Assembly (NCBI RefSeq): GCF_002001015.1 | Contig: NZ_MUNO01000006.1 | Location: forward strand, 62,001 to 126,000 | DNA length: 64,000 nt | Direction: 5' to 3' | From: Polaromonas sp. A23 | GTDB lineage: Bacteria > Pseudomonadota > Gammaproteobacteria > Burkholderiales > Burkholderiaceae_C | Part shown: piece after piece, positions 1 to 64,000 of the stretch | Layout of the letters: the number at the start of each line of letters is the position of its first letter | Numbering within the stretch: position 1 is the first letter of the stretch | Program-made: the position numbers and the translations under genes | The notes under the pieces: model-generated | What the model was told of the DNA's origin: nothing | What the model saw: the letters and a program-made list of their open reading frames with translations, nothing else | Database searches by the model: none

Positions 1-1
1 G

Positions 2-409
2 GCCGTCGACGGCCGGCCCACCTTGGGTGCCATTGCCGGGCACGCCCTGGCCAGTGTTTTCCAGGACACACTGCAGGCCGACGTTGAGCAAGCCCAGCGG
101 GTGAGCAAAACCCTGCTTCAAATGCCGCGCGAAATTGCAGCCGTGATGCCTTACCGGCCAGTGAACGTGCTGGCGATCGCCCCCTCCCAGTCACTCGATG
201 CTTTGGCCCAGGCGCACGCCGGGGAGTTGCCGGCCGCCACCTACAACGCGCTGGCTGGCCTGGGCGCGCTGGGGGCCAAGGGCAGCCCGGGCGGAGCCGC
301 GTTGGCGAGCTATCTCCTGTTTGAGACCGGCTTCATCAAGGCCTTGATGGCCTTGGGTGAGCGGGATGCCTATGCGCACAAGAGTGAGCTGATTGACTTT
401 TTTATGTGA
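2..409 (+). CDS. Patatin-like phospholipase, C-terminal fragment
   Basis: The reading frame is open from the first bases of the window and ends with TGA at 407-409, so only the C-terminal ~135 residues are present and the true start lies outside. The fragment has the usual tail of bacterial patatin-like (RssA/YjjU-type) acyl hydrolases: a VNVLAIAPSQ segment followed by a helical region with SYLLFETGFIKALMALGERDA and a terminal DFFM. The catalytic GXSXG serine and the Asp would lie upstream of the window and cannot be checked. Such proteins release fatty acids from lipids. The family assignment rests on tail similarity recalled from the family, so it is moderately certain. Confidence 0.65.
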   Translation, partial: AVDGRPTLGAIAGHALASVFQDTLQADVEQAQRVSKTLLQMPREIAAVMPYRPVNVLAIAPSQSLDALAQAHAGELPAATYNALAGLGALGAKGSPGGAALASYLLFETGFIKALMALGERDAYAHKSELIDFFM

Positions 410-497
410 AACCGGCGGTGGATGGCTCAGGCTTGAAGTGTCATAATCGCCGCTTATTCAACACGGAGAAATCCTTGGAAAGCAGCCCCAGTCGCTA

Positions 498-546
498 GCT
501 TTCAACACCGCAGACTGACGCCAGCGTCATCCCCGGGGTTGAAAGC
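498..546 (+). promoter_or_regulatory. Two-tier stem-loop in the corA leader
   Basis: GCTTTCAAC at 498-506 is perfectly complementary to GTTGAAAGC at 538-546, and inside it TGACG (516-520) pairs with CGTCA (525-529) around a CCAG loop. Extra CC/GG pairs extend the outer stem. No T-tract follows, so it is not a classic terminator. It lies 80 bp before the corA start and may be a structured 5' leader. The structure is seen; the role is inferred. Confidence 0.4.
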
Positions 547-626
547 GATGCCACCATCCACAACCCCGCCAGCGCCGCGCCTTCCCAAGGCCCGTGCAGG
601 CGCCCCCAACCGATTGGGAGCCAGTC

Positions 627-1613
627 ATGCTCAACATTTTCACGCTCGCCAACGGGCGCCTGTTCCAGGAAGAGATCGAATCGCTCGAGGAACTCTCCCG
701 GTTCCAGCCCATCTGGGTGGACCTGGAGGCACCGACACTGGAAGAAAAACGCTGGATCAAGCAGTACTACGGTCTGTCGATTCCCGAAGACGTGATGGAC
801 GAGGACATCGAGGAGTCCGCGCGTTTTTACGAAGAAGACAACGGCGAGCTGCATATCCGCTCCGACTTCCTGATTGCCGATGACGACGAACCGCGCACCG
901 TGCGGGTGGCCTTCATCCTGAACCTGGTCAATGACGACCTCAAAAGCAAAGGCGTGCTGTTTTCCATCCACGACGAGGACGTGCCGGTGTTCCGCCTGTT
1001 GCGCATGCGCGCGCGCCGCGCGCCCGGGCTGATCGAAGACGCCAAGGAAGTGCTGCTCAAGCTGTTCGATGCCGATGCCGAGTATTCGGCCGACACGCTG
1101 GAAGGCATTTACATCGACCTGGAAAAAGTCAGCACCAAGGTGCTGTCAGGCGACGTGACCGACGTGATGGCCGGCGAGGTGCTCGGCGCCATCGCCCGCC
1201 ATGAGGATTTGAGCGGGCGCATTCGCCGCAACGTGATGGACACGCGCCGCGCCGTGAGCTTCATGATGCGCAGCAAGATGCTGAACAGCGAGCAGTTTGA
1301 GGAAGCACGGCAGATCCTGCGCGATATCGACTCGCTGGACTCGCACACGGCTTTTCTCTTCGACAAGATCAACTTCCTGATGGACGCCACGGTGGGTTTC
1401 ATCAACATCAACCAGAACAAAATCATCAAGATCTTTTCCGTGGCCAGCGTCGCGCTGCTGCCGCCCACGCTGATCGCCAGTGTGTACGGCATGAACTTCA
1501 AGCTCATGCCCGAGCTGGACTGGGCGCTGGGCTATCCGTACGCCCTGCTGCTGATGGCGGCGAGTGCGGTGGTGCCGATGTGGTATTTCAGGAAGCGCGG
1601 CTGGTTGAAGTAG
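627..1613 (+). CDS. corA: CorA-family magnesium/cobalt transporter
   Basis: A 328-residue protein of normal CorA length. It has a long soluble N-terminal domain and two C-terminal membrane helices, and the pore signature YGMNF ends the first helix (about residues 292-296). CorA pentamers carry Mg2+ (also Co2+ and Ni2+) across the inner membrane. The ATG at 627 was chosen over an in-frame ATG at 594 because GGGAG lies just upstream at 616-620 and MLNIFTLANGRL is the usual start of this family. The gene stands alone. A two-tier hairpin lies in the leader and a GC-rich repeat follows the stop codon directly. Confidence 0.93.
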   Translation: MLNIFTLANGRLFQEEIESLEELSRFQPIWVDLEAPTLEEKRWIKQYYGLSIPEDVMDEDIEESARFYEEDNGELHIRSDFLIADDDEPRTVRVAFILNLVNDDLKSKGVLFSIHDEDVPVFRLLRMRARRAPGLIEDAKEVLLKLFDADAEYSADTLEGIYIDLEKVSTKVLSGDVTDVMAGEVLGAIARHEDLSGRIRRNVMDTRRAVSFMMRSKMLNSEQFEEARQILRDIDSLDSHTAFLFDKINFLMDATVGFININQNKIIKIFSVASVALLPPTLIASVYGMNFKLMPELDWALGYPYALLLMAASAVVPMWYFRKRGWLK

Positions 1614-1700
1614 CCCCCACGGTTGCTCACTGCGTGTAGCGCCCTGCCCCTCGAGGGGGCCGCTGCGACTGCGGGCCGGCAAAGCCGGACCCGCGGCCCC
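1614..1700 (-). repeat. GC-rich dispersed repeat (family B), copy 1
   Basis: This ~87-bp element begins directly after the corA stop. Its reverse complement matches 33163-33248 closely, sharing GGGGCCGCGG at one end, a CCCCTCGAGGGG-like palindrome in the centre (about 1647-1660) and an ACGC(A/G)-rich tail ending in GTGGGGG. The internal palindrome could act as a bidirectional hairpin 3' of corA. Confidence 0.7.
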
Positions 1701-1762
1701 TGCTGGTATGAAGAGTCCACATGGCCGCTCGTGGTATTTCGTTCGTTCTGCGCTTGTCAGTT

Positions 1763-1818
1763 AAATCGGCAGTGAGCCCTTGCGTGACGGGCGCCAACAG
1801 CTACTAAATTTATAGCGC
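1763..1818 (+). repeat. Double mini-hairpin repeat (family A), copy 1
   Basis: AAATCGG, GCCC-N9-GGGC, then GCTA/TAGC arms ending in ATAGCGC. The right end supplies the TAA stop and the last two codons of mtnN on the opposite strand, so the element abuts and slightly overlaps the 3' end of that gene. Confidence 0.8.
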
Positions 1819-2541
1819 TTCGAGGAGATGCCGGACAATCGCCTGCGCATACAGGCTGGCTACGTCCTTGACGAACACCGGAAAATCCACATGCGCCGTG
1901 TCGTCGGCGCGGTCGGAGATCGTGCGCACGGCGGCAAATGGCAAACCGTAGTCAAAACACACTTGCGCTACCGCCGCCCCCTCCATTTCCACGGCCAACA
2001 CCTCGTGGCCGCCCTGCTTTAAAGCCGTGCGCAGATTACGGGACTCCTGCATGCCTGAAACAAAACGGTCCCCGCTGGCCATCAGGCCGTGATGCAGCAG
2101 GGTCTTCGCAGGCAGCGCGAGGCCCTCAAGCCCTGCTCGGCTGGCCTGAAGCAGGCGCGCGGTCAGCGCTGCGTCACAAGGAAAACGGGTCCGTCCATAC
2201 AGTGGGACTTCGTAGCGCGGAAAAATCGGCGAGGCGTCCAGGTCATGCTGCACAAATTCTGTAGCCACCACCACATCGCCCACCTGAACTCCGTCACCCA
2301 GTCCGCCGGCCACTCCTGTGAAGACGATCCGTCCCACATTGAAACGCTCGATCAGCGCGGTACTGGTCGTGGCTGCCGCCACCTTGCCGATGCGTGAAAG
2401 TGCAAGCACCACGGGCTGACCATGCAGGCGCCCCTGCCAGAAATCACGTCCGGCGTGGCTGGATTTCCGGGGCTGTTGCAAAAGTTCGAGCAGGCCCTGC
2501 TGCTCTTCGGCCAGGGCGCTGAGGATGGCGGTGATCGTCAT
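1810..2541 (-). CDS. mtnN: 5'-methylthioadenosine/S-adenosylhomocysteine nucleosidase
   Basis: A 243-residue protein that hydrolyses methylthioadenosine and S-adenosylhomocysteine to adenine plus the ribosyl thiol in the methionine salvage and activated-methyl cycles. Visible family motifs are the early acidic AEEQ segment, a glycine-rich FTGVAGGLG, the nucleoside-binding VEMEGAA and the late SDRAD with the catalytic Asp. The start was set at the ATG at 2541 because MTITAILSALAEEQ is the normal N-terminus; the longer frame would run back into the fadD terminator hairpin. Its stop codon is inside a family A repeat. Expression must come from read-through of the terminator or a promoter in the short gap to it. 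Confidence 0.9.
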   Translation of the reverse strand: MTITAILSALAEEQQGLLELLQQPRKSSHAGRDFWQGRLHGQPVVLALSRIGKVAAATTSTALIERFNVGRIVFTGVAGGLGDGVQVGDVVVATEFVQHDLDASPIFPRYEVPLYGRTRFPCDAALTARLLQASRAGLEGLALPAKTLLHHGLMASGDRFVSGMQESRNLRTALKQGGHEVLAVEMEGAAVAQVCFDYGLPFAAVRTISDRADDTAHVDFPVFVKDVASLYAQAIVRHLLEAL

Positions 2542-2572
2542 GGTTGCCAGTTTGCCCGAAATGCCGAGCTTC

Positions 2573-2600
2573 AATAAAAAAGGCGGCCGAAGCCGCCTTT
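2573..2600 (-). terminator. Rho-independent terminator of fadD
   Basis: On the minus strand, AAAGGCGGC - TTCG loop - GCCGCCTTT is followed by a run of T (the A-tract at 2574-2581 on the plus strand). Nine perfect pairs with a stable tetraloop and a U-tract, 23 bp after the fadD stop. Confidence 0.9.
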
Positions 2601-2622
2601 GCTGCAAGAAGTGGCTTGCGCC

Positions 2623-4311
2623 TTACTTCTTGTCACGCAGTTCGCGGCGCAGAATTTTTCCGACCGGCGTTTTCGGCAGCTCCGTGCGGAACTCCACCAC
2701 CTTGGGCTGCTTGTAACCAGTCAGGTTGGTCTTGCAGAACTCGCGCACCTGGGCCTCAGTGAGGTCGGGGTTTTTCTTGACGATGACCAGCTTGACGGCT
2801 TCGCCCGACTTTTCGTCGACCACGCCAACGCAGGCGCATTCCATCACGCCTTCCATGCCGGACACCACGTCTTCAACCTCATTCGGGTAGACATTGAAGC
2901 CGCTCACGAGGATCATGTCCTTCTTGCGGTCCACGATCTTGAAGAAACCGCGCTCATCGACCACCCCAATGTCGCCGGATTTGAAGTAGCCGTCAGGTGT
3001 CATGACCTTGGCGGTTTCGTCAGGGCGCTGCCAGTAGCCGGCCATGACTTGCGGGCCCTTGATGGCGATCTCACCGGGCTGGCCGGCTGGCACTTCGTTG
3101 CCGTCATCGTCGAGCAGCTTGAACCAGGTGCCGGGAATTGGCACACCGATGGTGCCGGTGAAGGCCTTGCTGTTGGTCGGGTTGCAGCTGGCCGACGGAG
3201 AGGTTTCCGACAAGCCATAACCTTCGCAGATCGGGCAGCCGGTTTTTTCCAGCCACAACTTGGCGACCGCGCTTTGCACCGCCATGCCGCCGCCCAGTGA
3301 GATTTTCAAGTGAGACCAGTCCACGGTGTTGAAGTCCGGGTGGTTGGCCAGGCCGTTGAACAGCGTGTTGACCGCCGGAAAGCTGTGCACCTTGTGCTTG
3401 GACAGCTCCTTGAGAACGGCCGGCAGATCGCGCGGATTCGGAATCAGGATGTTCTTGCCGCCGGTGCGCATTCCCAGCATCATGTTCACCGTGAAGGCGA
3501 AGATGTGATACAGCGGCAGCGCGCAGACATAGGTGGGCTGAGCGCCGGACGTCATGCTGGACATGGCCGGGCCGTTCCAGGCCTCGGACTGCAGCACATT
3601 GGCGATCACATTGCGGTGCAGCAGCACGGCACCTTTGGAGACACCGGTGGTGCCGCCGGTGTATTGGAGAACCGCTACGTCATCAGGCTTGATGTCGGGA
3701 CGCTTGAGCGTGCCGCGTGTACCCTGTGCAACAGCGTCATTGAAACGCACAGCGCCAGGCAGGTTGAAGGCTGGCACCATTTTCTTGACATTGCGCACCA
3801 CGTAGTTGACCAGTGCGCCCTTGAGCATGCCCAGCTGGTCGCCCATGGCCGTCAGCACCACATGCTTGACGGGCGTGGCGGCGATGCACTGCTCCAGCGT
3901 GTTGGCGAAGTTTTCGATGATGACGATCGCCTTCGCGCCGGAGTCCTTGAGCTGGTGCTCGAGTTCGCGCGGGGTGTACAGCGGGTTGACGTTGACCACC
4001 ACAAAACCGGCACGCAGAATGGCCGCCACCGTGACCGGGTACTGCGGCACGTTGGGCATCATGATGGCAACACGATCCCCCTTGGCCAACCCCAGCCCCT
4101 GGAGGTAAGCAGCAAACGCCTGTGACAGGCTGTCCGTCTGGCCGAAAGTGATGTCCTTGCCCATGAAGCTGTAGGCCACGGCCGAAGCGTTCTTGGCAAA
4201 ACTTTCTTCCATCAGCGCTACCAGCGAAGCGTATTGCGACGCATCAATGTCGGCCGGCACGCCCGGTGGATAGGCTTTCAGCCAGGGACGGTCGAGGGTG
4301 GATGCATTCAT
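2623..4311 (-). CDS. fadD: Long-chain fatty-acid-CoA ligase
   Basis: A 562-residue AMP-forming acyl-CoA synthetase that activates long-chain fatty acids for beta-oxidation or lipid synthesis. It shows the AMP-binding signature YTGGTTGVSKGA (around residue 210), GYGLSETSP, the hinge region FKIVDRKKDMILVSGFNVYP and the catalytic lysine near the C-terminus in TPVGKILRRELR. The ATG at 4311 was chosen because GGAG lies 9 nt upstream; an in-frame codon at 4341 lacks such a site. The gene is monocistronic, ending in a strong terminator. The neighbouring pnt operon is transcribed in the same direction. Confidence 0.92.
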   Translation of the reverse strand: MNASTLDRPWLKAYPPGVPADIDASQYASLVALMEESFAKNASAVAYSFMGKDITFGQTDSLSQAFAAYLQGLGLAKGDRVAIMMPNVPQYPVTVAAILRAGFVVVNVNPLYTPRELEHQLKDSGAKAIVIIENFANTLEQCIAATPVKHVVLTAMGDQLGMLKGALVNYVVRNVKKMVPAFNLPGAVRFNDAVAQGTRGTLKRPDIKPDDVAVLQYTGGTTGVSKGAVLLHRNVIANVLQSEAWNGPAMSSMTSGAQPTYVCALPLYHIFAFTVNMMLGMRTGGKNILIPNPRDLPAVLKELSKHKVHSFPAVNTLFNGLANHPDFNTVDWSHLKISLGGGMAVQSAVAKLWLEKTGCPICEGYGLSETSPSASCNPTNSKAFTGTIGVPIPGTWFKLLDDDGNEVPAGQPGEIAIKGPQVMAGYWQRPDETAKVMTPDGYFKSGDIGVVDERGFFKIVDRKKDMILVSGFNVYPNEVEDVVSGMEGVMECACVGVVDEKSGEAVKLVIVKKNPDLTEAQVREFCKTNLTGYKQPKVVEFRTELPKTPVGKILRRELRDKK

Positions 4312-4403
4312 GCTTGTCTTCTCCAGATAACGATTGAACAACTGCCACGGATTTTCATGGCGCTACCCTCTTCGGGGCTATTGCGTTTTCCCTAGGAAAC
4401 GGA

Positions 4404-4432
4404 GGAATTAGAAGAGGGGCGCCTCTAATTCC
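4404..4432. repeat. Inverted repeat between pntB and fadD
   Basis: GGAATTAGA (4404-4412) and TCTAATTCC (4424-4432) are perfect complements around an 11-nt GC-rich loop. A T-rich stretch follows on the plus strand only. It lies downstream of pntB and upstream of fadD, so it may be a 3' structure of the pnt transcript or an operator for fadD. It is not a canonical terminator on the coding strand. Confidence 0.45.
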
Positions 4433-4489
4433 TTTTAATTCCTTCTGATTCCCATATCTCGGCAAGCAAAAAGTGCTATTGCCGGCAAC

Positions 4490-5923
4490 TTACTCAATCG
4501 CCTTGCCCATGTCTTCAATGACTTTCTTCGCATCGCCAAACACCATCATGGTTTTGTCCATGTAAAACAACTCGTTGTCCAGGCCGGCATAACCGGCTGC
4601 CATCGAGCGTTTGTTGACGATGACAGTCTTGGCCTTGTAGGCCTCAAGAATCGGCATGCCGTAAATCGCACTGCCCTTCACGTGGGCGGCCGGGTTCACC
4701 ACGTCATTGGCGCCCAGAATGATGGCGACGTCGGCCTGGCCGAACTCGGCGTTGATGTCTTCCATTTCGTGCACCTGGTCGTAAGGGACCTCGGCTTCGG
4801 CCAGCAGCACGTTCATGTGGCCAGGCATGCGGCCGGCCACGGGATGAATCGCATATTTGACGTTGACGCCCCGTTCGATGAGTTTCTGGGCCAGCTCCTT
4901 GACGGAATGCTGTGCACGCGCGACGGCAAGGCCATAACCCGGAACGATGATCACGGTTTCAGCGTTGCCCAAAATGAAGGCCGCGTCGTCGGCTGATCCC
5001 GATTTCACAGGACGCTGCTCCTTGGCACCCGCTGCCGCTGCGCCGGCCTCGCCGCCGAAGCCACCCAGGATGACGTTGAAGAACGAGCGGTTCATGGCCT
5101 TGCACATGATGTAGGACAGGATGGCGCCAGAAGAGCCCACCAGCGAACCCGCCACGATCAGCATCGCGTTGTTCAGAGAGAAACCGATGCCCGCTGCAGC
5201 CCAGCCCGAGTAGCTGTTGAGCATGGACACCACCACCGGCATGTCGGCGCCGCCGATCGGGATGATGATCAGGACACCCAGCACAAAGGACAACGCGAGC
5301 ATCGCGAAAAATGCTGTCCAGTTACCGGTGAACATGAAGACCAGGCCCAGTGCCAGCGTGGCAATGCCCAGCACCAGGTTAATCATGTGCTGGCCGGCAA
5401 ACGTCACCGGCGCGCCCTGGAACAGCCTGAATTTGTATTTCCCGCTGAGCTTGCCGAAGGCAATCACCGAACCGCTGAAGGTGATGGCGCCGATGGCCGC
5501 GCCCAGGAAGAGCTCGAGCCGGTTACCGGCCGGAATCGCCGCAGTCGGCAGGCCCGCCGCGACGATGCCGAAAGCATCGGGTTCGGCCATGGCCGCCACC
5601 GCAATAAAGACCGCAGCCAGACCGATCATGCTGTGCATGAACGCCACCAGCTCCGGCATCTTGGTCATCTCGACGCGTTTGGCCATCAGCGTGCCCGCCG
5701 ACCCACCTACAACCAGGGCGCCCAACACGTAGACCATGCCCAAGGCCTTGCCGCCGGAAATCTGAACAATCAAGGCGCCGGTGGTGACCACGGCAATCGC
5801 CATGCCGACCATGCCGAACAGATTGCCGCGAATCGACGTGGTGGGATGCGACAGGCCTTTGAGCGCCTGGATAAAACAAACCGAAGCCACCAAGTACAGC
5901 AGCGTGACAAGATTCATGCTCAT
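4490..5923 (-). CDS. pntB: NAD(P) transhydrogenase subunit beta
   Basis: A 477-residue integral membrane protein. The first ~290 residues are a series of hydrophobic helices (domain II); the C-terminal ~180 form the NADP(H)-binding domain III with [31 protein letters not shown] and the nucleotide-loop GANDVVNPA. With the alpha subunits it couples hydride transfer between NADH and NADP+ to proton movement. Its ATG overlaps the TGA of pntAb (ATGA at 5923-5920), indicating translational coupling. It is the last gene of the operon. Confidence 0.95.
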
Positions 5924-6255
5924 TTGGCCACTCCCGAGCCTGCTGCATCAGCGGCAACTGTCTTCTTTTCCTTCTTGCGGAACATCTCCAGCATGCGCCG
6001 TGTCACCAGGAAGCCACCGAACACGTTGACCGCAGCCAGCGCCACGGCCAGCACGCCCATGGTTTTGCCCAGCGGGGTGACCGTCAGCGCGGCAGCCAGC
6101 ATGGCGCCCACGATGACGATGGCCGAAATGGCGTTGGTCACCGCCATCAGCGGCGTATGCAGGGCTGGCGTGACGGTCCACACCACGTGGTAGCCCACAT
6201 AAATGGCCAACACAAAGATGATGAGGTTGATGATGGTGGGAGAGACTGCTTCCAT
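5920..6255 (-). CDS. pntAb: NAD(P) transhydrogenase alpha subunit, membrane part
   Basis: A 111-residue protein with three predicted membrane helices, matching the membrane half of the transhydrogenase alpha chain (motif [28 protein letters not shown] split across helices one and two). In many alphaproteobacteria and betaproteobacteria the alpha chain is divided into two genes, as here. The ATG at 6255 follows AAGGA by 5 nt and gives the usual N-terminus MEAVSPTI; the longer frame has no support. It ends in an ATGA overlap with pntB. Confidence 0.92.
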
Positions 6256-6280
6256 GGAAGTCCTTCTGATTGATAAATAC

Positions 6281-6820
6281 TTAGGTAGACCAGGTTCTGG
6301 GCGCAGCTTTTCTATGCAAAAAGAAAGCGTCAACGGCATCTAACAGCTGCTGCTGTGCCTGGTTGACCGGAGGTTCGATCAAGGCGGCTGCATGCATCAC
6401 TGTTTTCAGGGTCTGGATGTGGTAATCGCTGAACTTGTCTGCGCTGTGCTGCAGAACGGTGGGCACTTCGGTCAGTTCCAGGGGACGGTTGCGCAGCATG
6501 TGCGAACTGGACAGCCACAGGCTGACGGCGTCCGCATCGTTCATGTTGAGGTGCTTTCGCAAAAGCTCCTGCACGCCGGCCTTTTGCTGGGAACTGATGA
6601 CGCCCGTCGTCTGCACGGTCGCCAGCGCCAGCACCGCCACCACGTCCACCGGATGCTCCAGTGTGTACAGCGGCGGGGTGGTGACCTTGTTGCGCCAACT
6701 GCGCCGGCGAAAAAATGTCAGCGGGTTGAGCCAACCCACGTCAATGCCGAAGCGTCGCAAGGCCTCCATGGCCATGACAAAGGTGATGACCAAGCCAAGC
6801 AGTTGCAGGATGATTCCCAT
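6281..6820 (-). CDS. Uncharacterised membrane-anchored protein inside the pnt operon
   Basis: A 179-residue protein not recognised with certainty. Residues ~3-22 form one hydrophobic N-terminal helix; a basic linker ([10 protein letters not shown]) follows, and then a helical soluble domain of ~110 residues rich in acidic and aliphatic positions, faintly like the TerB/tellurite-resistance helical fold. It lies 17 bp after pntAa and 25 bp before pntAb in the same direction, so it is almost certainly co-transcribed with the transhydrogenase. An accessory or assembly role is possible but unproven. It has no residues that identify a catalytic site. Confidence 0.75.
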
Positions 6821-6837
6821 TGAAGCCCCCTTGCTGA

Positions 6838-7953
6838 CTACTTGCGCTTGACTTCGCCGCCCTGCGCCATCAGGCAGGCTGCCACGATGTCGTCTTCCAG
6901 GTCGATGTTCAGCGCGCCCTCTTTGCTGATGATCAGCTTGAGGAAGTCCAGCAGGTTGCGGGCATACAGCGCGCTGGCATCGGCAGCCACCAGCGCCGGC
7001 ACATTGGTCTCGCCGATCAGCGTGACGCCGTGTTTGACCACGGTTTTGCCAGGCTCGGTCAACGGGCAGTTGCCGCCCTGCGGCGCGGCCAGATCAACAA
7101 TCACGCTACCGGGTTTCATGGCCTTGACCATGTCCTCTGTCACCAGCACCGGGGCGGCGCGGCCCGGGATCAGCGCCGTGGTGATCACAATGTCGGCGAG
7201 CGCCACACGTTTGGCGACTTCGGCCTTTTGCCGCTCCAGCCAGCTCGCCGGCATGGGCTTGGCATAACCGCCGACACCGACGGCGGCTTCGCGCTCTTCG
7301 TCGGTCTCGTAGGCCACGTCAATGAACTTGCCACCCAGCGACTCGACCTGCTCCTTGACGCTCGGACGCACATCACTGGCTTCAATCACTGCACCCAGGC
7401 GCTTGGCAGTGGCAATGGCTTGCAAGCCGGCCACGCCGACACCCAGAATCACCACCCGGGCCGCCTTGACGGTGCCGGCAGCAGTCATCAGCATCGGGAA
7501 AAAGCGCTGGTATTTGTCTGCCGCCATCATCACGGCCTTGTAGCCGGCGATGTTGGCCTGCGACGACAACACGTCCATGCTTTGCGCGCGGCTGGTGCGC
7601 GGTGCGGCTTCCAGCGCAAACGCTGTCAGCTGGGCGCCAGCCAGGCGCTGCAGGCCCGTGGCATCAAAGGGATTGAGCATGCCGACCAGCACCGTGCCGG
7701 CTTTGGCCAAGCCGATTTCGCTGTCCTGCGGGCAGCGTACCTTCAGCACGATGTCGCTGGCATAGGCGCCGACGGCATCAGTGATCTCGGCGCCAACCGC
7801 CACATAGGCCTCATCCGGCACGCTGGCAGCCACCCCGGCACCCGACTGGATGCATACGGTGTGGCCTTGGGCCTTGAGTTTTTTGGCCGTCTCGGGCGTG
7901 ACGGCAACGCGTGTTTCCCCCGCCGTGATTTCGGCCGGTACCCCGATTCGCAT
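6838..7953 (-). CDS. pntAa: NAD(P) transhydrogenase alpha subunit, NAD-binding part
   Basis: A 371-residue soluble domain I of the proton-translocating transhydrogenase, related to alanine dehydrogenase. Visible features are MRIGVPAE at the N-terminus, the substrate-loop region RTSRAQSMDVLSSQANIAGYKAV (near 130-155), the Rossmann motif VVILGVGVAGLQAIATAKRLGA and IPGRAAPVLV. It binds NAD(H) and passes hydride to NADP(H) on PntB. It is the first gene of pntAa-orf-pntAb-pntB; GGAG lies 8 nt before the ATG. Confidence 0.95.
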   Translation of the reverse strand: MRIGVPAEITAGETRVAVTPETAKKLKAQGHTVCIQSGAGVAASVPDEAYVAVGAEITDAVGAYASDIVLKVRCPQDSEIGLAKAGTVLVGMLNPFDATGLQRLAGAQLTAFALEAAPRTSRAQSMDVLSSQANIAGYKAVMMAADKYQRFFPMLMTAAGTVKAARVVILGVGVAGLQAIATAKRLGAVIEASDVRPSVKEQVESLGGKFIDVAYETDEEREAAVGVGGYAKPMPASWLERQKAEVAKRVALADIVITTALIPGRAAPVLVTEDMVKAMKPGSVIVDLAAPQGGNCPLTEPGKTVVKHGVTLIGETNVPALVAADASALYARNLLDFLKLIISKEGALNIDLEDDIVAACLMAQGGEVKRK

Positions 7954-8089
7954 GGGTGTCTCCTCGTTGCGTAAGTAGTTCTGGGTGAATTGTTAGCTGT
8001 CAGCTAGCTTACATGACTTTGGCGGGCTTTTTCTGGAGGCCGCTACCCAGATGCCGCCGCGCATTGTCTGGGCCGGCCGGACGCGCAAG

Positions 8090-8095
8090 GATAAT
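8090..8095 (+). promoter_or_regulatory. -10-like hexamer of nudJ, 6 nt before the start
   Basis: GATAAT is followed by six bases and then the nudJ ATG at 8102. A transcript initiated at the normal distance would begin at the start codon. No convincing -35 box or ribosome binding site is seen. Confidence 0.4.
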
Positions 8096-8101
8096 GCGCG
8101 C

Positions 8102-8605
8102 ATGAATACAAGATGGAAACCCAGTGCAACAGTCGCGGCCATCATCGAGCGCCAAGGCAAATTCCTGCTGGTGGAGGAACACACGCAGGACGGCTTGCGG
8201 CTGAACAATCCGGCCGGTCATCTGGACCAGGGTGAAAGCCCGGTGCAGGGCTGTATCCGGGAAACGCTGGAAGAAACTGCTTTTCACTTCACGCCCGATG
8301 CGCTGGTCGGTATCTATATGTCGCGCTTTGAACGCGCGGTGCCGGGCCAGACCCATCCCCTGGACATCACCTATCTGCGCTTTGCCTTTTGCGGCACGCT
8401 GGGCGCGGAAGTTGAGGGACAGGCGCTGGACGAAGGCATTGTGCGCACCGTCTGGATGACGCCGGAAGAGATCAGGGCGTGCGCTCACTTGCACCGCAGC
8501 CCCTTGCTGCTGACCTGCATGGAAGATTATCTGTCCGGCAAACGCTTCCCATTGGAATTGATCACGACCGATCCCAGCGTGCATGCACCGCTGAGCCAGC
8601 GGTAG
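8102..8605 (+). CDS. nudJ: NUDIX hydrolase, NudJ type
   Basis: A 167-residue protein with the Nudix box beginning at the glycine of GHLDQGESP and running through RETLEET, which carries the metal-binding glutamates. The usual glycine near the end of the box is alanine (ETAF), as in several NudJ-like proteins. In Escherichia coli NudJ, a phosphatase acting on thiamin pyrimidine pyrophosphate and nucleotides, is encoded directly before mnmA. Here mnmA is the next plus-strand gene, but opgD on the opposite strand separates the two. The ATG at 8102 is preferred over 8051 because MNTRWKPSATVAAIIE is the natural start and a -10-like GATAAT ends 6 nt before it. Confidence 0.85.
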   Translation: MNTRWKPSATVAAIIERQGKFLLVEEHTQDGLRLNNPAGHLDQGESPVQGCIRETLEETAFHFTPDALVGIYMSRFERAVPGQTHPLDITYLRFAFCGTLGAEVEGQALDEGIVRTVWMTPEEIRACAHLHRSPLLLTCMEDYLSGKRFPLELITTDPSVHAPLSQR

Positions 8606-8681
8606 AAAGCGTTGCCGGTTGGAGGTGAGCAGACACGTCTCTTTCCAGGACAGCTTTTGAAAAGGACAGCGAGCGTAGGCG

Positions 8682-10313
8682 TCAGTAGAGAATCCGTTGC
8701 GCCACAGGCGGCGGCGTCCATTGGTACAGCCAGGTTTCCGTCAATGCCTGGCCGTCGATCTGCAAATGCATGCGCAGGTTGATGGGTGCCGTGCTGTCGC
8801 CATCGGGGCGCACATCGAACATGGCACGCCACCCCTTGATGGACTCCAGCGGCCGGGCCGACGTCAATTCAATCGTGCCGCGCGAAGCGGTGATCACGGC
8901 TTTGACCTGGGCCCCGGGGTTCAGCAACGCAAAGTCGCCTCCCGCAAAATCGACTGCAAAACGGCGCGCGTAGGCCGTGCGCTTTTTCCCAACCACACCG
9001 CCGAGGCCGGTACGTGTGGTCACACAGTGCGCCAGCGGTATTCGCGCGGCGGGCGTCTGGGTACCCCAATGCAACCGGTAGGACAGCAGCAACTCCTGCC
9101 CTGCCTGCGGCTTGTCCTTGGGGTTCCAAAAGGCAACGATGTTGTCAAAGGTTTCGTCCACGGTCGGGATTTCCACCAGCTGCACCGTACCCGCGCCCCA
9201 GCCCGCCTTGGGCTCGACCCACAGGTTCGGGCGTTTTTCATAGAACACGCCATCGTCCTGATAGTGGTCAAAGTTCCGGTCGCGCTGCATCAGGCCAAAA
9301 CCGCGCGGGTTGTTGTCCTGGAAGGCGTTGAACTGCAGTTGCGCCGGGTTGGTCAATGGGCGCCACAACCATTCGCCCGCGCCGCTGTGCATGGCCAGGC
9401 CGTCGGTGTCGTGGATTTCGCCGCGCCAGTCCCAACCCATGCGTCTGTCGTTTTCGCCGGTCTGGAACATGCTGGTGCACGGTGCAATGCCCAGGCGATC
9501 GATGGTTTTACGCGGGTACAGCGCCACATCGAGGTCCATGACCTGCGTGTCGCCCGGCGTGATCACAAAGCGGTAGGCGCCGCTGACACTCGGGGAATCC
9601 AGGAGGGCGTACACGGTTAGCGAAGCGGCTTTCGGGTCTGGCTTTTCGAGCCAGTAGCCGATGAAATCCGGAAACTCTTCCGGGAAAGTTTGCGCGGTGT
9701 CTATGGCCAGGCCCCGTGCCGACTGGCCATACTGCCATTCGCCACCCACCGCGCGAAAGTAGCTTGCGCCGAGGAAGGCCGCCACGTCACGCACCGGATC
9801 GGTGTGGAAATTCAGCCGGAAGCCGGCAAAACCGAGATCGGCGGGCAGCTTGTCGCCCCGCACGCCGCTTTTCCCGTAATCGAACATGGCCGGGTCATAG
9901 GCCAGTTCCTGTGCCTGGCCGTTGCTCACTTCGTGCATGCGCACCGGCGTCTTGAAGTACAGGCCGAGGTGGAAAAACTTCGCCACGAAGCGCAGCTTGT
10001 CATCGCCCCACAAGGCATGGTCGTCCCGAAAGCGAATCGCCTGGTGCTGATCCCAGGTCAGGTCCGAAATATCAGCCGGCAAGGCCACCGACCGGGGGCG
10101 GTAAGGTTTGGCCGACAGCTCGCGCGCCTGGCCCTTGAGCCCCGCGTAGTCGAAGGCTTGGGCCTTGCCCACGGGTTTGAGGCCGGCGGCCTGGGCCAGC
10201 GATGAAAGCCATGGCAGTCCGGTGGCCATGCCGGCCGCCGTGACGGCCTGGCCGGTGCGGGAAAGAAATTGTCGTCGTTGCAAAGTGGCAGTTCCTGCAG
10301 GGAAAAGGGACAT
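8682..10313 (-). CDS. opgD: Glucan biosynthesis protein D, Tat-exported
   Basis: A ~543-residue periplasmic protein of the OpgG/OpgD family that shapes osmoregulated periplasmic glucans. The N-terminus carries a twin-arginine signal (RRQFLSR followed by a hydrophobic stretch ending ...LAQAAG). Downstream come the long beta-sandwich domain with FDYAGLKGQARELSAKPYRP, FFHLGLYFKTPV, FRLNFHTDP and GENDRRMGWDWRGEIHDTDGL, and the C-terminal immunoglobulin-like domain. Two in-frame starts exist: 10361 and the ATG at 10313. The latter gives a shorter n-region before RR and is preferred, though neither has a strong ribosome binding site. It interrupts the nudJ/mnmA pair on the opposite strand. Confidence 0.88.
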   Translation of the reverse strand: MSLFPAGTATLQRRQFLSRTGQAVTAAGMATGLPWLSSLAQAAGLKPVGKAQAFDYAGLKGQARELSAKPYRPRSVALPADISDLTWDQHQAIRFRDDHALWGDDKLRFVAKFFHLGLYFKTPVRMHEVSNGQAQELAYDPAMFDYGKSGVRGDKLPADLGFAGFRLNFHTDPVRDVAAFLGASYFRAVGGEWQYGQSARGLAIDTAQTFPEEFPDFIGYWLEKPDPKAASLTVYALLDSPSVSGAYRFVITPGDTQVMDLDVALYPRKTIDRLGIAPCTSMFQTGENDRRMGWDWRGEIHDTDGLAMHSGAGEWLWRPLTNPAQLQFNAFQDNNPRGFGLMQRDRNFDHYQDDGVFYEKRPNLWVEPKAGWGAGTVQLVEIPTVDETFDNIVAFWNPKDKPQAGQELLLSYRLHWGTQTPAARIPLAHCVTTRTGLGGVVGKKRTAYARRFAVDFAGGDFALLNPGAQVKAVITASRGTIELTSARPLESIKGWRAMFDVRPDGDSTAPINLRMHLQIDGQALTETWLYQWTPPPVAQRILY

Positions 10314-10487
10314 TCCATTGTGCTGGAAAGATCCGCGCCGGCGCAGGGCCGCCATCGACAATAGTCCGAATGGCTCTGCAAATCAGCGGTTGACCTCCTG
10401 AGAAGCCCGTCAGGCCGCGGGGCGCATGGCCGGCAAGGCCAAAAAACCCCGAAAGGCCCGAAGCAGGCGCATATGCATTCGCCTTTT

Positions 10488-10493
10488 TACAAT
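10488..10493 (+). promoter_or_regulatory. -10-like hexamer of mnmA, 6 nt before the start
   Basis: TACAAT with six bases before the ATG at 10500, the same spacing as at nudJ, pyrF and the EamA gene at 36474. This is consistent with a leaderless or near-leaderless mRNA. Confidence 0.4.
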
Positions 10494-10499
10494 GGGACC

Positions 10500-11687
10500 A
10501 TGGGCAACAAGCAAAACAACACACACGGCCACGACGGCGAGCGGCAACGGATCGTTGTCGGCCTGAGCGGCGGGGTGGACTCGGCGGTCACCGCCTGGCT
10601 GCTCAAACAGCAGGGTCATGAGGTCATCGGCATCTTCATGAAAAACTGGGAAGATGACGACGACAGCGAGTTCTGCTCGTCCAATATCGACTTCGTGGAC
10701 GCTGCCGCGGTGGCCGACGTGATCGGCATCGAGATCGAACACGTCAACTTTGCGGCCGACTACAAGGACCGCGTCTTCGCCGAGTTCCTGCGCGAATACC
10801 AGGCCGGCCGCACGCCGAACCCCGACATCCTGTGCAACGCCGAGATCAAGTTCAAGGCTTTTCTCGACCATGCGATGCGCCTGGGCGCGGAAAAAATCGC
10901 CACTGGCCACTATGCACGCGTGCGAAAAAACGAGGCCACCGGCCTGCACGAATTGCTCAAGGGCCTGGATCCGGCCAAGGACCAGAGTTACTTTTTGCAC
11001 CGGCTGAACCAGGCGCAGCTTTCCAAAACGCTGTTCCCGGTAGGCGAGCTGCGCAAGACCGAAGTCCGGCGGATTGCCGACGAGATCGGCCTGCCGAACG
11101 CGAAGAAAAAAGACTCCACCGGCATCTGCTTCATCGGCGAGCGGCCTTTCCGCGAGTTTTTGAACCGCTACATCGCCAAGGCGCCGGGGCCGATCAAAAA
11201 CGACAAAGGCCGCGTGCTGGGCGAACACGTGGGCCTGAGTTTTTACACCCTGGGCCAGCGGCAGGGGTTGGGCATAGGCGGTGTGAAAGCCCGCGGCGCC
11301 GAGCTCAAGGCCGTGCAGGCGCTGGGACAACGCGGGCTGGGCGAACATGAACCCTGGTTTGTGGCGCGCAAGGACATGGAAAGCAACACCTTGTGGGTGG
11401 TGCAGGGGCATGACCATCCCTGGCTGCAATCGACCGTGCTGCAGGCCCAGGACTGCAGCTGGGTCGCCGGCACAGCGCCCGCCCTGGGAGCCATGGCCGC
11501 CAAAACACGCTACCGGCAGGCCGATGCCCCTTGCGAGCTGGTGACGGCATCGGCCACGCAGGCCGAACTGCGGTTCGAGCAGGCACAGTGGGCGGTGACG
11601 CCCGGTCAGTCGGCGGTGTTGTACCAGGGCGAGGTGTGTCTGGGCGGCGGGGTGATTGCTTCGAGCAACGTCCAGAACCTGCCCTGA
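10500..11687 (+). CDS. mnmA: tRNA-specific 2-thiouridylase MnmA
   Basis: A 395-residue enzyme that places sulfur on U34 of tRNA-Lys, -Glu and -Gln using sulfur relayed from IscS/TusE. It has the PP-loop [10 protein letters not shown] at about residues 21-30, a first catalytic cysteine in NPDILCN, a second in [10 protein letters not shown] and the tRNA-binding core (IGGVKARG). Two starts are in frame: 10473 and 10500. The second follows TACAAT by 6 nt and GGGA immediately upstream; it is preferred but not certain. The gene runs convergently towards the histidine kinase at 11787, with a family A repeat between them. Confidence 0.93.
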
Positions 11688-11714
11688 GTTCTTTCCACCC
11701 TGATTTTTACAAGA

Positions 11715-11768
11715 AAATCAAACGTTTGCCCTTTAAATACGGGTGTCAATAGCTATTGTTTTTATAGC
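11715..11768 (+). repeat. Double mini-hairpin repeat (family A), copy 2, with a partial second start
   Basis: GCCCTTTAAATACGGG forms the first mini-hairpin with a G-T pair; GCTAT-N7-ATAGC is a perfect second one. Right after it, 11769-11786 repeats the opening AAATCAGG...CAGGCCCT, as if a truncated tandem copy begins there. It abuts the 3' end of the kinase gene on the minus strand. Confidence 0.75.
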
Positions 11769-11786
11769 AAAATCAGGATTCAGGCC

Positions 11787-13640
11787 CTAAGGAATCCGGA
11801 TTTCCACCACGGTACGGCCCGGCTGGCTGGTGATCAAAACCGTGACGCCGATGGCTGTCGCCCGCTCGCGCATGGAGAGCAAACCCTTGCGGGGCTGCAG
11901 CGCTGCGTCAAAACCGAGCCCGTTGTCGACCACGCGCAGGACCATGCCGGAGCCAGCCATTTCTGCCTCGATCGCCAGCGTGGTCGCATGTGAATGCTGC
12001 AGCACATTGGAGAGCGCCTCGAACACCATGAACTGCAGTTGCCGCATGGCGTTGGCGTCCATGCGGGCCATCGGCTCCAGGCTGCCGACCACCCACTGCA
12101 GCTCGATGTCCGACGCTGCAAAGCGCGGCTCCAGCCGGTAGCGCAGGTTGGCCAGCAGCGAACTGATGTCGCCTGGCAGCAAATGCATGGCGTCAATCGA
12201 CAGCTTGAGCTGGTCCAGCGTGTAACGCAGTGTCTGCAGCACGTCCTCGCTGCTGGCCTTGCCAGACTGCAGCTGCCGGATCGCGGCGCTCAAATGCGCG
12301 CCCACGCCGTCATGCATGTCGCGCAAGATGCGGGTGCGCTCGCTGACGCGCTCCTGCTCGCGCGCCAGCTGCTCAACCTTCTGGTAGGTTTGCCCCAGCT
12401 CCTGCTCTTTCTGCGCAATGCGGCTCGACAGGTTGGCCATCAGGTCGGTCGCCTGCACACTCACTGCCCGAAAGCGCCGGATCACGATGTAGCCCAGGAC
12501 CAGCCCGAACAGCACCGAGCTGTAACGGATCCAGGTGTTGTCAACATAGCTACCGCTGATGCGGACGGCGACCCAGTCGCGCACGCCCATCAACACATTC
12601 AATGCACCTGCAATGGCGACCATCAGCCACTCCGTGTCGCGCATGCGGATGGCGCCCCAGAGGTAAACCGCCGTGTAAACAATGAACAGCACATTGACCA
12701 TGCCCAGCCAGGCCGTCAGGTACACCGGCTCGCGCAGCGCAAACGACAGGGTGGAAGCTGCGATGGAGCTTGCAAAAAGCGCGGCCAGCCCGCCTCGCAC
12801 CCAGACCATGCTGGGATGCTTGTGCCAGCCAGCCACGTGATGGCAGAAAAGCGCAATGCAGCAAAACCACCCGGCAAAGGCGACCGTCACCACCACGCCC
12901 CAGGCGGGCCAGGCCAGCAGGGGCTGCTCAATGGCAACATCCCCTACTCGCAGGGCCCAGAAAATTTCAGCCAGCCCGGCAAACAGGTAGACCGGTTCAC
13001 GCCGGTTGCCTCGCACCGGATCGGACTGCGTGACCCACAGGGCCATGGCAATCCCGCCGACAAGCAGGCTGAAAATCATCACCCCCATGGAGGCAGCGAC
13101 CCGCCAGTTAAAAGCCGTCACATACAGTGCCCGCGCCTGGCTTTCCGGGCCAATCACCACCGTTGAAAGGCCGCCGCGCCGGCCGCCATCGGCGTGAATA
13201 CGAATACGAAGGGTGTTCTGCGCTCCGAGCAAACGGGTTGGCAAGGAAATGTATTGCGGGGACTTGGCATAGTCCTCCGTATTGGGTCGCCCCGGATCAC
13301 CAAAACGCGCCAACAAGGAGCCGTTCAGCCAGATGTCCGCCGTGTTGCCGATGCGCTGGAAGTAAACACCGTAAGGCTCCTTCTCGACCACGGCCAGGGA
13401 AAACGCCATTTCAAAAACAGCATCGCCCGGCTGCCCCTTGTGATGGCGGTCCCAGTGGTAGGGCAAGGCCACGTTTTTCTGTTCGGGAGGGCTGCCCTGC
13501 ACGGTGACCACGGCGCGGGCCTCGCGCAACTCCAGCACCGGCTCCTGCGCATGAACCGCAGTCAGCCCCAGCAGGTAAAAAGCCGCCCCACACAACAAGC
13601 TGCGGCAAAGCAGAAGCAGGTGTGGGGTGCGGCGGCTCAA
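11787..13640 (-). CDS. Sensor histidine kinase with 7TM (7TMR-DISM-like) input domain
   Basis: A 617-residue membrane kinase. Residues 1-31 form a signal peptide ending VHA, followed by a ~140-residue periplasmic beta-sandwich domain, about seven membrane helices (roughly 180-400), a coiled coil and a HisKA_3 domain with the phosphoacceptor His443 in RDMHDGVGAHL. A C-terminal ATPase domain has the N-box FEALSNVLQHSH, DNGLGFD and KGLLSMRERA. It belongs to the NarL-type kinases. The start is a TTG at 13640 overlapping the TGA of the regulator gene (TTGA), so the pair is translationally coupled. The stimulus is unknown; the periplasmic domain resembles 7TMR-DISM ligand domains that can bind carbohydrates. 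Confidence 0.85.
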   Translation of the reverse strand: MSRRTPHLLLLCRSLLCGAAFYLLGLTAVHAQEPVLELREARAVVTVQGSPPEQKNVALPYHWDRHHKGQPGDAVFEMAFSLAVVEKEPYGVYFQRIGNTADIWLNGSLLARFGDPGRPNTEDYAKSPQYISLPTRLLGAQNTLRIRIHADGGRRGGLSTVVIGPESQARALYVTAFNWRVAASMGVMIFSLLVGGIAMALWVTQSDPVRGNRREPVYLFAGLAEIFWALRVGDVAIEQPLLAWPAWGVVVTVAFAGWFCCIALFCHHVAGWHKHPSMVWVRGGLAALFASSIAASTLSFALREPVYLTAWLGMVNVLFIVYTAVYLWGAIRMRDTEWLMVAIAGALNVLMGVRDWVAVRISGSYVDNTWIRYSSVLFGLVLGYIVIRRFRAVSVQATDLMANLSSRIAQKEQELGQTYQKVEQLAREQERVSERTRILRDMHDGVGAHLSAAIRQLQSGKASSEDVLQTLRYTLDQLKLSIDAMHLLPGDISSLLANLRYRLEPRFAASDIELQWVVGSLEPMARMDANAMRQLQFMVFEALSNVLQHSHATTLAIEAEMAGSGMVLRVVDNGLGFDAALQPRKGLLSMRERATAIGVTVLITSQPGRTVVEIRIP

Positions 13641-14368
13641 CGGGTGTTCACCGACGTCGGCGGCTGCAGCAGGCCCAGTCGGGTCGCCTCATAAACCGCT
13701 TCGCTCTTGGAGTGCACCGCAAGCTTGGTGTAGAGGTTCTTGATGTGGGATTGAACGGTATGCACGCTCACGGCCTTGAGTTTGGAAATTTCCGCATAGG
13801 AAAACCCCCGGGCGATCAGTTCCAGAACCTCCTGCTCGCGGGTGGAGAGCAAGGCCCGCTCCACCTCAGCCGCAGCGGCTTCGTTTGCGCCAGCCACCGC
13901 AGCGGCAGGAGAAACGGGCATCTGGTCGACCAGGTGCAGCGCCCGGTATTTCGCCAGCACCCGGCGCGCGATCATGGGCGAGATCGGCGAGGCGCCGGCT
14001 TTCATCTCGAGAATCGTGTGGGCAATGTTGTCGGGGGTGAAGTCTTTCTGGATGTAGCCGAGGGCGCCCGCCTCTACACTGGAAAGCACGCTGTCCTCGT
14101 CGCCGAACATTGAAATCACCAGCGACTCACAGACCGGCCGCAGGCGCCCGGCAAGGCGAATCAGGTCCAGCCCGTTGCCGTCCGGCAGGTCCAGATCCGT
14201 CAGCAGAATATCGATGGCCAGATCTTCATTGGCGATGAGCTGCCGCGCTTCCTCGAAAGTGCCCACGCCAGCGACCAGCGTCAGCCCGTCACAACGCGAC
14301 ACGCTGTCCGCGAAGAAAACCCGGGTGGGAACGTCGTCTTCAACAATTAATACGCGCCATGTTGGCAT
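13637..14368 (-). CDS. LuxR/NarL-family response regulator
   Basis: A 243-residue regulator with a receiver domain (residues 4-125: acidic pair VEDD, phosphoacceptor Asp58 in LLTDLDLPDG, conserved lysine in YIQKDF) and a C-terminal LuxR helix-turn-helix (LSTREQEVLELIARGFSYAEISKLKAVSVHTVQSHIKNLYTKL region, about 175-225). It is the partner of the kinase encoded immediately downstream with an overlapping stop and start. The ATG at 14368 is preferred because MPTWRVLIVEDD is the family N-terminus; a GTG at 14395 is possible. The mipA-like gene upstream in the same direction may be a target or part of the unit. Confidence 0.85.
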   Translation of the reverse strand: MPTWRVLIVEDDVPTRVFFADSVSRCDGLTLVAGVGTFEEARQLIANEDLAIDILLTDLDLPDGNGLDLIRLAGRLRPVCESLVISMFGDEDSVLSSVEAGALGYIQKDFTPDNIAHTILEMKAGASPISPMIARRVLAKYRALHLVDQMPVSPAAAVAGANEAAAAEVERALLSTREQEVLELIARGFSYAEISKLKAVSVHTVQSHIKNLYTKLAVHSKSEAVYEATRLGLLQPPTSVNTR

Positions 14369-14556
14369 CGGTGAGGTCTTTGGGCGGGGCTGCACAGCAG
14401 CAGATGATAAGTCCGGAGCCTTGCTGCTTTCCGGGGAAAACTTCAGGCATCAAACGGAAGGGATTCGACTTTTATCGCTACGCCTGTTTGGCGCAATCCC
14501 CGGTTTATGGGGGCCGGCGCCCAGCAAAACCACCCACGCACCGTGCATGCATAGCA

Positions 14557-14610
14557 AAATCGGCCTCTAGCCCTTTACGGATAAGGACAAATAGCTATGA
14601 AATCAGGAGC
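14557..14610 (+). repeat. Double mini-hairpin repeat (family A), copy 3
   Basis: AAATCGGCCTCTAGCCC opens the element; GGAC replaces GGGC, and GCTAT is followed by a degraded right arm (CAGGAGC). It lies 12 bp beyond the stop codon of the MipA-like gene, again at the 3' end of a minus-strand gene. Confidence 0.75.
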
Positions 14611-14622
14611 ATCCACGTAAAC

Positions 14623-16041
14623 TTACAGGGCCGTTTCCAGGTAGGTGTAGATGTAGTTGGAGCCGCCGTTCACATTGCCCAGCAGGCGCGAGGCACCGAA
14701 TATGCCCGAACGGTGCGACACGCCCACACCGAGATAGGTGTTTTTCAGCGAACGCACACCCAGCAGGTCGCCGACGCTGAAGTCAACGCTGGGGTCCAGG
14801 TAATTAAGCAGCCGCGAAGTGCCGCGACCGCGGCCGGCTTGGCTGGTCGCCTCCACATAAGGCACACGCTGCGCCAGCGACAGCCCCACACCCAGGCCAA
14901 GCCGGGTCTTGACTCGCTCGCTCCACGGAAAACCGTAGTAGTAAGCTTTCATGAAAGCATCCAGTTGCAGCCCGTTGGGTGCCAGCCCGCGCTCATCATG
15001 CTGCAGGATGCCCACATAACCGACGATGTCCAGCGGCCAGCCATTGAGCTGGTCAATGAATGGCTTGCCAATCTGAACGCCGGTAATCCGCGTGGAGTTG
15101 ACCTTGGCGGTGGACGCGCAGCGCAGCGTCACGATTTTCGCGAGGTGGCAGCCGTCATCCGTCGACTTGCCGTAAAGCACTTTCACGTAAGTCGGCGAGG
15201 TTTCCTGGGCCCAGTGCCCCTTGTAGGTTCCAAAGTCATAAGCAGCCCCCACAAAGACGCCGGTCTGGCTGCCTTTGGCAACAATCGGACTGGCCTTGAC
15301 TTTGTTATCCAGCAGCGTGTGCGTCACACCGCCCAGCAGCCGCCAGCCGCCATTGAGTGCATAGGTGCCATAAAGCGCCAGTGTCGTGTTCACGCCGCTG
15401 CCCGGCTCGTAAGCCGGCCGCGTCGCCGTGGCTTCGCCAGGCCGCACGCCGTAGTAATAGTTGTTCAGCCGCGCACTGCGCGCCGCCACCGTCAGGCTGG
15501 GGCGCAATGTCAGCCGGCCGGAATGCCAGTCGTAGCTGTAGGAAAGCCGGAGTTCACTGCCCTTTGAAAAGCTGCTGACGTCCTGCAGGTATTCGGCTTG
15601 CAAGGTACCCCAGGGTTGGCGATAACGGTAAGACACCCCGGCGTCCAGGCCGGAGCCGCGTTCTTCCATGCCAGCCAGGCTGGGCGGAATGCGGTCGTCG
15701 GCATAGCCTTCGAAGCGCTGGTCCAGGAAAAGATTAACGCGATGCGTCTCGTTCTTGAGAAGTTTCACGCCAGCGCGGCTACCGTGCAGGAACAGGCGTT
15801 CACCTTCGTACAGGTACAGGGGTAACAGGTCATAACGCGTGCCGCCACCGACATAGGGCGACTCTTCGGCACGCACCGCAAAACCAAGGGCGGCACTTCC
15901 GGGTACCGTCAGCAGGTCACTCAGCGGGTCGGTGTTGGCGTGTGCGCCAGACGAAGCCAACCCCGCTATGCCCAGCGCGATGGCGCCCAGCCAACAAGGC
16001 AGGCGAGTCGGAATGTTTTTGACGGAGTGTTGCGGGCTCAT
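14623..16041 (-). CDS. MipA/OmpV-family outer membrane protein
   Basis: A ~472-residue exported protein. The signal peptide is residues 1-~35, ending SSGAHA. The mature part alternates hydrophobic and polar residues in many beta strands and closes with the aromatic tail YIYTYLETAL, typical of an outer-membrane barrel. Segments such as SPYVGGGTRYDLLPLYLYEGERLFLHG and HTLLDNKVKASPIV match the MipA/OmpV family (scaffold of murein hydrolase or small-solute pore), but it is longer than MipA (~250) because of an insertion in the middle. The ATG at 16041 was chosen so that the signal peptide starts normally; 38 residues of the longer frame look non-coding. Confidence 0.8.
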   Translation of the reverse strand: MSPQHSVKNIPTRLPCWLGAIALGIAGLASSGAHANTDPLSDLLTVPGSAALGFAVRAEESPYVGGGTRYDLLPLYLYEGERLFLHGSRAGVKLLKNETHRVNLFLDQRFEGYADDRIPPSLAGMEERGSGLDAGVSYRYRQPWGTLQAEYLQDVSSFSKGSELRLSYSYDWHSGRLTLRPSLTVAARSARLNNYYYGVRPGEATATRPAYEPGSGVNTTLALYGTYALNGGWRLLGGVTHTLLDNKVKASPIVAKGSQTGVFVGAAYDFGTYKGHWAQETSPTYVKVLYGKSTDDGCHLAKIVTLRCASTAKVNSTRITGVQIGKPFIDQLNGWPLDIVGYVGILQHDERGLAPNGLQLDAFMKAYYYGFPWSERVKTRLGLGVGLSLAQRVPYVEATSQAGRGRGTSRLLNYLDPSVDFSVGDLLGVRSLKNTYLGVGVSHRSGIFGASRLLGNVNGGSNYIYTYLETAL

Positions 16042-16189
16042 GGGGACGACTTCGTGGTTGGCCAACCCCCATGCTAGCCACCACTTCGCCTCTGAAACCG
16101 TCCACACCGCACAACAGGAAAAGCACCTACACGGCGGCAAGGCGCCGGTTGACAAGGCTGTTGCTTAAAGGGCTCAGAACGCCCGCAGG

Positions 16190-16690
16190 TCAGAACGGAA
16201 TGTCGTCGTCCATGTCGTCAAAGCCGCTGGCGGCCTTGGTGGGCGCAGGGGCGCGCGGCGCAGGAGCAGGAGCGGCCCGTGGGGCAGCAGCCGGCGGACG
16301 CGAATACTGGCGCTCGCCACCATCGCCATCGCCGTCACCACCGGGGGCACCCATGCCTTCGCGGCTGCCGAGCATCTGCATTTCGCTGGCGATGATGTCG
16401 GTTGCGTATTTTTCGACGCCGTCCTTGTCGGTGTATTTGCGGGTTTTCAGGCGGCCCTCGATATAGACCGAGCGGCCTTTCTTGAGGTATTCACCGACAA
16501 TTTCGGCCTGGCGACCGAAGAAGCTGACGCGGTGCCATTCGGTCTCTTCGACCATTTCACCGGCCTTGTTCTTGTATTTGCTGCTGGTGGCCAGCGCGAT
16601 GTTGGCCACCGCGTCACCGCTGGGCATGTAACGCACTTCAGGGTCGCGGCCCAGATTGCCGACGAGGATGACTTTATTGACGGATGCCAT
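16190..16690 (-). CDS. ssb: Single-stranded DNA-binding protein
   Basis: A 166-residue SSB: OB-fold over residues 1-110 ([41 protein letters not shown]), a low-complexity Pro/Ala/Gly linker and the acidic tip DMDDDIPF that recruits repair and replication partners. AGGAGA lies 8 nt before the ATG at 16690, which decides the start against the longer frame. It follows the MFS gene by 19 bp in the same direction and lies close to uvrA, the common betaproteobacterial order. Confidence 0.96.
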
Positions 16691-16709
16691 GGCGTGTTCT
16701 CCTAATTTT

Positions 16710-17954
16710 TCACAGTTTAACTGGCTGGGCCGAGGCCGCACCAGCCGCTTCAGACCCAGACGGCCCGGAAACTGGCGCTCCGGCATGCCGGCCAGGCGCC
16801 CTCATCGGCCACGCCACCAGCAGCCACAGCAGCATGAGGGCCCCGCAACCTGCAAACAACGCTTGGCTCCCGGCCGTTTTGGCCAGCCAGCCACCCAGGG
16901 CGCCACCGGCAAAAAAACCCAGCGACTGGAGCGTGTTGTACACCCCCAGCGCAGCGCCACGTGAATGCGCCGGGGAGATGCGTGAGGCCAGGCTGGGCTG
17001 GCTGGCTTCAAGAATATTGAAGCCGCAGAAAAACAGGAACAACAGGGCCCCCAGCCCGGCCAGGCTGGGCACGGCCTGCCCCGCCGCGCCCATCAGGGCG
17101 AACTGCACCAGCCCGATCAAGGCCACTGCCACCAGGAACACGGCACGCAGGTAACCGCGTTTTTCCAGCGGAAAAAGCGCGGCACCCATGACCACAAAAG
17201 ACGCCAGCACCGCCGGCAGGTAAACCTGCCAGTGGCTGCTGCTGGCCAGCCCGGCCTGTACCAACAGGGCCGGAATCGCCACCCACATGGCCAACTGCAC
17301 AGCGTGCAATACGAACACGCCAAGGTCAAGCCGCAGCAGGCCTTCGTGTTTCAGAACTTCGGAGAGGCTGCCTCGCGGCCGGTCCACATGCTGAGCCGGT
17401 TCGGGTGGTACCCACCAGATCACGACCGCGATACCGGCCAGCGCCAGCACGCCAATGACTATAAAAAGACCATTCAGTCCGATTTTTGCGGCCAGCAACG
17501 GGGCCAGCACCAGCGAAAGGGCAAACATCAGGCCAATGCTGGCGCCCACCAGCGCCATGGCCTTGGTGCGCACTTCGTCGCGCGTGATGTCGGCCAGCAG
17601 CGCGGTGACGGCAGCCGAAATGGCCCCGGCGCCCTGCAGTGAACGGCCAATGATTAGCCAGGTCAGGTCAGGCGCCCACGCGGCGACAAAACTTCCCAGC
17701 GCAAACACCAGCAAGCCAAAAATAATGACTTTCTTGCGCCCCAGCCAGTCCGACGCCATGCCGAAAGGAATCTGCAAAATGCCCTGCGTCAGGCCGTAAA
17801 TGCCCATGGCCAGACCGATGCGGGCAGGGTCGTCGCCACCGGGATAACGGGCCGCCTCTAGCGCAAACACCGGCAGCACCAGGAACAGCCCGAGCATGCG
17901 CAACGCAAAAATCGCCGCAAGCGAGGCGCTGGCGCGACGCTCAACGGGGGTCAT
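16710..17954 (-). CDS. Major facilitator superfamily exporter
   Basis: A 414-residue protein with 12 hydrophobic segments. The A-motif [13 protein letters not shown] follows helix 2, and the pattern [17 protein letters not shown] in helix 1 is typical of YajR-like drug/proton antiporters. A C-terminal tail of ~30 polar residues follows helix 12. It lies between ssb and uvrA, divergent from uvrA and 19 bp upstream of ssb, with which it may be co-transcribed. The ATG at 17954 gives the natural N-terminus MTPVERRAS; the 67 extra residues of the longer frame are not credible. Substrate unknown. Confidence 0.88.
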
Positions 17955-18165
17955 GGAAGTAGAAGGCGGGGTTAGTGACACGGAAAAATGGCAGGAAATG
18001 CAGAGCAAGGGAAGCCTGAAAAGGCCGATTCGTGAAAGAGCAGTGGCTATTGTCTTTGAATTGGAGCGCACCTCTTTTGTGCTTGCGCAAGCACGATTTG
18101 CGCCTGAACCAGGCCGCGAGCGTTCGCGCGACAAGCCCACTACGCCGGAAAACACACATCGGTCT

Positions 18166-21100
18166 ATGATGGAGGGTTTTGCGGCGCCCTATACAGTGAA
18201 CTCTCCCAACGACGGCAAATATCTCGCATCGACGGCTGCTGGCGGCAAGCAAGTGGCTGAACCCGACCAGAGCCGCTACCTAGCCCAGGCGCTGGCCGCC
18301 CAGCGCATCAGCATCCGCGGGGCGCGCACGCACAACCTCAAGAACATCGACCTCGACATTCCGCGCAATCAGCTGGTCGTGATTACCGGTCTGAGCGGTT
18401 CGGGCAAGTCCAGCCTGGCTTTCGACACCTTGTACGCCGAAGGCCAGCGTCGTTATGTGGAAAGCCTCTCCACTTACGCACGGCAATTTCTGCAGCTGAT
18501 GGACAAGCCCGATGTGGACATGATCGAAGGCCTGTCGCCAGCGATCTCCATCGAGCAAAAGGCGACTTCGCACAACCCGCGCTCCACTGTGGGCACCGTC
18601 ACCGAAATCCATGACTACCTGCGCCTGCTGTTTGCACGCGCGGGCACGCCTTTCTGCCCCGAGCACGATCTGCCGCTGCAGGCGCAAAGCGTCAGCGAGA
18701 TGGTCGACCATGTGCTGGCGCTGCCGGAAGACACCAAGCTGATGATCCTGGCGCCGGTGGCGCGCGAACGCAAGGGCGAGTTCATCGACGTGTTTGCGGA
18801 AATGCAGGCCCATGGCTATGTGCGCTTCCGCGTCGACGGCACGGCCTACGAATTCGACGAGTTGCCCAAGCTCAAGAAAGCCGAGAAGCACAACATCGAC
18901 GTGGTGATCGACCGGCTCAAGGTACGACCCGACATGCAGCAGCGCCTGGCCGAAAGTTTTGAGGCCGCGCTGCGCCTGGCCGACGGCAAGGCCCTGGCCA
19001 TGGAAATGGACTCGGGCAAGGAACATTTGTTCAGCGCCAAGTTTTCCTGCCCGGTCTGCAGCTACTCGCTCAGCGAGATGGAACCGCGGCTGTTTTCCTT
19101 CAACTCGCCGGTGGGCGCCTGCCCGAGTTGCGACGGCCTGGGGCACATGGAGTTTTTCGATCCGGCGCGCGTCGTGGCCTTTCCCTCGCTCAGCCTGGCC
19201 AGCGGCGCCGTCAAGGGCTGGGACAGGCGCAACGGTTATTACTTCTCGATGCTGGAAAGCCTGGCCAAACACTACAAGTTCGACCTGGACACGGCTTTTG
19301 AAAACCTGCCCGCCGAGGTGCAGCAGGTCGTGTTGCATGGTTCGGGTGACGAAGAAATCAAGTTCAGCTACGTGATGGACTCCGGCAATTTTGCCGGCAA
19401 GAAGATCAACAAGAAGCATCCGTTCGAGGGCGTGATCACCAACTTCGAACGCCGTTACCGCGAAACCGACTCGGCCGCGGTGCGCGAAGAACTCGCGCGC
19501 TACCGCAGCCTGCAGCCCTGCCCCGACTGCGAAGGCACGCGCCTGCGCAACGAGGCGCGTCATGTCTACCTGGTCAGCGCACCGCAGACCGACGGCACAC
19601 CCGGCGAGCGCAAGGCAATCTATGAAATCAGCAGCGTCACCCTGCGTGAGTCTTTCGACTACTTCAACGCGTTGGCCATGGAAGGCGCAAAAGCCGAGAT
19701 CGCCGGCAAGGTGGTGCGCGAGATCGGACTGCGCCTTAAGTTCCTCAACGACGTGGGTCTGAACTACCTGAGCCTGGACCGCAGTGCCGAAACCCTGTCG
19801 GGTGGCGAGTCGCAGCGCATCCGCCTGGCCTCGCAGATCGGCTCGGGTCTGACCGGCGTGATGTATGTGCTGGACGAGCCCAGCATCGGCCTGCACCAGC
19901 GCGACAACGACCGCCTGATCGGCACGCTCAAACATTTACGCGACATCGGCAACAGCGTGCTGGTCGTCGAGCACGACGAAGACATGATCCGCGCGGCCGA
20001 CCATGTGATCGACATGGGCCCGGGCGCCGGCATCCATGGCGGACGCGTGATGGCGCAGGGCAGCTATGCCGACGTCGTGGCCAACCCCGATTCGCTGACA
20101 GGCAAATACCTGGCGCAGATCCTGAAGATTGCGGTGCCCAAACGCCGCACACCCTGGCTGCCGACGGTCGTCAAAGCGCCTTACCGCGACCCGAAGAAGC
20201 CGTCGAAGTTTGCGCCCAGCGCAGCCGGCATCAAGCGTGCCGCGCGCGAGGCTGAACATTTGCGCACGCAGGGCGACATGCAAGCCATCCGGGTTGTCAA
20301 CGCCACCGGGCATAACCTGAAAAGTGTCAGCGTCGACTTTCCGGTAGGCCTGCTGACCTGCGTTACAGGCGTTTCGGGTTCGGGCAAGTCCACCCTGGTC
20401 AACGACACGCTGTATGCCGCGGTGGCGCGCACGCTGTACCGCGCGCATGAGGAGCCGGCGCCACACGAAAGCATCGAAGGCATCGAGCATTTCGACAAGG
20501 TCATCAATGTGGACCAGTCGCCCATCGGCCGCACGCCGCGCAGCAACCCGGCCACCTACACCGGGCTGTTCACGCCTATCCGCGAACTGATGGCCGAGAT
20601 GAACACGGCACGCGAACGCGGCTACGGCCCGGGACGTTTCAGCTTCAACGTGGCCGGTGGCCGCTGCGAGGCCTGCCAGGGCGACGGTGTGGTGAAGGTC
20701 GAGATGCACTTTCTGCCCGACGTCTATGTGCCCTGCGATGTCTGCAAGGGCATGCGCTACAACCGCGAGACGCTGGAAGTTCAGTACAAGGGCAAGAACA
20801 TTGCGCAGGTGCTGGACCTCACGGTGGAAGACGCCGCCGAGTTCTTCAAGGCGGTGCCGGTGATTGCGCGCAAGCTGCACACGCTGCTCGACGTCGGCCT
20901 GTCTTACATCAAGCTGGGCCAGGCCGCGACCACGCTGTCAGGCGGCGAAGCGCAGCGCGTCAAGCTGGCGCTGGAGCTTTCCAAACGCGACACCGGCCGC
21001 ACGCTGTACATCCTGGACGAGCCGACCACCGGCCTGCATTTTGCCGACATCGATTTGCTGCTCAAGGTGCTGCACCAGTTGCGCGATGCGGGCAACACGA

Positions 21101-21270
21101 TTGTCGTGATCGAACACAACCTCGACGTTATCAAGACCGCCGACTGGTTGATCGACATGGGACCGGAAGGCGGCGCCGGCGGCGGCAGTGTGGTGGGCGT
21201 GGGCACGCCGGAAGACATCGCAGCCAACCCGGATAGCCACACCGGGCGTTACCTCAAACGCCTGCTGTGA
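18166..21270 (+). CDS. uvrA: UvrABC excinuclease subunit A
   Basis: A DNA damage-recognition ATPase of nucleotide excision repair with two ABC modules. Seen in order: Walker [10 protein letters not shown], a zinc site CPVC...CPSC, signature LSGGESQRI, Walker [10 protein letters not shown]; then second Walker [10 protein letters not shown], zinc site CEAC...[13 protein letters not shown] and LDEPTTGLH. At ~1,034 residues it exceeds the usual ~940, through an N-terminal extension before [13 protein letters not shown] and a basic inter-module insert ([13 protein letters not shown] to REAEHLR). The start is uncertain: the ATGATG at 18166 has no clear ribosome site, and the frame is open back to 17896, overlapping the divergent MFS gene. 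Confidence 0.93.
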
Positions 21271-21277
21271 ACCGCAC

Positions 21278-23194
21278 TCAGGCGTTGAGCTTGCGGTAAA
21301 GCGTTTGCCGGCTGATCCCGAGGCGTCGGGCGGCTTGCGAGATGTTGCCGCAGCTGCTTTCCAGCGCCTGCCGGATGGCCACGCGCGACAACTCTTCAAG
21401 GTTGTGCGACAGGCCGCCTGCGGCCGGAAGCATCGCCGGCTGCGCCAAAGCGCGAAGTTCTTCCTGCATGTCGTCCGGCAGATGCTGCCAGTCGATATAT
21501 TCCTCGTGCGGCTCCAGCATGGCGCTGGCAGTGCGCAGCACGCTGGCATATTGACGAAGGTTGCCGGGCCATGCGTGCCGGCTCAATTGCGCCATCAGAT
21601 CGGGTACGAGGCGGATGTCGCCTTCGGGGTTGAAGCTGGCCAGCAGACGCTCGGTCAAGATACCAAAATCACTGCGCTCGCGCAGGGGTGGCAGCTGTAC
21701 AGCCAGCCCGTTGATACGGTAGTAAAGGTCGCTGCGGAAGCGCCCCTGGTCGGTTTCTTCGCGCAGATTGCGGTGAGTCGCGCAGATCAGGGCGAAATCG
21801 ACTTCGACAGCCCGGCCACCACCGAGCGGTGTGACCTGCCGCTCCTGCAAAACACGCAACAGACGGCTTTGCATACCCTGCGGCATATCCCCAACTTCAT
21901 CCAGGAAAAGCGTGCCGCCGTGTGCTTCACGCAGGCGGCCAACACTGCCCTCGCGGCGCGCGCCGGTAAACGCGCCCGGCGCATAACCGAACAATTCGGC
22001 CTCGATGAGATTTTCCGGCACAGCGGCACAGTTGATGGCCACAAAAGGGCCGTCACTGCGAGGGCCGCTGTCGTGCACAGCGCGTGCGAAGAATTCCTTG
22101 CCCACGCCGGACTCACCCTGGATCAACAAGGGGATGGGTTTACCGGCCACGCGTCGGGCTTTCTGGGCCGCAGCCCGCCAGCGCAGATCGCCGGTGTCGA
22201 GGCCGGCCAGCGCGTCTGGCTGCATGGCAATGGCCTTGCCGGTACTTGGCACCGGGCCGGCGGTCAATGCCGATTGCTCCGCGTGCACCTGCACAAAAAG
22301 CATGCGACCGTCGTGCAGGCGCACCTGCGTCGGCTGGCCGGGACGGCGCGTGTGGCGGGACAACAGTTCATCGACTCGCACATCGATTGCCCGGACCAGC
22401 GGCGTGGCGCCGAGGTCGGGCCATCGAAGATGCAGCAGCTCCAGCCCCTTGCGGTTGGCGCCGACAATCCAGCCGTCTTCCGAAAGGACAATGATGCCTT
22501 CGGCCACAGTGCCTATGCCTTCCAGTTGCGCGTGAAGATGCAGGCGAATGTGACTCCGGCAGGCAGAAACGATCAGGCGGTTTTCGATCATGCAGGCGGC
22601 TGTACTGACTAGACCCAGGGTATAGGGATGCCGGCTGCGCTGGTCTCCGGACAGATCGAGAATACCCATCAACTCGCCGCCGGCCGACATGATGGGCGCG
22701 GCGGCACAGGTGAGGAAACCGTTGCGTTCCAGGAAGTGCTCGCTGCCGTGAACCTCCACCCCGCTGGCTTCGGCCAGTGCCGTGCCAATGGCATTGGTAC
22801 CGCGGTGCTGCTCGTGCCATGAGGCGCCGGAGGTCAGCGCAGCACGGGCAGCCTTGTCGAGAAAACCGGCATCACCCAGCGTGTTGATCAACATGCCCCG
22901 CGGGTCGGCCAGCACCACCATGCTCTGACTGTGCCGCACCTGTTCGAAAAGGTATTCCATCACCGGCCGGGAATGGGCGAGCAGTTCATGGCTGCAAGCC
23001 AGGGCATGGCTCAGATGGCCTGCGCTGGCATGTTCGGTATCGACCACCCGGTCCGTCGGCGACAGGCCCGCTTCGAGGCTGCGTCGCCAGGAACGGGCGA
23101 GGCGCTCGTCGATGCTGCCGGATGGGCAGTCGCCGTATTCCAGCAAATGCATGCGCGCCTGGCGCAATGCCGACGCGGGCGATGGTGTCTGCAC
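21278..23194 (-). CDS. Sigma-54-dependent activator, AcoR type
   Basis: A 638-residue enhancer-binding protein: an N-terminal GAF-like sensory region (motifs GASWHEQHRGTNAIGTAL and TCAAAPI), a PAS-like segment, the AAA+ sigma-54 activation domain with Walker A GESGVGKE, the GAFTGA loop and the LFLDEVGDM Walker B, and a Fis-type C-terminal helix-turn-helix (GNISQAARRLGISRQTLYRKL). It most likely activates the divergent aldehyde dehydrogenase, as AcoR-like proteins do for acetaldehyde or alcohol metabolism. The start is the GTG at 23194 because AGGAGA lies 5 nt upstream; the frame extending to 23320 would cover the promoter. Confidence 0.92.
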   Translation of the reverse strand: MQTPSPASALRQARMHLLEYGDCPSGSIDERLARSWRRSLEAGLSPTDRVVDTEHASAGHLSHALACSHELLAHSRPVMEYLFEQVRHSQSMVVLADPRGMLINTLGDAGFLDKAARAALTSGASWHEQHRGTNAIGTALAEASGVEVHGSEHFLERNGFLTCAAAPIMSAGGELMGILDLSGDQRSRHPYTLGLVSTAACMIENRLIVSACRSHIRLHLHAQLEGIGTVAEGIIVLSEDGWIVGANRKGLELLHLRWPDLGATPLVRAIDVRVDELLSRHTRRPGQPTQVRLHDGRMLFVQVHAEQSALTAGPVPSTGKAIAMQPDALAGLDTGDLRWRAAAQKARRVAGKPIPLLIQGESGVGKEFFARAVHDSGPRSDGPFVAINCAAVPENLIEAELFGYAPGAFTGARREGSVGRLREAHGGTLFLDEVGDMPQGMQSRLLRVLQERQVTPLGGGRAVEVDFALICATHRNLREETDQGRFRSDLYYRINGLAVQLPPLRERSDFGILTERLLASFNPEGDIRLVPDLMAQLSRHAWPGNLRQYASVLRTASAMLEPHEEYIDWQHLPDDMQEELRALAQPAMLPAAGGLSHNLEELSRVAIRQALESSCGNISQAARRLGISRQTLYRKLNA

Positions 23195-23274
23195 GTTGTC
23201 TCCTGACGGAGTGGTATCCGTTCCTGATCGAGTGTAGCGAGATGAGTGTCCGGCGCAAAGGCCGCAGACCGGCC

Positions 23275-23299
23275 CACCTGTACCGTTTTGGTACAGGTG
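23275..23299. promoter_or_regulatory. Perfect inverted repeat, probable upstream activator site
   Basis: CACCTGTACC and GGTACAGGTG are exact reverse complements with a 5-nt spacer (GTTTT). It lies 93 bp upstream of the -24/-12 element and 81 bp upstream of the regulator start, the normal place for an enhancer site of a sigma-54 activator. It could serve both directions. Confidence 0.75.
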
Positions 23300-23391
23300 T
23301 CGCAAGCTGGAACGTTGCACGGATCAATGGGCACATGGCGCCAATTATCAAAAATTGTTTTGAATCAACGCTCTGAGGCTCAGCACGGAAC

Positions 23392-23407
23392 TGGCACGGG
23401 ACTTGAG
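23392..23407 (+). promoter_or_regulatory. Sigma-54 (-24/-12) promoter of the aldehyde dehydrogenase gene
   Basis: TGGCACGGGACTTGAG matches the TGGCACR-N4-TTGCW consensus with one mismatch in the -12 half. It lies 67 bp before the ATG at 23475 and points at that gene. Confidence 0.8.
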
Positions 23408-23474
23408 ATGAAGTCCGGGGCCCGTTCCGGGTCACTTTGATCAATCGCAAACAACCACGAAATCAGGAGACAAG

Positions 23475-24995
<1,521 letters not shown>

Positions 24996-25110
24996 GTCTG
25001 CCCAAGGGCCCGTGCCTCCGGTCGCTACCGTCCGGCAACCGCAGGTATGCCGGCCACCTCACCTCGTTTCCCGAGCGGGGAAAGGGAGGCCCAGGCCGCG
25101 CCGCTCATGG

Positions 25111-25149
25111 GTGACAATATGCAGCGCGTGCTTTTTTAATCGCACGCGC
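25111..25149 (+). promoter_or_regulatory. Candidate promoter with embedded palindrome, thioesterase gene
   Basis: GCGCGTGC (25124-25131) and GCACGCGC (25142-25149) are perfect complements around TTTTTTAATC. A possible -35 GTGACA (25111-25116) and -10 TTTAAT (25135-25140) are 18 bp apart, so the palindrome would overlap the core promoter as an operator would. The rest of the 182-bp gap holds no feature I can name. Confidence 0.35.
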
Positions 25150-25177
25150 CGACTGTTGCAACCCACTGAGGCATTCC

Positions 25178-25627
25178 ATGTCATCAATCACCCTGCGCTT
25201 CCTGGCTGAACCGAGCACCATCAACTTTGGCGGCAAAGTCCACGGCGGCACCGTCATGAAATGGATTGACGAGGCCGGCTACGCCTGTGCCACGCGCTGG
25301 GCCAAACGTTACTGCGTCACCGTCTCGGTCGGCAGCATCCGCTTTCAGCGTCCCATCATGATCGGCGACCTGGTGGAGGTGCAGGCGCGGCTGGCCTACA
25401 CCGGCAGCACCAGCATGAACATTTCCGTCGAAGTGCGCGCCGGCGACATGAAGACCGGGCAAATGGAAGTCATCACTGAATGTATTGTGGTGTTCGTCGC
25501 GGTCGACGCCGACGGCAAGACCATTCCGGTCGAGCCCTGGCAGCCCGAAACACCGGGTGATGTGGCCCTGGCGCAAAACGTCAAGGCGCACCTCGACATG
25601 ACACGCGCCGCACAAAACCACAGCTGA
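25178..25627 (+). CDS. Acyl-CoA thioesterase, hotdog fold
   Basis: A 149-residue YciA/acyl-CoA hydrolase-type protein. The segment NFGGKVHGGTVMKWIDEAGYACATRW carries the conserved helix and the catalytic Asp of the family, followed by VTVSVGSIRFQRPIMIGDLVEV and a C-terminal strand with ECIVVFVAVD. It would hydrolyse acyl-CoA to free acid and CoA in the cytoplasm. Its TGA overlaps the ATG of the downstream EamA exporter (TGATG at 25625-25629), so the two are translationally coupled. Confidence 0.88.
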   Translation: MSSITLRFLAEPSTINFGGKVHGGTVMKWIDEAGYACATRWAKRYCVTVSVGSIRFQRPIMIGDLVEVQARLAYTGSTSMNISVEVRAGDMKTGQMEVITECIVVFVAVDADGKTIPVEPWQPETPGDVALAQNVKAHLDMTRAAQNHS

Positions 25628-26538
25628 TGCGGCCCACCGCCCTGACGGGCCGCGACTTGGCCGCGACCCTGGCCGTGGTGATGATCTGGGGCGTCAATTT
25701 CGTGGTCATGAAGTTCGCCCTGCGCGATTTCACACCCTTCCAGCTGGGTGCGGCCCGGTATGTATTCGCGGTTCTGCCACTCGTATTGCTGGTCCGCTGG
25801 CCCAATGTTGCCTGGAAATGGGTGGTGGGCTACGGCCTGCTGCAAGGCGTGGGGCAGTTCGGCATCCTGTTCTTCGCGCTGAAGGTCGGCATGACAGCGG
25901 CGCTGGCTTCCGTGCTGCAACAAACCCAGGTGTTCTGGACCGCGCTTTTCGGCTTTGTGCTGTTGCACGAACGCGCCAGCCGTCCTCTGCAAGTGGGCAT
26001 GGTGCTTGCCGCGCTGGGCTTGGCCTGTTTCGCATTCAATTATGTGAACCCCTCCGCCGGTGCTGCGAGTGCCACCACACCGCTGGGCTTTGTGCTCACG
26101 CTGTGTGCGGCGGCCATGTGGGCCATGTCCAACATCGTGGCGCGGCGCGTACAGCAGACTTACAGCGATTACTCCCCGCTGGCCTTTGTGGTCTGGAGCA
26201 GCCTCGTCGCCGTGCTGCCCTTTGCCGCGCTGTCCTGGGCCTTTGATCCCGAGGCCTCGCGCTGGCACTGGATGGAGGCGCGTACCTCCAGCTGGCTGGC
26301 CGTGGCCTACCTCGGCTGGGTCGCCACCATCCTGGGCTACAGCCTGTGGACCAGCCTGCTCAAGCGCCACCCGGCCAACCGCGTCGCGCCCTTCAGCCTG
26401 GGTGTGCCGGTAGTTGGCCTGGCCACCGGCATGCTGGTCCTCGGCGAAGCCATCACGCCCTGGCAGTGGGCCGGCACCGCGCTGCTGGTGGCGGCGCTGG
26501 GCTGCGTGATGCTGGGCGGCCTGCTCAAGCCACGCTGA
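25627..26538 (+). CDS. EamA-family (DMT) exporter
   Basis: A 303-residue protein with ten predicted membrane helices formed by two repeated EamA units (first repeat beginning VVMIWGVNFVVMKFAL, second AAAMWAMSNIVARRV). Family members such as RhtA and EamA export amino acids or other small metabolites. It overlaps the thioesterase stop by one base, and its 3' end overlaps the convergent LysR gene by 14 bp. Substrate not predictable. Confidence 0.85.
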   Translation: MRPTALTGRDLAATLAVVMIWGVNFVVMKFALRDFTPFQLGAARYVFAVLPLVLLVRWPNVAWKWVVGYGLLQGVGQFGILFFALKVGMTAALASVLQQTQVFWTALFGFVLLHERASRPLQVGMVLAALGLACFAFNYVNPSAGAASATTPLGFVLTLCAAAMWAMSNIVARRVQQTYSDYSPLAFVVWSSLVAVLPFAALSWAFDPEASRWHWMEARTSSWLAVAYLGWVATILGYSLWTSLLKRHPANRVAPFSLGVPVVGLATGMLVLGEAITPWQWAGTALLVAALGCVMLGGLLKPR

Positions 26539-27442
26539 TACGCGTGTCCGCAGGGCGTGGCTTGTTGAACCAGGCGGCCAGCAGATCCAGTGCATGACGA
26601 ACCTTGGCCGGCTGCTCGCCGCGCCGCGGCGTGATGGCATACACCGGCAGATCAGGCAGATGCCAGCCCGGCAGCACCGGCAGCAGGCGCCCGTCGGCCA
26701 GTGCACGCCGGTCGTCGTCGCTGACGACGATGCTGATGCCCCAGCCGGCCACACACAGCGCGTGCAAGGCCGTCACCTGCGTGGCCTGCACCCGCCCTTC
26801 CATGCGCACCGTCTCTTGTTCGCCCCCCGGGCCCTGCAGCTCCAGCAACTCACCACCCGCAGCACCGGGCCGGCCACCCAGCCAATCGTGCGACAGAAGG
26901 TCCTGCGCTTTGGCCGGCCAGCCGCGTTCAGCCAGATAGCTGGGAGCCGCGCACAACTGCCGCTTCATGCTGCCGAGCTTGCGCGCCACCAGTGTTGAAT
27001 CGGCCAGCGCGCCCACACGCAAGGCGATGTCGACCCGCGCGGCGATCAGGTCGATCACCGCGTCGTCCAGTAACAAGCGCAGCGACAGTCTGGGGTGGTC
27101 GCGCAAAGGCGCGAGCGCATTGGCCAGCAGGCCGCCAAAACCGATGGGGGCAGCCAGACGCAGCTCGCCTTCGGGCTCATCGCGCAGGCGCGCCAGCGAC
27201 TGCTCGGCAGAACGCGCCGCGGCCACCATGGCCGCGCAGCCTGCGTGGTAGCGCTCGCCGGCTTCGGTCAGCGTCAGGCGCCGCGTGGAGCGATGCAACA
27301 AGGCCAAACCCAGCGATTGCTCCAGTTGCCGCAGATGCTGGCTGACGGCCGAAGGCGTCATGCCCAGCTGCCGCGCGGCAGCGGTCAGGGATCCGGTCGC
27401 CACCACCTCGGCAAAGATGGCCATGCGCTTGAATTGGTCCAT
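26525..27442 (-). CDS. LysR-family transcriptional regulator
   Basis: A 305-residue regulator: N-terminal winged helix-turn-helix (GSLTAAARQLGMTPSAVSQHLRQLEQSLG region, residues ~15-45) and a C-terminal periplasmic-binding-protein-like domain. It belongs to the CrgA/AaeR-like group with the signature LHRSTRRLTLTEAGERYH. It is divergent from the NAD(P)-binding protein at 27554, with a 9-bp inverted repeat between them; control of that gene and of itself is the usual arrangement. Confidence 0.88.
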   Translation of the reverse strand: MDQFKRMAIFAEVVATGSLTAAARQLGMTPSAVSQHLRQLEQSLGLALLHRSTRRLTLTEAGERYHAGCAAMVAAARSAEQSLARLRDEPEGELRLAAPIGFGGLLANALAPLRDHPRLSLRLLLDDAVIDLIAARVDIALRVGALADSTLVARKLGSMKRQLCAAPSYLAERGWPAKAQDLLSHDWLGGRPGAAGGELLELQGPGGEQETVRMEGRVQATQVTALHALCVAGWGISIVVSDDDRRALADGRLLPVLPGWHLPDLPVYAITPRRGEQPAKVRHALDLLAAWFNKPRPADTRISVA

Positions 27443-27464
27443 TTTCTATCTGATTAATTAGTTG

Positions 27465-27515
27465 TGCTTCACAGTGTTAGCCAATTAAGCCATCTATTCA
27501 GGTACTTGTGAAGCA
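27465..27515. promoter_or_regulatory. Inverted repeat between the LysR gene and its divergent neighbour
   Basis: TGCTTCACA at 27465-27473 and TGTGAAGCA at 27507-27515 are exact complements 33 bp apart in the 111-bp divergent promoter region; CTGATT-type bases flank both arms. This is a plausible pair of LysR recognition and activation sites. Confidence 0.5.
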
Positions 27516-27553
27516 ATCAGACTAGAGCCTTCTTTTCACCTCAGGAGTTTTTC

Positions 27554-28198
27554 ATGAACATCGCACTCGTTGGCGCCACCGGTTTTGTCGGCGCTCCCGT
27601 CCTTTCCGAGTTGCTCAGCCGTGGCCACAAAGTCACCGTGCTGGCCCGCACACCCTCCAAGCTGCCCGCGCAAGCAGGCCTCACTGTGGTGAAAGCCGAT
27701 GCGCTGGATTCAACGCAAGTGGCCAAAGCCGTGGCCGGCCACGACGCAGTGATCAGCGCCTACAACCCGGGTTGGAGCGAGCCGAAAATTTATGACCTGC
27801 ACCTGCAGGCCAGCCAGGCCATTGTTGAAGGCGTCAAGGCCTCGGGCGTCAAACGCCTGCTGGTGGTCGGCGGTGCCGGCAGTCTGTATGTGGCCCCTGG
27901 CGTGCAGCTGGTGGACACGCCCCCCTTTCCGGCCGAATACAAACAGGGTGCGCTGGCCGCCCGCGAGGCGCTGAATCAGCTCAAAAAGGAAACCGCTCTC
28001 GACTGGAGCTTTGTCTCGCCCCCTATCGGCCTGGCACCGGGCGAACGCACTGGCCAGTACCGCCTGGGCGCCGACGACCTGCTGCCCGGCCAGGGCGACC
28101 AGCCGGCCGGTATTTCAGTGGCCGACCTAGCTGTGGCGATTGTTGATGAAATCGAGACACCGCGGCATGTGCAGAAGCGGTTTACCGTTGCGCACTGA
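27554..28198 (+). CDS. NAD(P)-binding, NmrA/BVR-B-like oxidoreductase
   Basis: A 214-residue Rossmann-fold protein of the atypical SDR class: nucleotide motif VGATGFVGAPVLSELLSRGHKVT at the N-terminus and VVGGAGSLYV midway, with no YxxxK catalytic pair. Similar proteins bind NAD(P) and act as flavin reductases or redox sensors. CAGGAG precedes the ATG. It is divergent from a LysR gene, which is its likely regulator. A family A repeat follows its stop, but that repeat is oriented to the opposite-strand gene beyond. Confidence 0.85.
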   Translation: MNIALVGATGFVGAPVLSELLSRGHKVTVLARTPSKLPAQAGLTVVKADALDSTQVAKAVAGHDAVISAYNPGWSEPKIYDLHLQASQAIVEGVKASGVKRLLVVGGAGSLYVAPGVQLVDTPPFPAEYKQGALAAREALNQLKKETALDWSFVSPPIGLAPGERTGQYRLGADDLLPGQGDQPAGISVADLAVAIVDEIETPRHVQKRFTVAH

Positions 28199-28201
28199 AT
28201 A

Positions 28202-28257
28202 AAATCGGCCTCTAGCCCTTTAGATACGGGCGCAAGTAGCTACCAAATAGATAGCGC
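28202..28257 (+). repeat. Double mini-hairpin repeat (family A), copy 4
   Basis: AAATCGGCCTCTAGCCC, then GCCC-N9-GGGC and GCTA-N9-TAGC arms, ending GCGC. It lies between two convergent genes, 52 bp past the 3' end of the aspartoacylase-like gene. Confidence 0.8.
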
Positions 28258-28309
28258 ACCAGTCCGCCACGGCGCAGCCCGCATCTGGGCGCCCCGCGGC
28301 GGAATCTCT

Positions 28310-29287
28310 TTACAAGGGCCGGCGACGCGCGAAGCGCACCACGCTGACGCCAGCACGGGCCTGGCGCACCGAGGGCATCACGAGCACGCAGTTGTCGTAG
28401 GGTGTGGTCACAGGTTCGGTGTCGTTCCAGCCAATCACGGTGCCAGCGTGCTCGATCAGCTCCAGCCCCTGAAAGGCCTGGGTAAAACGAAACCGGTCGC
28501 TGCGCGCCACCACCGGGCCGGTGACTTCCAGCGCCCACTGGCGCGGCGAATCACTTTGCAGCCAACCCGGCAAGGCGCGCTGCAGGGCCTCCGCGTCCAG
28601 CGTATCGGCAGCTTGCAGAAAACGCACGCACATGTCCTGAGCCACCACCCGGCTGCTCAGGTCGCCATGAAAGCCGCATTCCAGCAGGAGCGAGCGTATA
28701 GACGCACCCCCTCCTTCCGGATTGATCTCGCCAAATCGGCCGAAGTCACGCATGCGCACGCCGTCCTTGTGCCCGGCATCGACCACCACGTGTTCAGGTG
28801 CGCGCAAGCTGCGGGCCAGCGCCAGGTTGCGCGGCTGCATGCCGGCCAGCAGCAGGGGCGCCGCGCGTTCATGCATGGAGTGCAGGTCGAGCAACCAGTC
28901 GGCCTGCTCGACAAAGGGCCTCAGTTCTGCAGCGCGGCGACGCTCCAGCGTACTGCCGCTGGCCATTCGATCCTCCTGCCATTGGCGATTCATGTCTTCA
29001 TCGACAAAACGCGAGGCGTCGTGGTTGGCCGGGTCAAACCGGTCAAAGGCCGCCAGATTGCACAAAGCCAAAGTCAGTTGGCCGCGCTGGGGCCTCACAT
29101 CCGCTTCCAGCAATCCTTTCAGCGCCCATGCACCGCATAACTCGTTGCCGTGCACCAGCGCGCTGATCATCACGGAGCGCCCGCTTTGCCCGGAGTCAAA
29201 GTGCCAGACCCCTTCCACACCGGTGTTGCCGGCGCGCCAGGCAGAAAGATCGGGGACCGGAAGTTCAAAAACCGGCGCTTCAGTCAT
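28310..29287 (-). CDS. Succinylglutamate desuccinylase/aspartoacylase-family protein
   Basis: A 325-residue zinc carboxypeptidase-like hydrolase (AstE/AspA family). The metal ligands are seen in SALVHGNELCG (HxxE) and LDLHSMHE; the catalytic-glutamate region is LLLECGFHGD. Members remove acyl groups from N-acyl amino acids. The ATG at 29287 is preferred, giving an 8-bp overlap with the stop of the Bug binding-protein gene; the longer frame lies inside that gene. The pairing suggests that the bound solute is an acylated or amide-linked acid cleaved after uptake, but this is inference only. Confidence 0.82.
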   Translation of the reverse strand: MTEAPVFELPVPDLSAWRAGNTGVEGVWHFDSGQSGRSVMISALVHGNELCGAWALKGLLEADVRPQRGQLTLALCNLAAFDRFDPANHDASRFVDEDMNRQWQEDRMASGSTLERRRAAELRPFVEQADWLLDLHSMHERAAPLLLAGMQPRNLALARSLRAPEHVVVDAGHKDGVRMRDFGRFGEINPEGGGASIRSLLLECGFHGDLSSRVVAQDMCVRFLQAADTLDAEALQRALPGWLQSDSPRQWALEVTGPVVARSDRFRFTQAFQGLELIEHAGTVIGWNDTEPVTTPYDNCVLVMPSVRQARAGVSVVRFARRRPL

Positions 29288-30263
29288 TCGTGATCTTCGC
29301 GTGGTCGACAATTTTCTTGTACTTGGCGGTCTCGGTATTGAGGAACTGAGGCAGGTCGATGTTGGGCGGTGCCAGGGTGGAGCCGCTCTCTTCCAGTTTC
29401 TTGCGCAGATCGGGCGACTGCATGGCCTCGTCAAATGCCTTCTTGAGCCGCGCACGCACGGGCTCTGGCAGCTTGGCCGGGCCCATCAGTGCAAACCACA
29501 CACCGATGTCCACGCCCTTGAGCTTGGGATGGTCTGCCAGGGGGGCTATATCCGACGCCACGGCAGATCGTTTCGCCTCGGTAATGCCCAGCGCGGTCAC
29601 CTTGCCGCTGCGGATGTGCGGCAGGCCACTGGACAGCACAAACACGCCGAAGTCGATGTTGTTGCCCAGCAGGTCGTTGGCCAGGGGTGCCACGCCGCGG
29701 TAAGGAATGTGGGTGATGAAGAGGCTGTCTTTTTCCTTGACCATCTCGCCCGCCAGATGCAGGGCCGTGCCCACTCCGGAGCTACCGTAGCTGAACCTGC
29801 CGGGGTTCTTCTTGACCTGGCTCAGAAACTGATCGACGGTCTTGACGCCGGACTTCTGCGAGGCCACCAGCACCATGGGTTGCGAGGCGATCAGGCCAAT
29901 CGACGTGAAATCCTTGATCTGGTATTTCACCGCGGGGGAAACCAGCCGGCTGATGGCGATTTCGTTGTTGGCCCCCACAAACAAAGTGTAGCCATCGGGC
30001 ATGGCGTTGACCACTTTCTGGGCGCCGATCACGCCGCCCGCACCGCCCACGTTCTCGATCACCACCGGCACACCGAGGCGTTTGGCCAGCTCGTTCGCCA
30101 GCGTCCGGCCCGTCAGGTCGGTGCTTCCGCCGGGTGGGTAGCCAATCACGATGGTGATGGGCTTGTTGGGGTAGCTGTCGGTCTGGGCGGTGGCGGATGC
30201 TGAAACCAGCAGCGCCAGGCTGGCCAGGACGGCAACGCAACGCAGGATATTCAAAGTGGCCAT
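29280..30263 (-). CDS. Bug-family tripartite tricarboxylate transporter solute-binding protein
   Basis: A 327-residue periplasmic protein with a signal peptide (residues 1-27, cleavage after TAQ/ATAQ). The Bug-fold hallmarks are ITIVIGYPPGGSTDLTGR, VENVGGAGGVIGAQKV, GYTLFVGANN and the conserved SSGVGTALHLAGE. AGGA precedes the ATG by 6 nt. No TctA/TctB membrane genes are nearby, so it is an orphan binding protein, as is common in this family, where such proteins may also act as sensors. Ligand unknown, probably a carboxylic acid. Confidence 0.9.
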   Translation of the reverse strand: MATLNILRCVAVLASLALLVSASATAQTDSYPNKPITIVIGYPPGGSTDLTGRTLANELAKRLGVPVVIENVGGAGGVIGAQKVVNAMPDGYTLFVGANNEIAISRLVSPAVKYQIKDFTSIGLIASQPMVLVASQKSGVKTVDQFLSQVKKNPGRFSYGSSGVGTALHLAGEMVKEKDSLFITHIPYRGVAPLANDLLGNNIDFGVFVLSSGLPHIRSGKVTALGITEAKRSAVASDIAPLADHPKLKGVDIGVWFALMGPAKLPEPVRARLKKAFDEAMQSPDLRKKLEESGSTLAPPNIDLPQFLNTETAKYKKIVDHAKITND

Positions 30264-30319
30264 GGCAAATCCTTGGGTGTAATGGTGAGCCCATTCTCTG
30301 CATCACGAATCCGCACTTG

Positions 30320-30344
30320 GTGCCGTTAAGGCACAGAACTGTGC
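30320..30344. promoter_or_regulatory. Two overlapping palindromes upstream of the Bug gene
   Basis: GTGCC-GTTAA-GGCAC (30320-30334) runs into GCACAG-AA-CTGTGC (30331-30344). They lie 57-81 bp upstream of the Bug start and just downstream of the LysR stop. The second is followed by TTTTT on the plus strand, but no plus-strand gene ends here, so an operator is more likely than a terminator. Confidence 0.45.
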
Positions 30345-30363
30345 TTTTTCAGCGAAGTTCTGA

Positions 30364-31263
30364 CTACCCTGCTTCCAGCCTGCGCCACAGGTTTTCTGCG
30401 AGCGGACTGAGGCGGCGCTTCGGTCGATACATGCGTGCCTCAAACCGTATCTCCAGCCGCTTGTCTCCCACGGTGGCCAGTTGCCCGGCCTTGACGGCGC
30501 CGGCCGCCATGGACCAAGGCAGCCAGGCCACGCCCAGGCCCTTGAGCGCATATTCAAACAAGGCATCGGCCGAGTCGCACTCCACCACCCGGCGCAACTC
30601 GGGCGCGTCCGGATGGTTGGCAAGGTGATCTTCCACCAGCCGGCCCAAGGCCAGCGTCCCGGCATAGGCCAGATAGGCGGTGGGCTTGCCCGGCTCAAAC
30701 CGGTGCTTGCCCTGGCCATGGGCATTGGCGCGTGTCACGGGAGCCAGCCAGTCCTGCCCCAAGGTGAGGTGGCTGTACTGCCGGGCATTGAGCCGTACGG
30801 CCAATAGCGGGTGGTGGTAAGTGAGCATGAAGTCGGCGTCACCGCGTTCGAGCAGCTGGGCGGTTTCCGATAACGAACGTGTCAGGATGCGAAACTCGCC
30901 GCCGGCTTGCGACAACACAGGTTGCAACTTGACCAGCCAGTCCGCGACCAGGGTACGCGCCAGGGTGCGGCCAGTGGCCAGGGTCACTACACCTTCCTGG
31001 CGCCCGGCCACGCCCAGCAACTCTTCGCGCGCATGACCGAGGCTGCGCATCGTCTGCTGGGCGTTCTCCAGCAGGCTGTTGCCCGCGGCGGTCAGGGTGA
31101 CGGGGCTGCTGCCGCGCTCGATCAGCGGGGTGCCGGCCCAGGCTTCAAGCGCCTTGATGCGCCGGCCAAAGGCCGGGTGGGTGACATTGCGCAGCTCTGC
31201 TGCACGGCTGAAGTTGCGCGTTTTTTCCAATGCAACAAAATCCTCGAGCCATTTCAGTTGCAT
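30364..31263 (-). CDS. LysR-family transcriptional regulator
   Basis: A 299-residue LysR protein with the N-terminal helix-turn-helix FVALEKTRNFSRAAELRNVTHPAFGRRIKALEAW and an effector-binding C-terminal domain. The HPAFGRRIKALE sequence is typical of the HypT/YjiE-like group. GGAG lies 8 nt before the ATG. It is transcribed in the same direction as the Bug/aspartoacylase pair, 100 bp upstream of it, with palindromes in the gap, so it may control that pair. Confidence 0.86.
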   Translation of the reverse strand: MQLKWLEDFVALEKTRNFSRAAELRNVTHPAFGRRIKALEAWAGTPLIERGSSPVTLTAAGNSLLENAQQTMRSLGHAREELLGVAGRQEGVVTLATGRTLARTLVADWLVKLQPVLSQAGGEFRILTRSLSETAQLLERGDADFMLTYHHPLLAVRLNARQYSHLTLGQDWLAPVTRANAHGQGKHRFEPGKPTAYLAYAGTLALGRLVEDHLANHPDAPELRRVVECDSADALFEYALKGLGVAWLPWSMAAGAVKAGQLATVGDKRLEIRFEARMYRPKRRLSPLAENLWRRLEAG

Positions 31264-31292
31264 GGAGTTGGCTCCCTGGTGCAGCCTGGACT

Positions 31293-32117
31293 TCAGCCCC
31301 GCGCGGCCTGTAGCACGTCGCGTGTCCTGATGGCTTCACGCCGCGCTGCTTCGGCAAAGTCATCGCCAGACGACGCGTAGATGATGGAGCGCGACGAATT
31401 GACGATGATGGGCGCACCAGGCCGCCAACCGGCTTTGACCGTGGCCACCGCGTCGCCACCCTGCGCGCCGACACCGGGAATCAGCAGAGGCAAGGTCGGC
31501 GCCACGGCGCGCACACGTTCGATCTCCGCCGGGTAGGTGGCCCCCACCACCAGGCCAAGCTGGCCGTTGAGGTTCCAGGGGCCCTGCGCGAGCCGGGCCA
31601 CGTGTTCGTAGAGCAGGGGTTGGCCTTCGATGGAAGCCAGGCGCTGGTTCTGAAGATCGTCGCCGCCGGGGTTGGAAGTGCGGCACAACAGGAACGCACC
31701 CTTGCCTTCGTGTTTCAAATAAGGCGCGACCGAATCAAAACCCATGAAGGGCGACAGCGTCACAGCGTCGGCGCCGTAACGCTCGAAGGCTTCACGCGCG
31801 TACTGCTCGGCGGTGCTGCCGATGTCTCCGCGTTTGGCGTCCAGAATGATGGGCACCTGAGGCGCCACGCGGCGCATGTGTTCCATCAGGCGCTCAAGCT
31901 GGCCTTCGGCGCGGTGCGCGGCAAAGTAGGCAATCTGCGGCTTGAAAGCAATCAACAGATCGGCCGTGGCGTCCACGATGGCCGCACAGAAGTCGTAGAT
32001 CTTGTTGGCGTCGCCCTTGAGCTTGCCGGGAAACTTCACGGGATCCGGATCCAGGCCCACGCACAGCATCGATTGGTTCTGGCGCTCAGCCGCGCCCAGC
32101 ATCTCAAGAAAGGTCAT
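31293..32117 (-). CDS. pyrF: Orotidine 5'-phosphate decarboxylase, type 2
   Basis: A 274-residue enzyme making UMP from OMP. Type 2 features: LCVGLDPDP near the start, [12 protein letters not shown], the catalytic [15 protein letters not shown] and the phosphate-binding [10 protein letters not shown] with SSRSIIYAS at the end. The ATG at 32117 gives the usual N-terminus [10 protein letters not shown]; a TACAAT hexamer ends 6 nt before it. Fragments of the GC-rich family B repeat (CCCCCACGGT twice at ~32134-32164) lie just upstream. Confidence 0.93.
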
Positions 32118-32123
32118 GAACTG

Positions 32124-32129
32124 ATTGTA
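32124..32129 (-). promoter_or_regulatory. -10-like hexamer of pyrF, 6 nt before the start
   Basis: On the minus strand TACAAT is followed by CAGTTC and then the ATG at 32117. The spacing is the same as at nudJ and mnmA. Confidence 0.4.
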
Positions 32130-32130
32130 A

Positions 32131-32164
32131 AAGCCCCCACGGTACTTAAGGGCCCCCACGGTCG
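32131..32164. repeat. Family B repeat fragments upstream of pyrF
   Basis: Two copies of GCCCCCACGGT, about 20 bp apart, match the end of the family B element seen at 1614-1625. They are probably remnants of longer copies. Confidence 0.4.
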
Positions 32165-32243
32165 CAGCTTGGTTGAAGAGCGCAGCGGAATTTCCTTGCT
32201 GCCAGGACAATAGCGGTACCCCTCACCTTCCGACTCACCTCGC

Positions 32244-33128
32244 ATGCAACTGACCCGTCAACAACTCATCGTGCTGGTCCTGCTCACCCTGGCCTGGGGC
32301 TTGAACTGGCCGGTCATGAAGCTGGGCATTGCGGACTTTCCGCCTCTGACCTTTCGGGCCCTGTCGATCTGGCTGGGTGTTCCGGTGCTGGGCCTGGCGC
32401 TGGTGGTCATGAAGGTGCCGTTTTTTGTGCCGCGCGAGAAATACCGCGAGCTGTTCTGGTTGGCGTTTGCCAACATGTTTGTCTGGCACGCGTTGATCAT
32501 CCTGGCCCTGAAGCACCTGAGCAGCGGGCGCGCGGCGATTCTCGGCTACACCATGCCTATTTTTTCCGCGCTGCTGGGCGCCTGGTTCTTCGGCAATCAG
32601 CTAAAAGCGCGCAGCTGGATCGGCGTGGCCGCGGCTGCACTGGGGGTGTCGTTGCTGCTCTGGCACGAGCTGACCAACCTGACCGGCAAACCGGTGGCCG
32701 TGGTGGCTGCGTTGATCGGTGCGGCCACCTGGGCGCTGGGCACCCACAAGCTGCGCAACACCACCATGCCGGTCGCGACGCTGACCATTTCATTCTGGAT
32801 GACCGTCATGACCGCCATGGTGTTGAGCGCGCTCAGCCTGCTGTTCGAGATGCCGCAATGGAAAGTGCCCGGCACAGCCACCTGGTGGGCCATTGCCTAC
32901 AACGCCATCCTGATCTTCGGCTTTGCGCACGCAGCCTGGTACTTTCTGGCGCGCAGCCTGCCGCCCGTGGCCTCGTCACTGAGCGTGATGATGATTCCCA
33001 TCCTCGGCGTTTTCTCGGGCGCGCTGGGATTGGGCGAGGTGCTGCACTGGCAGGACTGGGCCGCAGTGGTGCTGATGGTGGTGGCGATTGCTTCGGTGCT
33101 GGTGCCAGCGCGGACAGCGGTCAAGTGA
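32244..33128 (+). CDS. EamA-family (DMT) exporter
   Basis: A 294-residue inner-membrane protein with about ten helices in two EamA repeats (LLTLAWGLNWPVMKLGI in the first, ALIGAATWALGTHKLRN in the second). It probably exports a small metabolite or amino acid. It stands alone, divergent from pyrF, and is followed by a family B repeat. One of three paralogous DMT exporters in this window; substrate not predictable. Confidence 0.85.
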   Translation: MQLTRQQLIVLVLLTLAWGLNWPVMKLGIADFPPLTFRALSIWLGVPVLGLALVVMKVPFFVPREKYRELFWLAFANMFVWHALIILALKHLSSGRAAILGYTMPIFSALLGAWFFGNQLKARSWIGVAAAALGVSLLLWHELTNLTGKPVAVVAALIGAATWALGTHKLRNTTMPVATLTISFWMTVMTAMVLSALSLLFEMPQWKVPGTATWWAIAYNAILIFGFAHAAWYFLARSLPPVASSLSVMMIPILGVFSGALGLGEVLHWQDWAAVVLMVVAIASVLVPARTAVK

Positions 33129-33162
33129 GCGGTACAGCGTAGGGGCCATCTTCAGACCAACC

Positions 33163-33248
33163 GGGGCCGCGGATCTGGCTCTGCCAGTCCGCAGGCGCAG
33201 CGCCCCCTCGGGGGGCAGCGCAGTACGCGAAGCGACAAGCGTGGGGGC
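33163..33248 (+). repeat. GC-rich dispersed repeat (family B), copy 2
   Basis: This element matches the reverse complement of 1614-1700 along its length: GGGGCCGCGG, CCGCAG-CGCAG, the palindrome GCCCCC-TC-GGGGGGC (33202-33216) and a tail with TACGCGAAGCGA and GTGGGGGC. A second, shorter unit of the tail follows at 33251-33282. Confidence 0.7.
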
Positions 33249-33250
33249 GG

Positions 33251-33282
33251 GCAGTTACGCGGAGCGAACGACCGTGGGGGCC
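33251..33282 (+). repeat. Tandem tail unit of family B, overlapping the udg 3' end
   Basis: GCAGTTACGCGGAGCGA...GTGGGGGCC repeats the tail at 33218-33248 with small changes. Read on the minus strand it encodes the last residues of the uracil-DNA glycosylase (PTVVRSA and the stop), so repeat sequence forms the end of that gene. Confidence 0.6.
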
Positions 33283-34157
33283 ACACTCAGCGCTAAGCAA
33301 AGATCATCCCAGGCCTTGGCCTTGTCGCCCAGGCTGCGCAGCAGATAAGCCGGGTGGTAGCTGACAACTACCGGCACGCCCAGATAATGGTGCACCTGGC
33401 CGCGCAGCTTTCCGAGCGGGATCTTCTGCACCTCGGGCACGCTGTCCTGCAGCAGCGACTGCGCAGCGAACTTGCCCAGCGCCAGAATCATTTTGGGCCG
33501 CAGCAGCTCGACCTGGCGTTTCAGGTAAGGCTCGCATTGCGCCACCTCGGCGGGTTCGGGGTTGCGGTTCGCGGGTGGGCGGCACTTGAGCACATTGGTG
33601 ATGAACACGCTTCGGGACGCCCCGGTTCGCGCCGGGGCGTCGTCACCGCGCTGCAAACCGATGGCCAGCAACATGTTGTCCAGCAACTTGCCGGCCTGGC
33701 CGACGAAAGGTTCACCGGCGAGGTCTTCGTTTTCGCCCGGCGCTTCGCCGACAATCAGCCAGTCCACCTGCGGGGCCACGCCATCGGCGGCGGCCGGCCC
33801 AACGCCGAACACGGTGTTTTTGCGGCTCTCGCACAAGGCACAAGCGCGGCAACCGGACACAGCCGCCTGCAGGGCAGACCAGTCCATCCGGTCAATGCCG
33901 GCAGGGCGGGGCGGCAAGCCGGGCACCTGACGCGGCGCTGGTGCGGCTACGGGTGCCGGCGCCGTACGCGCAGGCGCTACAACCGGCTTCTCAGCATCAA
34001 ATCGGGGTTGAGCTCTTTCAATACGGGCGCCAGTAGCTATAGTATTAATAGCAGCCTCAACCGGCTGCACCTCTGCCACGACGGGCATCGGCTGCCAAAC
34101 CCGCACGCCCATTTCGCGCAACATGGCGCGCTGGCGCTTGTCCAGGTCCAGGCTCAC
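33255..34157 (-). CDS. Family-4-type uracil-DNA glycosylase (Fe-S)
   Basis: A 300-residue enzyme that removes uracil from DNA. The conserved domain starts about residue 90: CRACALC (Fe-S cysteines), VDWLIVGEAPGENED, GEPFVGQAGKLLDNML, NVLKCRPPANRNP with further cluster ligands, and the late VSYHPAYLLR. An N-terminal ~85-residue variable region precedes it and contains a family A repeat read in frame (IATGARIERA). The start is the GTG at 34157 with GAGGGAG upstream. It is the last gene of tsaB-rimI-udg, 52 bp after rimI. Confidence 0.9.
   Translation of the reverse strand: MSLDLDKRQRAMLREMGVRVWQPMPVVAEVQPVEAAINTIATGARIERAQPRFDAEKPVVAPARTAPAPVAAPAPRQVPGLPPRPAGIDRMDWSALQAAVSGCRACALCESRKNTVFGVGPAAADGVAPQVDWLIVGEAPGENEDLAGEPFVGQAGKLLDNMLLAIGLQRGDDAPARTGASRSVFITNVLKCRPPANRNPEPAEVAQCEPYLKRQVELLRPKMILALGKFAAQSLLQDSVPEVQKIPLGKLRGQVHHYLGVPVVVSYHPAYLLRSLGDKAKAWDDLCLALSVAPTVVRSA
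33999..34055 (+). repeat. Double mini-hairpin repeat (family A), copy 5, inside udg
   Basis: AAATCGGGG...GCTC-N9-GGGC, then GCTATAGTATTAATAGC with a perfect second arm. The whole element lies in the coding sequence for the N-terminal linker of the uracil-DNA glycosylase, in the reverse orientation to the gene. Confidence 0.8.
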
Positions 34158-34209
34158 GGCCGCTCCCTCACAAGCACGGCTGCGCGGTCACAGGTGTGAA
34201 AAGGCGCTG

Positions 34210-34710
34210 TCATGTTTCGTTGCTCCCGGCATTCAGCGCCAGGCTCATGACCACGGCATCTTCCCGCGCGCCGTTGGCTGCCGGGTAGTACTGGCGCCGG
34301 CTGCCCACATGGCGAAAGCCGTAACGCTCGTAGACTGTTCTGGCCCGGCCGTTGCTCATGCGCACTTCCAGCCACAACCATTGCGCGCCCTGGCCGCGCG
34401 ACCAGAGCGCCAGCGCGTCCAGCATCACGCGGGCCCAGCCCTGGCACTGGTAGGCAGGCGCTACCGTGATGTTGAGCAGGTGTACCTCGTCCACGCCCTT
34501 CATGGCCACAAAATAGCCCAGCAGCTCTGCGTTCGGGCCCGGGCCGCCGGTAAGAACCAGGGCTTGGTACCCGGCCCTGAGCGAGTCGCTGAAGTTGCCC
34601 CGCGACCACGGGTGGGGGTAAGCACTTTGCTCGACCCGCAGCACCGCCTCGAACCACGATTCGGTCATGGGTTCGAGCTGGGCTTCCAGGGGTTCGAGAA
34701 GAGCGCTCAT
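34210..34710 (-). CDS. rimI: Ribosomal protein S18-alanine N-acetyltransferase
   Basis: A 166-residue GNAT acetyltransferase. Motif A for acetyl-CoA is VAPAYQCQGWARVMLDALALW, in which the usual QGxG is QGWA; motif B is YERYGFRHVGSRRQYYP. The N-terminal part has EQSAYPHPWSRGNF, characteristic of RimI. It follows tsaB by 6 bp, a standard pairing in bacteria. A GATAAT overlapping the tsaB stop ends 5 nt before its ATG. Confidence 0.9.
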   Translation of the reverse strand: MSALLEPLEAQLEPMTESWFEAVLRVEQSAYPHPWSRGNFSDSLRAGYQALVLTGGPGPNAELLGYFVAMKGVDEVHLLNITVAPAYQCQGWARVMLDALALWSRGQGAQWLWLEVRMSNGRARTVYERYGFRHVGSRRQYYPAANGAREDAVVMSLALNAGSNET

Positions 34711-34716
34711 GGTTCA

Positions 34717-35442
34717 TTATCGGCCGGACGCCAGCGCTTCGGCCTTGGCCCGCGCCCGCTCGTCGGTGGTTAGCGCCACCTTGTCGCGGACATACAGCGG
34801 CAGCGCCTGGCTGGCCGGCACACCCTGACCGGCGGCCAGCATGGCCGGGGCCAACCGCAGCATGGCAGTGGCCGTGGGCAAGGCCGTGATACGCGGCAGC
34901 GTGTCGGGGAAAACCGGCAGGCGATCTGCGTAAACACCGAACACATTGCCGGCCAGCAGCGTATCGCCTGGGTCCAGCTGAAGGTTTTCCGGGCGCGTCA
35001 GGCCGCAGTCGCCCAGCGATCTCCATTGCCCTGCAGCGCAGGCGAAGCGCTGCACATACATTTCGTCCATGCGTGCATCTAGCAATGCATTCACCTGCAG
35101 TGAAGCTGCCGCCTTTTCTCCTTCGTGCTGGAAGCGGGCTTCCTCAGCCACCGCGAGCAAGGTGTCCATCGGGAGCACGGCACGCCCCGCCCCCAGCGCC
35201 AAGCCCTGCGCCACCGAACAGGCGGTGCGCAGGCCGGTGAACGAACCCGGCCCGCGGCCAAACACCAGCGCGTCCAGGCCGGGCAAGGTTAGCCCCGCCT
35301 GCGCCAACAGCCCCAGGATGGCCGGAATCAGCGTGCTGGAAGCCTGTGCGCCGCCGGCGCCGGTGTGCTGCCAGACGCGGTTGCCGTCGGTGACGGCAAT
35401 CGACATGCTGTCGGTGCTGGTGTCAAAAGCAAGGAGTTTCAT
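34717..35442 (-). CDS. tsaB: tRNA t6A37 biosynthesis protein TsaB
   Basis: A 241-residue member of the ASKHA family that scaffolds TsaD in N6-threonylcarbamoyladenosine synthesis on ANN-decoding tRNAs. The start LLAFDTSTDSMSIAV and the motif GRGPGSFTGLRTACSVAQGLAL are diagnostic. It is the first gene of tsaB-rimI-udg. Its upstream gap is only 15 bp to the end of the EamA gene, whose 3' end is a family A repeat. No ribosome site is evident before the ATG. Confidence 0.93.
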   Translation of the reverse strand: MKLLAFDTSTDSMSIAVTDGNRVWQHTGAGGAQASSTLIPAILGLLAQAGLTLPGLDALVFGRGPGSFTGLRTACSVAQGLALGAGRAVLPMDTLLAVAEEARFQHEGEKAAASLQVNALLDARMDEMYVQRFACAAGQWRSLGDCGLTRPENLQLDPGDTLLAGNVFGVYADRLPVFPDTLPRITALPTATAMLRLAPAMLAAGQGVPASQALPLYVRDKVALTTDERARAKAEALASGR

Positions 35443-35454
35443 TTTTTATGAACC

Positions 35455-35508
35455 AAATCAGGCTTTAGCCCTTGTAACACGGGCGCCATCAGCTATTGAA
35501 TCAGGAGC
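35455..35508 (+). repeat. Double mini-hairpin repeat (family A), copy 6, forming the end of an EamA gene
   Basis: AAATCAGGCTTTAGCCC, GCCC-N9-GGGC, GCTAT and a degraded right arm (AGGAGC). On the minus strand it supplies the last ~17 codons and the stop of the EamA exporter (tail ending GARVTRAKA). Confidence 0.8.
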
Positions 35509-36474
35509 AGATGGTATCGGCCTGGCTTGTGCCCGCACGCCAAACACGATGCCCGCCGTCACCAGGCCCAGCCCGGCCAGCAGGTTCCAGTACAGCGGCT
35601 CGCCCAGAAAAATCACCGCCCCCAGCGCCGACAGGCCCGGCACCACGGCTGTGATCATGGTCGAGCGGACCGGGCCGAAGTACTGGACCATCTTGGTGAA
35701 GGTGATGCCGGAGATCACCACCGAGCCCACGCCCTGAAACACCATCTGGAAAACAATTTCACCCCAGGGCGCGCTGGCCAGCTTTGTCACCAAAGCCCCG
35801 GAAAACACCAGCAAGCCATAAACCGGCACATAACTCACAAACGCAAACACGCTGATGGCAATGGTGGCCGGCACAGCTTGCAGTGCATGTTTGCGCACCA
35901 GCACCGAATACACGGCCCAGCAGGTGGAAGCGGCGAGGAACAGCAGATCGCCCTTCCAGACCTGGCTGCCAGCGTCCGTCCAGGCGCGCAACAGGCTGGC
36001 ACCGCCCACCATCACATCGCCCAGAAAGATCAGCCCGAGGCCCACAGCGCGCAGCGGGGTGACGCGGTCGCCAAGAATCAACACGGCCATCAGGGTGGTA
36101 CTGAGCGGCAAGGTGCCGGGCAGCAACACCGAAGCGTGTGCGGCAGGTGCGAAATAAAACCCGCTGTAGGCCAGGCAGGCATAACCGACGCCGCCCAGCA
36201 GGCCGATCAGTGCGGTGAGCCGAAAGCCCAGCGGCGACAGGCCCAGCCAGCTTGGCGGCAACACGCCGCCAACGTTGTCTTTCGCGCGGCGCCAGACCAT
36301 CCACGCCCCCCAGGGCAGCAGCACCAGCGCCGCACCGGTGAAGCGCAGCACGCAGATGTCCAGCGGCGTCAGGCTGCGGTGCGCCGTGGCGCGCGCAATC
36401 ACGATAAAGGATGTCCAGATGGTGACGGTGATGATGGCGGCAAGCACACCCACCGTCTTGGGAGAAAAACGCAT
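35458..36474 (-). CDS. EamA-family (DMT) exporter with repeat-derived tail
   Basis: A 338-residue protein with about ten membrane helices and two EamA repeats (TVTIWTSFIVIARATA; AASTCWAVYSVLVRKHAL). After the last helix (AGIVFGVRAQARP) it has a polar tail of ~17 residues encoded entirely by a family A repeat. The ATG at 36474 is preferred over 36525: it gives MRFSPKTVG and has a GATAAT six bases upstream. It is divergent from dacB. Confidence 0.85.
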   Translation of the reverse strand: MRFSPKTVGVLAAIITVTIWTSFIVIARATAHRSLTPLDICVLRFTGAALVLLPWGAWMVWRRAKDNVGGVLPPSWLGLSPLGFRLTALIGLLGGVGYACLAYSGFYFAPAAHASVLLPGTLPLSTTLMAVLILGDRVTPLRAVGLGLIFLGDVMVGGASLLRAWTDAGSQVWKGDLLFLAASTCWAVYSVLVRKHALQAVPATIAISVFAFVSYVPVYGLLVFSGALVTKLASAPWGEIVFQMVFQGVGSVVISGITFTKMVQYFGPVRSTMITAVVPGLSALGAVIFLGEPLYWNLLAGLGLVTAGIVFGVRAQARPIPSAPDSIADGARVTRAKA

Positions 36475-36480
36475 GAGGAG

Positions 36481-36486
36481 ATTATC
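36481..36486 (-). promoter_or_regulatory. -10-like hexamer of the EamA gene, 6 nt before the start
   Basis: GATAAT on the minus strand, followed by six bases and the ATG at 36474. With 36527-36532 on the other strand it forms a nearly symmetrical divergent promoter region. Confidence 0.4.
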
Positions 36487-36526
36487 CGGGCAAGCCACCA
36501 GCCCGGCTTGGCGCAGGGGCAACACG

Positions 36527-36532
36527 GATAAT
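36527..36532 (+). promoter_or_regulatory. -10-like hexamer of dacB, 5 nt before the start
   Basis: GATAAT, then CAGCC and the ATG at 36538. No ribosome binding site is seen. Confidence 0.4.
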
Positions 36533-36537
36533 CAGCC

Positions 36538-38031
36538 ATGCTCCTGAATCCCTTCTTCTGCCGGCTGGTGGCCGTGGCCGTACTCGGCCTGGCCCCGGGC
36601 TGGTCGCTGGCCCAGAAGGCAGCGCGCGCGCCCAAGCCCGCCCTGCCACCCGCCATCGCCAAGGCGCTGGTGCGCGCCCAGGTGCCGCTAGATGCCGTGA
36701 CCCTGCTGGTGGTGGACGCCACCAGCGTGCAACCGCCGCGCCTGAACCACCGCAGCGCAGTACCCATGAACCCGGCATCGGTCATGAAACTGGTGACGAC
36801 CTACGCCGCGCTGGACGTGCTGGGACCCACTTACACGTGGAACACGCGCGTGCTGATGGACGGCCAGGTGTCAGACGGCATCCTGCACGGCAACCTGGTG
36901 GTGCGCGGCGGGGGCGACCCAAAAATGGTGGTTGAACGCCTGCAGGCCTTGCTGGGGCAAGTGCAGGCCAGCGGCGTGAAGGTGATTCGCGGCGACATCG
37001 TGCTGGACCGCAGCGCCTTCCAGGTACCGCTGACTGATGCGGGAGAATTCGACGGCGAGCCGCTGCGGCCCTACAACGCGCGGCCTGACGCGCTGCTGAT
37101 CAACTTCAAGTCGCTCGTGTTTCGTTTCACCCCCGACCCTTTGAACCACCGCGCGCTGGTGCAGACCGAGCCGCCCATGGCAGGCCTGATGGTGGATGAA
37201 AGCGTGCCCATGATTCGCGTGGCTCGCTGCGGCGACTGGCGCAGCGAGCTGCGGGCCAGCGTGGAGAACCCCAACCGCATTCAGTTTGCCGGTACTTATT
37301 CCTCGGCCTGCGGCGAACGCGTCTGGCCCACCGCCTATGCAGAGCCCGACACCTTTGCAGCGCGCGCCATTGAAGGTTCGTGGCGCGCACTCGGCGGTCT
37401 GCTGACGGGCAGCGTGCGCGATACCAGTGCTGGTGAACTGGCGGTGCTGCGTGCCCGCGGTACGCTGTCCGGCGAGAAGGCGCCGCTGCGTCTGGACGCG
37501 CCTTCCCTGCCGCTGCGCGAGATCGTGCGCGACGTCAACAAATTCTCCAACAACGTGATGGCCCAGCACCTGTTCCTCACGCTGGGCCGCAACGCCCAGC
37601 CCGGCGACAACCCACAAGGCACGCCCGAGGCCGGCCGGGCCGCGCTGGCCGCGTGGTGGAAAAAAGTATTGCCGCGACAGGATGCACCGGTGATGGACAA
37701 CGGCTCCGGCCTGAGCCGCATCGAACGCATCAGCGCTGTCAGCCTGGCTGCCATGCTGCAAAGCGCCGCACAAAGCCGTGTGGCGCAGGACCTGCTTGAC
37801 TCACTGCCTGTGGCGGGCGTGGACGCCACCATGCGTGAGCGCGCCAAGCCTGTCACCGGGCAGGCTTTCATGAAGACCGGCTCACTGCGCGACGTGACTG
37901 CCGTGGCCGGTTATGCCAACGGCGTAAGCGGCGCGCGTTACATCGTGGTCGGAATGGTGAACCATCCGAATGCGGGGGCTGCGCGGCCTGCGCTGGATGC
38001 CTTGATTCAGTGGGCGGTGCAGGAGCGCTGA
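36538..38031 (+). CDS. dacB: D-alanyl-D-alanine carboxypeptidase/endopeptidase, PBP4 type
   Basis: A 497-residue periplasmic enzyme of the S13 family that trims peptidoglycan stem peptides and cross-links. Signal peptide residues 1-25 (ending SLAQ). Active-site motifs: SxxK in NPASVMKLVT (about residue 80), SxN in VNKFSNNVMAQ and KTG in AFMKTGSLRDVTAVAGY. The large insert between SxxK and SxN is typical of PBP4. It starts without a visible ribosome site and ends in a convergent arrangement with the DUF1631 gene. Confidence 0.92.
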   Translation: MLLNPFFCRLVAVAVLGLAPGWSLAQKAARAPKPALPPAIAKALVRAQVPLDAVTLLVVDATSVQPPRLNHRSAVPMNPASVMKLVTTYAALDVLGPTYTWNTRVLMDGQVSDGILHGNLVVRGGGDPKMVVERLQALLGQVQASGVKVIRGDIVLDRSAFQVPLTDAGEFDGEPLRPYNARPDALLINFKSLVFRFTPDPLNHRALVQTEPPMAGLMVDESVPMIRVARCGDWRSELRASVENPNRIQFAGTYSSACGERVWPTAYAEPDTFAARAIEGSWRALGGLLTGSVRDTSAGELAVLRARGTLSGEKAPLRLDAPSLPLREIVRDVNKFSNNVMAQHLFLTLGRNAQPGDNPQGTPEAGRAALAAWWKKVLPRQDAPVMDNGSGLSRIERISAVSLAAMLQSAAQSRVAQDLLDSLPVAGVDATMRERAKPVTGQAFMKTGSLRDVTAVAGYANGVSGARYIVVGMVNHPNAGAARPALDALIQWAVQER

Positions 38032-38096
38032 CGGCCGCGTGATGCCGCTAATCTGAAAGAAAACGCTGAATCGAGAAGGCCAAGCAACCCAAGAGT

Positions 38097-38158
38097 CTGG
38101 GCGGCAGAAGGCGTCGAAGCGAAAAGCAGCCCTGGCGAGGACAGTTTTTGCCGCCCAG
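38097..38158. repeat. Long-loop inverted repeat between convergent genes
   Basis: CTGGGCGGCA (38097-38106) and TGCCGCCCAG (38149-38158) are exact complements with a 42-nt loop, between the ends of dacB and the DUF1631 gene. A TTTTT lies inside the right arm's flank. It may be a bidirectional 3' structure. Confidence 0.45.
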
Positions 38159-38162
38159 GCTC

Positions 38163-40751
38163 CTAGGCAGCACTTCCCTCTGCATCCGCAGGCGCCGCCT
38201 CCCTGACCAGGTTGTCCAGCGCATGCGCCACCACGCCATGGGTTTCGACGGGTCGCAACAGGTTGTCCTTGATCAGGCGTTCACAGCTGCGCTTGGTCAT
38301 CGAGTGCGGCTGGCCGCCGTGGCTGACGAACATGAACAGGGTGCCGCGGTTGCTGGCCCAGATCAGCTGCGCGCGCAGCCAGCGACGCTTGGAGTAAAGG
38401 TCTACCCAGCTGCCTTCGCGCAAATCCATCAGAATATCTTCAGGCTTGCGTTGCTCGTCGCCTGCTGCGCGGGTTTGCTCGTCCTCATCGTCTTCATCAC
38501 CCGAAATCGTGGTCGCCTGTTCGTCGTCGGGCGTGGGGCTCAACTCGGCCGGCCCCGAGGGCATGGTGTCTTCAAACCCGGCGTGATCCAACTCTTGGGG
38601 CGCGAGCCAGGGTTGCCCCGCGGCCTTGGCTTTGCGCTGTTCCGGGGTGGCGGGCAGGATGTCGCTCAGGTCAGGTGTCTCGGGTTCGGCCAGCTCGACT
38701 TCCAGTGGCGCCTGATCCGATTCGACGGCGTCGCGCCGGCTGCGAACGCGGCGCAGCTTGAGCACCGGGCGATGGAGTTTTTCGATGGCACTGAAAAACG
38801 CTTCAGTTTCGCGCGGGTCCAGCCCCAGAGACGCCAGGCCTTCATGCAGTTTGCCCAGCAGGCCGGGAATCATGGTGATCAGTTTGCCCGGGCGCTTGAG
38901 CGTCACCTCGCGCTTGACGCTCCACAGCAGATCGGTGACCAGCGAGCCGTAGCCTTCGGGGTCGATCTGGCGCGCGGTGTCGGTCAGCCGCGCATGCGCC
39001 ATGACCAGCGCCCACGGACCGAACAGGAAGTCCAGCACCACCCCCGGAACATTGTCCAGGTCGGCGCGCAAACTCATGTCGAAGGCGATCTGGTCGGCCT
39101 GCGCCTGCCGCTCCTCAGCGAATTGCATGGTCTGCCGGATGTTGCTTCGCTGTGCCTGCTCATGCTGGTCCTGTTCGTCCCACAGGTTCTGCAGGTCCGT
39201 CAGCGCGGCCCCGAAAGGCCTGGCATCCTCAATCTCCAGCGCATTGAGCGTATTGAAAGCCTCGGTGACCGAGTGAAAAAAAATGTCGAACTCGGGGCTG
39301 CGCTCATCGTTGTATTTGAAGCTGCGCTGCGCCACTCGTTCCATGAGGCGCCGGCCGGGGTGGTTTTCTTCGCTGAAAAAACGCGAGTCCACCATGGCCA
39401 AACGCAGCAGCGATGGCTCCAGTGCCACGATGGCCTCGCGCACCGGGACCAGCAGTCGCGGATCCTGCGCAACCTGGTTAACCAGTTTCTTCACCACTTC
39501 CATGCCCAGCACCTGGCCGACATGGGTGGCGTCTTTTTTCAGCTGGGTGCGCACCAGTGCCCGCTCGCGGGCCCGTCCGTACACGCCCCAGACCTGCGAG
39601 CTGAGCTGGCTCAGCACGTCAACAATACGCGAAGGGCCGCCAGACCCAGGCCCGTTTTCCCAGGTATCAGGCTCTTCCCAGGCGTCGGTGGCTGGCAGCG
39701 TGTGACGACGCGGGTCGCTTCGGGTGCCGTGGTAGCTGTGATCGGCATCGCCGCTTTCCTGGTGCTCTCCCGCCTGCAGCGGCGCCTGCGCCGAATCAGG
39801 GGTGGCCTTCAGAGCGATCAACTCTTCTTCGATGGTTGCGTAGTAGGAGGGGGCCAGACCGTGGTTGGCATTGCTGCCGCCACGGAACAAAAAGTCCTGG
39901 AACAGCGCGTCCTTGATTTCGTAATTGGACAGGTCCGCATACTGGGAAGGGGTCCGGGGGAGCGGCTCGTCCGAAACGTAACCTCCCGGGCCGGTTGGGG
40001 CACCGTCACCGGTTTCACCCGGCCCGCCGCTGGCAGGTCTTCCCATTGCGGCACTTGCCTGGGTCGGCTTTCTCTCGTTGCCGGCAGGCGTTTGCAGTAC
40101 CCGGTAGCTGGCCGCCCGCACCTGGGCCAGCTCCAGCATGTTGACCAACTGCTCGTAGACCCGCTTGAGTTCCCGTCCGAGCGGCTCGGCCAGATGCTTT
40201 ACCCACAGGGCACCGACGCCGGGCGCCGCCGGCGTGGCAGCCAGCAGGGCGCGCAGCGCTTGTACATACACTTCGGGCCGAACCGGATTGGCCTCGGGAC
40301 TGACGTTGACCAGACCCTGTGCCGAGCTCATCAAACCATCGAGTTCGGCCAGAACCTGCTCAACGACAGGCGCGACCTGTTGCATCAGTCGTGAAGACTC
40401 GATGCCTGCCTCGACCTGGGTGTCATCGACGAGCGAAAACAAGTCGGCCCCCGCCAGCGCGAGGGCGGCCGGCCGGGAAGTGGACATTACTTTGACCTTG
40501 GGGGTGGCGGAAGCCGCGGCATTGAAGGCCTGCGAAAGGTCTGCCGCATATTGCTGGCACCAGCTGCCCTTGAGTCTCACCAGCTCGCGCCAGGCCTGGC
40601 CCAGCTCGTCCCGCTCGACCGCCTTCATGCTTTGGGTTTCCGCCACCTGCAACGCCGACACGGCGTGGTCAATACAGCGTTCAAGCGCAGGTTTACCCGC
40701 CTTGGCGGCTTCCTGGAGACATCGCTGAAAAACGTCGGCTTGCAGTGCCAT
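38163..40751 (-). CDS. DUF1631-family protein, large and uncharacterised
   Basis: A ~862-residue cytoplasmic protein with no signal peptide or membrane helix. The N-terminal FQRCLQEAAKAGKPALERCIDHAVSALQVAE and the C-terminal SWVDLYSKRRWLRAQLIWASNRGTLFMFVSHGGQPHSMTKRSCERLI region are hallmarks of DUF1631, found in betaproteobacteria and gammaproteobacteria. The C-terminal part recalls PilZ-like folds. In between are long charged, helix-forming stretches and two low-complexity linkers. Function unknown; a c-di-GMP or motility link is only suspected. The ATG at 40751 was chosen over a TTG at 40766; neither has a ribosome site on the coding strand. Confidence 0.82.
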   Translation of the reverse strand: MALQADVFQRCLQEAAKAGKPALERCIDHAVSALQVAETQSMKAVERDELGQAWRELVRLKGSWCQQYAADLSQAFNAAASATPKVKVMSTSRPAALALAGADLFSLVDDTQVEAGIESSRLMQQVAPVVEQVLAELDGLMSSAQGLVNVSPEANPVRPEVYVQALRALLAATPAAPGVGALWVKHLAEPLGRELKRVYEQLVNMLELAQVRAASYRVLQTPAGNERKPTQASAAMGRPASGGPGETGDGAPTGPGGYVSDEPLPRTPSQYADLSNYEIKDALFQDFLFRGGSNANHGLAPSYYATIEEELIALKATPDSAQAPLQAGEHQESGDADHSYHGTRSDPRRHTLPATDAWEEPDTWENGPGSGGPSRIVDVLSQLSSQVWGVYGRARERALVRTQLKKDATHVGQVLGMEVVKKLVNQVAQDPRLLVPVREAIVALEPSLLRLAMVDSRFFSEENHPGRRLMERVAQRSFKYNDERSPEFDIFFHSVTEAFNTLNALEIEDARPFGAALTDLQNLWDEQDQHEQAQRSNIRQTMQFAEERQAQADQIAFDMSLRADLDNVPGVVLDFLFGPWALVMAHARLTDTARQIDPEGYGSLVTDLLWSVKREVTLKRPGKLITMIPGLLGKLHEGLASLGLDPRETEAFFSAIEKLHRPVLKLRRVRSRRDAVESDQAPLEVELAEPETPDLSDILPATPEQRKAKAAGQPWLAPQELDHAGFEDTMPSGPAELSPTPDDEQATTISGDEDDEDEQTRAAGDEQRKPEDILMDLREGSWVDLYSKRRWLRAQLIWASNRGTLFMFVSHGGQPHSMTKRSCERLIKDNLLRPVETHGVVAHALDNLVREAAPADAEGSAA

Positions 40752-40978
40752 ATAGAAAGGAGGCAATCAAAAACAGAAGTGGAAACGCGTCAAGTTAATT
40801 TTTTGGGAAAAAATTCCGCCGGGACCGACCTTGAAGTGTGGTCTGAACCCGCTCTCGGGTGCCGAAAATCCAGAAGTATCTTGTAACTATTTCTAACTAA
40901 GAGCGCATCAAAAAAACGCTTCTTACATTCGCGGGCAGCGCGGAACCGGGTGTGGCGAGCTATTGCGCCGTGGTGTGA

Positions 40979-41000
40979 ATCATCCTGACAGCAGGATGAT
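40979..41000. repeat. Perfect 9-bp hairpin
   Basis: ATCATCCTG (40979-40987), loop ACAG, CAGGATGAT (40992-41000). It directly precedes the diverged family A repeat. Confidence 0.6.
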
Positions 41001-41002
41001 AT

Positions 41003-41052
41003 GGGTTATTTGCCCTTATTTAATGGGCACTACACGCTATATATTTTGTAGC
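41003..41052 (+). repeat. Diverged double mini-hairpin repeat (family A), copy 8
   Basis: GCCCTT-N7-GGGC-N7-GCTAT-N8-TAGC: block spacings identical to copy 4 (28202-28257) although most other bases differ. Conservation of the paired blocks and their spacing is what identifies it. Confidence 0.55.
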
Positions 41053-41121
41053 ATTGAAAATTTCTAGGCACAGCAAACCTCCGTGCAGGCCGCACGCATG
41101 GGGTCTCCTCCTCGGGTGGCC

Positions 41122-41168
41122 CAAAAAGACGAGAGCCACAACAAACCGTTGCAGTTTGCCGTGGCTCT
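41122..41168 (-). terminator. Terminator-like hairpin on the minus strand
   Basis: Minus-strand AGAGCCAC...GTGGCTCT (41161-41168 with 41132-41139) encloses a second AAAC/GTTT pairing, and the RNA then runs into GTCTTTTTGG. No gene is known upstream on that strand, so the transcript it would end is unidentified. Confidence 0.4.
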
Positions 41169-41240
41169 TCCGAATGTAAAGATCGGAGCGGGGGATGCAT
41201 GGGGTCCCATGGGTGCGAGGTGACGGGGTCAGCATGTCGT

Positions 41241-41254
41241 GGGTAGCGTTAACA
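41241..41254. promoter_or_regulatory. Imperfect LacI-type operator
   Basis: GGGTAGCGTTAACA differs from the palindrome at 42342-42355 at three positions. It ends 7 bp before the GTG start of the LacI gene, suggesting autorepression. Confidence 0.5.
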
Positions 41255-41261
41255 TCTGCGC

Positions 41262-42305
41262 GTGGAAACGCCACCATCCAGCCGTAAAAAGAACAGCCGC
41301 GCCGCCCGTCCGGGCACAGGCGGCATCACCTTGGCCGACGTGGCCCGGCTGGCCGGCGTTTCAGCCATCACGGTTTCGCGGGTGCTGAACACGCCGGCGG
41401 CTGTCTCGCCGCACACCCTGGAGCGGGTGCGTGGCGCGATTTCGCGCAGCGGCTATGTGCCCAACCTGGTGGCCGGTGGCCTGGCATCCAACCGCAGCCG
41501 GTTGGTGGCGGCGCTGGTGCCCACCATCGCCGGGCCGGTTTTCCTGGAAACCATACAGGCGCTAACCGACGCGCTGGCCGAGGCCGGCTGCCAGCTGATG
41601 CTGGGGCAAAGCGGCTACACCGGGCTGCGTGAGGATGCACTTATTGACGCCATCGTTGGCCGCCGGCCCGACGGCATTGTGCTGACCGGCATCATGCATT
41701 CGGCCGAGGCACGACGCAAGCTGCTGGCCTGCGGCATTCCGGTGGTTGAAACCTGGGACCTCACCCCCACGCCGATCGACATGATTGTCGGGTTCTCTCA
41801 CGAGAAAATTGGCCGCGCGGTGGCCGACTTCATCCATGAGCAGGGTCATCGCCACCCTGCCATCGTGACTGCAGACGACCACCGCGCCGGCCTGCGCCGG
41901 GCCGGCTTCGAGCAGCGCTTGCGCGAACTGGGCTTCGGCGCCCTGCCAGCCTGCGTGGTGCCTGCACCCTCGTCACTGGGCAATGGGCGCGCCGGCTGGG
42001 CAGAGCTGCGCAGGCAGGACCAGCACATTGATGTAGTTGTCTGCAGCTCCGACATGCTGGCCCATGGCGTGATGACCGAAGTGCAAGCTGCCGGTATGGC
42101 CGTGCCGGACGACGTGGCGGTGATGGGTTTTGGCGACATGCCATTTGCCAGTCACACCCATCCACCCCTCAGCACGGTGCGAGTCGACGGCGCTGAAATT
42201 GGCCGCCAGGCGGCGCGTTTCATCCTCGACCGGGTCGAAAACCGAGATCCCGGCCCCAAGGTCCGTGACCTCGGGTTTTCCATAGTCAAAAGAGCCAGCG
42301 TCTAG
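41262..42305 (+). CDS. LacI-family repressor (GntR-like)
   Basis: A 347-residue regulator: a basic N-terminal extension, then the LacI helix-turn-helix ITLADVARLAGVSAITVSRVLN (residues ~22-43) with hinge helix, and a periplasmic-binding-protein-like effector domain with the GFGDMPFA motif typical of gluconate-type repressors. It starts at GTG 41262. Operator-like palindromes flank the gene, and the Bug protein and glucarate dehydratase follow in the same direction, so hexarate-responsive control of that unit is the likely role (inference). Confidence 0.9.
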   Translation: METPPSSRKKNSRAARPGTGGITLADVARLAGVSAITVSRVLNTPAAVSPHTLERVRGAISRSGYVPNLVAGGLASNRSRLVAALVPTIAGPVFLETIQALTDALAEAGCQLMLGQSGYTGLREDALIDAIVGRRPDGIVLTGIMHSAEARRKLLACGIPVVETWDLTPTPIDMIVGFSHEKIGRAVADFIHEQGHRHPAIVTADDHRAGLRRAGFEQRLRELGFGALPACVVPAPSSLGNGRAGWAELRRQDQHIDVVVCSSDMLAHGVMTEVQAAGMAVPDDVAVMGFGDMPFASHTHPPLSTVRVDGAEIGRQAARFILDRVENRDPGPKVRDLGFSIVKRASV

Positions 42306-42341
42306 CTTGACGACTACTCCGTCGCACCGTTAACATCCATT

Positions 42342-42355
42342 TGTTAGCGCTAACA
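42342..42355. promoter_or_regulatory. Perfect 14-bp palindromic operator
   Basis: TGTTAGCGCTAACA is fully self-complementary, with the central CG typical of LacI/GalR operators. It lies 78 bp before the Bug start and 36 bp after the repressor stop. A nearby half-site GTTAACAT occurs at 42329-42336. Confidence 0.75.
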
Positions 42356-42433
42356 TTATGCGAGCATCAAAACCAATCTGCTGTCCATTCTTGTCAAAAA
42401 AGGGCGCGCCGCGCCTTTCCACTGGAGACTTCC

Positions 42434-43447
42434 ATGACCATCCGTCCTACCCGCCGTGCCGCCCTTCAGGGGTTGGCCGGTTTCAGCCTGGCGACCATGC
42501 TGCCCCTGCCGTTGCGCGCCCAGAGTACGTCACCGGCCACGCCCGGCTGGCCGACCAAACCCATCGCCTACATCGTGCCGTTCACACCCGGCGGTTCGAC
42601 CGATGTGATTGGCCGCACCCTGGCGCAGAAACTGAGCGAGGTACTGGGCCAGCCGGTTGTGGTGGACAACAAGCCCGGTGCCGCCGGTGCAGTCGGCGCC
42701 ACAGCGGCCGCCCGTGCCAAACCCGACGGCTACACGCTGTTCGGCGGCACCATCAGCACCCATGCCATCAACGCCAGCCTGTACAAAAACCTGCCCTATG
42801 ACCCGGTCAAGGACTTTGAACCGATCGCGCTGGTGGCCATGTTGCCCAACGTGCTAATCGTCAACCCCGAGCTCGGCGTCAACTCCGTAGCGGAGCTGGT
42901 AGCGCTGCTCAAGCGTGACCCTACAAAGCGCAGCTTCGCCTCATCGGGCGCGGGCACCTCCACTCACCTGGCCGGTGAAATGTTTGCCGACCTGATTGGC
43001 GTGCCGTTGACGCACATTGCCTACAAGGGCACGCCGCCGGCCATGATGGATGTCTCGTCCGGCCAGGTGCCTTTCATGTTCGACCAGATGACGGCCGCAG
43101 TCTCCTTGGTGCAGGCCGGCAAGCTCAAGCTGCTGGCCGTCACCACCGGCAAACGCATCGCGCTGGCGCCCCAGTTGCCGACCATGATGGAGTCCGGCGT
43201 GTCCAAATTCGAGATGTCCTCCTGGCAGGCTGTGTACGCCCCCAAGGGAACGCCCAAACCCATCGTGCAGCGCCTCAACGCCGAGATCGTCAAGATCCTG
43301 AAAATGCCGGACGTGGTGGCCAAGCTCAATGGCCAGCTCGGTATGGAAATCATCGGCAGCTCACCAGACGAACTCGCTGCGCACATGAAGTCCGAGATCG
43401 CCCGCTGGGCCGATCTGGTCAAAAAATCCGGAGCAACCGCCAGCTGA
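42434..43447 (+). CDS. Bug-family solute-binding protein of the hexarate unit
   Basis: A 337-residue periplasmic binding protein of the tripartite tricarboxylate transporter type. The export signal (residues 1-~30) carries paired arginines (TRRAALQG). Bug hallmarks: IAYIVPFTPGGSTDVIGR, VDNKPGAAGAVGA, GYTLFGGTIS, SSGAGTSTHLAGEMF. GGAG lies 6 nt before the ATG. It lies between a LacI repressor and glucarate dehydratase, which suggests that glucarate or a related aldaric acid is its ligand (inference). The membrane subunits are not in the window. Confidence 0.9.
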   Translation: MTIRPTRRAALQGLAGFSLATMLPLPLRAQSTSPATPGWPTKPIAYIVPFTPGGSTDVIGRTLAQKLSEVLGQPVVVDNKPGAAGAVGATAAARAKPDGYTLFGGTISTHAINASLYKNLPYDPVKDFEPIALVAMLPNVLIVNPELGVNSVAELVALLKRDPTKRSFASSGAGTSTHLAGEMFADLIGVPLTHIAYKGTPPAMMDVSSGQVPFMFDQMTAAVSLVQAGKLKLLAVTTGKRIALAPQLPTMMESGVSKFEMSSWQAVYAPKGTPKPIVQRLNAEIVKILKMPDVVAKLNGQLGMEIIGSSPDELAAHMKSEIARWADLVKKSGATAS

Positions 43448-43448
43448 C

Positions 43449-44732
43449 ATGAGAAAAGACATTCGAATCGCACAGGTGCGCATCACGCCAATTGCGTTCC
43501 GCGACGGCCCGCTTCTCAACGCCAGCGGCATCCACGAACCCTGGGCCCTGCGCAGCATTGTTGAAATCGAAACTTCGGACGGCCGGATCGGTATCGCCGA
43601 AACCTATGGCGATGAACCCATGGTCAAGGTGCTGGAGCAGGCCCGGGCATTGGTGATGGGGCTGTCACCGTTTGACTTGAACGTGATGGAAGAAAACGTG
43701 CGCGCCGCCATCAAACCGGGCCACAAGGCCGACGGCAGCGTGCAGTTCGAACTCGCGCCCGGCTCGCACACCGCCAAGAACGCCGACAAGGTCATCAGCA
43801 CGATGGAAGTTGCCATGCTTGACCTGCAGGGGCAGATTCTGGGCTTGCCCGTCTGCGACTTGCTCGGTGGTGCGGTGCGCGACGAGGTGCCTTACAGCGC
43901 CTACCTGTTCTACAAATACGCCGAGCACGCCGGCAAACCCTATGCGCCCGACGCCTGGGGCGAAGCCGTCACACCGGAGCAGGTGGTGAAGCAGGCGCAA
44001 CGCATGGTGGCGCTCTACGGTTTCAAGAGCATCAAGCTCAAGGGCGGCGTGTTTCCGCCGGCCGAAGAAATTGCCGCCATGAAAGCGCTGGCGAAAGCTT
44101 TCCCGGGTGTGCCCCTGCGGCTGGACCCAAATGCCAACTGGTCGCTGGAGACCAGCATCGCCGCGGCGAAGGAGCTTGACGACCTGCTGGAGTACTACGA
44201 AGACCCGGCGCCCGGCCAGGAAGCCATGGCCGAACTGGCGAAACATTGCCGCGCACCGCTGGCAACCAACATGTGTGTCACGACCATGGAAGAGTTCAAG
44301 CGCAATGCCACCACCCATGCGGTGAAGATATTGCTGTCAGACCACCACTACTGGGGCGGCCTGCGCGCCACCGCTTCCCTCGCGCGAATGTGTGATGTAT
44401 TCGGCATGGGCATGTCCATGCACTCCAATTCACACCTCGGCATCAGCTTGATGGCCATGACGCACGCCGCCGCCGCGATTCCCAACCTCACCTATGCCTG
44501 CGACACGCATTACCCGTGGCAAGAGGAAGAAGTCATCAAGGGCGGCCGCATAGCTTTTCATGAGGGTTCGGTCAAGGTGCCGACAGTGCCGGGTCTGGGC
44601 GTGGAGCTTGATCACGCGCAACTGGAAAAGCTGCACCAGCAGTACCTGGACTGCGGTGTGCGCAACCGCAATGATCTGGCGCAGATGCGCAAGTACGACC
44701 CGGGGTTTTCCGGCATCAGCCCGCGTTATTGA
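43449..44732 (+). CDS. gudD: Glucarate dehydratase
   Basis: A 427-residue enolase-superfamily enzyme that dehydrates D-glucarate or L-idarate to 5-keto-4-deoxyglucarate. Seen: FRDGPLLNASGIHEPWALRSIVEIET at the N-terminus, the catalytic KxK in FKSIKLKGGVFPP, the metal ligands in LRLDPNANW, YYEDPAPG and ATNMCV, the SDHHYWGG motif and the His-containing MSMHSNSHLGIS. Its ATG begins 1 bp after the stop of the Bug gene, so the two are one transcript. A strong terminator follows. Confidence 0.93.
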   Translation: MRKDIRIAQVRITPIAFRDGPLLNASGIHEPWALRSIVEIETSDGRIGIAETYGDEPMVKVLEQARALVMGLSPFDLNVMEENVRAAIKPGHKADGSVQFELAPGSHTAKNADKVISTMEVAMLDLQGQILGLPVCDLLGGAVRDEVPYSAYLFYKYAEHAGKPYAPDAWGEAVTPEQVVKQAQRMVALYGFKSIKLKGGVFPPAEEIAAMKALAKAFPGVPLRLDPNANWSLETSIAAAKELDDLLEYYEDPAPGQEAMAELAKHCRAPLATNMCVTTMEEFKRNATTHAVKILLSDHHYWGGLRATASLARMCDVFGMGMSMHSNSHLGISLMAMTHAAAAIPNLTYACDTHYPWQEEEVIKGGRIAFHEGSVKVPTVPGLGVELDHAQLEKLHQQYLDCGVRNRNDLAQMRKYDPGFSGISPRY

Positions 44733-44773
44733 AGCTGCGGCAGGACGCGGGGAGTTTTCGCTGGCGGAAACTC

Positions 44774-44809
44774 AAGCTTGGGGCGGCACTTGCCGCCCCA
44801 AGCTTTTTA
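44774..44809 (+). terminator. Rho-independent terminator after gudD
   Basis: A 15-bp perfect stem (44774-44788 with 44791-44805; AAGCTTGGGGCGGCA and its complement) followed by a T-run to 44808. It would also form on the opposite strand and may protect both convergent transcripts. Confidence 0.92.
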
Positions 44810-44824
44810 CCCAACTATATGTGC

Positions 44825-44872
44825 CATCAGCCCAATAAACACGGGCGCAAGCAGCTATTAATTTGGTAGCGC
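44825..44872 (+). repeat. Double mini-hairpin repeat (family A), copy 7
   Basis: ATCAGCCC, GCCC-N9-GGGC, GCTATTAATTTGGTAGC, ending GCGC directly next to the malate synthase stop codon at 44873. Confidence 0.75.
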
Positions 44873-47089
44873 TCAGGCGATGCCGGCTTTCACCTTCAGC
44901 CGCCAGGCGTGCAGCAGCGGCTCGGTGTAGCCGCTTGGCTGCTCCAGGCCCTTGAAGACCAGGTCGCAGGCGGCCTTGTAGGCAGCCGAGGTCTCGAAGT
45001 TACCGGCCATCTTTTTGTACAGCGGGTCGCCAGCGTTTTGCCCATCCACGACGGCAGCCATGCGTTCAAAGGTCTCTTTCACCTGCGCTTTGCTCACCAC
45101 GCCGTGCAACAGCCAGTTGGCGATGTGCTGGCTGGAGATGCGCAGTGTGGCGCGATCTTCCATCAGGCCCACGTTGTGAATGTCGGGCACCTTGGAGCAA
45201 CCGACGCCCTGGTCGATCCAGCGCACCACGTAGCCGAGGATGCCCTGGGCGTTGTTGTCGAGTTCCTGCTGTTTCTCGGCGGGTGTCCATTTTGCGTCGG
45301 GCGAAACCGGCACCATCAGCAGCTCGGGCAGCAGGCGGGCGATTTCGGACCGCAGGTCGACCTTCTTCTCGGTTTCCTTCTGCACCGCCGCCACATTGAC
45401 CTGGTGGTAGTGCAGCGCGTGCAGCGTCGCGGCCGTGGGCGAAGGGACCCAGGCGGTGTTGGCGCCAGCCTGCGGGTGCGAGATTTTGGTCTTGAGCATG
45501 TCGGCCATCAGGTCGGGCATGGCCCACATGCCCTTGCCGATCTGGGCGCGGCCGCGCAGGCCGCAGACCAGCCCCACCAGCACGTTGCTGCGCTCGTAGG
45601 CGCTGAGCCAGGCGCTGATTTTCATGTTGCCCTTGCGGATCATCGGGCCGGCTTGCATGGCGGTGTGCATCTCGTCGCCGGTGCGGTCCAGGAAGCCGGT
45701 GTTGATGAAGGCCACACGGCTGGCGGCAGCGGCGATGCAGGCTTTCAGGTTGACGCTGGTGCGGCGCTCTTCGTCCATGATGCCGAGCTTGACGGTGCTG
45801 TCGGGCAGGCCCAGCATCTTCTCGACGCGGCTGAACAGCTCGGCGGCAAAGGCGACTTCGGCCGGGCCGTGCATTTTGGGTTTGACGATGTAGACCGAGC
45901 CCTTGCGCGAGTTCTTGATGCCTTTCTTGCTTTTGCGCTGGAGGTCGTGAATCGCAATCGTCGTGGTGATCACTGCGTCCAGGATGCCTTCGGGAATCTC
46001 GCGCGTCGCACCGTCGGCTGCGGTATACAGCACGGCCGGGTTGGTCATCAGGTGGCCGACATTGCGCACAAACATCAGCGAGCGGCCGTGCAGCGTGACG
46101 GGCTTGCCCTTGGGGGAGGTGTATTCACGGTCCGGGTTCAGGCCGCGCGTGAAGGTCTTGCCGTCCTTGGTGACGCTTTCGATCAGTGTGCCCTGCAAAA
46201 TGCCGAGCCAGTTGCTGTAGGCCAATACTTTGTCGTCGGCATCCACCACCGCCACGGAATCTTCCAGGTCCATGATGGTGGACAGTGCAGCCTCTATCAC
46301 CAGGTCGCTCACGCCAGCAGCATCAGTTTTGCCGATGGGCGTGCTGCGGTCAATGCGGATGTCGATGTGCAGGCCGTTGTGCTGCAGCAGCACCGACGAC
46401 GGCGCGGAAGCCTTGCCCTGGAAGCCAATGAATTGGCTGGCGTTTTCCAGCGCCGTTGTCCTGCCGCCTTTCAGGGTGACGACGAGCTTGCCGCCCTTGA
46501 CAGCATAAGCGGTCGAGTCGATGTGCGAGCCCTTCTTCAGCGGCGCGGTGCGGTCCAGCACGTAACGCGCGTACTCAATCACTTTGGCGCCGCGTACCGG
46601 GTTGTAGCCCTTGCCTTTTTCGGCGCCGCCGGTTTCGGGAATCGCATCGGTGCCGTACAGCGCGTCATACAGGGAGCCCCAGCGGGCATTGGCCGCATTG
46701 AGCGCGTAGCGTGCGTTCAGGATGGGCACCACCAGCTGTGGGCCGGCCTGCTTGGCCAGTTCGGCATCGACATTGCCGGTAGTGATGGTGACCTTTTTCG
46801 GCTGGGGTACGAGGTAGCCGGTTTTCTCCAGAAAGGCGCGGTAGGCTTTCATGTCTGCAATCGGGCCGGGGTTGGCTTTGTGCCAGGCGTCCATCTCGCT
46901 TTGCAGGCGGTCGCGCTCGGCCAGCAGGGCAATGTTTTTCGGCGCCAGGTCGGCCACGATGGCGTCAAAGCCTTTCCAGAACGATGCGCGATCCACGCCG
47001 GTGCCGGGCAGAACTTGTTCATCCACAAAGCGTTGCAGTACCGTGGCCACCTGCAGGCGATGGAGTGATGTGCGTGGAGTTGTTGTCAT
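44873..47089 (-). CDS. glcB: Malate synthase G
   Basis: A 738-residue enzyme condensing glyoxylate with acetyl-CoA to malate. Its length and motifs are those of the monomeric G form: the Mg-binding and catalytic segment [17 protein letters not shown], the [14 protein letters not shown] region, [30 protein letters not shown] and the late [24 protein letters not shown] with the catalytic Asp. GAGG lies before the ATG at 47089. It follows the 2-haloacid dehalogenase gene by 48 bp in the same direction. A family A repeat abuts its 3' end. Confidence 0.96.
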
Positions 47090-47137
47090 GGTGAAACCTC
47101 AGAAAAAGAAAAATGAAAGTGAAGGGAAAACTGGAAA

Positions 47138-47854
47138 TCAGGACGCTGATGCAGAAGGGAAAAATTCCAGCACTTCGCGCAAGCTGGTGCCGGTGCGCGC
47201 CGGCTGCGTGCCCAACTCTTCAAACGGCAAGGCGTAACGGTTGACCCACAGCGTCTGGTAGCCGTACCAGGTGGCCGCCAGCGCATCCCAGCTGTTGCAG
47301 CTGACAAAAGCGATCTGCCGCGCCGGCAGGCCGATGGCCTTGGGCCCGAGAGCGTAGGCGTCCGGGTGGGTCTTGTATTTGCGGATGCTGTCGACGCTAA
47401 GCACGTGGTCGAGCAGGCCTTCCAATCCGGCAGACTTGACGGCTACCTCCAGCATGCCCGGGTCGCCATTGGACAAAATACCGGTGACAATGCCGCGCTC
47501 CTTCAGCACCTGCAACACCTCGTGAGTCTCCGGAAAGGCCGACAGGTGACGGTACTGGTTCATCAGCCGCAGTTCGTATTCCGGGGTCAGGTGCAACGCA
47601 AGCCGTTTGCATGCGTAGCGCAGTCCGGCGCGCGTCAGCTCCCAAAAGGGCTGGTAGTAGGCGCCCTCGTTGCTGGTGGTGACCAGTCGGGTGTATTCAA
47701 TCTGTTTGTCACGCCAGAGCAGGCCTAACGCCTGGCCCTGGCCGGGAAACAGCTGTTCCGCGAGCAGACCGACGCTGTACACATCAAACAGCGTGCCATA
47801 AGCATCAAAGAGAACAGCCCGCGGCACCATGTGCCCGGTTTTAGGTTTTTCCAT
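47138..47854 (-). CDS. (S)-2-haloacid dehalogenase, type II (HAD superfamily)
   Basis: A 238-residue HAD enzyme with the nucleophile Asp in VLFDAYGTLFDV, the Ser/Asn of motif II in GILSNGDPGMLEVAVK, the lysine of motif III in KYKTHPDAY and the type II motif FVSCNSWDALAATWYGY. It replaces a 2-halogen by hydroxyl with inversion; from chloroacetate it gives glycolate. The neighbouring malate synthase G would consume glyoxylate formed from glycolate, which makes a functional link plausible, although no glycolate oxidase is present here. Confidence 0.9.
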   Translation of the reverse strand: MEKPKTGHMVPRAVLFDAYGTLFDVYSVGLLAEQLFPGQGQALGLLWRDKQIEYTRLVTTSNEGAYYQPFWELTRAGLRYACKRLALHLTPEYELRLMNQYRHLSAFPETHEVLQVLKERGIVTGILSNGDPGMLEVAVKSAGLEGLLDHVLSVDSIRKYKTHPDAYALGPKAIGLPARQIAFVSCNSWDALAATWYGYQTLWVNRYALPFEELGTQPARTGTSLREVLEFFPSASAS

Positions 47855-47971
47855 AACCCCAACTGTATTTGATACTTCAATGCAGATTAATAAATCAAAA
47901 GTCTACTTATCAGTGACATTAATGCATGTAATAGCGGGGAATATCAGCATCCCCTCACGGAAAATGGCGGA

Positions 47972-48901
47972 CTACCTTGCCCAGCGCAGTACCAGGGGAT
48001 CGAGCCGTCTGGCGGTAGCCAGCAGGCCCGCACGTGTCTCCGGGTGCATGGCCGGAAAGGGATGGCGCGGTGCTTCGCAGGCGATCACGCCGCCTTCTTT
48101 CATGAGGGTTTTGGCGGCCAGCAGCCCTGCCTGGCGGTTTTCGTAATTGATCAGTGGCAGCCACTGCTGGTAGAGGGCGTAGGCCTTGTCATGGTCGCCG
48201 GTGCGGTGCGCCTCGATGATGGGGCGAATGCCATCCGGATAAGCGCCGCCGGTCATGGAGCCGGTGGCGCCGGCGTCCAGGTCGGGCAGCAGCGTGATGG
48301 CCTCTTCGCCGTCCCAAGGTCCTTCCACGGCGTCGCCGCCTAAACGGATCAGCTCGCGCAGCTTGGACGCTGCGCCAGCTGTTTCGATCTTGAAATAGGC
48401 AATGTGTTCGATTTCGCGTGCCATGCGTGCCAGGAAAGCGGCCGAAAGCACCGTGCCGCTGGCGGGGGCGTCCTGGATCATGATGGGAATGTTCACGGCA
48501 TCCGACAGGCGCGCATAAAACTCGTAAATCTGCTGCTCGCCCACGCGAAAGGTCGCACCGTGATACGGCGGCATGACCATCAGCATGGCGGCGCCCATGT
48601 CCTGCGCGCGGCGGCTACGCTCGGCACAGATCTTCGTGCCGAAGTGGGTGGTGGTCACGATGATGGGCACGCGGCCGGCCACGTGTTCGAGGATGGTGCG
48701 GGTCAGGATTTCACGCTCTTCGTCCGAAAGTACGAACTGCTCGGAGAAGTTGGCCAGGATGCAGATGCCGTCGGATCCGGCATCGATCATGAAGTCGATG
48801 CAGCGTTTCTGGCTTTCAAGGTCAAGCTCGCCAGTTTCGGTGAATGTGGTGGGGGCGACGGGGAAGATGCCGCGGTAGCGCGGCTGGCGAGGCGTGGTCA
48901 T
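47972..48901 (-). CDS. 2-keto-3-deoxy-sugar-acid dehydratase (L-KDA dehydratase type)
   Basis: A 309-residue member of the dihydrodipicolinate synthase family (TIM barrel). It has the variant GSDGICILANFSEQF in place of GTTGE, a catalytic Tyr in MPPYHGATF and the Schiff-base lysine in AYFKIETAG. The FSEQ signature and its place after an arabonate dehydratase gene point to 2-keto-3-deoxy-L-arabonate dehydratase, which gives 2-ketoglutarate semialdehyde. A 5-keto-4-deoxyglucarate dehydratase role would also fit the nearby gudD. It is the last gene of the minus-strand sugar operon, 57 bp after the dehydratase. Confidence 0.83.
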   Translation of the reverse strand: MTTPRQPRYRGIFPVAPTTFTETGELDLESQKRCIDFMIDAGSDGICILANFSEQFVLSDEEREILTRTILEHVAGRVPIIVTTTHFGTKICAERSRRAQDMGAAMLMVMPPYHGATFRVGEQQIYEFYARLSDAVNIPIMIQDAPASGTVLSAAFLARMAREIEHIAYFKIETAGAASKLRELIRLGGDAVEGPWDGEEAITLLPDLDAGATGSMTGGAYPDGIRPIIEAHRTGDHDKAYALYQQWLPLINYENRQAGLLAAKTLMKEGGVIACEAPRHPFPAMHPETRAGLLATARRLDPLVLRWAR

Positions 48902-48958
48902 TGGGTCTGGATCAGGTTGAAGAGAATGCAGTGTTCGCTGATTGAGTGATTCACCGGT

Positions 48959-50692
48959 TTAGTGGGAATGGCGGGGGACTTCGGAGCCGCGGCAGCCGAC
49001 CAGGAAATCGAAATCGCAACCTTCGTCGGCTTGCAGCACGTGGTCGACATACAGGCGCTGGTAGCCGCCACGCATGCCAGCCGGAGCCTTCTCCAGGGCC
49101 GCGAGGCGTTCTGCCAGTTCGGCATCGCTGATGTCCAGGTGCAGGCGGCCTGCATCGCAGTCAAGCTCGATCCAGTCGCCGTCGCGCACAGCGGCCAACG
49201 GTCCCCCGGCTGCGGCTTCGGGGGCCACATGCAGCACCACAGTACCGTAAGCAGTGCCGCTCATGCGCGCGTCCGAGATGCGCACCATGTCCTTGACACC
49301 CTGGCGCAGCAGCTTGGGCGGCAGGCCCATGTTGCCGACCTCGGCCATGCCGGGATAGCCCTTGGGGCCGCAATTTTTCATCACCATGACGCAGCTGGCG
49401 TCAATGTCGAGGTTCTCGTTGACGATGCGCTCTTTGTAGTGTTCCAGGTTCTCGAACACAACTGCGCGGCCACGGTGCTTGAGCAGTTCGGGCGAAGCAG
49501 CGGAAGGCTTGAGCACCGCACCGCGCGGCGCCAGGTTACCGCGCAGAATGCAGATGCCGCCGTCGGCGATCAGCGGGTTGTCGAGCGGGCGGATCACTTC
49601 GTCGTTGTATTGCGGGGCCTCACGAACGTTATCCCAGATCGACTGGCCATTGACGGTGAGCGCACTGGGGTGAGGCAGCAAACCGTTTTCACCCAGGCGG
49701 CGCAACACGGCGGGCAGGCCGCCGGCGTAGTAGAACTCCTCCATCAGGAAGCGGCCGGAGGGCTGCAGGTCGACCAGGGTAGGAGTGCCACGGCCGATCC
49801 GCGTCCAGTCCTCCAGGTCCAGTTGCACGCCCATGCGGCCTGCAATGGCCTTGAGGTGAATCACTGCGTTGGTGGAGCCGCCAATGGCGGCGTTGACGCG
49901 AATCGCATTTTCGAAGGCTTCGCGCGTGAGGATTTTCGACAGCGTCAGGCCCTCGCGGGCCATCTCGACGGCGCGCATGCCTGACATTTGCGCCAGCACA
50001 TAGCGGCGCGCATCCACTGCGGGAATCGCTGCGTTGTGCGGCAGCGACGTGCCCAGCGCTTCGGCCATGCAGGCCATGGTGGAGGCTGTGCCCATGGTGT
50101 TGCAGGTGCCGGCTGAACGTGACATGCCGCCTTCTGCCGCGAGAAACTGGTGCAGCTGAATCTCGCCCGCTTTCAGAGACTCATGCAGCTGCCACACTGC
50201 GGTGCCCGAGCCGATGTTCTTGCCTTCAAGCTTGCCGTTGAGCATGGGCCCGCCTGTCACCACGATGGCCGGTATGTCGCAGCTCGCGGCACCCATCAGC
50301 AGCGCGGGCGTGGTCTTGTCGCAGCCGGTGAGCAGCACCACGGCATCAATGGGGTTGCCGCGAATTGCTTCTTCCACGTCCATGCTGGCGAGGTTGCGCG
50401 TGAGCATGGCCGTGGGCCGCAGATTCGACTCACCGTTGGAGAACACCGGGAATTCCACCGGAAAACCACCAGCCTCGGAAATGCCGCGCTTCACATGCTC
50501 GGCAATCTTGCGGAAGTGGGCATTGCAGGGGGTCAGTTCCGACCAGGTGTTGCAGATGCCGATGATGGGGCGGCCATCGAACTCATGGTCAGGTATGCCC
50601 TGATTCTTCATCCAGCTGCGGTACATGAAACCGTTTTTGTCGGCTGAGCCGAACCATTCGGTGGAGCGCAGTTTTCGCTTGGTGTTTGTCAT
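48959..50692 (-). CDS. IlvD/Edd-family sugar-acid dehydratase (L-arabonate dehydratase type)
   Basis: A 577-residue Fe-S dehydratase. It carries the cluster cysteines in TGCDKTTPALLMG and RSAGTCNTMGTASTM, the C-terminal KNCGPKGYPGMAEVGNMGLPPK and RISDARMSGTAYGT with the catalytic serine. It closely resembles L-arabinonate/D-xylonate dehydratases rather than IlvD itself. It turns the aldonate into a 2-keto-3-deoxy acid. The ATG at 50692 (MTNTKRKLRSTEWFG) was selected; upstream in-frame sequence lies inside the permease gene. It directly follows the transporter genes and precedes the next pathway enzyme. Confidence 0.9.
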   Translation of the reverse strand: MTNTKRKLRSTEWFGSADKNGFMYRSWMKNQGIPDHEFDGRPIIGICNTWSELTPCNAHFRKIAEHVKRGISEAGGFPVEFPVFSNGESNLRPTAMLTRNLASMDVEEAIRGNPIDAVVLLTGCDKTTPALLMGAASCDIPAIVVTGGPMLNGKLEGKNIGSGTAVWQLHESLKAGEIQLHQFLAAEGGMSRSAGTCNTMGTASTMACMAEALGTSLPHNAAIPAVDARRYVLAQMSGMRAVEMAREGLTLSKILTREAFENAIRVNAAIGGSTNAVIHLKAIAGRMGVQLDLEDWTRIGRGTPTLVDLQPSGRFLMEEFYYAGGLPAVLRRLGENGLLPHPSALTVNGQSIWDNVREAPQYNDEVIRPLDNPLIADGGICILRGNLAPRGAVLKPSAASPELLKHRGRAVVFENLEHYKERIVNENLDIDASCVMVMKNCGPKGYPGMAEVGNMGLPPKLLRQGVKDMVRISDARMSGTAYGTVVLHVAPEAAAGGPLAAVRDGDWIELDCDAGRLHLDISDAELAERLAALEKAPAGMRGGYQRLYVDHVLQADEGCDFDFLVGCRGSEVPRHSH

Positions 50693-50703
50693 GAAAAGGT
50701 CTG

Positions 50704-51744
50704 TCAATTGATTTCGGAAGATTTGGTTCGGCGGCTGGTCAGCAGGCGTTGCAGCAGGCAGAAAACGAACAGCAGGGCTCCGACGACAATGCGGGTCCAC
50801 CAGGAGCTCAAGGTGCCGTCGAAGGAAATCAGGGTCTGGATGATCCCGAGCATCAGCACACCGAACAGCGTGCCGGCCACATAACCCACGCCGCCGGTGA
50901 GCAGCGTGCCGCCAATGACCACCGCGGCTATGGCGTCGAGTTCCATCCCGACAGCGTGCAAGCCGTAGCCCGAGAGCATGTAGAAGGTGAAGACCACGCC
51001 TGCCAGCGCCGAGCAGAAACCGGAAAGTGTGTACACCCCCACCAGCGTGGCACGTACCGGCAGGCCCATCAGCAGTGCCGACTGTTCGCTGCCTCCAATC
51101 GCGTAAACAGTGCGGCCGAACGACGTGCAGTGTGCAATGAACACCGCCGCCAGCAGCACTGCAATGGATATCACCGCACCGACGGAAAGCGAGGCGCCCT
51201 CCCACAAGGAAACACGCCACTGCGAGACCTCTGAATAAAACTCGTTGGTCATGCTGATCGAGTCCACGCTGATCAGGTAACACAGGCCACGCGCGAGAAA
51301 CATGCCGGCCAGCGTCACGATGAAAGGCTGCAGACGGAAACGCTCGATCAGAAAGCCCATGAAAGCGCCGAAGGCCGAACCCATGAGGAGTACCAGCGGA
51401 ATCACCACGGCTGGGCTCCAGCCCCGGTGTTCCACCAGCGAAGCGGAGACCATGGTGGTCAGCGCAATCACCGAGCCGACCGACAGGTCGATACCGCCGG
51501 AAAGAATGACAAAGGTCATGCCCACCGCAACGATGATCAGGAAAGCGTTGTCGACCAGCAGGTTGAGGAAGACCTGCGCCGAGAAAAACCCGCTGTAAAG
51601 CACTGAGCCCAAGGTCGCCATGGCCATGAACAGTGAAATGGTGGCCGCCAGCGGCAGGTATTTGGGGTTGAAGCTGGATGCCGGCGAACGCGCTGGCTGT
51701 TTGGGCGCGCTCGCTGCCGCGGGGGTGGTCACGACCTCGCTCAT
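50704..51744 (-). CDS. yjfF: Sugar ABC transporter permease, YjfF type
   Basis: A 346-residue inner-membrane permease of the RbsC/BPD_transp_2 family with about nine helices; the hallmark VILSGGIDLSVGSVIAL and the late AAVVIGGTLLTGGVGYVAGTLFGV are present. It pairs with YtfT in the galactofuranose-type importer. Its ATG overlaps the ytfT stop (ATGA at 51744-51741). It is the last transporter gene before the dehydratase. Confidence 0.88.
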   Translation of the reverse strand: MSEVVTTPAAASAPKQPARSPASSFNPKYLPLAATISLFMAMATLGSVLYSGFFSAQVFLNLLVDNAFLIIVAVGMTFVILSGGIDLSVGSVIALTTMVSASLVEHRGWSPAVVIPLVLLMGSAFGAFMGFLIERFRLQPFIVTLAGMFLARGLCYLISVDSISMTNEFYSEVSQWRVSLWEGASLSVGAVISIAVLLAAVFIAHCTSFGRTVYAIGGSEQSALLMGLPVRATLVGVYTLSGFCSALAGVVFTFYMLSGYGLHAVGMELDAIAAVVIGGTLLTGGVGYVAGTLFGVLMLGIIQTLISFDGTLSSWWTRIVVGALLFVFCLLQRLLTSRRTKSSEIN

Positions 51745-52790
51745 GACAACATCTCGCGTGCTGCCGGCCGGCGTACCCAGGCGCCGACCTGGGCGCGGAA
51801 TTCTGGCGACTGCAGCATCATCACGACAAACACCACCACGGCCTTGACCACCAGGTTGATCTCGGGCGGAACACCCAGGGAGTAGATGGCGTAAGTCAGG
51901 GTCTGAATGATCAGGGCGCCTATCACGCTGCCTACCAGGCTGAAGCGTCCTCCGGTGAGGGCGGTTCCGCCCAGCGTCACGGCCAGAATGGCGTCAAGCT
52001 CGAGCAGCTGGCCTGCATTGTTGCCGTCGGCGCTTTTGACGTTGGAGCTGATCAGCAAGCCTGCAATGCCGGCACACAGGCCGCAGAAAGCATAGGCAGC
52101 AATGATCAGCCGCCGGGCCTGCACGCCAGCCACGCGAGCCGCTGTCGGGTTGATGCCGACCGCCTGGACGAACAGGCCCAGGGCCGTGCGCGTCACGGCC
52201 AGGTAAAGCACACCGAACACCGTTGCCGCAATAAACAGCGAAAACGGCAGGCCCCAAAGGTAGCCGCCACCCAGGAAAAAGAAAGGTGCGTAATAGATGG
52301 TGATGATCTGTCCGTCGGTGATCAGCTGTGCGATACCGCGGCCTGCCACCATGAGGATCAGTGTGGCAATGATCGGCTGCATGCCGACCTTGGCGACCAG
52401 CAGGCCATTCCACAACCCGCACACCAGAGCGACACCCAGCGCCGCCAGAATCGCCAGCGGCATGGGGAAACGGCTCACGCTTCCCGACACTGAGCCACCT
52501 ATCATCCAGGCGGCCACGGCGGCCGCAATGGCCACCACGGCGCCCACAGAAATGTCGATGCCGCGGGTGGCGATCACCATCGTCATGCCGAGCGACACCA
52601 GCACCAGCGGCGCCGCGCGGTTGAGAATGTCGATCAGGCTGCCGTAGAGGTGGCCATCGCGCCACTCGATGTGCAAAAAGCTGGCGTTGAAAACCGTGTT
52701 CACCACCAGCAATAGAACCAGCGTCAGCAGCGGCCAGGCCAGGCGGTGTCGCAGCAGCGCCGTCAGAGGGGAGTGGGAAGCTTCAGACAT
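51741..52790 (-). CDS. ytfT: Sugar ABC transporter permease, YtfT type
   Basis: A ~349-residue permease with the motif VIATRGIDISVGAVVAIAAAVAAW and LAVTLGGTALTGGRFSLVGSVIGA. The ATG at 52790 overlaps the end of ytfR by 8 bp; a TTG at 52802 is the alternative. It is the second permease of the YtfQRT-YjfF importer for furanose sugars and overlaps yjfF at its other end. Confidence 0.88.
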   Translation of the reverse strand: MSEASHSPLTALLRHRLAWPLLTLVLLLVVNTVFNASFLHIEWRDGHLYGSLIDILNRAAPLVLVSLGMTMVIATRGIDISVGAVVAIAAAVAAWMIGGSVSGSVSRFPMPLAILAALGVALVCGLWNGLLVAKVGMQPIIATLILMVAGRGIAQLITDGQIITIYYAPFFFLGGGYLWGLPFSLFIAATVFGVLYLAVTRTALGLFVQAVGINPTAARVAGVQARRLIIAAYAFCGLCAGIAGLLISSNVKSADGNNAGQLLELDAILAVTLGGTALTGGRFSLVGSVIGALIIQTLTYAIYSLGVPPEINLVVKAVVVFVVMMLQSPEFRAQVGAWVRRPAAREMLS

Positions 52791-54312
52791 GTTCAGCGGC
52801 AATCAGTTCATAGACGGTGTCTTCGCTGCTGCCCGCAGGCAGTTCGCCCACTTTACGGCGGTCGCGCAGCACGACGATGCGGTGCGCCACCCGCACCACT
52901 TCGCTCATTTCGGAGGAGATGAAAATCACGGCCATGCCGGCCTGTGCCAGGCGCAGGATCTGCTCCATGATTTCCTGTTTGGCGGCCACGTCGATGCCGC
53001 GCGTCGGTTCGTCGAGGATCAGCAGGCGCGGTTCGGTCGCGAGCCATCGGGCGATCATGGCCTTTTGCTGGTTGCCACCTGACAGCAAGCCGATGGGCGT
53101 GTCCACACTCGCGGTCTTGATGCCCATCGCCTGGACAAAACGTTCAGCCAGTGCCGTCTGCTGGGCCCGCGACAGGAAGCGGCGCATGCCCATGCGGGCC
53201 TGCAGGGCCAGCGCGATGTTTTCGCGCAGCGACAGCTCAGCCACGATGCCGTCGGTCTTGCGCTCTTCAGGGCATAGCGCCAGGCCATGGCGGATCGCAT
53301 CGGCGGGGCTGGAAAAAGTCACCACCTGGCCGTCGATTTTGAGCACACCGCGATCAGGTGTCTCCAGACCGAACAACAGCCGCGCCAGTTCCGTGCGCCC
53401 CGCACCCAGCAACCCCGCTATGCCTAGCACTTCGCCTGCGCGCACACGCAGGTCCAGGGGCAGCAGCTGGCCGGTCTGGCCCAGACCTTCTGCTTGCAGA
53501 AGTGCCGGCACTGCGTCATCAAACGGCGGCGGTGCCGCTGCAGCTGCGGATTGCGCAGCCAGCTCCCGGCCCAGCATGGCCGCGATCAGTGCCTGAGGTC
53601 CCAACTCGCTCGCCCGCCACTCACCGACCCAGGTGCCGTTGCGCAGGACGGTGATACGGTCGGACACCGCATACACCTGGTTGAGAAAGTGGGTCACAAA
53701 AACGATGGCGAGCCCGTCATCGCGCAGGCGGCGCAGAACCTCAAAGAGTTTTTGTACCTCGTCGTCGTCCAGGCTGGAGGTTGGCTCGTCGAGGATCAGC
53801 ACCTTCGATTCAATGCTGATGGCGCGTGCTATTGCCACCAGTTGCTGCACGGCCACCGGGTAGCTGGACAGTAGCCGCGTGACGTCGATGTCCAGGCCGA
53901 TGCGTCCAACCAGCTCGTGCGCGCGGCGATTCAACGCGGCCCAGTCGATGCGGTAGCCCTGGGCCATGCCGCAGCGCGGATAACGGCCTGCAAAGATGTT
54001 TTCTGCCACCGAGAGGTTGGGGCACAGATTGACTTCCTGGTAAACCGTGCTGATGCCCAGCCGCTGCGCGGCCAGGGGCGAGCTGGGCCATACTGGCTGG
54101 CCGGCCAGCTGCATATGCCCGCCGCTGGCTTCCAGCACACCGGTGAGCACCTTGATCAGCGTGGACTTGCCCGCGCCGTTCTGTCCCATCAGCGCATGGA
54201 TTTCGCCGGGGTACAGGCGCAGGCGCACGTCGTGCAGTGCCGGGATGCCGGCAAACTGCTTGTGGATGCCCGTGAGCTCAAGCACGGGCTGGGGACTGGC
54301 CGCTTCGTTCAT
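52783..54312 (-). CDS. ytfR: Sugar ABC transporter ATP-binding protein, YtfR type
   Basis: A 509-residue fused ATPase with two ABC domains. The first has Walker A GQNGAGKST and Walker B LILDEPTSSLD, with a degenerate signature; the second has a degenerate P-loop (GLLGAGRTE), the signature LLSGGNQQK and [11 protein letters not shown]. This is the standard layout of sugar importers of the RbsA/XylG class. An Ala-rich linker joins the halves. Its start overlaps the GguB stop (ATGA at 54312-54309), so the ATPase of one transporter is translationally coupled to the permease of another. Confidence 0.9.
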   Translation of the reverse strand: MNEAASPQPVLELTGIHKQFAGIPALHDVRLRLYPGEIHALMGQNGAGKSTLIKVLTGVLEASGGHMQLAGQPVWPSSPLAAQRLGISTVYQEVNLCPNLSVAENIFAGRYPRCGMAQGYRIDWAALNRRAHELVGRIGLDIDVTRLLSSYPVAVQQLVAIARAISIESKVLILDEPTSSLDDDEVQKLFEVLRRLRDDGLAIVFVTHFLNQVYAVSDRITVLRNGTWVGEWRASELGPQALIAAMLGRELAAQSAAAAAPPPFDDAVPALLQAEGLGQTGQLLPLDLRVRAGEVLGIAGLLGAGRTELARLLFGLETPDRGVLKIDGQVVTFSSPADAIRHGLALCPEERKTDGIVAELSLRENIALALQARMGMRRFLSRAQQTALAERFVQAMGIKTASVDTPIGLLSGGNQQKAMIARWLATEPRLLILDEPTRGIDVAAKQEIMEQILRLAQAGMAVIFISSEMSEVVRVAHRIVVLRDRRKVGELPAGSSEDTVYELIAAEHV

Positions 54313-55544
54313 GCCTTGTTCTTGTTGTAGACGTCGACAAACACCGCGGCCAGCAGCACCACACCCTTGATGACCTGCTGGTAGTCGATGCCGACGCCGA
54401 GGATGGACATGCCGTTGTTCATCACACCCATCACAAAGGCACCGATCACTGCGCCCATGACCTTGCCCACGCCACCAGAAGCGGAGGCCCCGCCGATAAA
54501 GCAGGCAGCGATCACGTCCAGCTCAAAGCCCAGGCCCGCCTTGGGTGTGGCTGTGTTCAGGCGGGCCGCGAACACCAGGCCCGCCAGTGCCGCCAGCACG
54601 CCCATGTTGACGAAGGTGTAGAAGGACAGGCGTTCGGTCTTGATGCCCGAGAGCTTGGCGGCTTTTTCGTTGCCGCCGAGGGCGTACACCCGGCGGCCGA
54701 TAGTGGTGCGGCTGGTGATGAAGTCGAACAGGAAAATCAGCAGCGCCATCACGATCAGCACATTGGGCAGGCCCTTGTACGAAGCCAGCAGGTAACTGAA
54801 GTAAACCAGCAGTGCGGCAAACACGGCCGTTTTCGTGAAGAAGATGACCGCCGGTTCAGCCTGAATGCCGTGCTTGAGCTGGTTCGCCCGCGTGCGCAGG
54901 CCAGCCACTGCCAGCAGGCCCGCTACGGCAACGCCCAGCAGCAGCGAGGTCATGCGCAGCCCTTCGGCATTCAGCAGGTCGGGCATGAAGCCCGAGCTGA
55001 GCATCTGGAAGGAATCGGGGAAGGGCCCCACTGACTGCCCTTGCAGCAATGCCAGCGCCAACCCTTTGAACACCAGCATGCCGGCGAGGGTGACAATGAA
55101 GGAAGGAATGCGGAAGAAGGCAATAAACCAGCCTTGGGTTGCGCCTATCAGTGCGCCGCAAGCCAGGCACAGCAGCGAGGCCGGCACAAAATGCCACTCG
55201 TACTGCACCATCAGCACGGCCGCCAGGGCGCCTATGAAACCGCACACCGATCCCACCGACAGATCAATATGCCCGGCCACGATGACCAGCAGCATGCCCA
55301 GCGCCATGATGACAATGTAGCTGTTCTGCAGCACCAGATTGGTAAGGTTGAGGGGCTGCATCAGCGTGCCCTCGGTCATGTACTGGAAAAAGGCCATGAT
55401 GGCCACCAGCGTGATCAGCATGCCGTACTCGCGGAAGTTGTGCTTCAGGTAGTCGAGTGGCGATTTGCCGTGAGCAGCCGTCGCGTCGGCAGGGGCAGAT
55501 GCGGTAGCGTTCGGGGTGGGTGTCATCTGGCTCATGTCAGTCAT
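54309..55544 (-). CDS. gguB: Sugar ABC transporter permease, GguB/XylH type
   Basis: A ~411-residue permease, longer than RbsC-like proteins, as XylH and GguB are. About 10-12 helices; motifs LLVIVAGHIDLSVGSVCGFIGALAAVL, TSRTTIGRRVYALGGNEKAAKLSGIK and CFIGGASASGGVGKVMGAVIGAFVMG. The start is uncertain among closely spaced codons (55544 or 55535), with no strong ribosome site. It follows GguA across a gap holding a GC-rich hairpin and overlaps ytfR at its 3' end. Confidence 0.88.
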   Translation of the reverse strand: MTDMSQMTPTPNATASAPADATAAHGKSPLDYLKHNFREYGMLITLVAIMAFFQYMTEGTLMQPLNLTNLVLQNSYIVIMALGMLLVIVAGHIDLSVGSVCGFIGALAAVLMVQYEWHFVPASLLCLACGALIGATQGWFIAFFRIPSFIVTLAGMLVFKGLALALLQGQSVGPFPDSFQMLSSGFMPDLLNAEGLRMTSLLLGVAVAGLLAVAGLRTRANQLKHGIQAEPAVIFFTKTAVFAALLVYFSYLLASYKGLPNVLIVMALLIFLFDFITSRTTIGRRVYALGGNEKAAKLSGIKTERLSFYTFVNMGVLAALAGLVFAARLNTATPKAGLGFELDVIAACFIGGASASGGVGKVMGAVIGAFVMGVMNNGMSILGVGIDYQQVIKGVVLLAAVFVDVYNKNKA

Positions 55545-55636
55545 TCTTTGTGTGGCGCGCACCTGCAGCCGTTGAGGCTGGCGTGACCCAGGCCAGGGCC
55601 ACCGTGGAACTGGCTTTGCCAGGCCACGGGTGACAT

Positions 55637-55658
55637 CCCCCTCCCGCAGGAGAGGGGG
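55637..55658. repeat. Intercistronic GC hairpin between gguA and gguB
   Basis: CCCCCTC (55637-55643) pairs with GAGGGGG (55652-55658) around an 8-nt loop, inside a 147-bp gap of an otherwise tightly packed operon. It could stabilise the upstream mRNA or attenuate downstream expression. Confidence 0.5.
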
Positions 55659-55691
55659 AAGGCGCGAAGCGACGCAGGGGGTGTTTCATTT

Positions 55692-57215
55692 TCAGCTCGC
55701 TTTCACAATCGCTCGCATGATCTTTTCCTGGGAGGCCTCTGCAGTCGGCATTTCGGCAATGAACTGGCCTTCGTTCATCACGTAGATGCGATCCGACATG
55801 CCCAGCAACTCGGGCATTTCCGAGGAAATGAAGATCACGCATTTCCCCTCGGCCGCAAGCTGCGCGATGAGGGCGTAGATCTCGTACTTGGCGCCCACGT
55901 CGATGCCGCGTGTGGGCTCATCCAGGATAAGGACTTCGGGGTTGGTGAAAAGCCATTTGCTGAGCACCACTTTTTGCTGGTTGCCGCCCGAGAGGTTGAC
56001 GGTTTTCTGGCCGACGCCTGAACAGCGGATGCGAAGTTTTTCCCGGTAACGCTGCGCGACCTGGTATTCGCGGCCGCTGTTGATCACGGTAGCGGTTGAA
56101 ACTCCGTCTAGATTGGCCAGCGACACATTGAACTGGATGTCTTCCCCGAGCACCAGGCCATTGCCCTTGCGGTCTTCGGTGACGTAAGCCAGACCGTGGC
56201 GAACGGCTTTTTCCACCGTGCTCACGTCAATGGTTTTTCCGTGAAGCAACACCTGGCCACTGATGCGGTGGCCCCATGAACGGCCAAAAATACTCATTGC
56301 CAGTTCGGTGCGCCCGGCGCCCATCAGCCCGGCGATGCCGACGATCTCGCCGCGGCGCACCTGGAGATTGACGTTCTTGATGAACTGCCTGTCGGTATGC
56401 AGCGGATGGTGGACGTTCCAGTTGCGCACTTCAAACACGGTCTCGCCAATTTGCGGCTCGCGTGGTGGGTAGCGGTCGGCCATTTCCCGGCCCACCATGC
56501 CGCGAATCACGCGGTCCTCGCTGACGGTGTCGGCGCGGCAGTCCAGCGTTTCCACCGTGCTGCCATCACGCAGGATGGTGATGGCGTCCGCCACGCGTGA
56601 AATTTCGTTGAGCTTGTGTGAAATCAGGATGCAGGTGATGCCCTGGCCCTTGAGCTCGAGCAACAGGTCCAGCAGTGCCTGGCTGTCGTTTTCGTTGAGG
56701 CTGGCCGTGGGCTCGTCAAGGATGAGCAGTTTGACCTGACGGGACAGGGCCTTGGCGATTTCCACCAGCTGCTGCTTGCCCACGCCGATGTCGGTGATCA
56801 GCGTGGCGGGCGACTCCTTGAGCCCCACTTTTTTCAGCAAGGCCTGCGTCTTGCTATGCGCGGCCATCCAGTCGATCACGCCGTGTTTTGCGGTTTCCTT
56901 GCCCAGAAAGATGTTTTCCGCAATCGACAGCAGGGGAACCAGTGCCAGCTCCTGGTGAATGATGATGACGCCCAGCTGTTCGCTGTCATGAATGCCCAGG
57001 AAGCGGCGCTCCTGCCCGTCGTAGACGATCTCGCCGCTGTAGGAGCCGTGCGGGTAGACCCCCGAAAGCACTTTCATCAAGGTCGATTTGCCGGCGCCGT
57101 TTTCGCCGACCAAGGCGTGGATTTCACCCGCGCGCACGCGCAGGTTGACTTTGTCCAGCGCGACCACCCCGGGGAAGGTTTTGCGGATGTCGCGCATCTC
57201 GAGAATCGTTTCCAA
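55692..57215 (-). CDS. gguA: Sugar ABC transporter ATP-binding protein, GguA/XylG type
   Basis: A 507-residue double ABC ATPase. The first domain has Walker [10 protein letters not shown], the insertion typical of XylG/GguA ([19 protein letters not shown]) and [10 protein letters not shown]; the second has [24 protein letters not shown] and [11 protein letters not shown]. The start is a TTG at 57215 with AAGGA 7 nt upstream; the ATG at 57197 would remove the conserved ETILEM start. It energises uptake of the sugar delivered by the ChvE-like protein encoded just upstream. Confidence 0.92.
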
Positions 57216-57302
57216 TGCCTGTCCTTTGGTGCAAAAGTGATTCGCACCATTGAGCGCAGGCAGTCCCGTGCCTTGTGGCGCGGGACCGTCTGCTTCAACG
57301 GC

Positions 57303-58373
57303 TTACTTGATCTGCGACTCTTTGTAGTAACCGCTGCCTATCAGCACCTTGTTCCAGTTGGATGCATCCACTGCCACCGGCTTGAGCAGGTAGGAGGGAA
57401 CCACCTTCACGCCGTTGTTGTAGGTTTTGGTGTCATTGATCTCGGGCTGCTTGCCGGAAAGCGTGGCATCCACCATGTTGGCCGTTACCTTGGCCAGCTC
57501 GCGTGTGTCCTTGAAGACTGTGGAGTACTGCTCGCCCTTCAGGATGGATTTGACCGAGGGGATCTCCGCGTCCTGGCCGCTGACCACCGGGCACGGTTGC
57601 TGCGCGGTGCAGTAACCCACACCCTTGAGGGAGGACAAAATGCCGATGGACAAGCCGTCATACGGCGACAGCACCGCGTGGACCTTCTCCTTGCCGTAGT
57701 AGGCGGAGAGCAGGTTATCCATGCGCGCCTGCGCCACCGAGCCGTCCCAGCGCAGGGTGCCGACCTTGTTCATGCCCATCTGTTTGCTGCGCACCACCAG
57801 CTTTCCGCTGTCGATGTAGGGCTTGAGCACACTCATGGCGCCGTCGTAGAAGAAGAAAGCGTTGTTGTCGTCGGGCGACCCACCGAAGAGCTCGATATTG
57901 AAGGGCCCCTTGCCCTGCTTCAACCCCAGCTTGTCAACAATCGACGTGGCCTGCAGCACGCCGACCTGGAAGTTGTCGAAAGTGGCGTAGTAGTCCACAT
58001 TTTTTGAACCCTTGATCAGCCGGTCGTAAGCGATGACCTTGACGCCCTTGTCGGCTGCGTTCTGCAGCGCCTTGGACAGTGTGGTGCCGTCGATGGAGGC
58101 GATCACCAGCACTTTCACGCCCTTGGTGAGCATGTTCTCTATCTGTGCCAACTGGTTCGGGATGTCGTCGTCGGCGTACTGCAGGTCCGTCTTGTACCCG
58201 CGCTCCTTGAGCACCTTGACCATGTTGTCGCCGTCGGCGATCCAGCGGGCCGAAGACTTGGTCGGCATCGAAATGCCGATGCTGCCCTTGTCTTGCGCCC
58301 AGGCCGATGGCGCGATGCCAACGGTGCCCAGAACGAGGCCAGCCAGCGCGGCCTGAAGAAATGTACGCTTCAT
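57303..58373 (-). CDS. chvE: ChvE-type multiple-sugar-binding protein
   Basis: A 356-residue periplasmic binding protein, signal peptide residues 1-26 (ending AWAQ). Very strong similarity to Chv[97 protein letters not shown] and the late [13 protein letters not shown]. ChvE binds arabinose, galactose, xylose and glucose. AGGAGA lies 8 nt before the ATG. It is followed by gguA and gguB, its usual partners. Confidence 0.93.
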
Positions 58374-58436
58374 GAAGTTCTCTCCTTGGAATGTGGGGGT
58401 GCGCCCCAGTATCAGACGCACCGTCGCGAATGCAGA

Positions 58437-59402
58437 TCAGTACTTACGCTTGGGGAATTCCTTGGCGGCAACTTCCATCGGGAAAATACCTTCTTCGGTA
58501 ACGATACGTTTCTGAACCGGCTTGCCGGCCTTGATGTCTTTCACGGCCGACATTAGCTGTGGGCCCAGCAGCGGGCTGCATTCCACGGAGACATTGAGCT
58601 TGCCGGCGATCATGGCTTCGAAGGCGCCCTTGACGGCGTCGATCGAGATGATGGTGATGTCCTTGGCCGGCTTCATGCCCGCTTCCTCGATGGCCTGAAT
58701 TGCGCCGATGGCCATGTCGTCGTTGTGCGCGTAGAGCACGTTGATCTTCTTGCCCTCGGCCTTGAGGAAGGCTTCCATGACTTCCTTGCCTTTGGCGCGA
58801 GTGAAGTCGCCGGTCTGCGAACGGATGATCTTGTACTTCGGGTCGGCCTTGATGATTTCCTCAAAGCCCTTCTTGCGATCGATGGCGGGTGCCGAGCCCA
58901 CGGTACCCTGCAATTCGACGATGTTCACTTCGCCTTTCTGGTCCTTCATCTTCTCGACCAACCAGCGGCCTGCCTTGCGGCCTTCTTCCACGAAGTCCGA
59001 GCCCATGAAGGAGACGTACAGCGAGGTGTCCTTGGTGTTCACTGCGCGGTCGGTCAGGACAACGGGAATCTTGGCGGCCTTGGCTTCACGCAGCACGGTT
59101 TCCCAACCCGACTCGACGACCGGCGAGAACGCAATCACGTCCACCTTTTGCGCGATGAAGGAGCGGATCGCCTTGATCTGGTTTTCCTGCTTCTGCTGTG
59201 CATCGGAGAACTTGAGTTCGATGCCGGCCTCCTTGGCTGCCGACTTGATCGACTCGGTGTTGGCGGTACGCCATTCGCTCTCGGCACCGACCTGACTGAA
59301 GCCAAGAACGATGGGCTTCTGTGCCAGGACCGAGGCCGGCAGCAGGCCGGCAAGGGGAGCACAGGCAAGTGCGGCAGCGAGGGTGCGACGATTCAGCTTC
59401 AT
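58437..59402 (-). CDS. ytfQ: YtfQ-type sugar-binding protein
   Basis: A 321-residue periplasmic protein with a signal peptide (residues 1-27). It resembles YtfQ, the galactofuranose/arabinofuranose-binding protein: VLGFSQVGAESEWRTANT, AQQKQENQIKAIRSFIAQKVDVIAFSPVV, NIVELQGTVGSAPAIDRKKGF, IRSQTGDFTRAKGKEVMEAF and YAHNDDMAIGAIQAIEEAG. AGGAGA precedes the ATG by 5 nt. Its own ATPase and permeases (ytfR, ytfT, yjfF) lie beyond the complete ChvE/GguAB system. Confidence 0.93.
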   Translation of the reverse strand: MKLNRRTLAAALACAPLAGLLPASVLAQKPIVLGFSQVGAESEWRTANTESIKSAAKEAGIELKFSDAQQKQENQIKAIRSFIAQKVDVIAFSPVVESGWETVLREAKAAKIPVVLTDRAVNTKDTSLYVSFMGSDFVEEGRKAGRWLVEKMKDQKGEVNIVELQGTVGSAPAIDRKKGFEEIIKADPKYKIIRSQTGDFTRAKGKEVMEAFLKAEGKKINVLYAHNDDMAIGAIQAIEEAGMKPAKDITIISIDAVKGAFEAMIAGKLNVSVECSPLLGPQLMSAVKDIKAGKPVQKRIVTEEGIFPMEVAAKEFPKRKY

Positions 59403-59456
59403 ATTGTCTCCTTGGTTGAAATAAAAACTAACAGTTCTCTGGTGATCTTCAGTGAC

Positions 59457-60908
59457 TCAGGCTAGCACGTAGCCTGTCTTTACAGTGGTATAAAACTCCG
59501 CGGCGTAACGACCCTGCTCGCGTGGACCGTAGCTCGATCCCTTGCGCCCGCCAAACGGCACATGAAAATCGACGCCTGCGGTGGGCAGGTTGACCATGGT
59601 CATGCCCACCTCGGCGTGGCGTTTGAAATGCGTGGCGTGTTTGAGAGAAGTGGTGCAAATGCCGGCACACAGACCGAAAGGCGTGTCGTTGGCCAGGGCC
59701 AACGCATGGTCGTAGTCATCGGCGCGCAACACGCAGGCGACGGGCCCGAAAATTTCTTCGCGTGCGACGCGATGCTCCGGTCGGGCCAGGAACAGCGCCG
59801 GGCTCATGTAATGCCCAGGTGTCGGGCGTTCCAGCAGCTCCCCGCCCCAGACGTGCTCGGCGCCTTCGTTGCGCGCAATCTCCAGGTAGGACTGATTCTG
59901 TTCAAGCTGGTTGCGGTCCACCACCGGCCCGATGTCGATGCCCCGTTCCAGCGCGTGACCAACCTTGAGCCCAGCCAGGCGGTTGCGCAACCGGGCCACG
60001 AAAGCGTCATGCACTGACGCCTCAACAATCAGGCGGCTTGATGCCGTGCAACGCTGGCCGGTCGAGAAGTAGGAGCCTTGCACCGCACATTCGATCGCCT
60101 GGTCGAGATCTGCGTCAGCCAGGATCACCAGTGGATTTTTGCCGCCCATTTCCAGCTGCACCTTGGCGCGGCGCGCGGCGGTGGACTGAAGGATGCGCTC
60201 ACCGGTCGCCACCGAGCCGGTGAAGCTCAAGGCATTCACCAGGGGATGGTCCACCAGCGTCTGCCCGACTTCGCGGCCACTGCCCATGACCAGGTTGAAG
60301 ACGCCAGCCGGGAGCCCGCAACGGCTAATGATTTCTGCCAGCGCCCAACCGCAGGTAGGGACCAGCTCGGCAGGCTTGAAGACCACCGTATTGCCGTAGG
60401 CCAGGGCGGGAGCGATTTTCCAGGCCGGTATGGCAAATGGGAAATTCCACGGCGCAATGATTCCCACCACACCGACGGGTTCCCGGGTGATGTCGACCTG
60501 GATGCCCGGCCGAACCGAGGCCATGGTCTCTCCGGGAATACGCAGTGCTTCACCTGCGAAGAATTTGAATATCTGTGCGGCGCGCGCCACCTCGCCAATG
60601 CCTTCCGGCAGCGTTTTCCCCTCTTCCCGCGCCAGCAGCATGCCCAGCTCGTCTTTGCGCGCCAGGATTTCACTGCCTATCTGATCGAGTACGTCTGCGC
60701 GGCGCTGCGGCGTGCTGTGACTCCAGTGCGGCAGGGCCTCGGAAGCGGCCCGAATCGCCAGTTCGGTCTGGTTGCGGTCGGCTCGTGCGTACTCGGCCAC
60801 CACTTCCCGGGTATCCGAAGGGTTCTCGCTGATCCCGGTGGTGGTACCGGTTTCCCAGCGGCCATTGATGTAGTGCCGCGCATTTTGCTGCATCTCGCCA
60901 AACTTCAT
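59457..60908 (-). CDS. Aldehyde dehydrogenase, probable 2-ketoglutarate semialdehyde dehydrogenase
   Basis: A 483-residue ALDH: NAD(P)-binding IIAPWNFPFAIPAWKIAPALAYGN, SFTGSVATGERI, general base LEMGGKNPLV and the catalytic cysteine in FSTGQRCTASSR. Its position at the head of the arabonate-pathway operon suggests oxidation of 2-ketoglutarate semialdehyde to 2-ketoglutarate, the last step of the non-phosphorylative route; sequence alone does not prove the substrate. GAGG lies 5 nt before the ATG. It is divergent from the GbpR-like regulator across a promoter region with repeated motifs. Confidence 0.85.
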   Translation of the reverse strand: MKFGEMQQNARHYINGRWETGTTTGISENPSDTREVVAEYARADRNQTELAIRAASEALPHWSHSTPQRRADVLDQIGSEILARKDELGMLLAREEGKTLPEGIGEVARAAQIFKFFAGEALRIPGETMASVRPGIQVDITREPVGVVGIIAPWNFPFAIPAWKIAPALAYGNTVVFKPAELVPTCGWALAEIISRCGLPAGVFNLVMGSGREVGQTLVDHPLVNALSFTGSVATGERILQSTAARRAKVQLEMGGKNPLVILADADLDQAIECAVQGSYFSTGQRCTASSRLIVEASVHDAFVARLRNRLAGLKVGHALERGIDIGPVVDRNQLEQNQSYLEIARNEGAEHVWGGELLERPTPGHYMSPALFLARPEHRVAREEIFGPVACVLRADDYDHALALANDTPFGLCAGICTTSLKHATHFKRHAEVGMTMVNLPTAGVDFHVPFGGRKGSSYGPREQGRYAAEFYTTVKTGYVLA

Positions 60909-60953
60909 GAAAGCCTCTTTTTCATATCGGCCTGCAGTCTAGGATTAATTTTG

Positions 60954-60964
60954 ATATCAATCCA
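60954..60964 (+). promoter_or_regulatory. Putative LysR site, copy 1 (ATATCAATCCA)
   Basis: First of two identical 11-mers exactly 32 bp apart (three helical turns) in the divergent promoter between the aldehyde dehydrogenase and the LysR gene. It is embedded in the palindrome TTGATATCAA (60951-60960). Confidence 0.6.
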
Positions 60965-60985
60965 ATCGTTTTTTTGACAAAATGC

Positions 60986-60996
60986 ATATCAATCCA
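60986..60996 (+). promoter_or_regulatory. Putative LysR site, copy 2 (ATATCAATCCA)
   Basis: Second identical copy of the 11-mer, flanked by ATGCAT on both sides, ending 18 bp before the LysR start. Confidence 0.6.
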
Positions 60997-61014
60997 TGCA
61001 TTCTGGAAAACCCG

Positions 61015-61974
61015 ATGAGCACTTACAACCACTGGTTCATACGCGCACGGCTCAAAACCCGGCAACTGTTGTTGCTGGTGGCTTTGGCCGAAGAGGGCAA
61101 TATTCATCGAGCCGCGCAGGTGCTCAGCATGACGCAGCCGGCCGCTTCCAAGCTGCTGAAAGACCTCGAAGACGTTCTGGAAGTACCGCTGTTCGAGCGC
61201 TTGCCCAGAGGCATGCGGCCAACCTGGTATGGCGAGACCATGATCCGGCATGCCCGCATGGCGCTGGCCAGCCTGAACCAGGCGCATGACGAGCTCACCG
61301 CCCTCAAGACCGGCCACTTCGGGCAGGTTGGCATCGGTGCGATCACTTCGCCCGGGCTGGCCTTGCTGCCGCCGGCGGTCGCCCTGGTCAAGCAGGAGCA
61401 CCCGAGCCTGCGTATTTCACTGGACATCGAAACCAGCCCGGTGCTGCTGGAGCGGCTGGAGCAGGGCAAGCTCGACATCCTCGTGGCACGCCTGTTTGCC
61501 GAGCATGACAAGACCAACCTGCGCTACGAGCCCCTGACCGAGGAGCCGGTGTGCGCCGTGGCGCGGCCGGGGCACCCGTTGCTGGGCATGACCGGCCTGA
61601 CCCTGCGCGACGTGGTGGCGGCCGGCTGGATTGTGCCGCCTGCGGGCAGTGTGCTCCGGCACCGGTTCGAGCTGATGTTTCAGGAAGACGGGCTGGCGCC
61701 ACCCATCAACGTGATCGAGTCGTCAGCACTGCTTTTCATCACGCGCATGCTGCAGCAAAGCGACATGGTGGCGGTGCTTGCGGCGGATGTGGCGCGGTAT
61801 TACGCGGCGCACGGCATCGTTTCTGTGCTGCCGCTGGCCATGCCGTGCCACATGGACGCTTTCGGCATCATCACCCGCACCGACCGGCTGCCATCGCCTG
61901 CCGCCAAGGTCATGATGAAAGCGCTGAAAACCGCGAGCCTGACACTCTACGGACGCAGGCTCGAAGTGGATTAA
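61015..61974 (+). CDS. LysR-family regulator, GbpR-like
   Basis: A 319-residue LysR protein with N-terminal RLKTRQLLLLVALAEEGNIHRAAQVLSMTQPAASKLLKDLEDVL and an effector domain (HPSLRISLDIETSPVLLERLEQGKLDILVARLF; INVIESSALLFITRMLQQSDMVAVLA). It resembles GbpR, which controls the chvE gene in Agrobacterium in response to sugars, and here it is encoded beside a chvE-type operon. The ATG at 61015 was chosen over 60982, which lies within the repeated operator motif. It probably controls both the long minus-strand operon and the dehydrogenase/lactonase promoters. Confidence 0.88.
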   Translation: MSTYNHWFIRARLKTRQLLLLVALAEEGNIHRAAQVLSMTQPAASKLLKDLEDVLEVPLFERLPRGMRPTWYGETMIRHARMALASLNQAHDELTALKTGHFGQVGIGAITSPGLALLPPAVALVKQEHPSLRISLDIETSPVLLERLEQGKLDILVARLFAEHDKTNLRYEPLTEEPVCAVARPGHPLLGMTGLTLRDVVAAGWIVPPAGSVLRHRFELMFQEDGLAPPINVIESSALLFITRMLQQSDMVAVLAADVARYYAAHGIVSVLPLAMPCHMDAFGIITRTDRLPSPAAKVMMKALKTASLTLYGRRLEVD

Positions 61975-61984
61975 AGGTTAAAGG

Positions 61985-62797
61985 TCAAACCCAACCGGCG
62001 TCCACCTTGAACTCCTGTGCGGTGCACATGGCACCGTCGTCGGAGGCCAGGAACAACACCATGCGCGCAATGTCATGGGGCAGCAGTTTGTCGGGCAGGC
62101 ACTGGTTGCGCTGGATCTCCTTTTCGCCCTCGGCATCCAGCCAGAGCTTGATTTGCCGCTCGGTCATGACCCAGCCCGGTGATACGGTGTTGATGCGGAT
62201 GCGATCCTGGCCCAGCGTCTTTGCAAGTCCGCGCGTCAGGCCGTTCACCGAGGATTTGGCGATGGCATAACAGGGGTAGCCGGCGCCCTTGCCTTGCCAG
62301 CCGGTCGAACCCAGGTTGACGATGGAGCCGGCGCCCAGCCGCTGCATGCCCGGCACCACCGACTGGATGGCAAAAAGAGCGGGCCGTTCATTGATCGCCA
62401 TGCGCTCGTCGTAATACGCAGGCGTTACGGACTCCAGGCTGTGCCGGTCGTCGCTGGCAACGTTGTTAACCAGTACCGAGAAGTCTCCCAACGCCCCGGC
62501 CGCTTCGGTGATGGCGGTCTGCAGCGCAGTCACATCCTTGACATCACAGGTTCGCCACCATGGCCGGACGTGCCCCGCTTGCGCCAGGTTTTCCGCCAAG
62601 GCCTCGCTGGCTTCCTTTGCCACGTCGATAAAGGCCACGCGCGCGCCTTGCTCTGCAAAAGCCGTCACGATGGCGGCGCCTATACCGCTTCCGCCCCCGG
62701 TGACAAAAACAGACCGGTTCTTCAGGCTGGGAAAGTGGGACAGGGTGTTGCTTGAAGGGGCCGTGCGCATGGCAGGAGAAGTCGAATTGTTTGACAT
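61985..62797 (-). CDS. SDR-family sugar 1-dehydrogenase (L-arabinose/galactose type)
   Basis: A 270-residue classical short-chain dehydrogenase: VTGGGSGIGAAIV nucleotide motif, VLVNNVASD (NNxA), catalytic Ser in VNLGSTGW, Tyr-Lys in YPCYAIAKSS and the INTVSPGWVMT region. It probably oxidises an aldose at C1 to the lactone, the first step of the pathway; the lactonase gene is divergent from it. The N-terminal ~25 residues are poorly conserved. It is convergent with the LysR gene (10 bp gap). Substrate inferred from context. Confidence 0.82.
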   Translation of the reverse strand: MSNNSTSPAMRTAPSSNTLSHFPSLKNRSVFVTGGGSGIGAAIVTAFAEQGARVAFIDVAKEASEALAENLAQAGHVRPWWRTCDVKDVTALQTAITEAAGALGDFSVLVNNVASDDRHSLESVTPAYYDERMAINERPALFAIQSVVPGMQRLGAGSIVNLGSTGWQGKGAGYPCYAIAKSSVNGLTRGLAKTLGQDRIRINTVSPGWVMTERQIKLWLDAEGEKEIQRNQCLPDKLLPHDIARMVLFLASDDGAMCTAQEFKVDAGWV

Positions 62798-62807
62798 TGC
62801 AATTTAT

Positions 62808-62818
62808 GTATCAATAAA
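62808..62818 (+). promoter_or_regulatory. Weaker copy of the LysR-type motif
   Basis: GTATCAATAAA shares the core TATCAAT with the 11-mer at 60954 and 60986. It lies 10 bp upstream of the dehydrogenase start. Confidence 0.4.
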
Positions 62819-62848
62819 TATAAAAATAATAAGTTTCCAACATCACTA

Positions 62849-62859
62849 TGCATTGATAT
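62849..62859 (-). promoter_or_regulatory. Inverted copy of the LysR-type motif
   Basis: On the minus strand ATATCAATGCA, 10 of 11 matches to the motif at 60954 and 60986, in the region between the dehydrogenase and lactonase genes. Confidence 0.5.
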
Positions 62860-62921
62860 GATCCACCGCGTCAAGAGGCCGTGGACGGCGCATGCACGCA
62901 GACCAGCATTTGGAGAGATGA

Positions 62922-63863
62922 GTGAGCCCGATTCGAGACACCTCCGCAGACACGGATCGACAGCCCCTGAGCACGCCGGTGCTGGGCGCTGTTGAATGTG
63001 TCAATCCCGCCCGGGCGCGCTTGGGTGAGGGCACCATGTGGTCGGAACGAGAGCAAGCCCTGTACTGGGTGGATATTCTCGCGTGCCGCCTGCATCGCTA
63101 CCACCCGGCCAGCATTACCCGCACCACCTGGTCTTTTTCAGAAGAAATTTCCGCGCTGGCCGAACGGACCCACCTGCCCGGCCTGATCGTGACCATGCGC
63201 CGCGGCTTCGCGTTGTTTGACCCCGCGGTCGACAGCGAACCGCACTATCTGCACCAGCCCGAACCGGCGCTGCCCGGCAACCGCTTCAACGACGGCAAGT
63301 GTGATGCGCAAGGCCGCTTCTGGGGCGGGACCATGGACTTTGACTGCGTGGCGCCCACCGGTGCGCTTTACCGGTACGACCCGGACGGCCGCTGCACCCG
63401 CCATGACGAAGGCTTCGCCGTGACCAATGGCCCGACCTGGTCTGCCGATGGCCGTACCCTGTACTTCAACGACACGGTCAATGGCCACATTCATGCGTAT
63501 GACTTCGACGCTGCGACAGGAACAGTTTCGAACAAGCGGCTCTGGCTGGCTTTTGCAGCGGACGACGGTGTGCCCGACGGCATGACCACGGATGCCGCCG
63601 GCCGGTTGTGGATCGCACACTGGGGCGGCGCCTGCATCAGCTGTCATGACCCGGTGAGCGCGCAGGAACTCTGCCGCGTGACCCTGCCCACACGCCATGT
63701 GACCAACTGCGCCTTTGGCGGGCCTGATCTGCGCACACTCTATATCACCACCGCCCGAAGCGGTCTCACGCCTGAACAGCTTGCCGCCGAGCCGCTGGCC
63801 GGTGGCCTGTTTGCGGTTGCCGTCGACAGCCCGGGCTTGCCTGCCAGCCTGTTCGGCGGTTAA
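62922..63863 (+). CDS. SMP-30/gluconolactonase-family sugar lactonase
   Basis: A 313-residue six-bladed propeller lactonase. It contains the metal-binding glutamate in RLGEGTMWSEREQALYWVDI, the Asn/Asp ligands in NRFNDGKCDAQGRFWGGTMD, TNGPTWSADGRTLYFNDT and DGVPDGMTTDAAGRLWIAHW. It opens the sugar lactone to the aldonate, between the SDR and IlvD-type steps. The GTG at 62922 follows GGAGAG by a few bases and is in frame; an ATG 4 bases earlier (62918) is in another frame. Confidence 0.9.
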   Translation: MSPIRDTSADTDRQPLSTPVLGAVECVNPARARLGEGTMWSEREQALYWVDILACRLHRYHPASITRTTWSFSEEISALAERTHLPGLIVTMRRGFALFDPAVDSEPHYLHQPEPALPGNRFNDGKCDAQGRFWGGTMDFDCVAPTGALYRYDPDGRCTRHDEGFAVTNGPTWSADGRTLYFNDTVNGHIHAYDFDAATGTVSNKRLWLAFAADDGVPDGMTTDAAGRLWIAHWGGACISCHDPVSAQELCRVTLPTRHVTNCAFGGPDLRTLYITTARSGLTPEQLAAEPLAGGLFAVAVDSPGLPASLFGG

Positions 63864-63915
63864 TGGCCGTGCAGCCTGCTTCCCCCATGATTGTTTTGCC
63901 CGTGAAGGTTCTTCC

Positions 63916-64000
63916 ATGACAGAGTCCGCACATCCCGTCGTCTGGCTGCGCAACGCTGGCCAGCATCTTGGGCTGGTTCCCTCGCTTGGCGGCAGCGTGG
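63916..64000 (+). CDS. Aldose 1-epimerase, N-terminal fragment
   Basis: An open frame from the ATG at 63916 to the window edge encodes ~28 residues. The segment LGLVPSLGGSV matches the N-terminal strand of GalM-like mutarotases. GAAGG lies 6 nt before the ATG. It follows the lactonase gene by 52 bp and would interconvert sugar anomers for the dehydrogenase. Too short for certainty. Confidence 0.65.
   Translation, partial: MTESAHPVVWLRNAGQHLGLVPSLGGSV

What the first reader, a model, noticed from the sequence alone, without database searches (positions are those of the whole stretch)
1763..44872. A ~55-nt double mini-hairpin repeat family, all copies in one orientation and mostly at 3' ends of minus-strand genes
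Eight copies (1763, 11715, 14557, 28202, 33999, 35455, 44825, and a diverged one at 41003) share the plan AAATCRGG - GCCC-N7/9-GGGC - GCTAT-N7-ATAGC - GC. In six, the element lies within about 55 bp of, or overlaps, the stop codon of a minus-strand gene (mtnN, kinase, mipA-like, aspartoacylase-like, EamA, glcB), always in the same orientation to that gene. The diverged copy keeps the paired blocks and their spacing while other bases change, as expected if structure is selected. This suggests a transcribed 3'-UTR element or a non-autonomous mobile repeat with strict placement.
Basis: partly seen in the sequence, partly recalled or inferred. Interest (0 to 1): 0.75.

Follow-up and report, generated by a model that had tools for sequence, protein, structure and literature searches.

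The report
Ancient gene-end repeat with operator-like dyad
Hundreds of copies of a 55-letter double inverted repeat sit near the ends of genes in Polaromonas and related bacteria, often stay at the same places while the DNA around them changes, and look more like docking sites for an unknown DNA-binding protein than like RNA hairpins.

Summary
The eight copies are real and belong to a family of roughly 530 copies in this Polaromonas genome (extrapolated), counted in 59 of 200 genomes of its family (two of these no higher than their control) and at most 20 pattern matches per genome elsewhere in the order. A gene-end preference holds genome-wide; the fixed orientation does not (tandem copies 25 sense, 23 antisense). 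Each tested locus keeps its own orientation: glcB 24 of 24 (antisense), mnmA 22 of 22 (sense), 134 of 135 detected orthologous copies. Selection on pairing is not supported: no covariation, ordinary folding energy. The second dyad, GCTAYNNAWTNNRTAGC, is two-fold symmetric through its 'loop', with independently drifting half-sites, like the operator of a dimeric DNA-binding protein. At glcB, loops and flanks are randomised between species while AGCTA/TAGC stay 91-98% identical. Twelve of 51 Polaromonas genomes are nearly empty; the five in a gene tree fall at three places. A RAYT-like transposase gene does not track the element. Two unnamed 'motif pairs' published in 2017 (PMC5217627) are parts of it. 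I read it as a REP-like but RAYT-independent, long-retained family of protein-binding sites near gene ends; the protein is unknown.

The parts
1763..1818 (+). element copy between convergent corA-like gene (594-1613 +) and phosphorylase-superfamily (mtnN-like) gene (1810-2574 -), overlapping the stop of the latter
   Evidence: (68.7 bits)
11715..11768 (+). element copy between convergent mnmA (ends 11687 +) and histidine-kinase-like gene (stop at 11787 -)
   Evidence: (63.1 bits); kept at mnmA in 22 of 30 Polaromonas loci
14557..14610 (+). element copy 12 nt from the stop of a MipA-like gene (14623-16065 -); right half-site is the AGGAGC variant
   Evidence: (57.2 bits)
28202..28257 (+). element copy between convergent NAD(P)-binding gene (ends 28198 +) and aspartoacylase-like gene (stop at 28310 -)
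   Evidence: (69.7 bits)
33999..34052 (+). element copy inside the N-terminal part of a uracil-DNA-glycosylase-family gene (33255-34157 -)
   Evidence: (67.1 bits); weak copy in G422
35455..35508 (+). element copy overlapping the stop of an EamA gene (35458-36525 -); AGGAGC variant
   Evidence: (66.3 bits)
40999..41052 (+). diverged element copy in the divergent region between DUF1631 gene (38163-40751 -) and a LacI-type regulator (41262-42305 +)
   Evidence: (53.9 bits); kept in G544, G536, G313 in the same orientation
44817..44872 (+). element copy between convergent MR_MLE_C-type (enolase-like) gene (43449-44732 +) and glcB (44873-47050 -)
   Evidence: (64.4 bits); kept at glcB in 24 of 30 Polaromonas loci
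28215..28231 (+). dyad 1 of the best-scoring copy (GCCC-N9-GGGC); the part that differs most between genera
28239..28255 (+). dyad 2 of the best-scoring copy (GCTAC-N7-ATAGC), an instance of the two-fold symmetric site GCTAYNNAWTNNRTAGC

Best explanation
It is an old, largely vertically inherited, REP-like family of chromosomal elements of about 55 bp placed preferentially at gene 3' ends. Shown here: copy number, placement, orientation locked per locus but mixed between loci, strong conservation of short blocks at glcB amid randomised loops and flanks, near-absence in some Polaromonas lineages nested among rich ones, and no tracking of the RAYT-like gene. Inferred: the conserved part is dyad 2, which acts as double-stranded DNA, a two-fold symmetric site bound by a dimeric DNA-binding protein not yet identified; dyad 1 is a second, faster-changing site or a part linked to spreading. 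A site working on double-stranded DNA at gene ends would not care which strand is transcribed, which fits the mixed orientation. Its likely job is that proposed for REP/BIME sequences (recalled): organising or insulating the DNA at transcription-unit ends (supercoiling, bound-protein barrier). Where the protein or its use is lost, copies decay.
For: Family: 200 matches vs 0 in control; 101 hits with E<0.001 in 864 kb, about one per 8.6 kb. Placement: 76 of 101 outside called genes (copies overlapping a gene end counted as outside) although genes cover 89% of the sample; tandem copies closer to the stop than to the start in 33 of 48 (p=0.013); convergent 20, divergent 8 (p=0.036). Orientation: 25 sense, 23 antisense. 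Per-locus retention: glcB 24 of 30, all antisense; mnmA 22 of 30, all sense; 134 of 195 orthologous comparisons present in the same orientation, 1 opposite. Selection: in 21 glcB orthologues identity is 0.98 (AGCTA), 0.91 (TAGC), 0.78 (central AWT) against 0.33-0.37 in loops and 0.32-0.38 in flanks. DNA-type site: in the 64 best paralogues base frequencies at dyad positions 1-8 closely match the mirrored complement of 17-10, loop positions included; half-sites vary independently (170 sites, Fisher p=0.24); no pair covariation; weak RNA fold z. Reduction: 39 of 51 Polaromonas genomes have 68-570 dyad-2 sites, 12 have 0-20; the five poor genomes in an mnmA tree fall at three places among rich ones.
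Against: No protein was found. Dyad 1 is only partly symmetric (T against G at its fifth position), and its arms differ between genera while often staying an inverted repeat, which could mean that structure matters there. 25 of 101 copies fall inside called genes (home-made gene caller). Placement p values are modest. 54 of 195 orthologous comparisons found no element. The reductions could have another cause, and the tree is of one gene. I have no expression, binding or 3'-end data.
Confidence: 0.5

Rival explanations
1. RNA-level 3'-UTR element: the two mini-hairpins act in the transcript (stability, 3'-end processing, RNA-protein binding). Palindromes read nearly the same on both strands, so mixed orientation does not exclude it.
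For: Close to stop codons; at glcB a classical terminator-like hairpin with a T-run lies beyond the element in many of the printed sequences (by eye, not counted), so it would be transcribed there.
Against: No covariation in 117 paralogues or in 72 hits from relatives; the wobble forms of the fifth pair do not follow the transcribed sense (small numbers); folding energy ordinary; two-fold symmetric preferences in the loop. No Rfam match in the window at gathering scores.
Confidence: 0.2
2. Non-autonomous mobile repeat of the REPIN type: persistent populations copied rarely by a vertically inherited transposase (RAYT or another), with retention as a by-product.
For: Hundreds of copies; dyad 1 has its own version in each other genus sampled, which suggests amplification within lineages; a mostly single-copy RAYT-like Y1_Tnp gene is common: 54 of 59 element-rich against 89 of 141 other genomes, counted by hand; two of 20 such genes have a dyad 56-71 nt upstream of the open frame.
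Against: In Polaromonas the Y1_Tnp gene is in 50 of 51 genomes including all 12 element-poor ones; the one without, G535, is element-rich but only 92% complete. Element-rich G159, G398, G457, G464 and G478 have no match. Only 3 of 20 such genes have a dyad outside the ORF within 700 nt, one more inside the ORF, which I estimate, without a shuffle, as near chance. Many orthologous copies stay in place with conserved cores.
Confidence: 0.2
3. Unusual intrinsic or bidirectional transcription terminator.
For: Gene-end and convergent-gene preference; strict terminators found in 0 of 15 convergent regions with an element against 10 of 43 without (p=0.05, strictest setting only).
Against: No run of more than three T after either dyad in the column consensus of either strand; no significant difference in tandem regions or at looser settings; at glcB a terminator-like hairpin follows the element in several genomes (by eye).
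Confidence: 0.1

Closest known systems
Unnamed 'motif pairs' of PMC5217627 (2017): GCTTAT(N)5AAGCG in Acidovorax ebreus, 114 copies, and ATAGCT(N)22CAAAAG in Polaromonas naphthalenivorans, 125 copies
   Same: Same sequence blocks and spacing: the one match to the second pair in my Polaromonas loci is an element; the 4 matches to the first in loci of other genera read as elements, 3 of them with an intact dyad 2 adjacent. That paper also reports mostly intergenic, near-gene placement, with 44 convergent and 4 divergent of 107 intergenic copies in A. ebreus.
   Different: They reported two fragments as separate motifs of single genomes, without the whole element, family-wide range, retention at loci, reduction, or a mechanism (section 13 and passages read).
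REP / BIME / REPIN elements with RAYT (TnpA-REP)
   Same: High copy, short, palindromic, extragenic, near gene ends, long persistence.
   Different: Not regularly flanking the RAYT-like gene, not tracking its presence in Polaromonas, no constant GTAG or CGTC tag at one end.
BRE, beta-proteobacterial repeat element (PMC3110155)
   Same: A short dispersed repeat of Bordetella and Comamonadaceae, 29 copies in Polaromonas sp. JS666 (passages read).

Membership tests
REP/REPIN-RAYT | many short palindromic copies outside genes | tested here: met
   101 hits E<0.001 in 864 kb, 76 outside called genes
REP/REPIN-RAYT | RAYT gene flanked by the elements | tested here: not met
   3 of 20 Y1_Tnp genes with a dyad outside the ORF within 700 nt, on one side only, one more inside the ORF
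REP/REPIN-RAYT | population size tracks RAYT presence | tested here: not met
   Y1_Tnp in 50 of 51 Polaromonas genomes whatever the copy number; in the family 54 of 59 rich and 89 of 141 other genomes have it, an enrichment not corrected for kinship
REP/REPIN-RAYT | constant tetranucleotide tag (GTAG or CGTC) at one end of the palindrome | tested here: not met
   no such invariant tag in the column profile of 92 copies with flanks; tag names from the title of PMC3733652
structured cis RNA | compensatory base changes in stems | tested here: not met
   paired cells 89.7% against 90.2% shuffled; 82.3% against 82.6%
structured cis RNA | match to a known RNA family | tested here: not met
   0 matches at Rfam gathering scores in the window; not searched below that score
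intrinsic terminator | G+C stem followed by a T-run | tested here: not met
   no run of more than three T after either dyad in the column profile
operator of a dimeric DNA-binding protein | two-fold symmetric base preferences with independently varying half-sites | tested here: met
   for dyad 2; dyad 1 only partly symmetric
operator of a dimeric DNA-binding protein | bound by a protein | not testable with these tools
   needs pull-down or footprinting
motif pairs of PMC5217627 | GCTTAT(N)5AAGCG or ATAGCT(N)22CAAAAG | tested here: met
   dyad 2 adjacent in 1 of 1 and 3 of 4 matches, 0 matches in reversed control; the first pair has no match in the Polaromonas loci
BRE | sequence identity to the 90-bp BRE | not testable with these tools
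MITE / insertion element | recent insertions with target duplications | not tested
   no search for target duplications or fresh insertions was made

The most novel reading that the evidence does not exclude
A genome-wide system: some hundreds of operator-like sites at gene ends, kept over the divergence of many genera and bound by one lineage-specific dimeric protein that organises or insulates transcription-unit ends; when a lineage loses the protein, all its sites decay together.
Probability: 0.35. Interest if true: 0.85.

Novelty: new variant of a known kind. Interest (0 to 1): 0.6.

Why it matters
Short gene-end repeats such as REP sequences are long known, but whether they serve the host is open. 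Here the same loci carry the element across species while loops and flanks are randomised, which is strong evidence of selection. Relatives that are nearly empty give a natural comparison for finding a trans-acting partner. If dyad 2 is a protein site, the family would be a defined, testable gene-end binding system in a large environmental group of bacteria.

Tried and rejected
Fixed orientation to genes: rejected genome-wide. Orientation by replication strand: local GC skew against element strand, Fisher p=0.12, not supported; neighbouring copies share a strand in 43 of 69 pairs (p=0.05), so the window's 8 of 8 is at most a mild run. Runs of '+' rows in the listings looked like replichore bias, but the density suggested incomplete listing and I did not use them. 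RNA structure: rejected as main driver. RAYT: rejected as partner. Terminator replacement: inconclusive. Rfam: nothing at gathering scores in the window. Literature: the searches gave only PMC5217627 and PMC3110155 as relevant; the main texts of PMC3733652 and PMC12306157 hold none of the six group or genus names that I looked for in each.

Full report
What is there. The eight copies read as described. A covariance model made from them recovers them by construction and finds no ninth in the window at E<=0.1, all being on +. The plan is AAATC-RGG-...-[dyad 1: GCCC-N9-GGGC]-GC-...-[dyad 2: GCTAY-N7-RTAGC]. The window lies in a 4.58-Mb genome. The element pattern in named genomes gives 57 of 59 stretches titled Polaromonas and 2 Giesbergeria, so the organism is taken as Polaromonas.

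Copy number and range. The core pattern with up to 2 mismatches matches 200 times in the genome (84 forward, 116 reverse), with 0 in the reversed control. In a sample of 40 stretches of 20 kb, chosen by round coordinates, plus the window (864 kb) there are 117 hits at E<=0.1, of which 101 have E<0.001: about one per 8.6 kb, or roughly 530 per genome by extrapolation. In 300 genomes of the order the dyad-2 pattern exceeds 20 matches only in the window's own family. In 200 genomes of the family, 59 have at least 20 sites by my hand count, up to 655; of the other 141, 135 have 0-5. Two of the 59 (G441, G525) do not exceed their reversed-pattern control. Within Polaromonas 39 of 51 genomes have 68-570 and 12 have 0-20 (reversed-pattern control 4-36 per genome, so 20 is near background). 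Two of the poor ones, G331 and G533, are as close to the window's genome at glcB (84-85% identity) as element-rich G536 or G303 (85-86%).

Placement. With a simple dicodon gene caller of my own (867 genes, 89% of the sample) the 101 hits fall as follows: 48 between tandem genes, 20 between convergent, 8 between divergent, 25 inside called genes. Convergent and divergent regions have equal total length in the sample (22.3 kb each). Tandem copies are nearer the stop than the next start in 33 of 48 (p=0.013). Orientation in tandem regions is 25 sense, 23 antisense. So gene-end preference is real but modest and orientation is free.

Each tested locus keeps its copy and its orientation. Behind glcB, 24 of the 30 best-matching Polaromonas loci (of 51 genomes searched) have an element next to the stop, all antisense to glcB. 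Behind mnmA, 22 of the 30 best-matching loci have one, all sense to mnmA. The five element-poor genomes among the mnmA loci (G331, G533, G302, G545, G552) all lack it there; of the other 25 loci, 22 have it. Among syntenic pieces of six Polaromonas genomes, 195 ordered comparisons (not independent; 74 elements) gave 134 present in the same orientation, 1 opposite, 6 with a dyad only and 54 absent, 24 of the absences being in G549. In 27 readable glcB loci of 22 other genera, all from element-rich genomes, 10 have an intact dyad behind the stop by regular expression, and by eye 8 more show a decayed or stop-overlapping version; by eye I saw none reversed.

Reduction. A tree of the mnmA coding region of the 30 loci (one gene, 11 of 27 inner branches well supported) places G331 and G533 together beside G549 and G422 (supported), G302 among rich genomes, and G545 with G552 next to G551 (this last grouping weak). 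So the poor genomes in it lie at three places, which fits repeated loss better than absence from the start. The other seven poor genomes are not in the tree.

Selection at a single locus. In 21 of the 24 glcB orthologues (3 dropped for length differences), mean pairwise identity is 0.98 for AGCTA, 0.91 for TAGC, 0.82 for the left arm of dyad 1, 0.78 for the central AWT, 0.75 for AAAT, 0.47 for the right arm of dyad 1, 0.33 and 0.34-0.37 for the two loops, 0.32 for the upstream flank and 0.38 for the ten bases after the element. Loops are as random as flanks while the blocks stand, which is not neutral decay. Only loci recognised as carrying an element enter this figure.

Not an RNA structure, as far as the sequence tells. 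Substitutions in one arm are not matched in the other: paired cells 89.7% against 90.2% in shuffles for 117 paralogues, 82.3% against 82.6% for 72 hits in relatives. G-U-compatible forms of the fifth pair do not follow the transcribed strand (small numbers). Folding energies of the best 60 copies are near those of shuffles (mean z -0.70 and -0.83 on the two strands).

Operator-like dyad. In the 64 best hits, aligned by the asymmetric whole element, the base frequencies at dyad-2 positions 1-8 closely match the complement of positions 17-10, including loop positions (position 6: A .20 C .28 G .05 T .47 against A .20 C .31 G .09 T .39; position 7: A .50 C .02 G .23 T .25 against A .52 C .03 G .31 T .14), and the central base is A or T only. 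Half-site variants combine independently (170 of 189 aligned hits with intact GCT and AGC ends, odds ratio 0.58, p=0.24). A hairpin loop has no reason for such symmetry; a site read by a dimer of a DNA-binding protein does. That last step is inference. Dyad 1 is symmetric except at one position and takes a different, usually palindromic form in the other genera examined, so it may be a second site or a part linked to spreading.

RAYT. A Y1_Tnp (PF01797) gene, mostly single-copy of about 240 aa, is found in 143 of 200 family genomes and 50 of 51 Polaromonas genomes, all 12 element-poor ones included. In the family it is commoner in element-rich genomes (54 of 59) than in the others (89 of 141), by hand count and without correction for kinship. 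3 of 20 such genes have a dyad outside the ORF within 700 nt, two of these 56-71 nt upstream, and a fourth has one inside the ORF, which I estimate as near chance. Five of the 59 element-rich family genomes have no match. So the element does not behave as the REP partner of this gene.

Literature. PMC5217627 (passages and section 13 read) lists GCTTAT(N)5AAGCG in Acidovorax ebreus and ATAGCT(N)22CAAAAG in P. naphthalenivorans as potential novel motifs, mostly intergenic, often convergent, and unlikely to initiate transcription. Both read as parts of this element. PMC3110155 (passages) describes BRE, which I could not compare by sequence. PMC8049555 (passages) gives the REPIN-RAYT model used above. 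I found no paper on the whole element in the searches; the library lacks most subscription journals and all preprints.

Verdict. The feature is real, abundant and old, partly noticed before. It works most like REP sequences, but fails the RAYT tests that define the REPIN group. The most likely mechanism is a DNA site near gene ends for an unknown dimeric protein (confidence 0.5).

Noticed in passing
L042:9451-9636, L033:13951-14137, G000 C25:4469-4654: Three pairs of elements in inverted arrangement, AAATC ends facing, with 60-61 bp between model matches; looks more regular than chance, not tested.
   Followed up: partly
window 14557-14610 and 35455-35508: Recurrent half-site variant: RTAGC replaced by ATCAGGAGC (GCTCCTGAT on the other strand), sharing AATCAGG with the element's own 5' end (AAATCAGG).
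   Followed up: no
window 33255-34157: Element lies inside the coding sequence of a uracil-DNA-glycosylase-family protein, N-terminal to the Pfam domain; 25 of 101 sampled copies fall in called genes.
   Followed up: partly
L256-L267: 12 viral contigs carry an exact match to a long element pattern; they may be host flanks of proviruses.
   Followed up: no
G549, G331, G533 against G422 and G000: Close Polaromonas relatives differ about three- to twenty-fold in dyad-2 count; at mnmA the intergenic region of G549 looks shorter where the element is missing (by eye).
   Followed up: partly
L202 (G352): One element-rich genome also carries 18 matches to Y1_Tnp, several of about 150 aa, probably an IS200-type expansion.
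   Followed up: no
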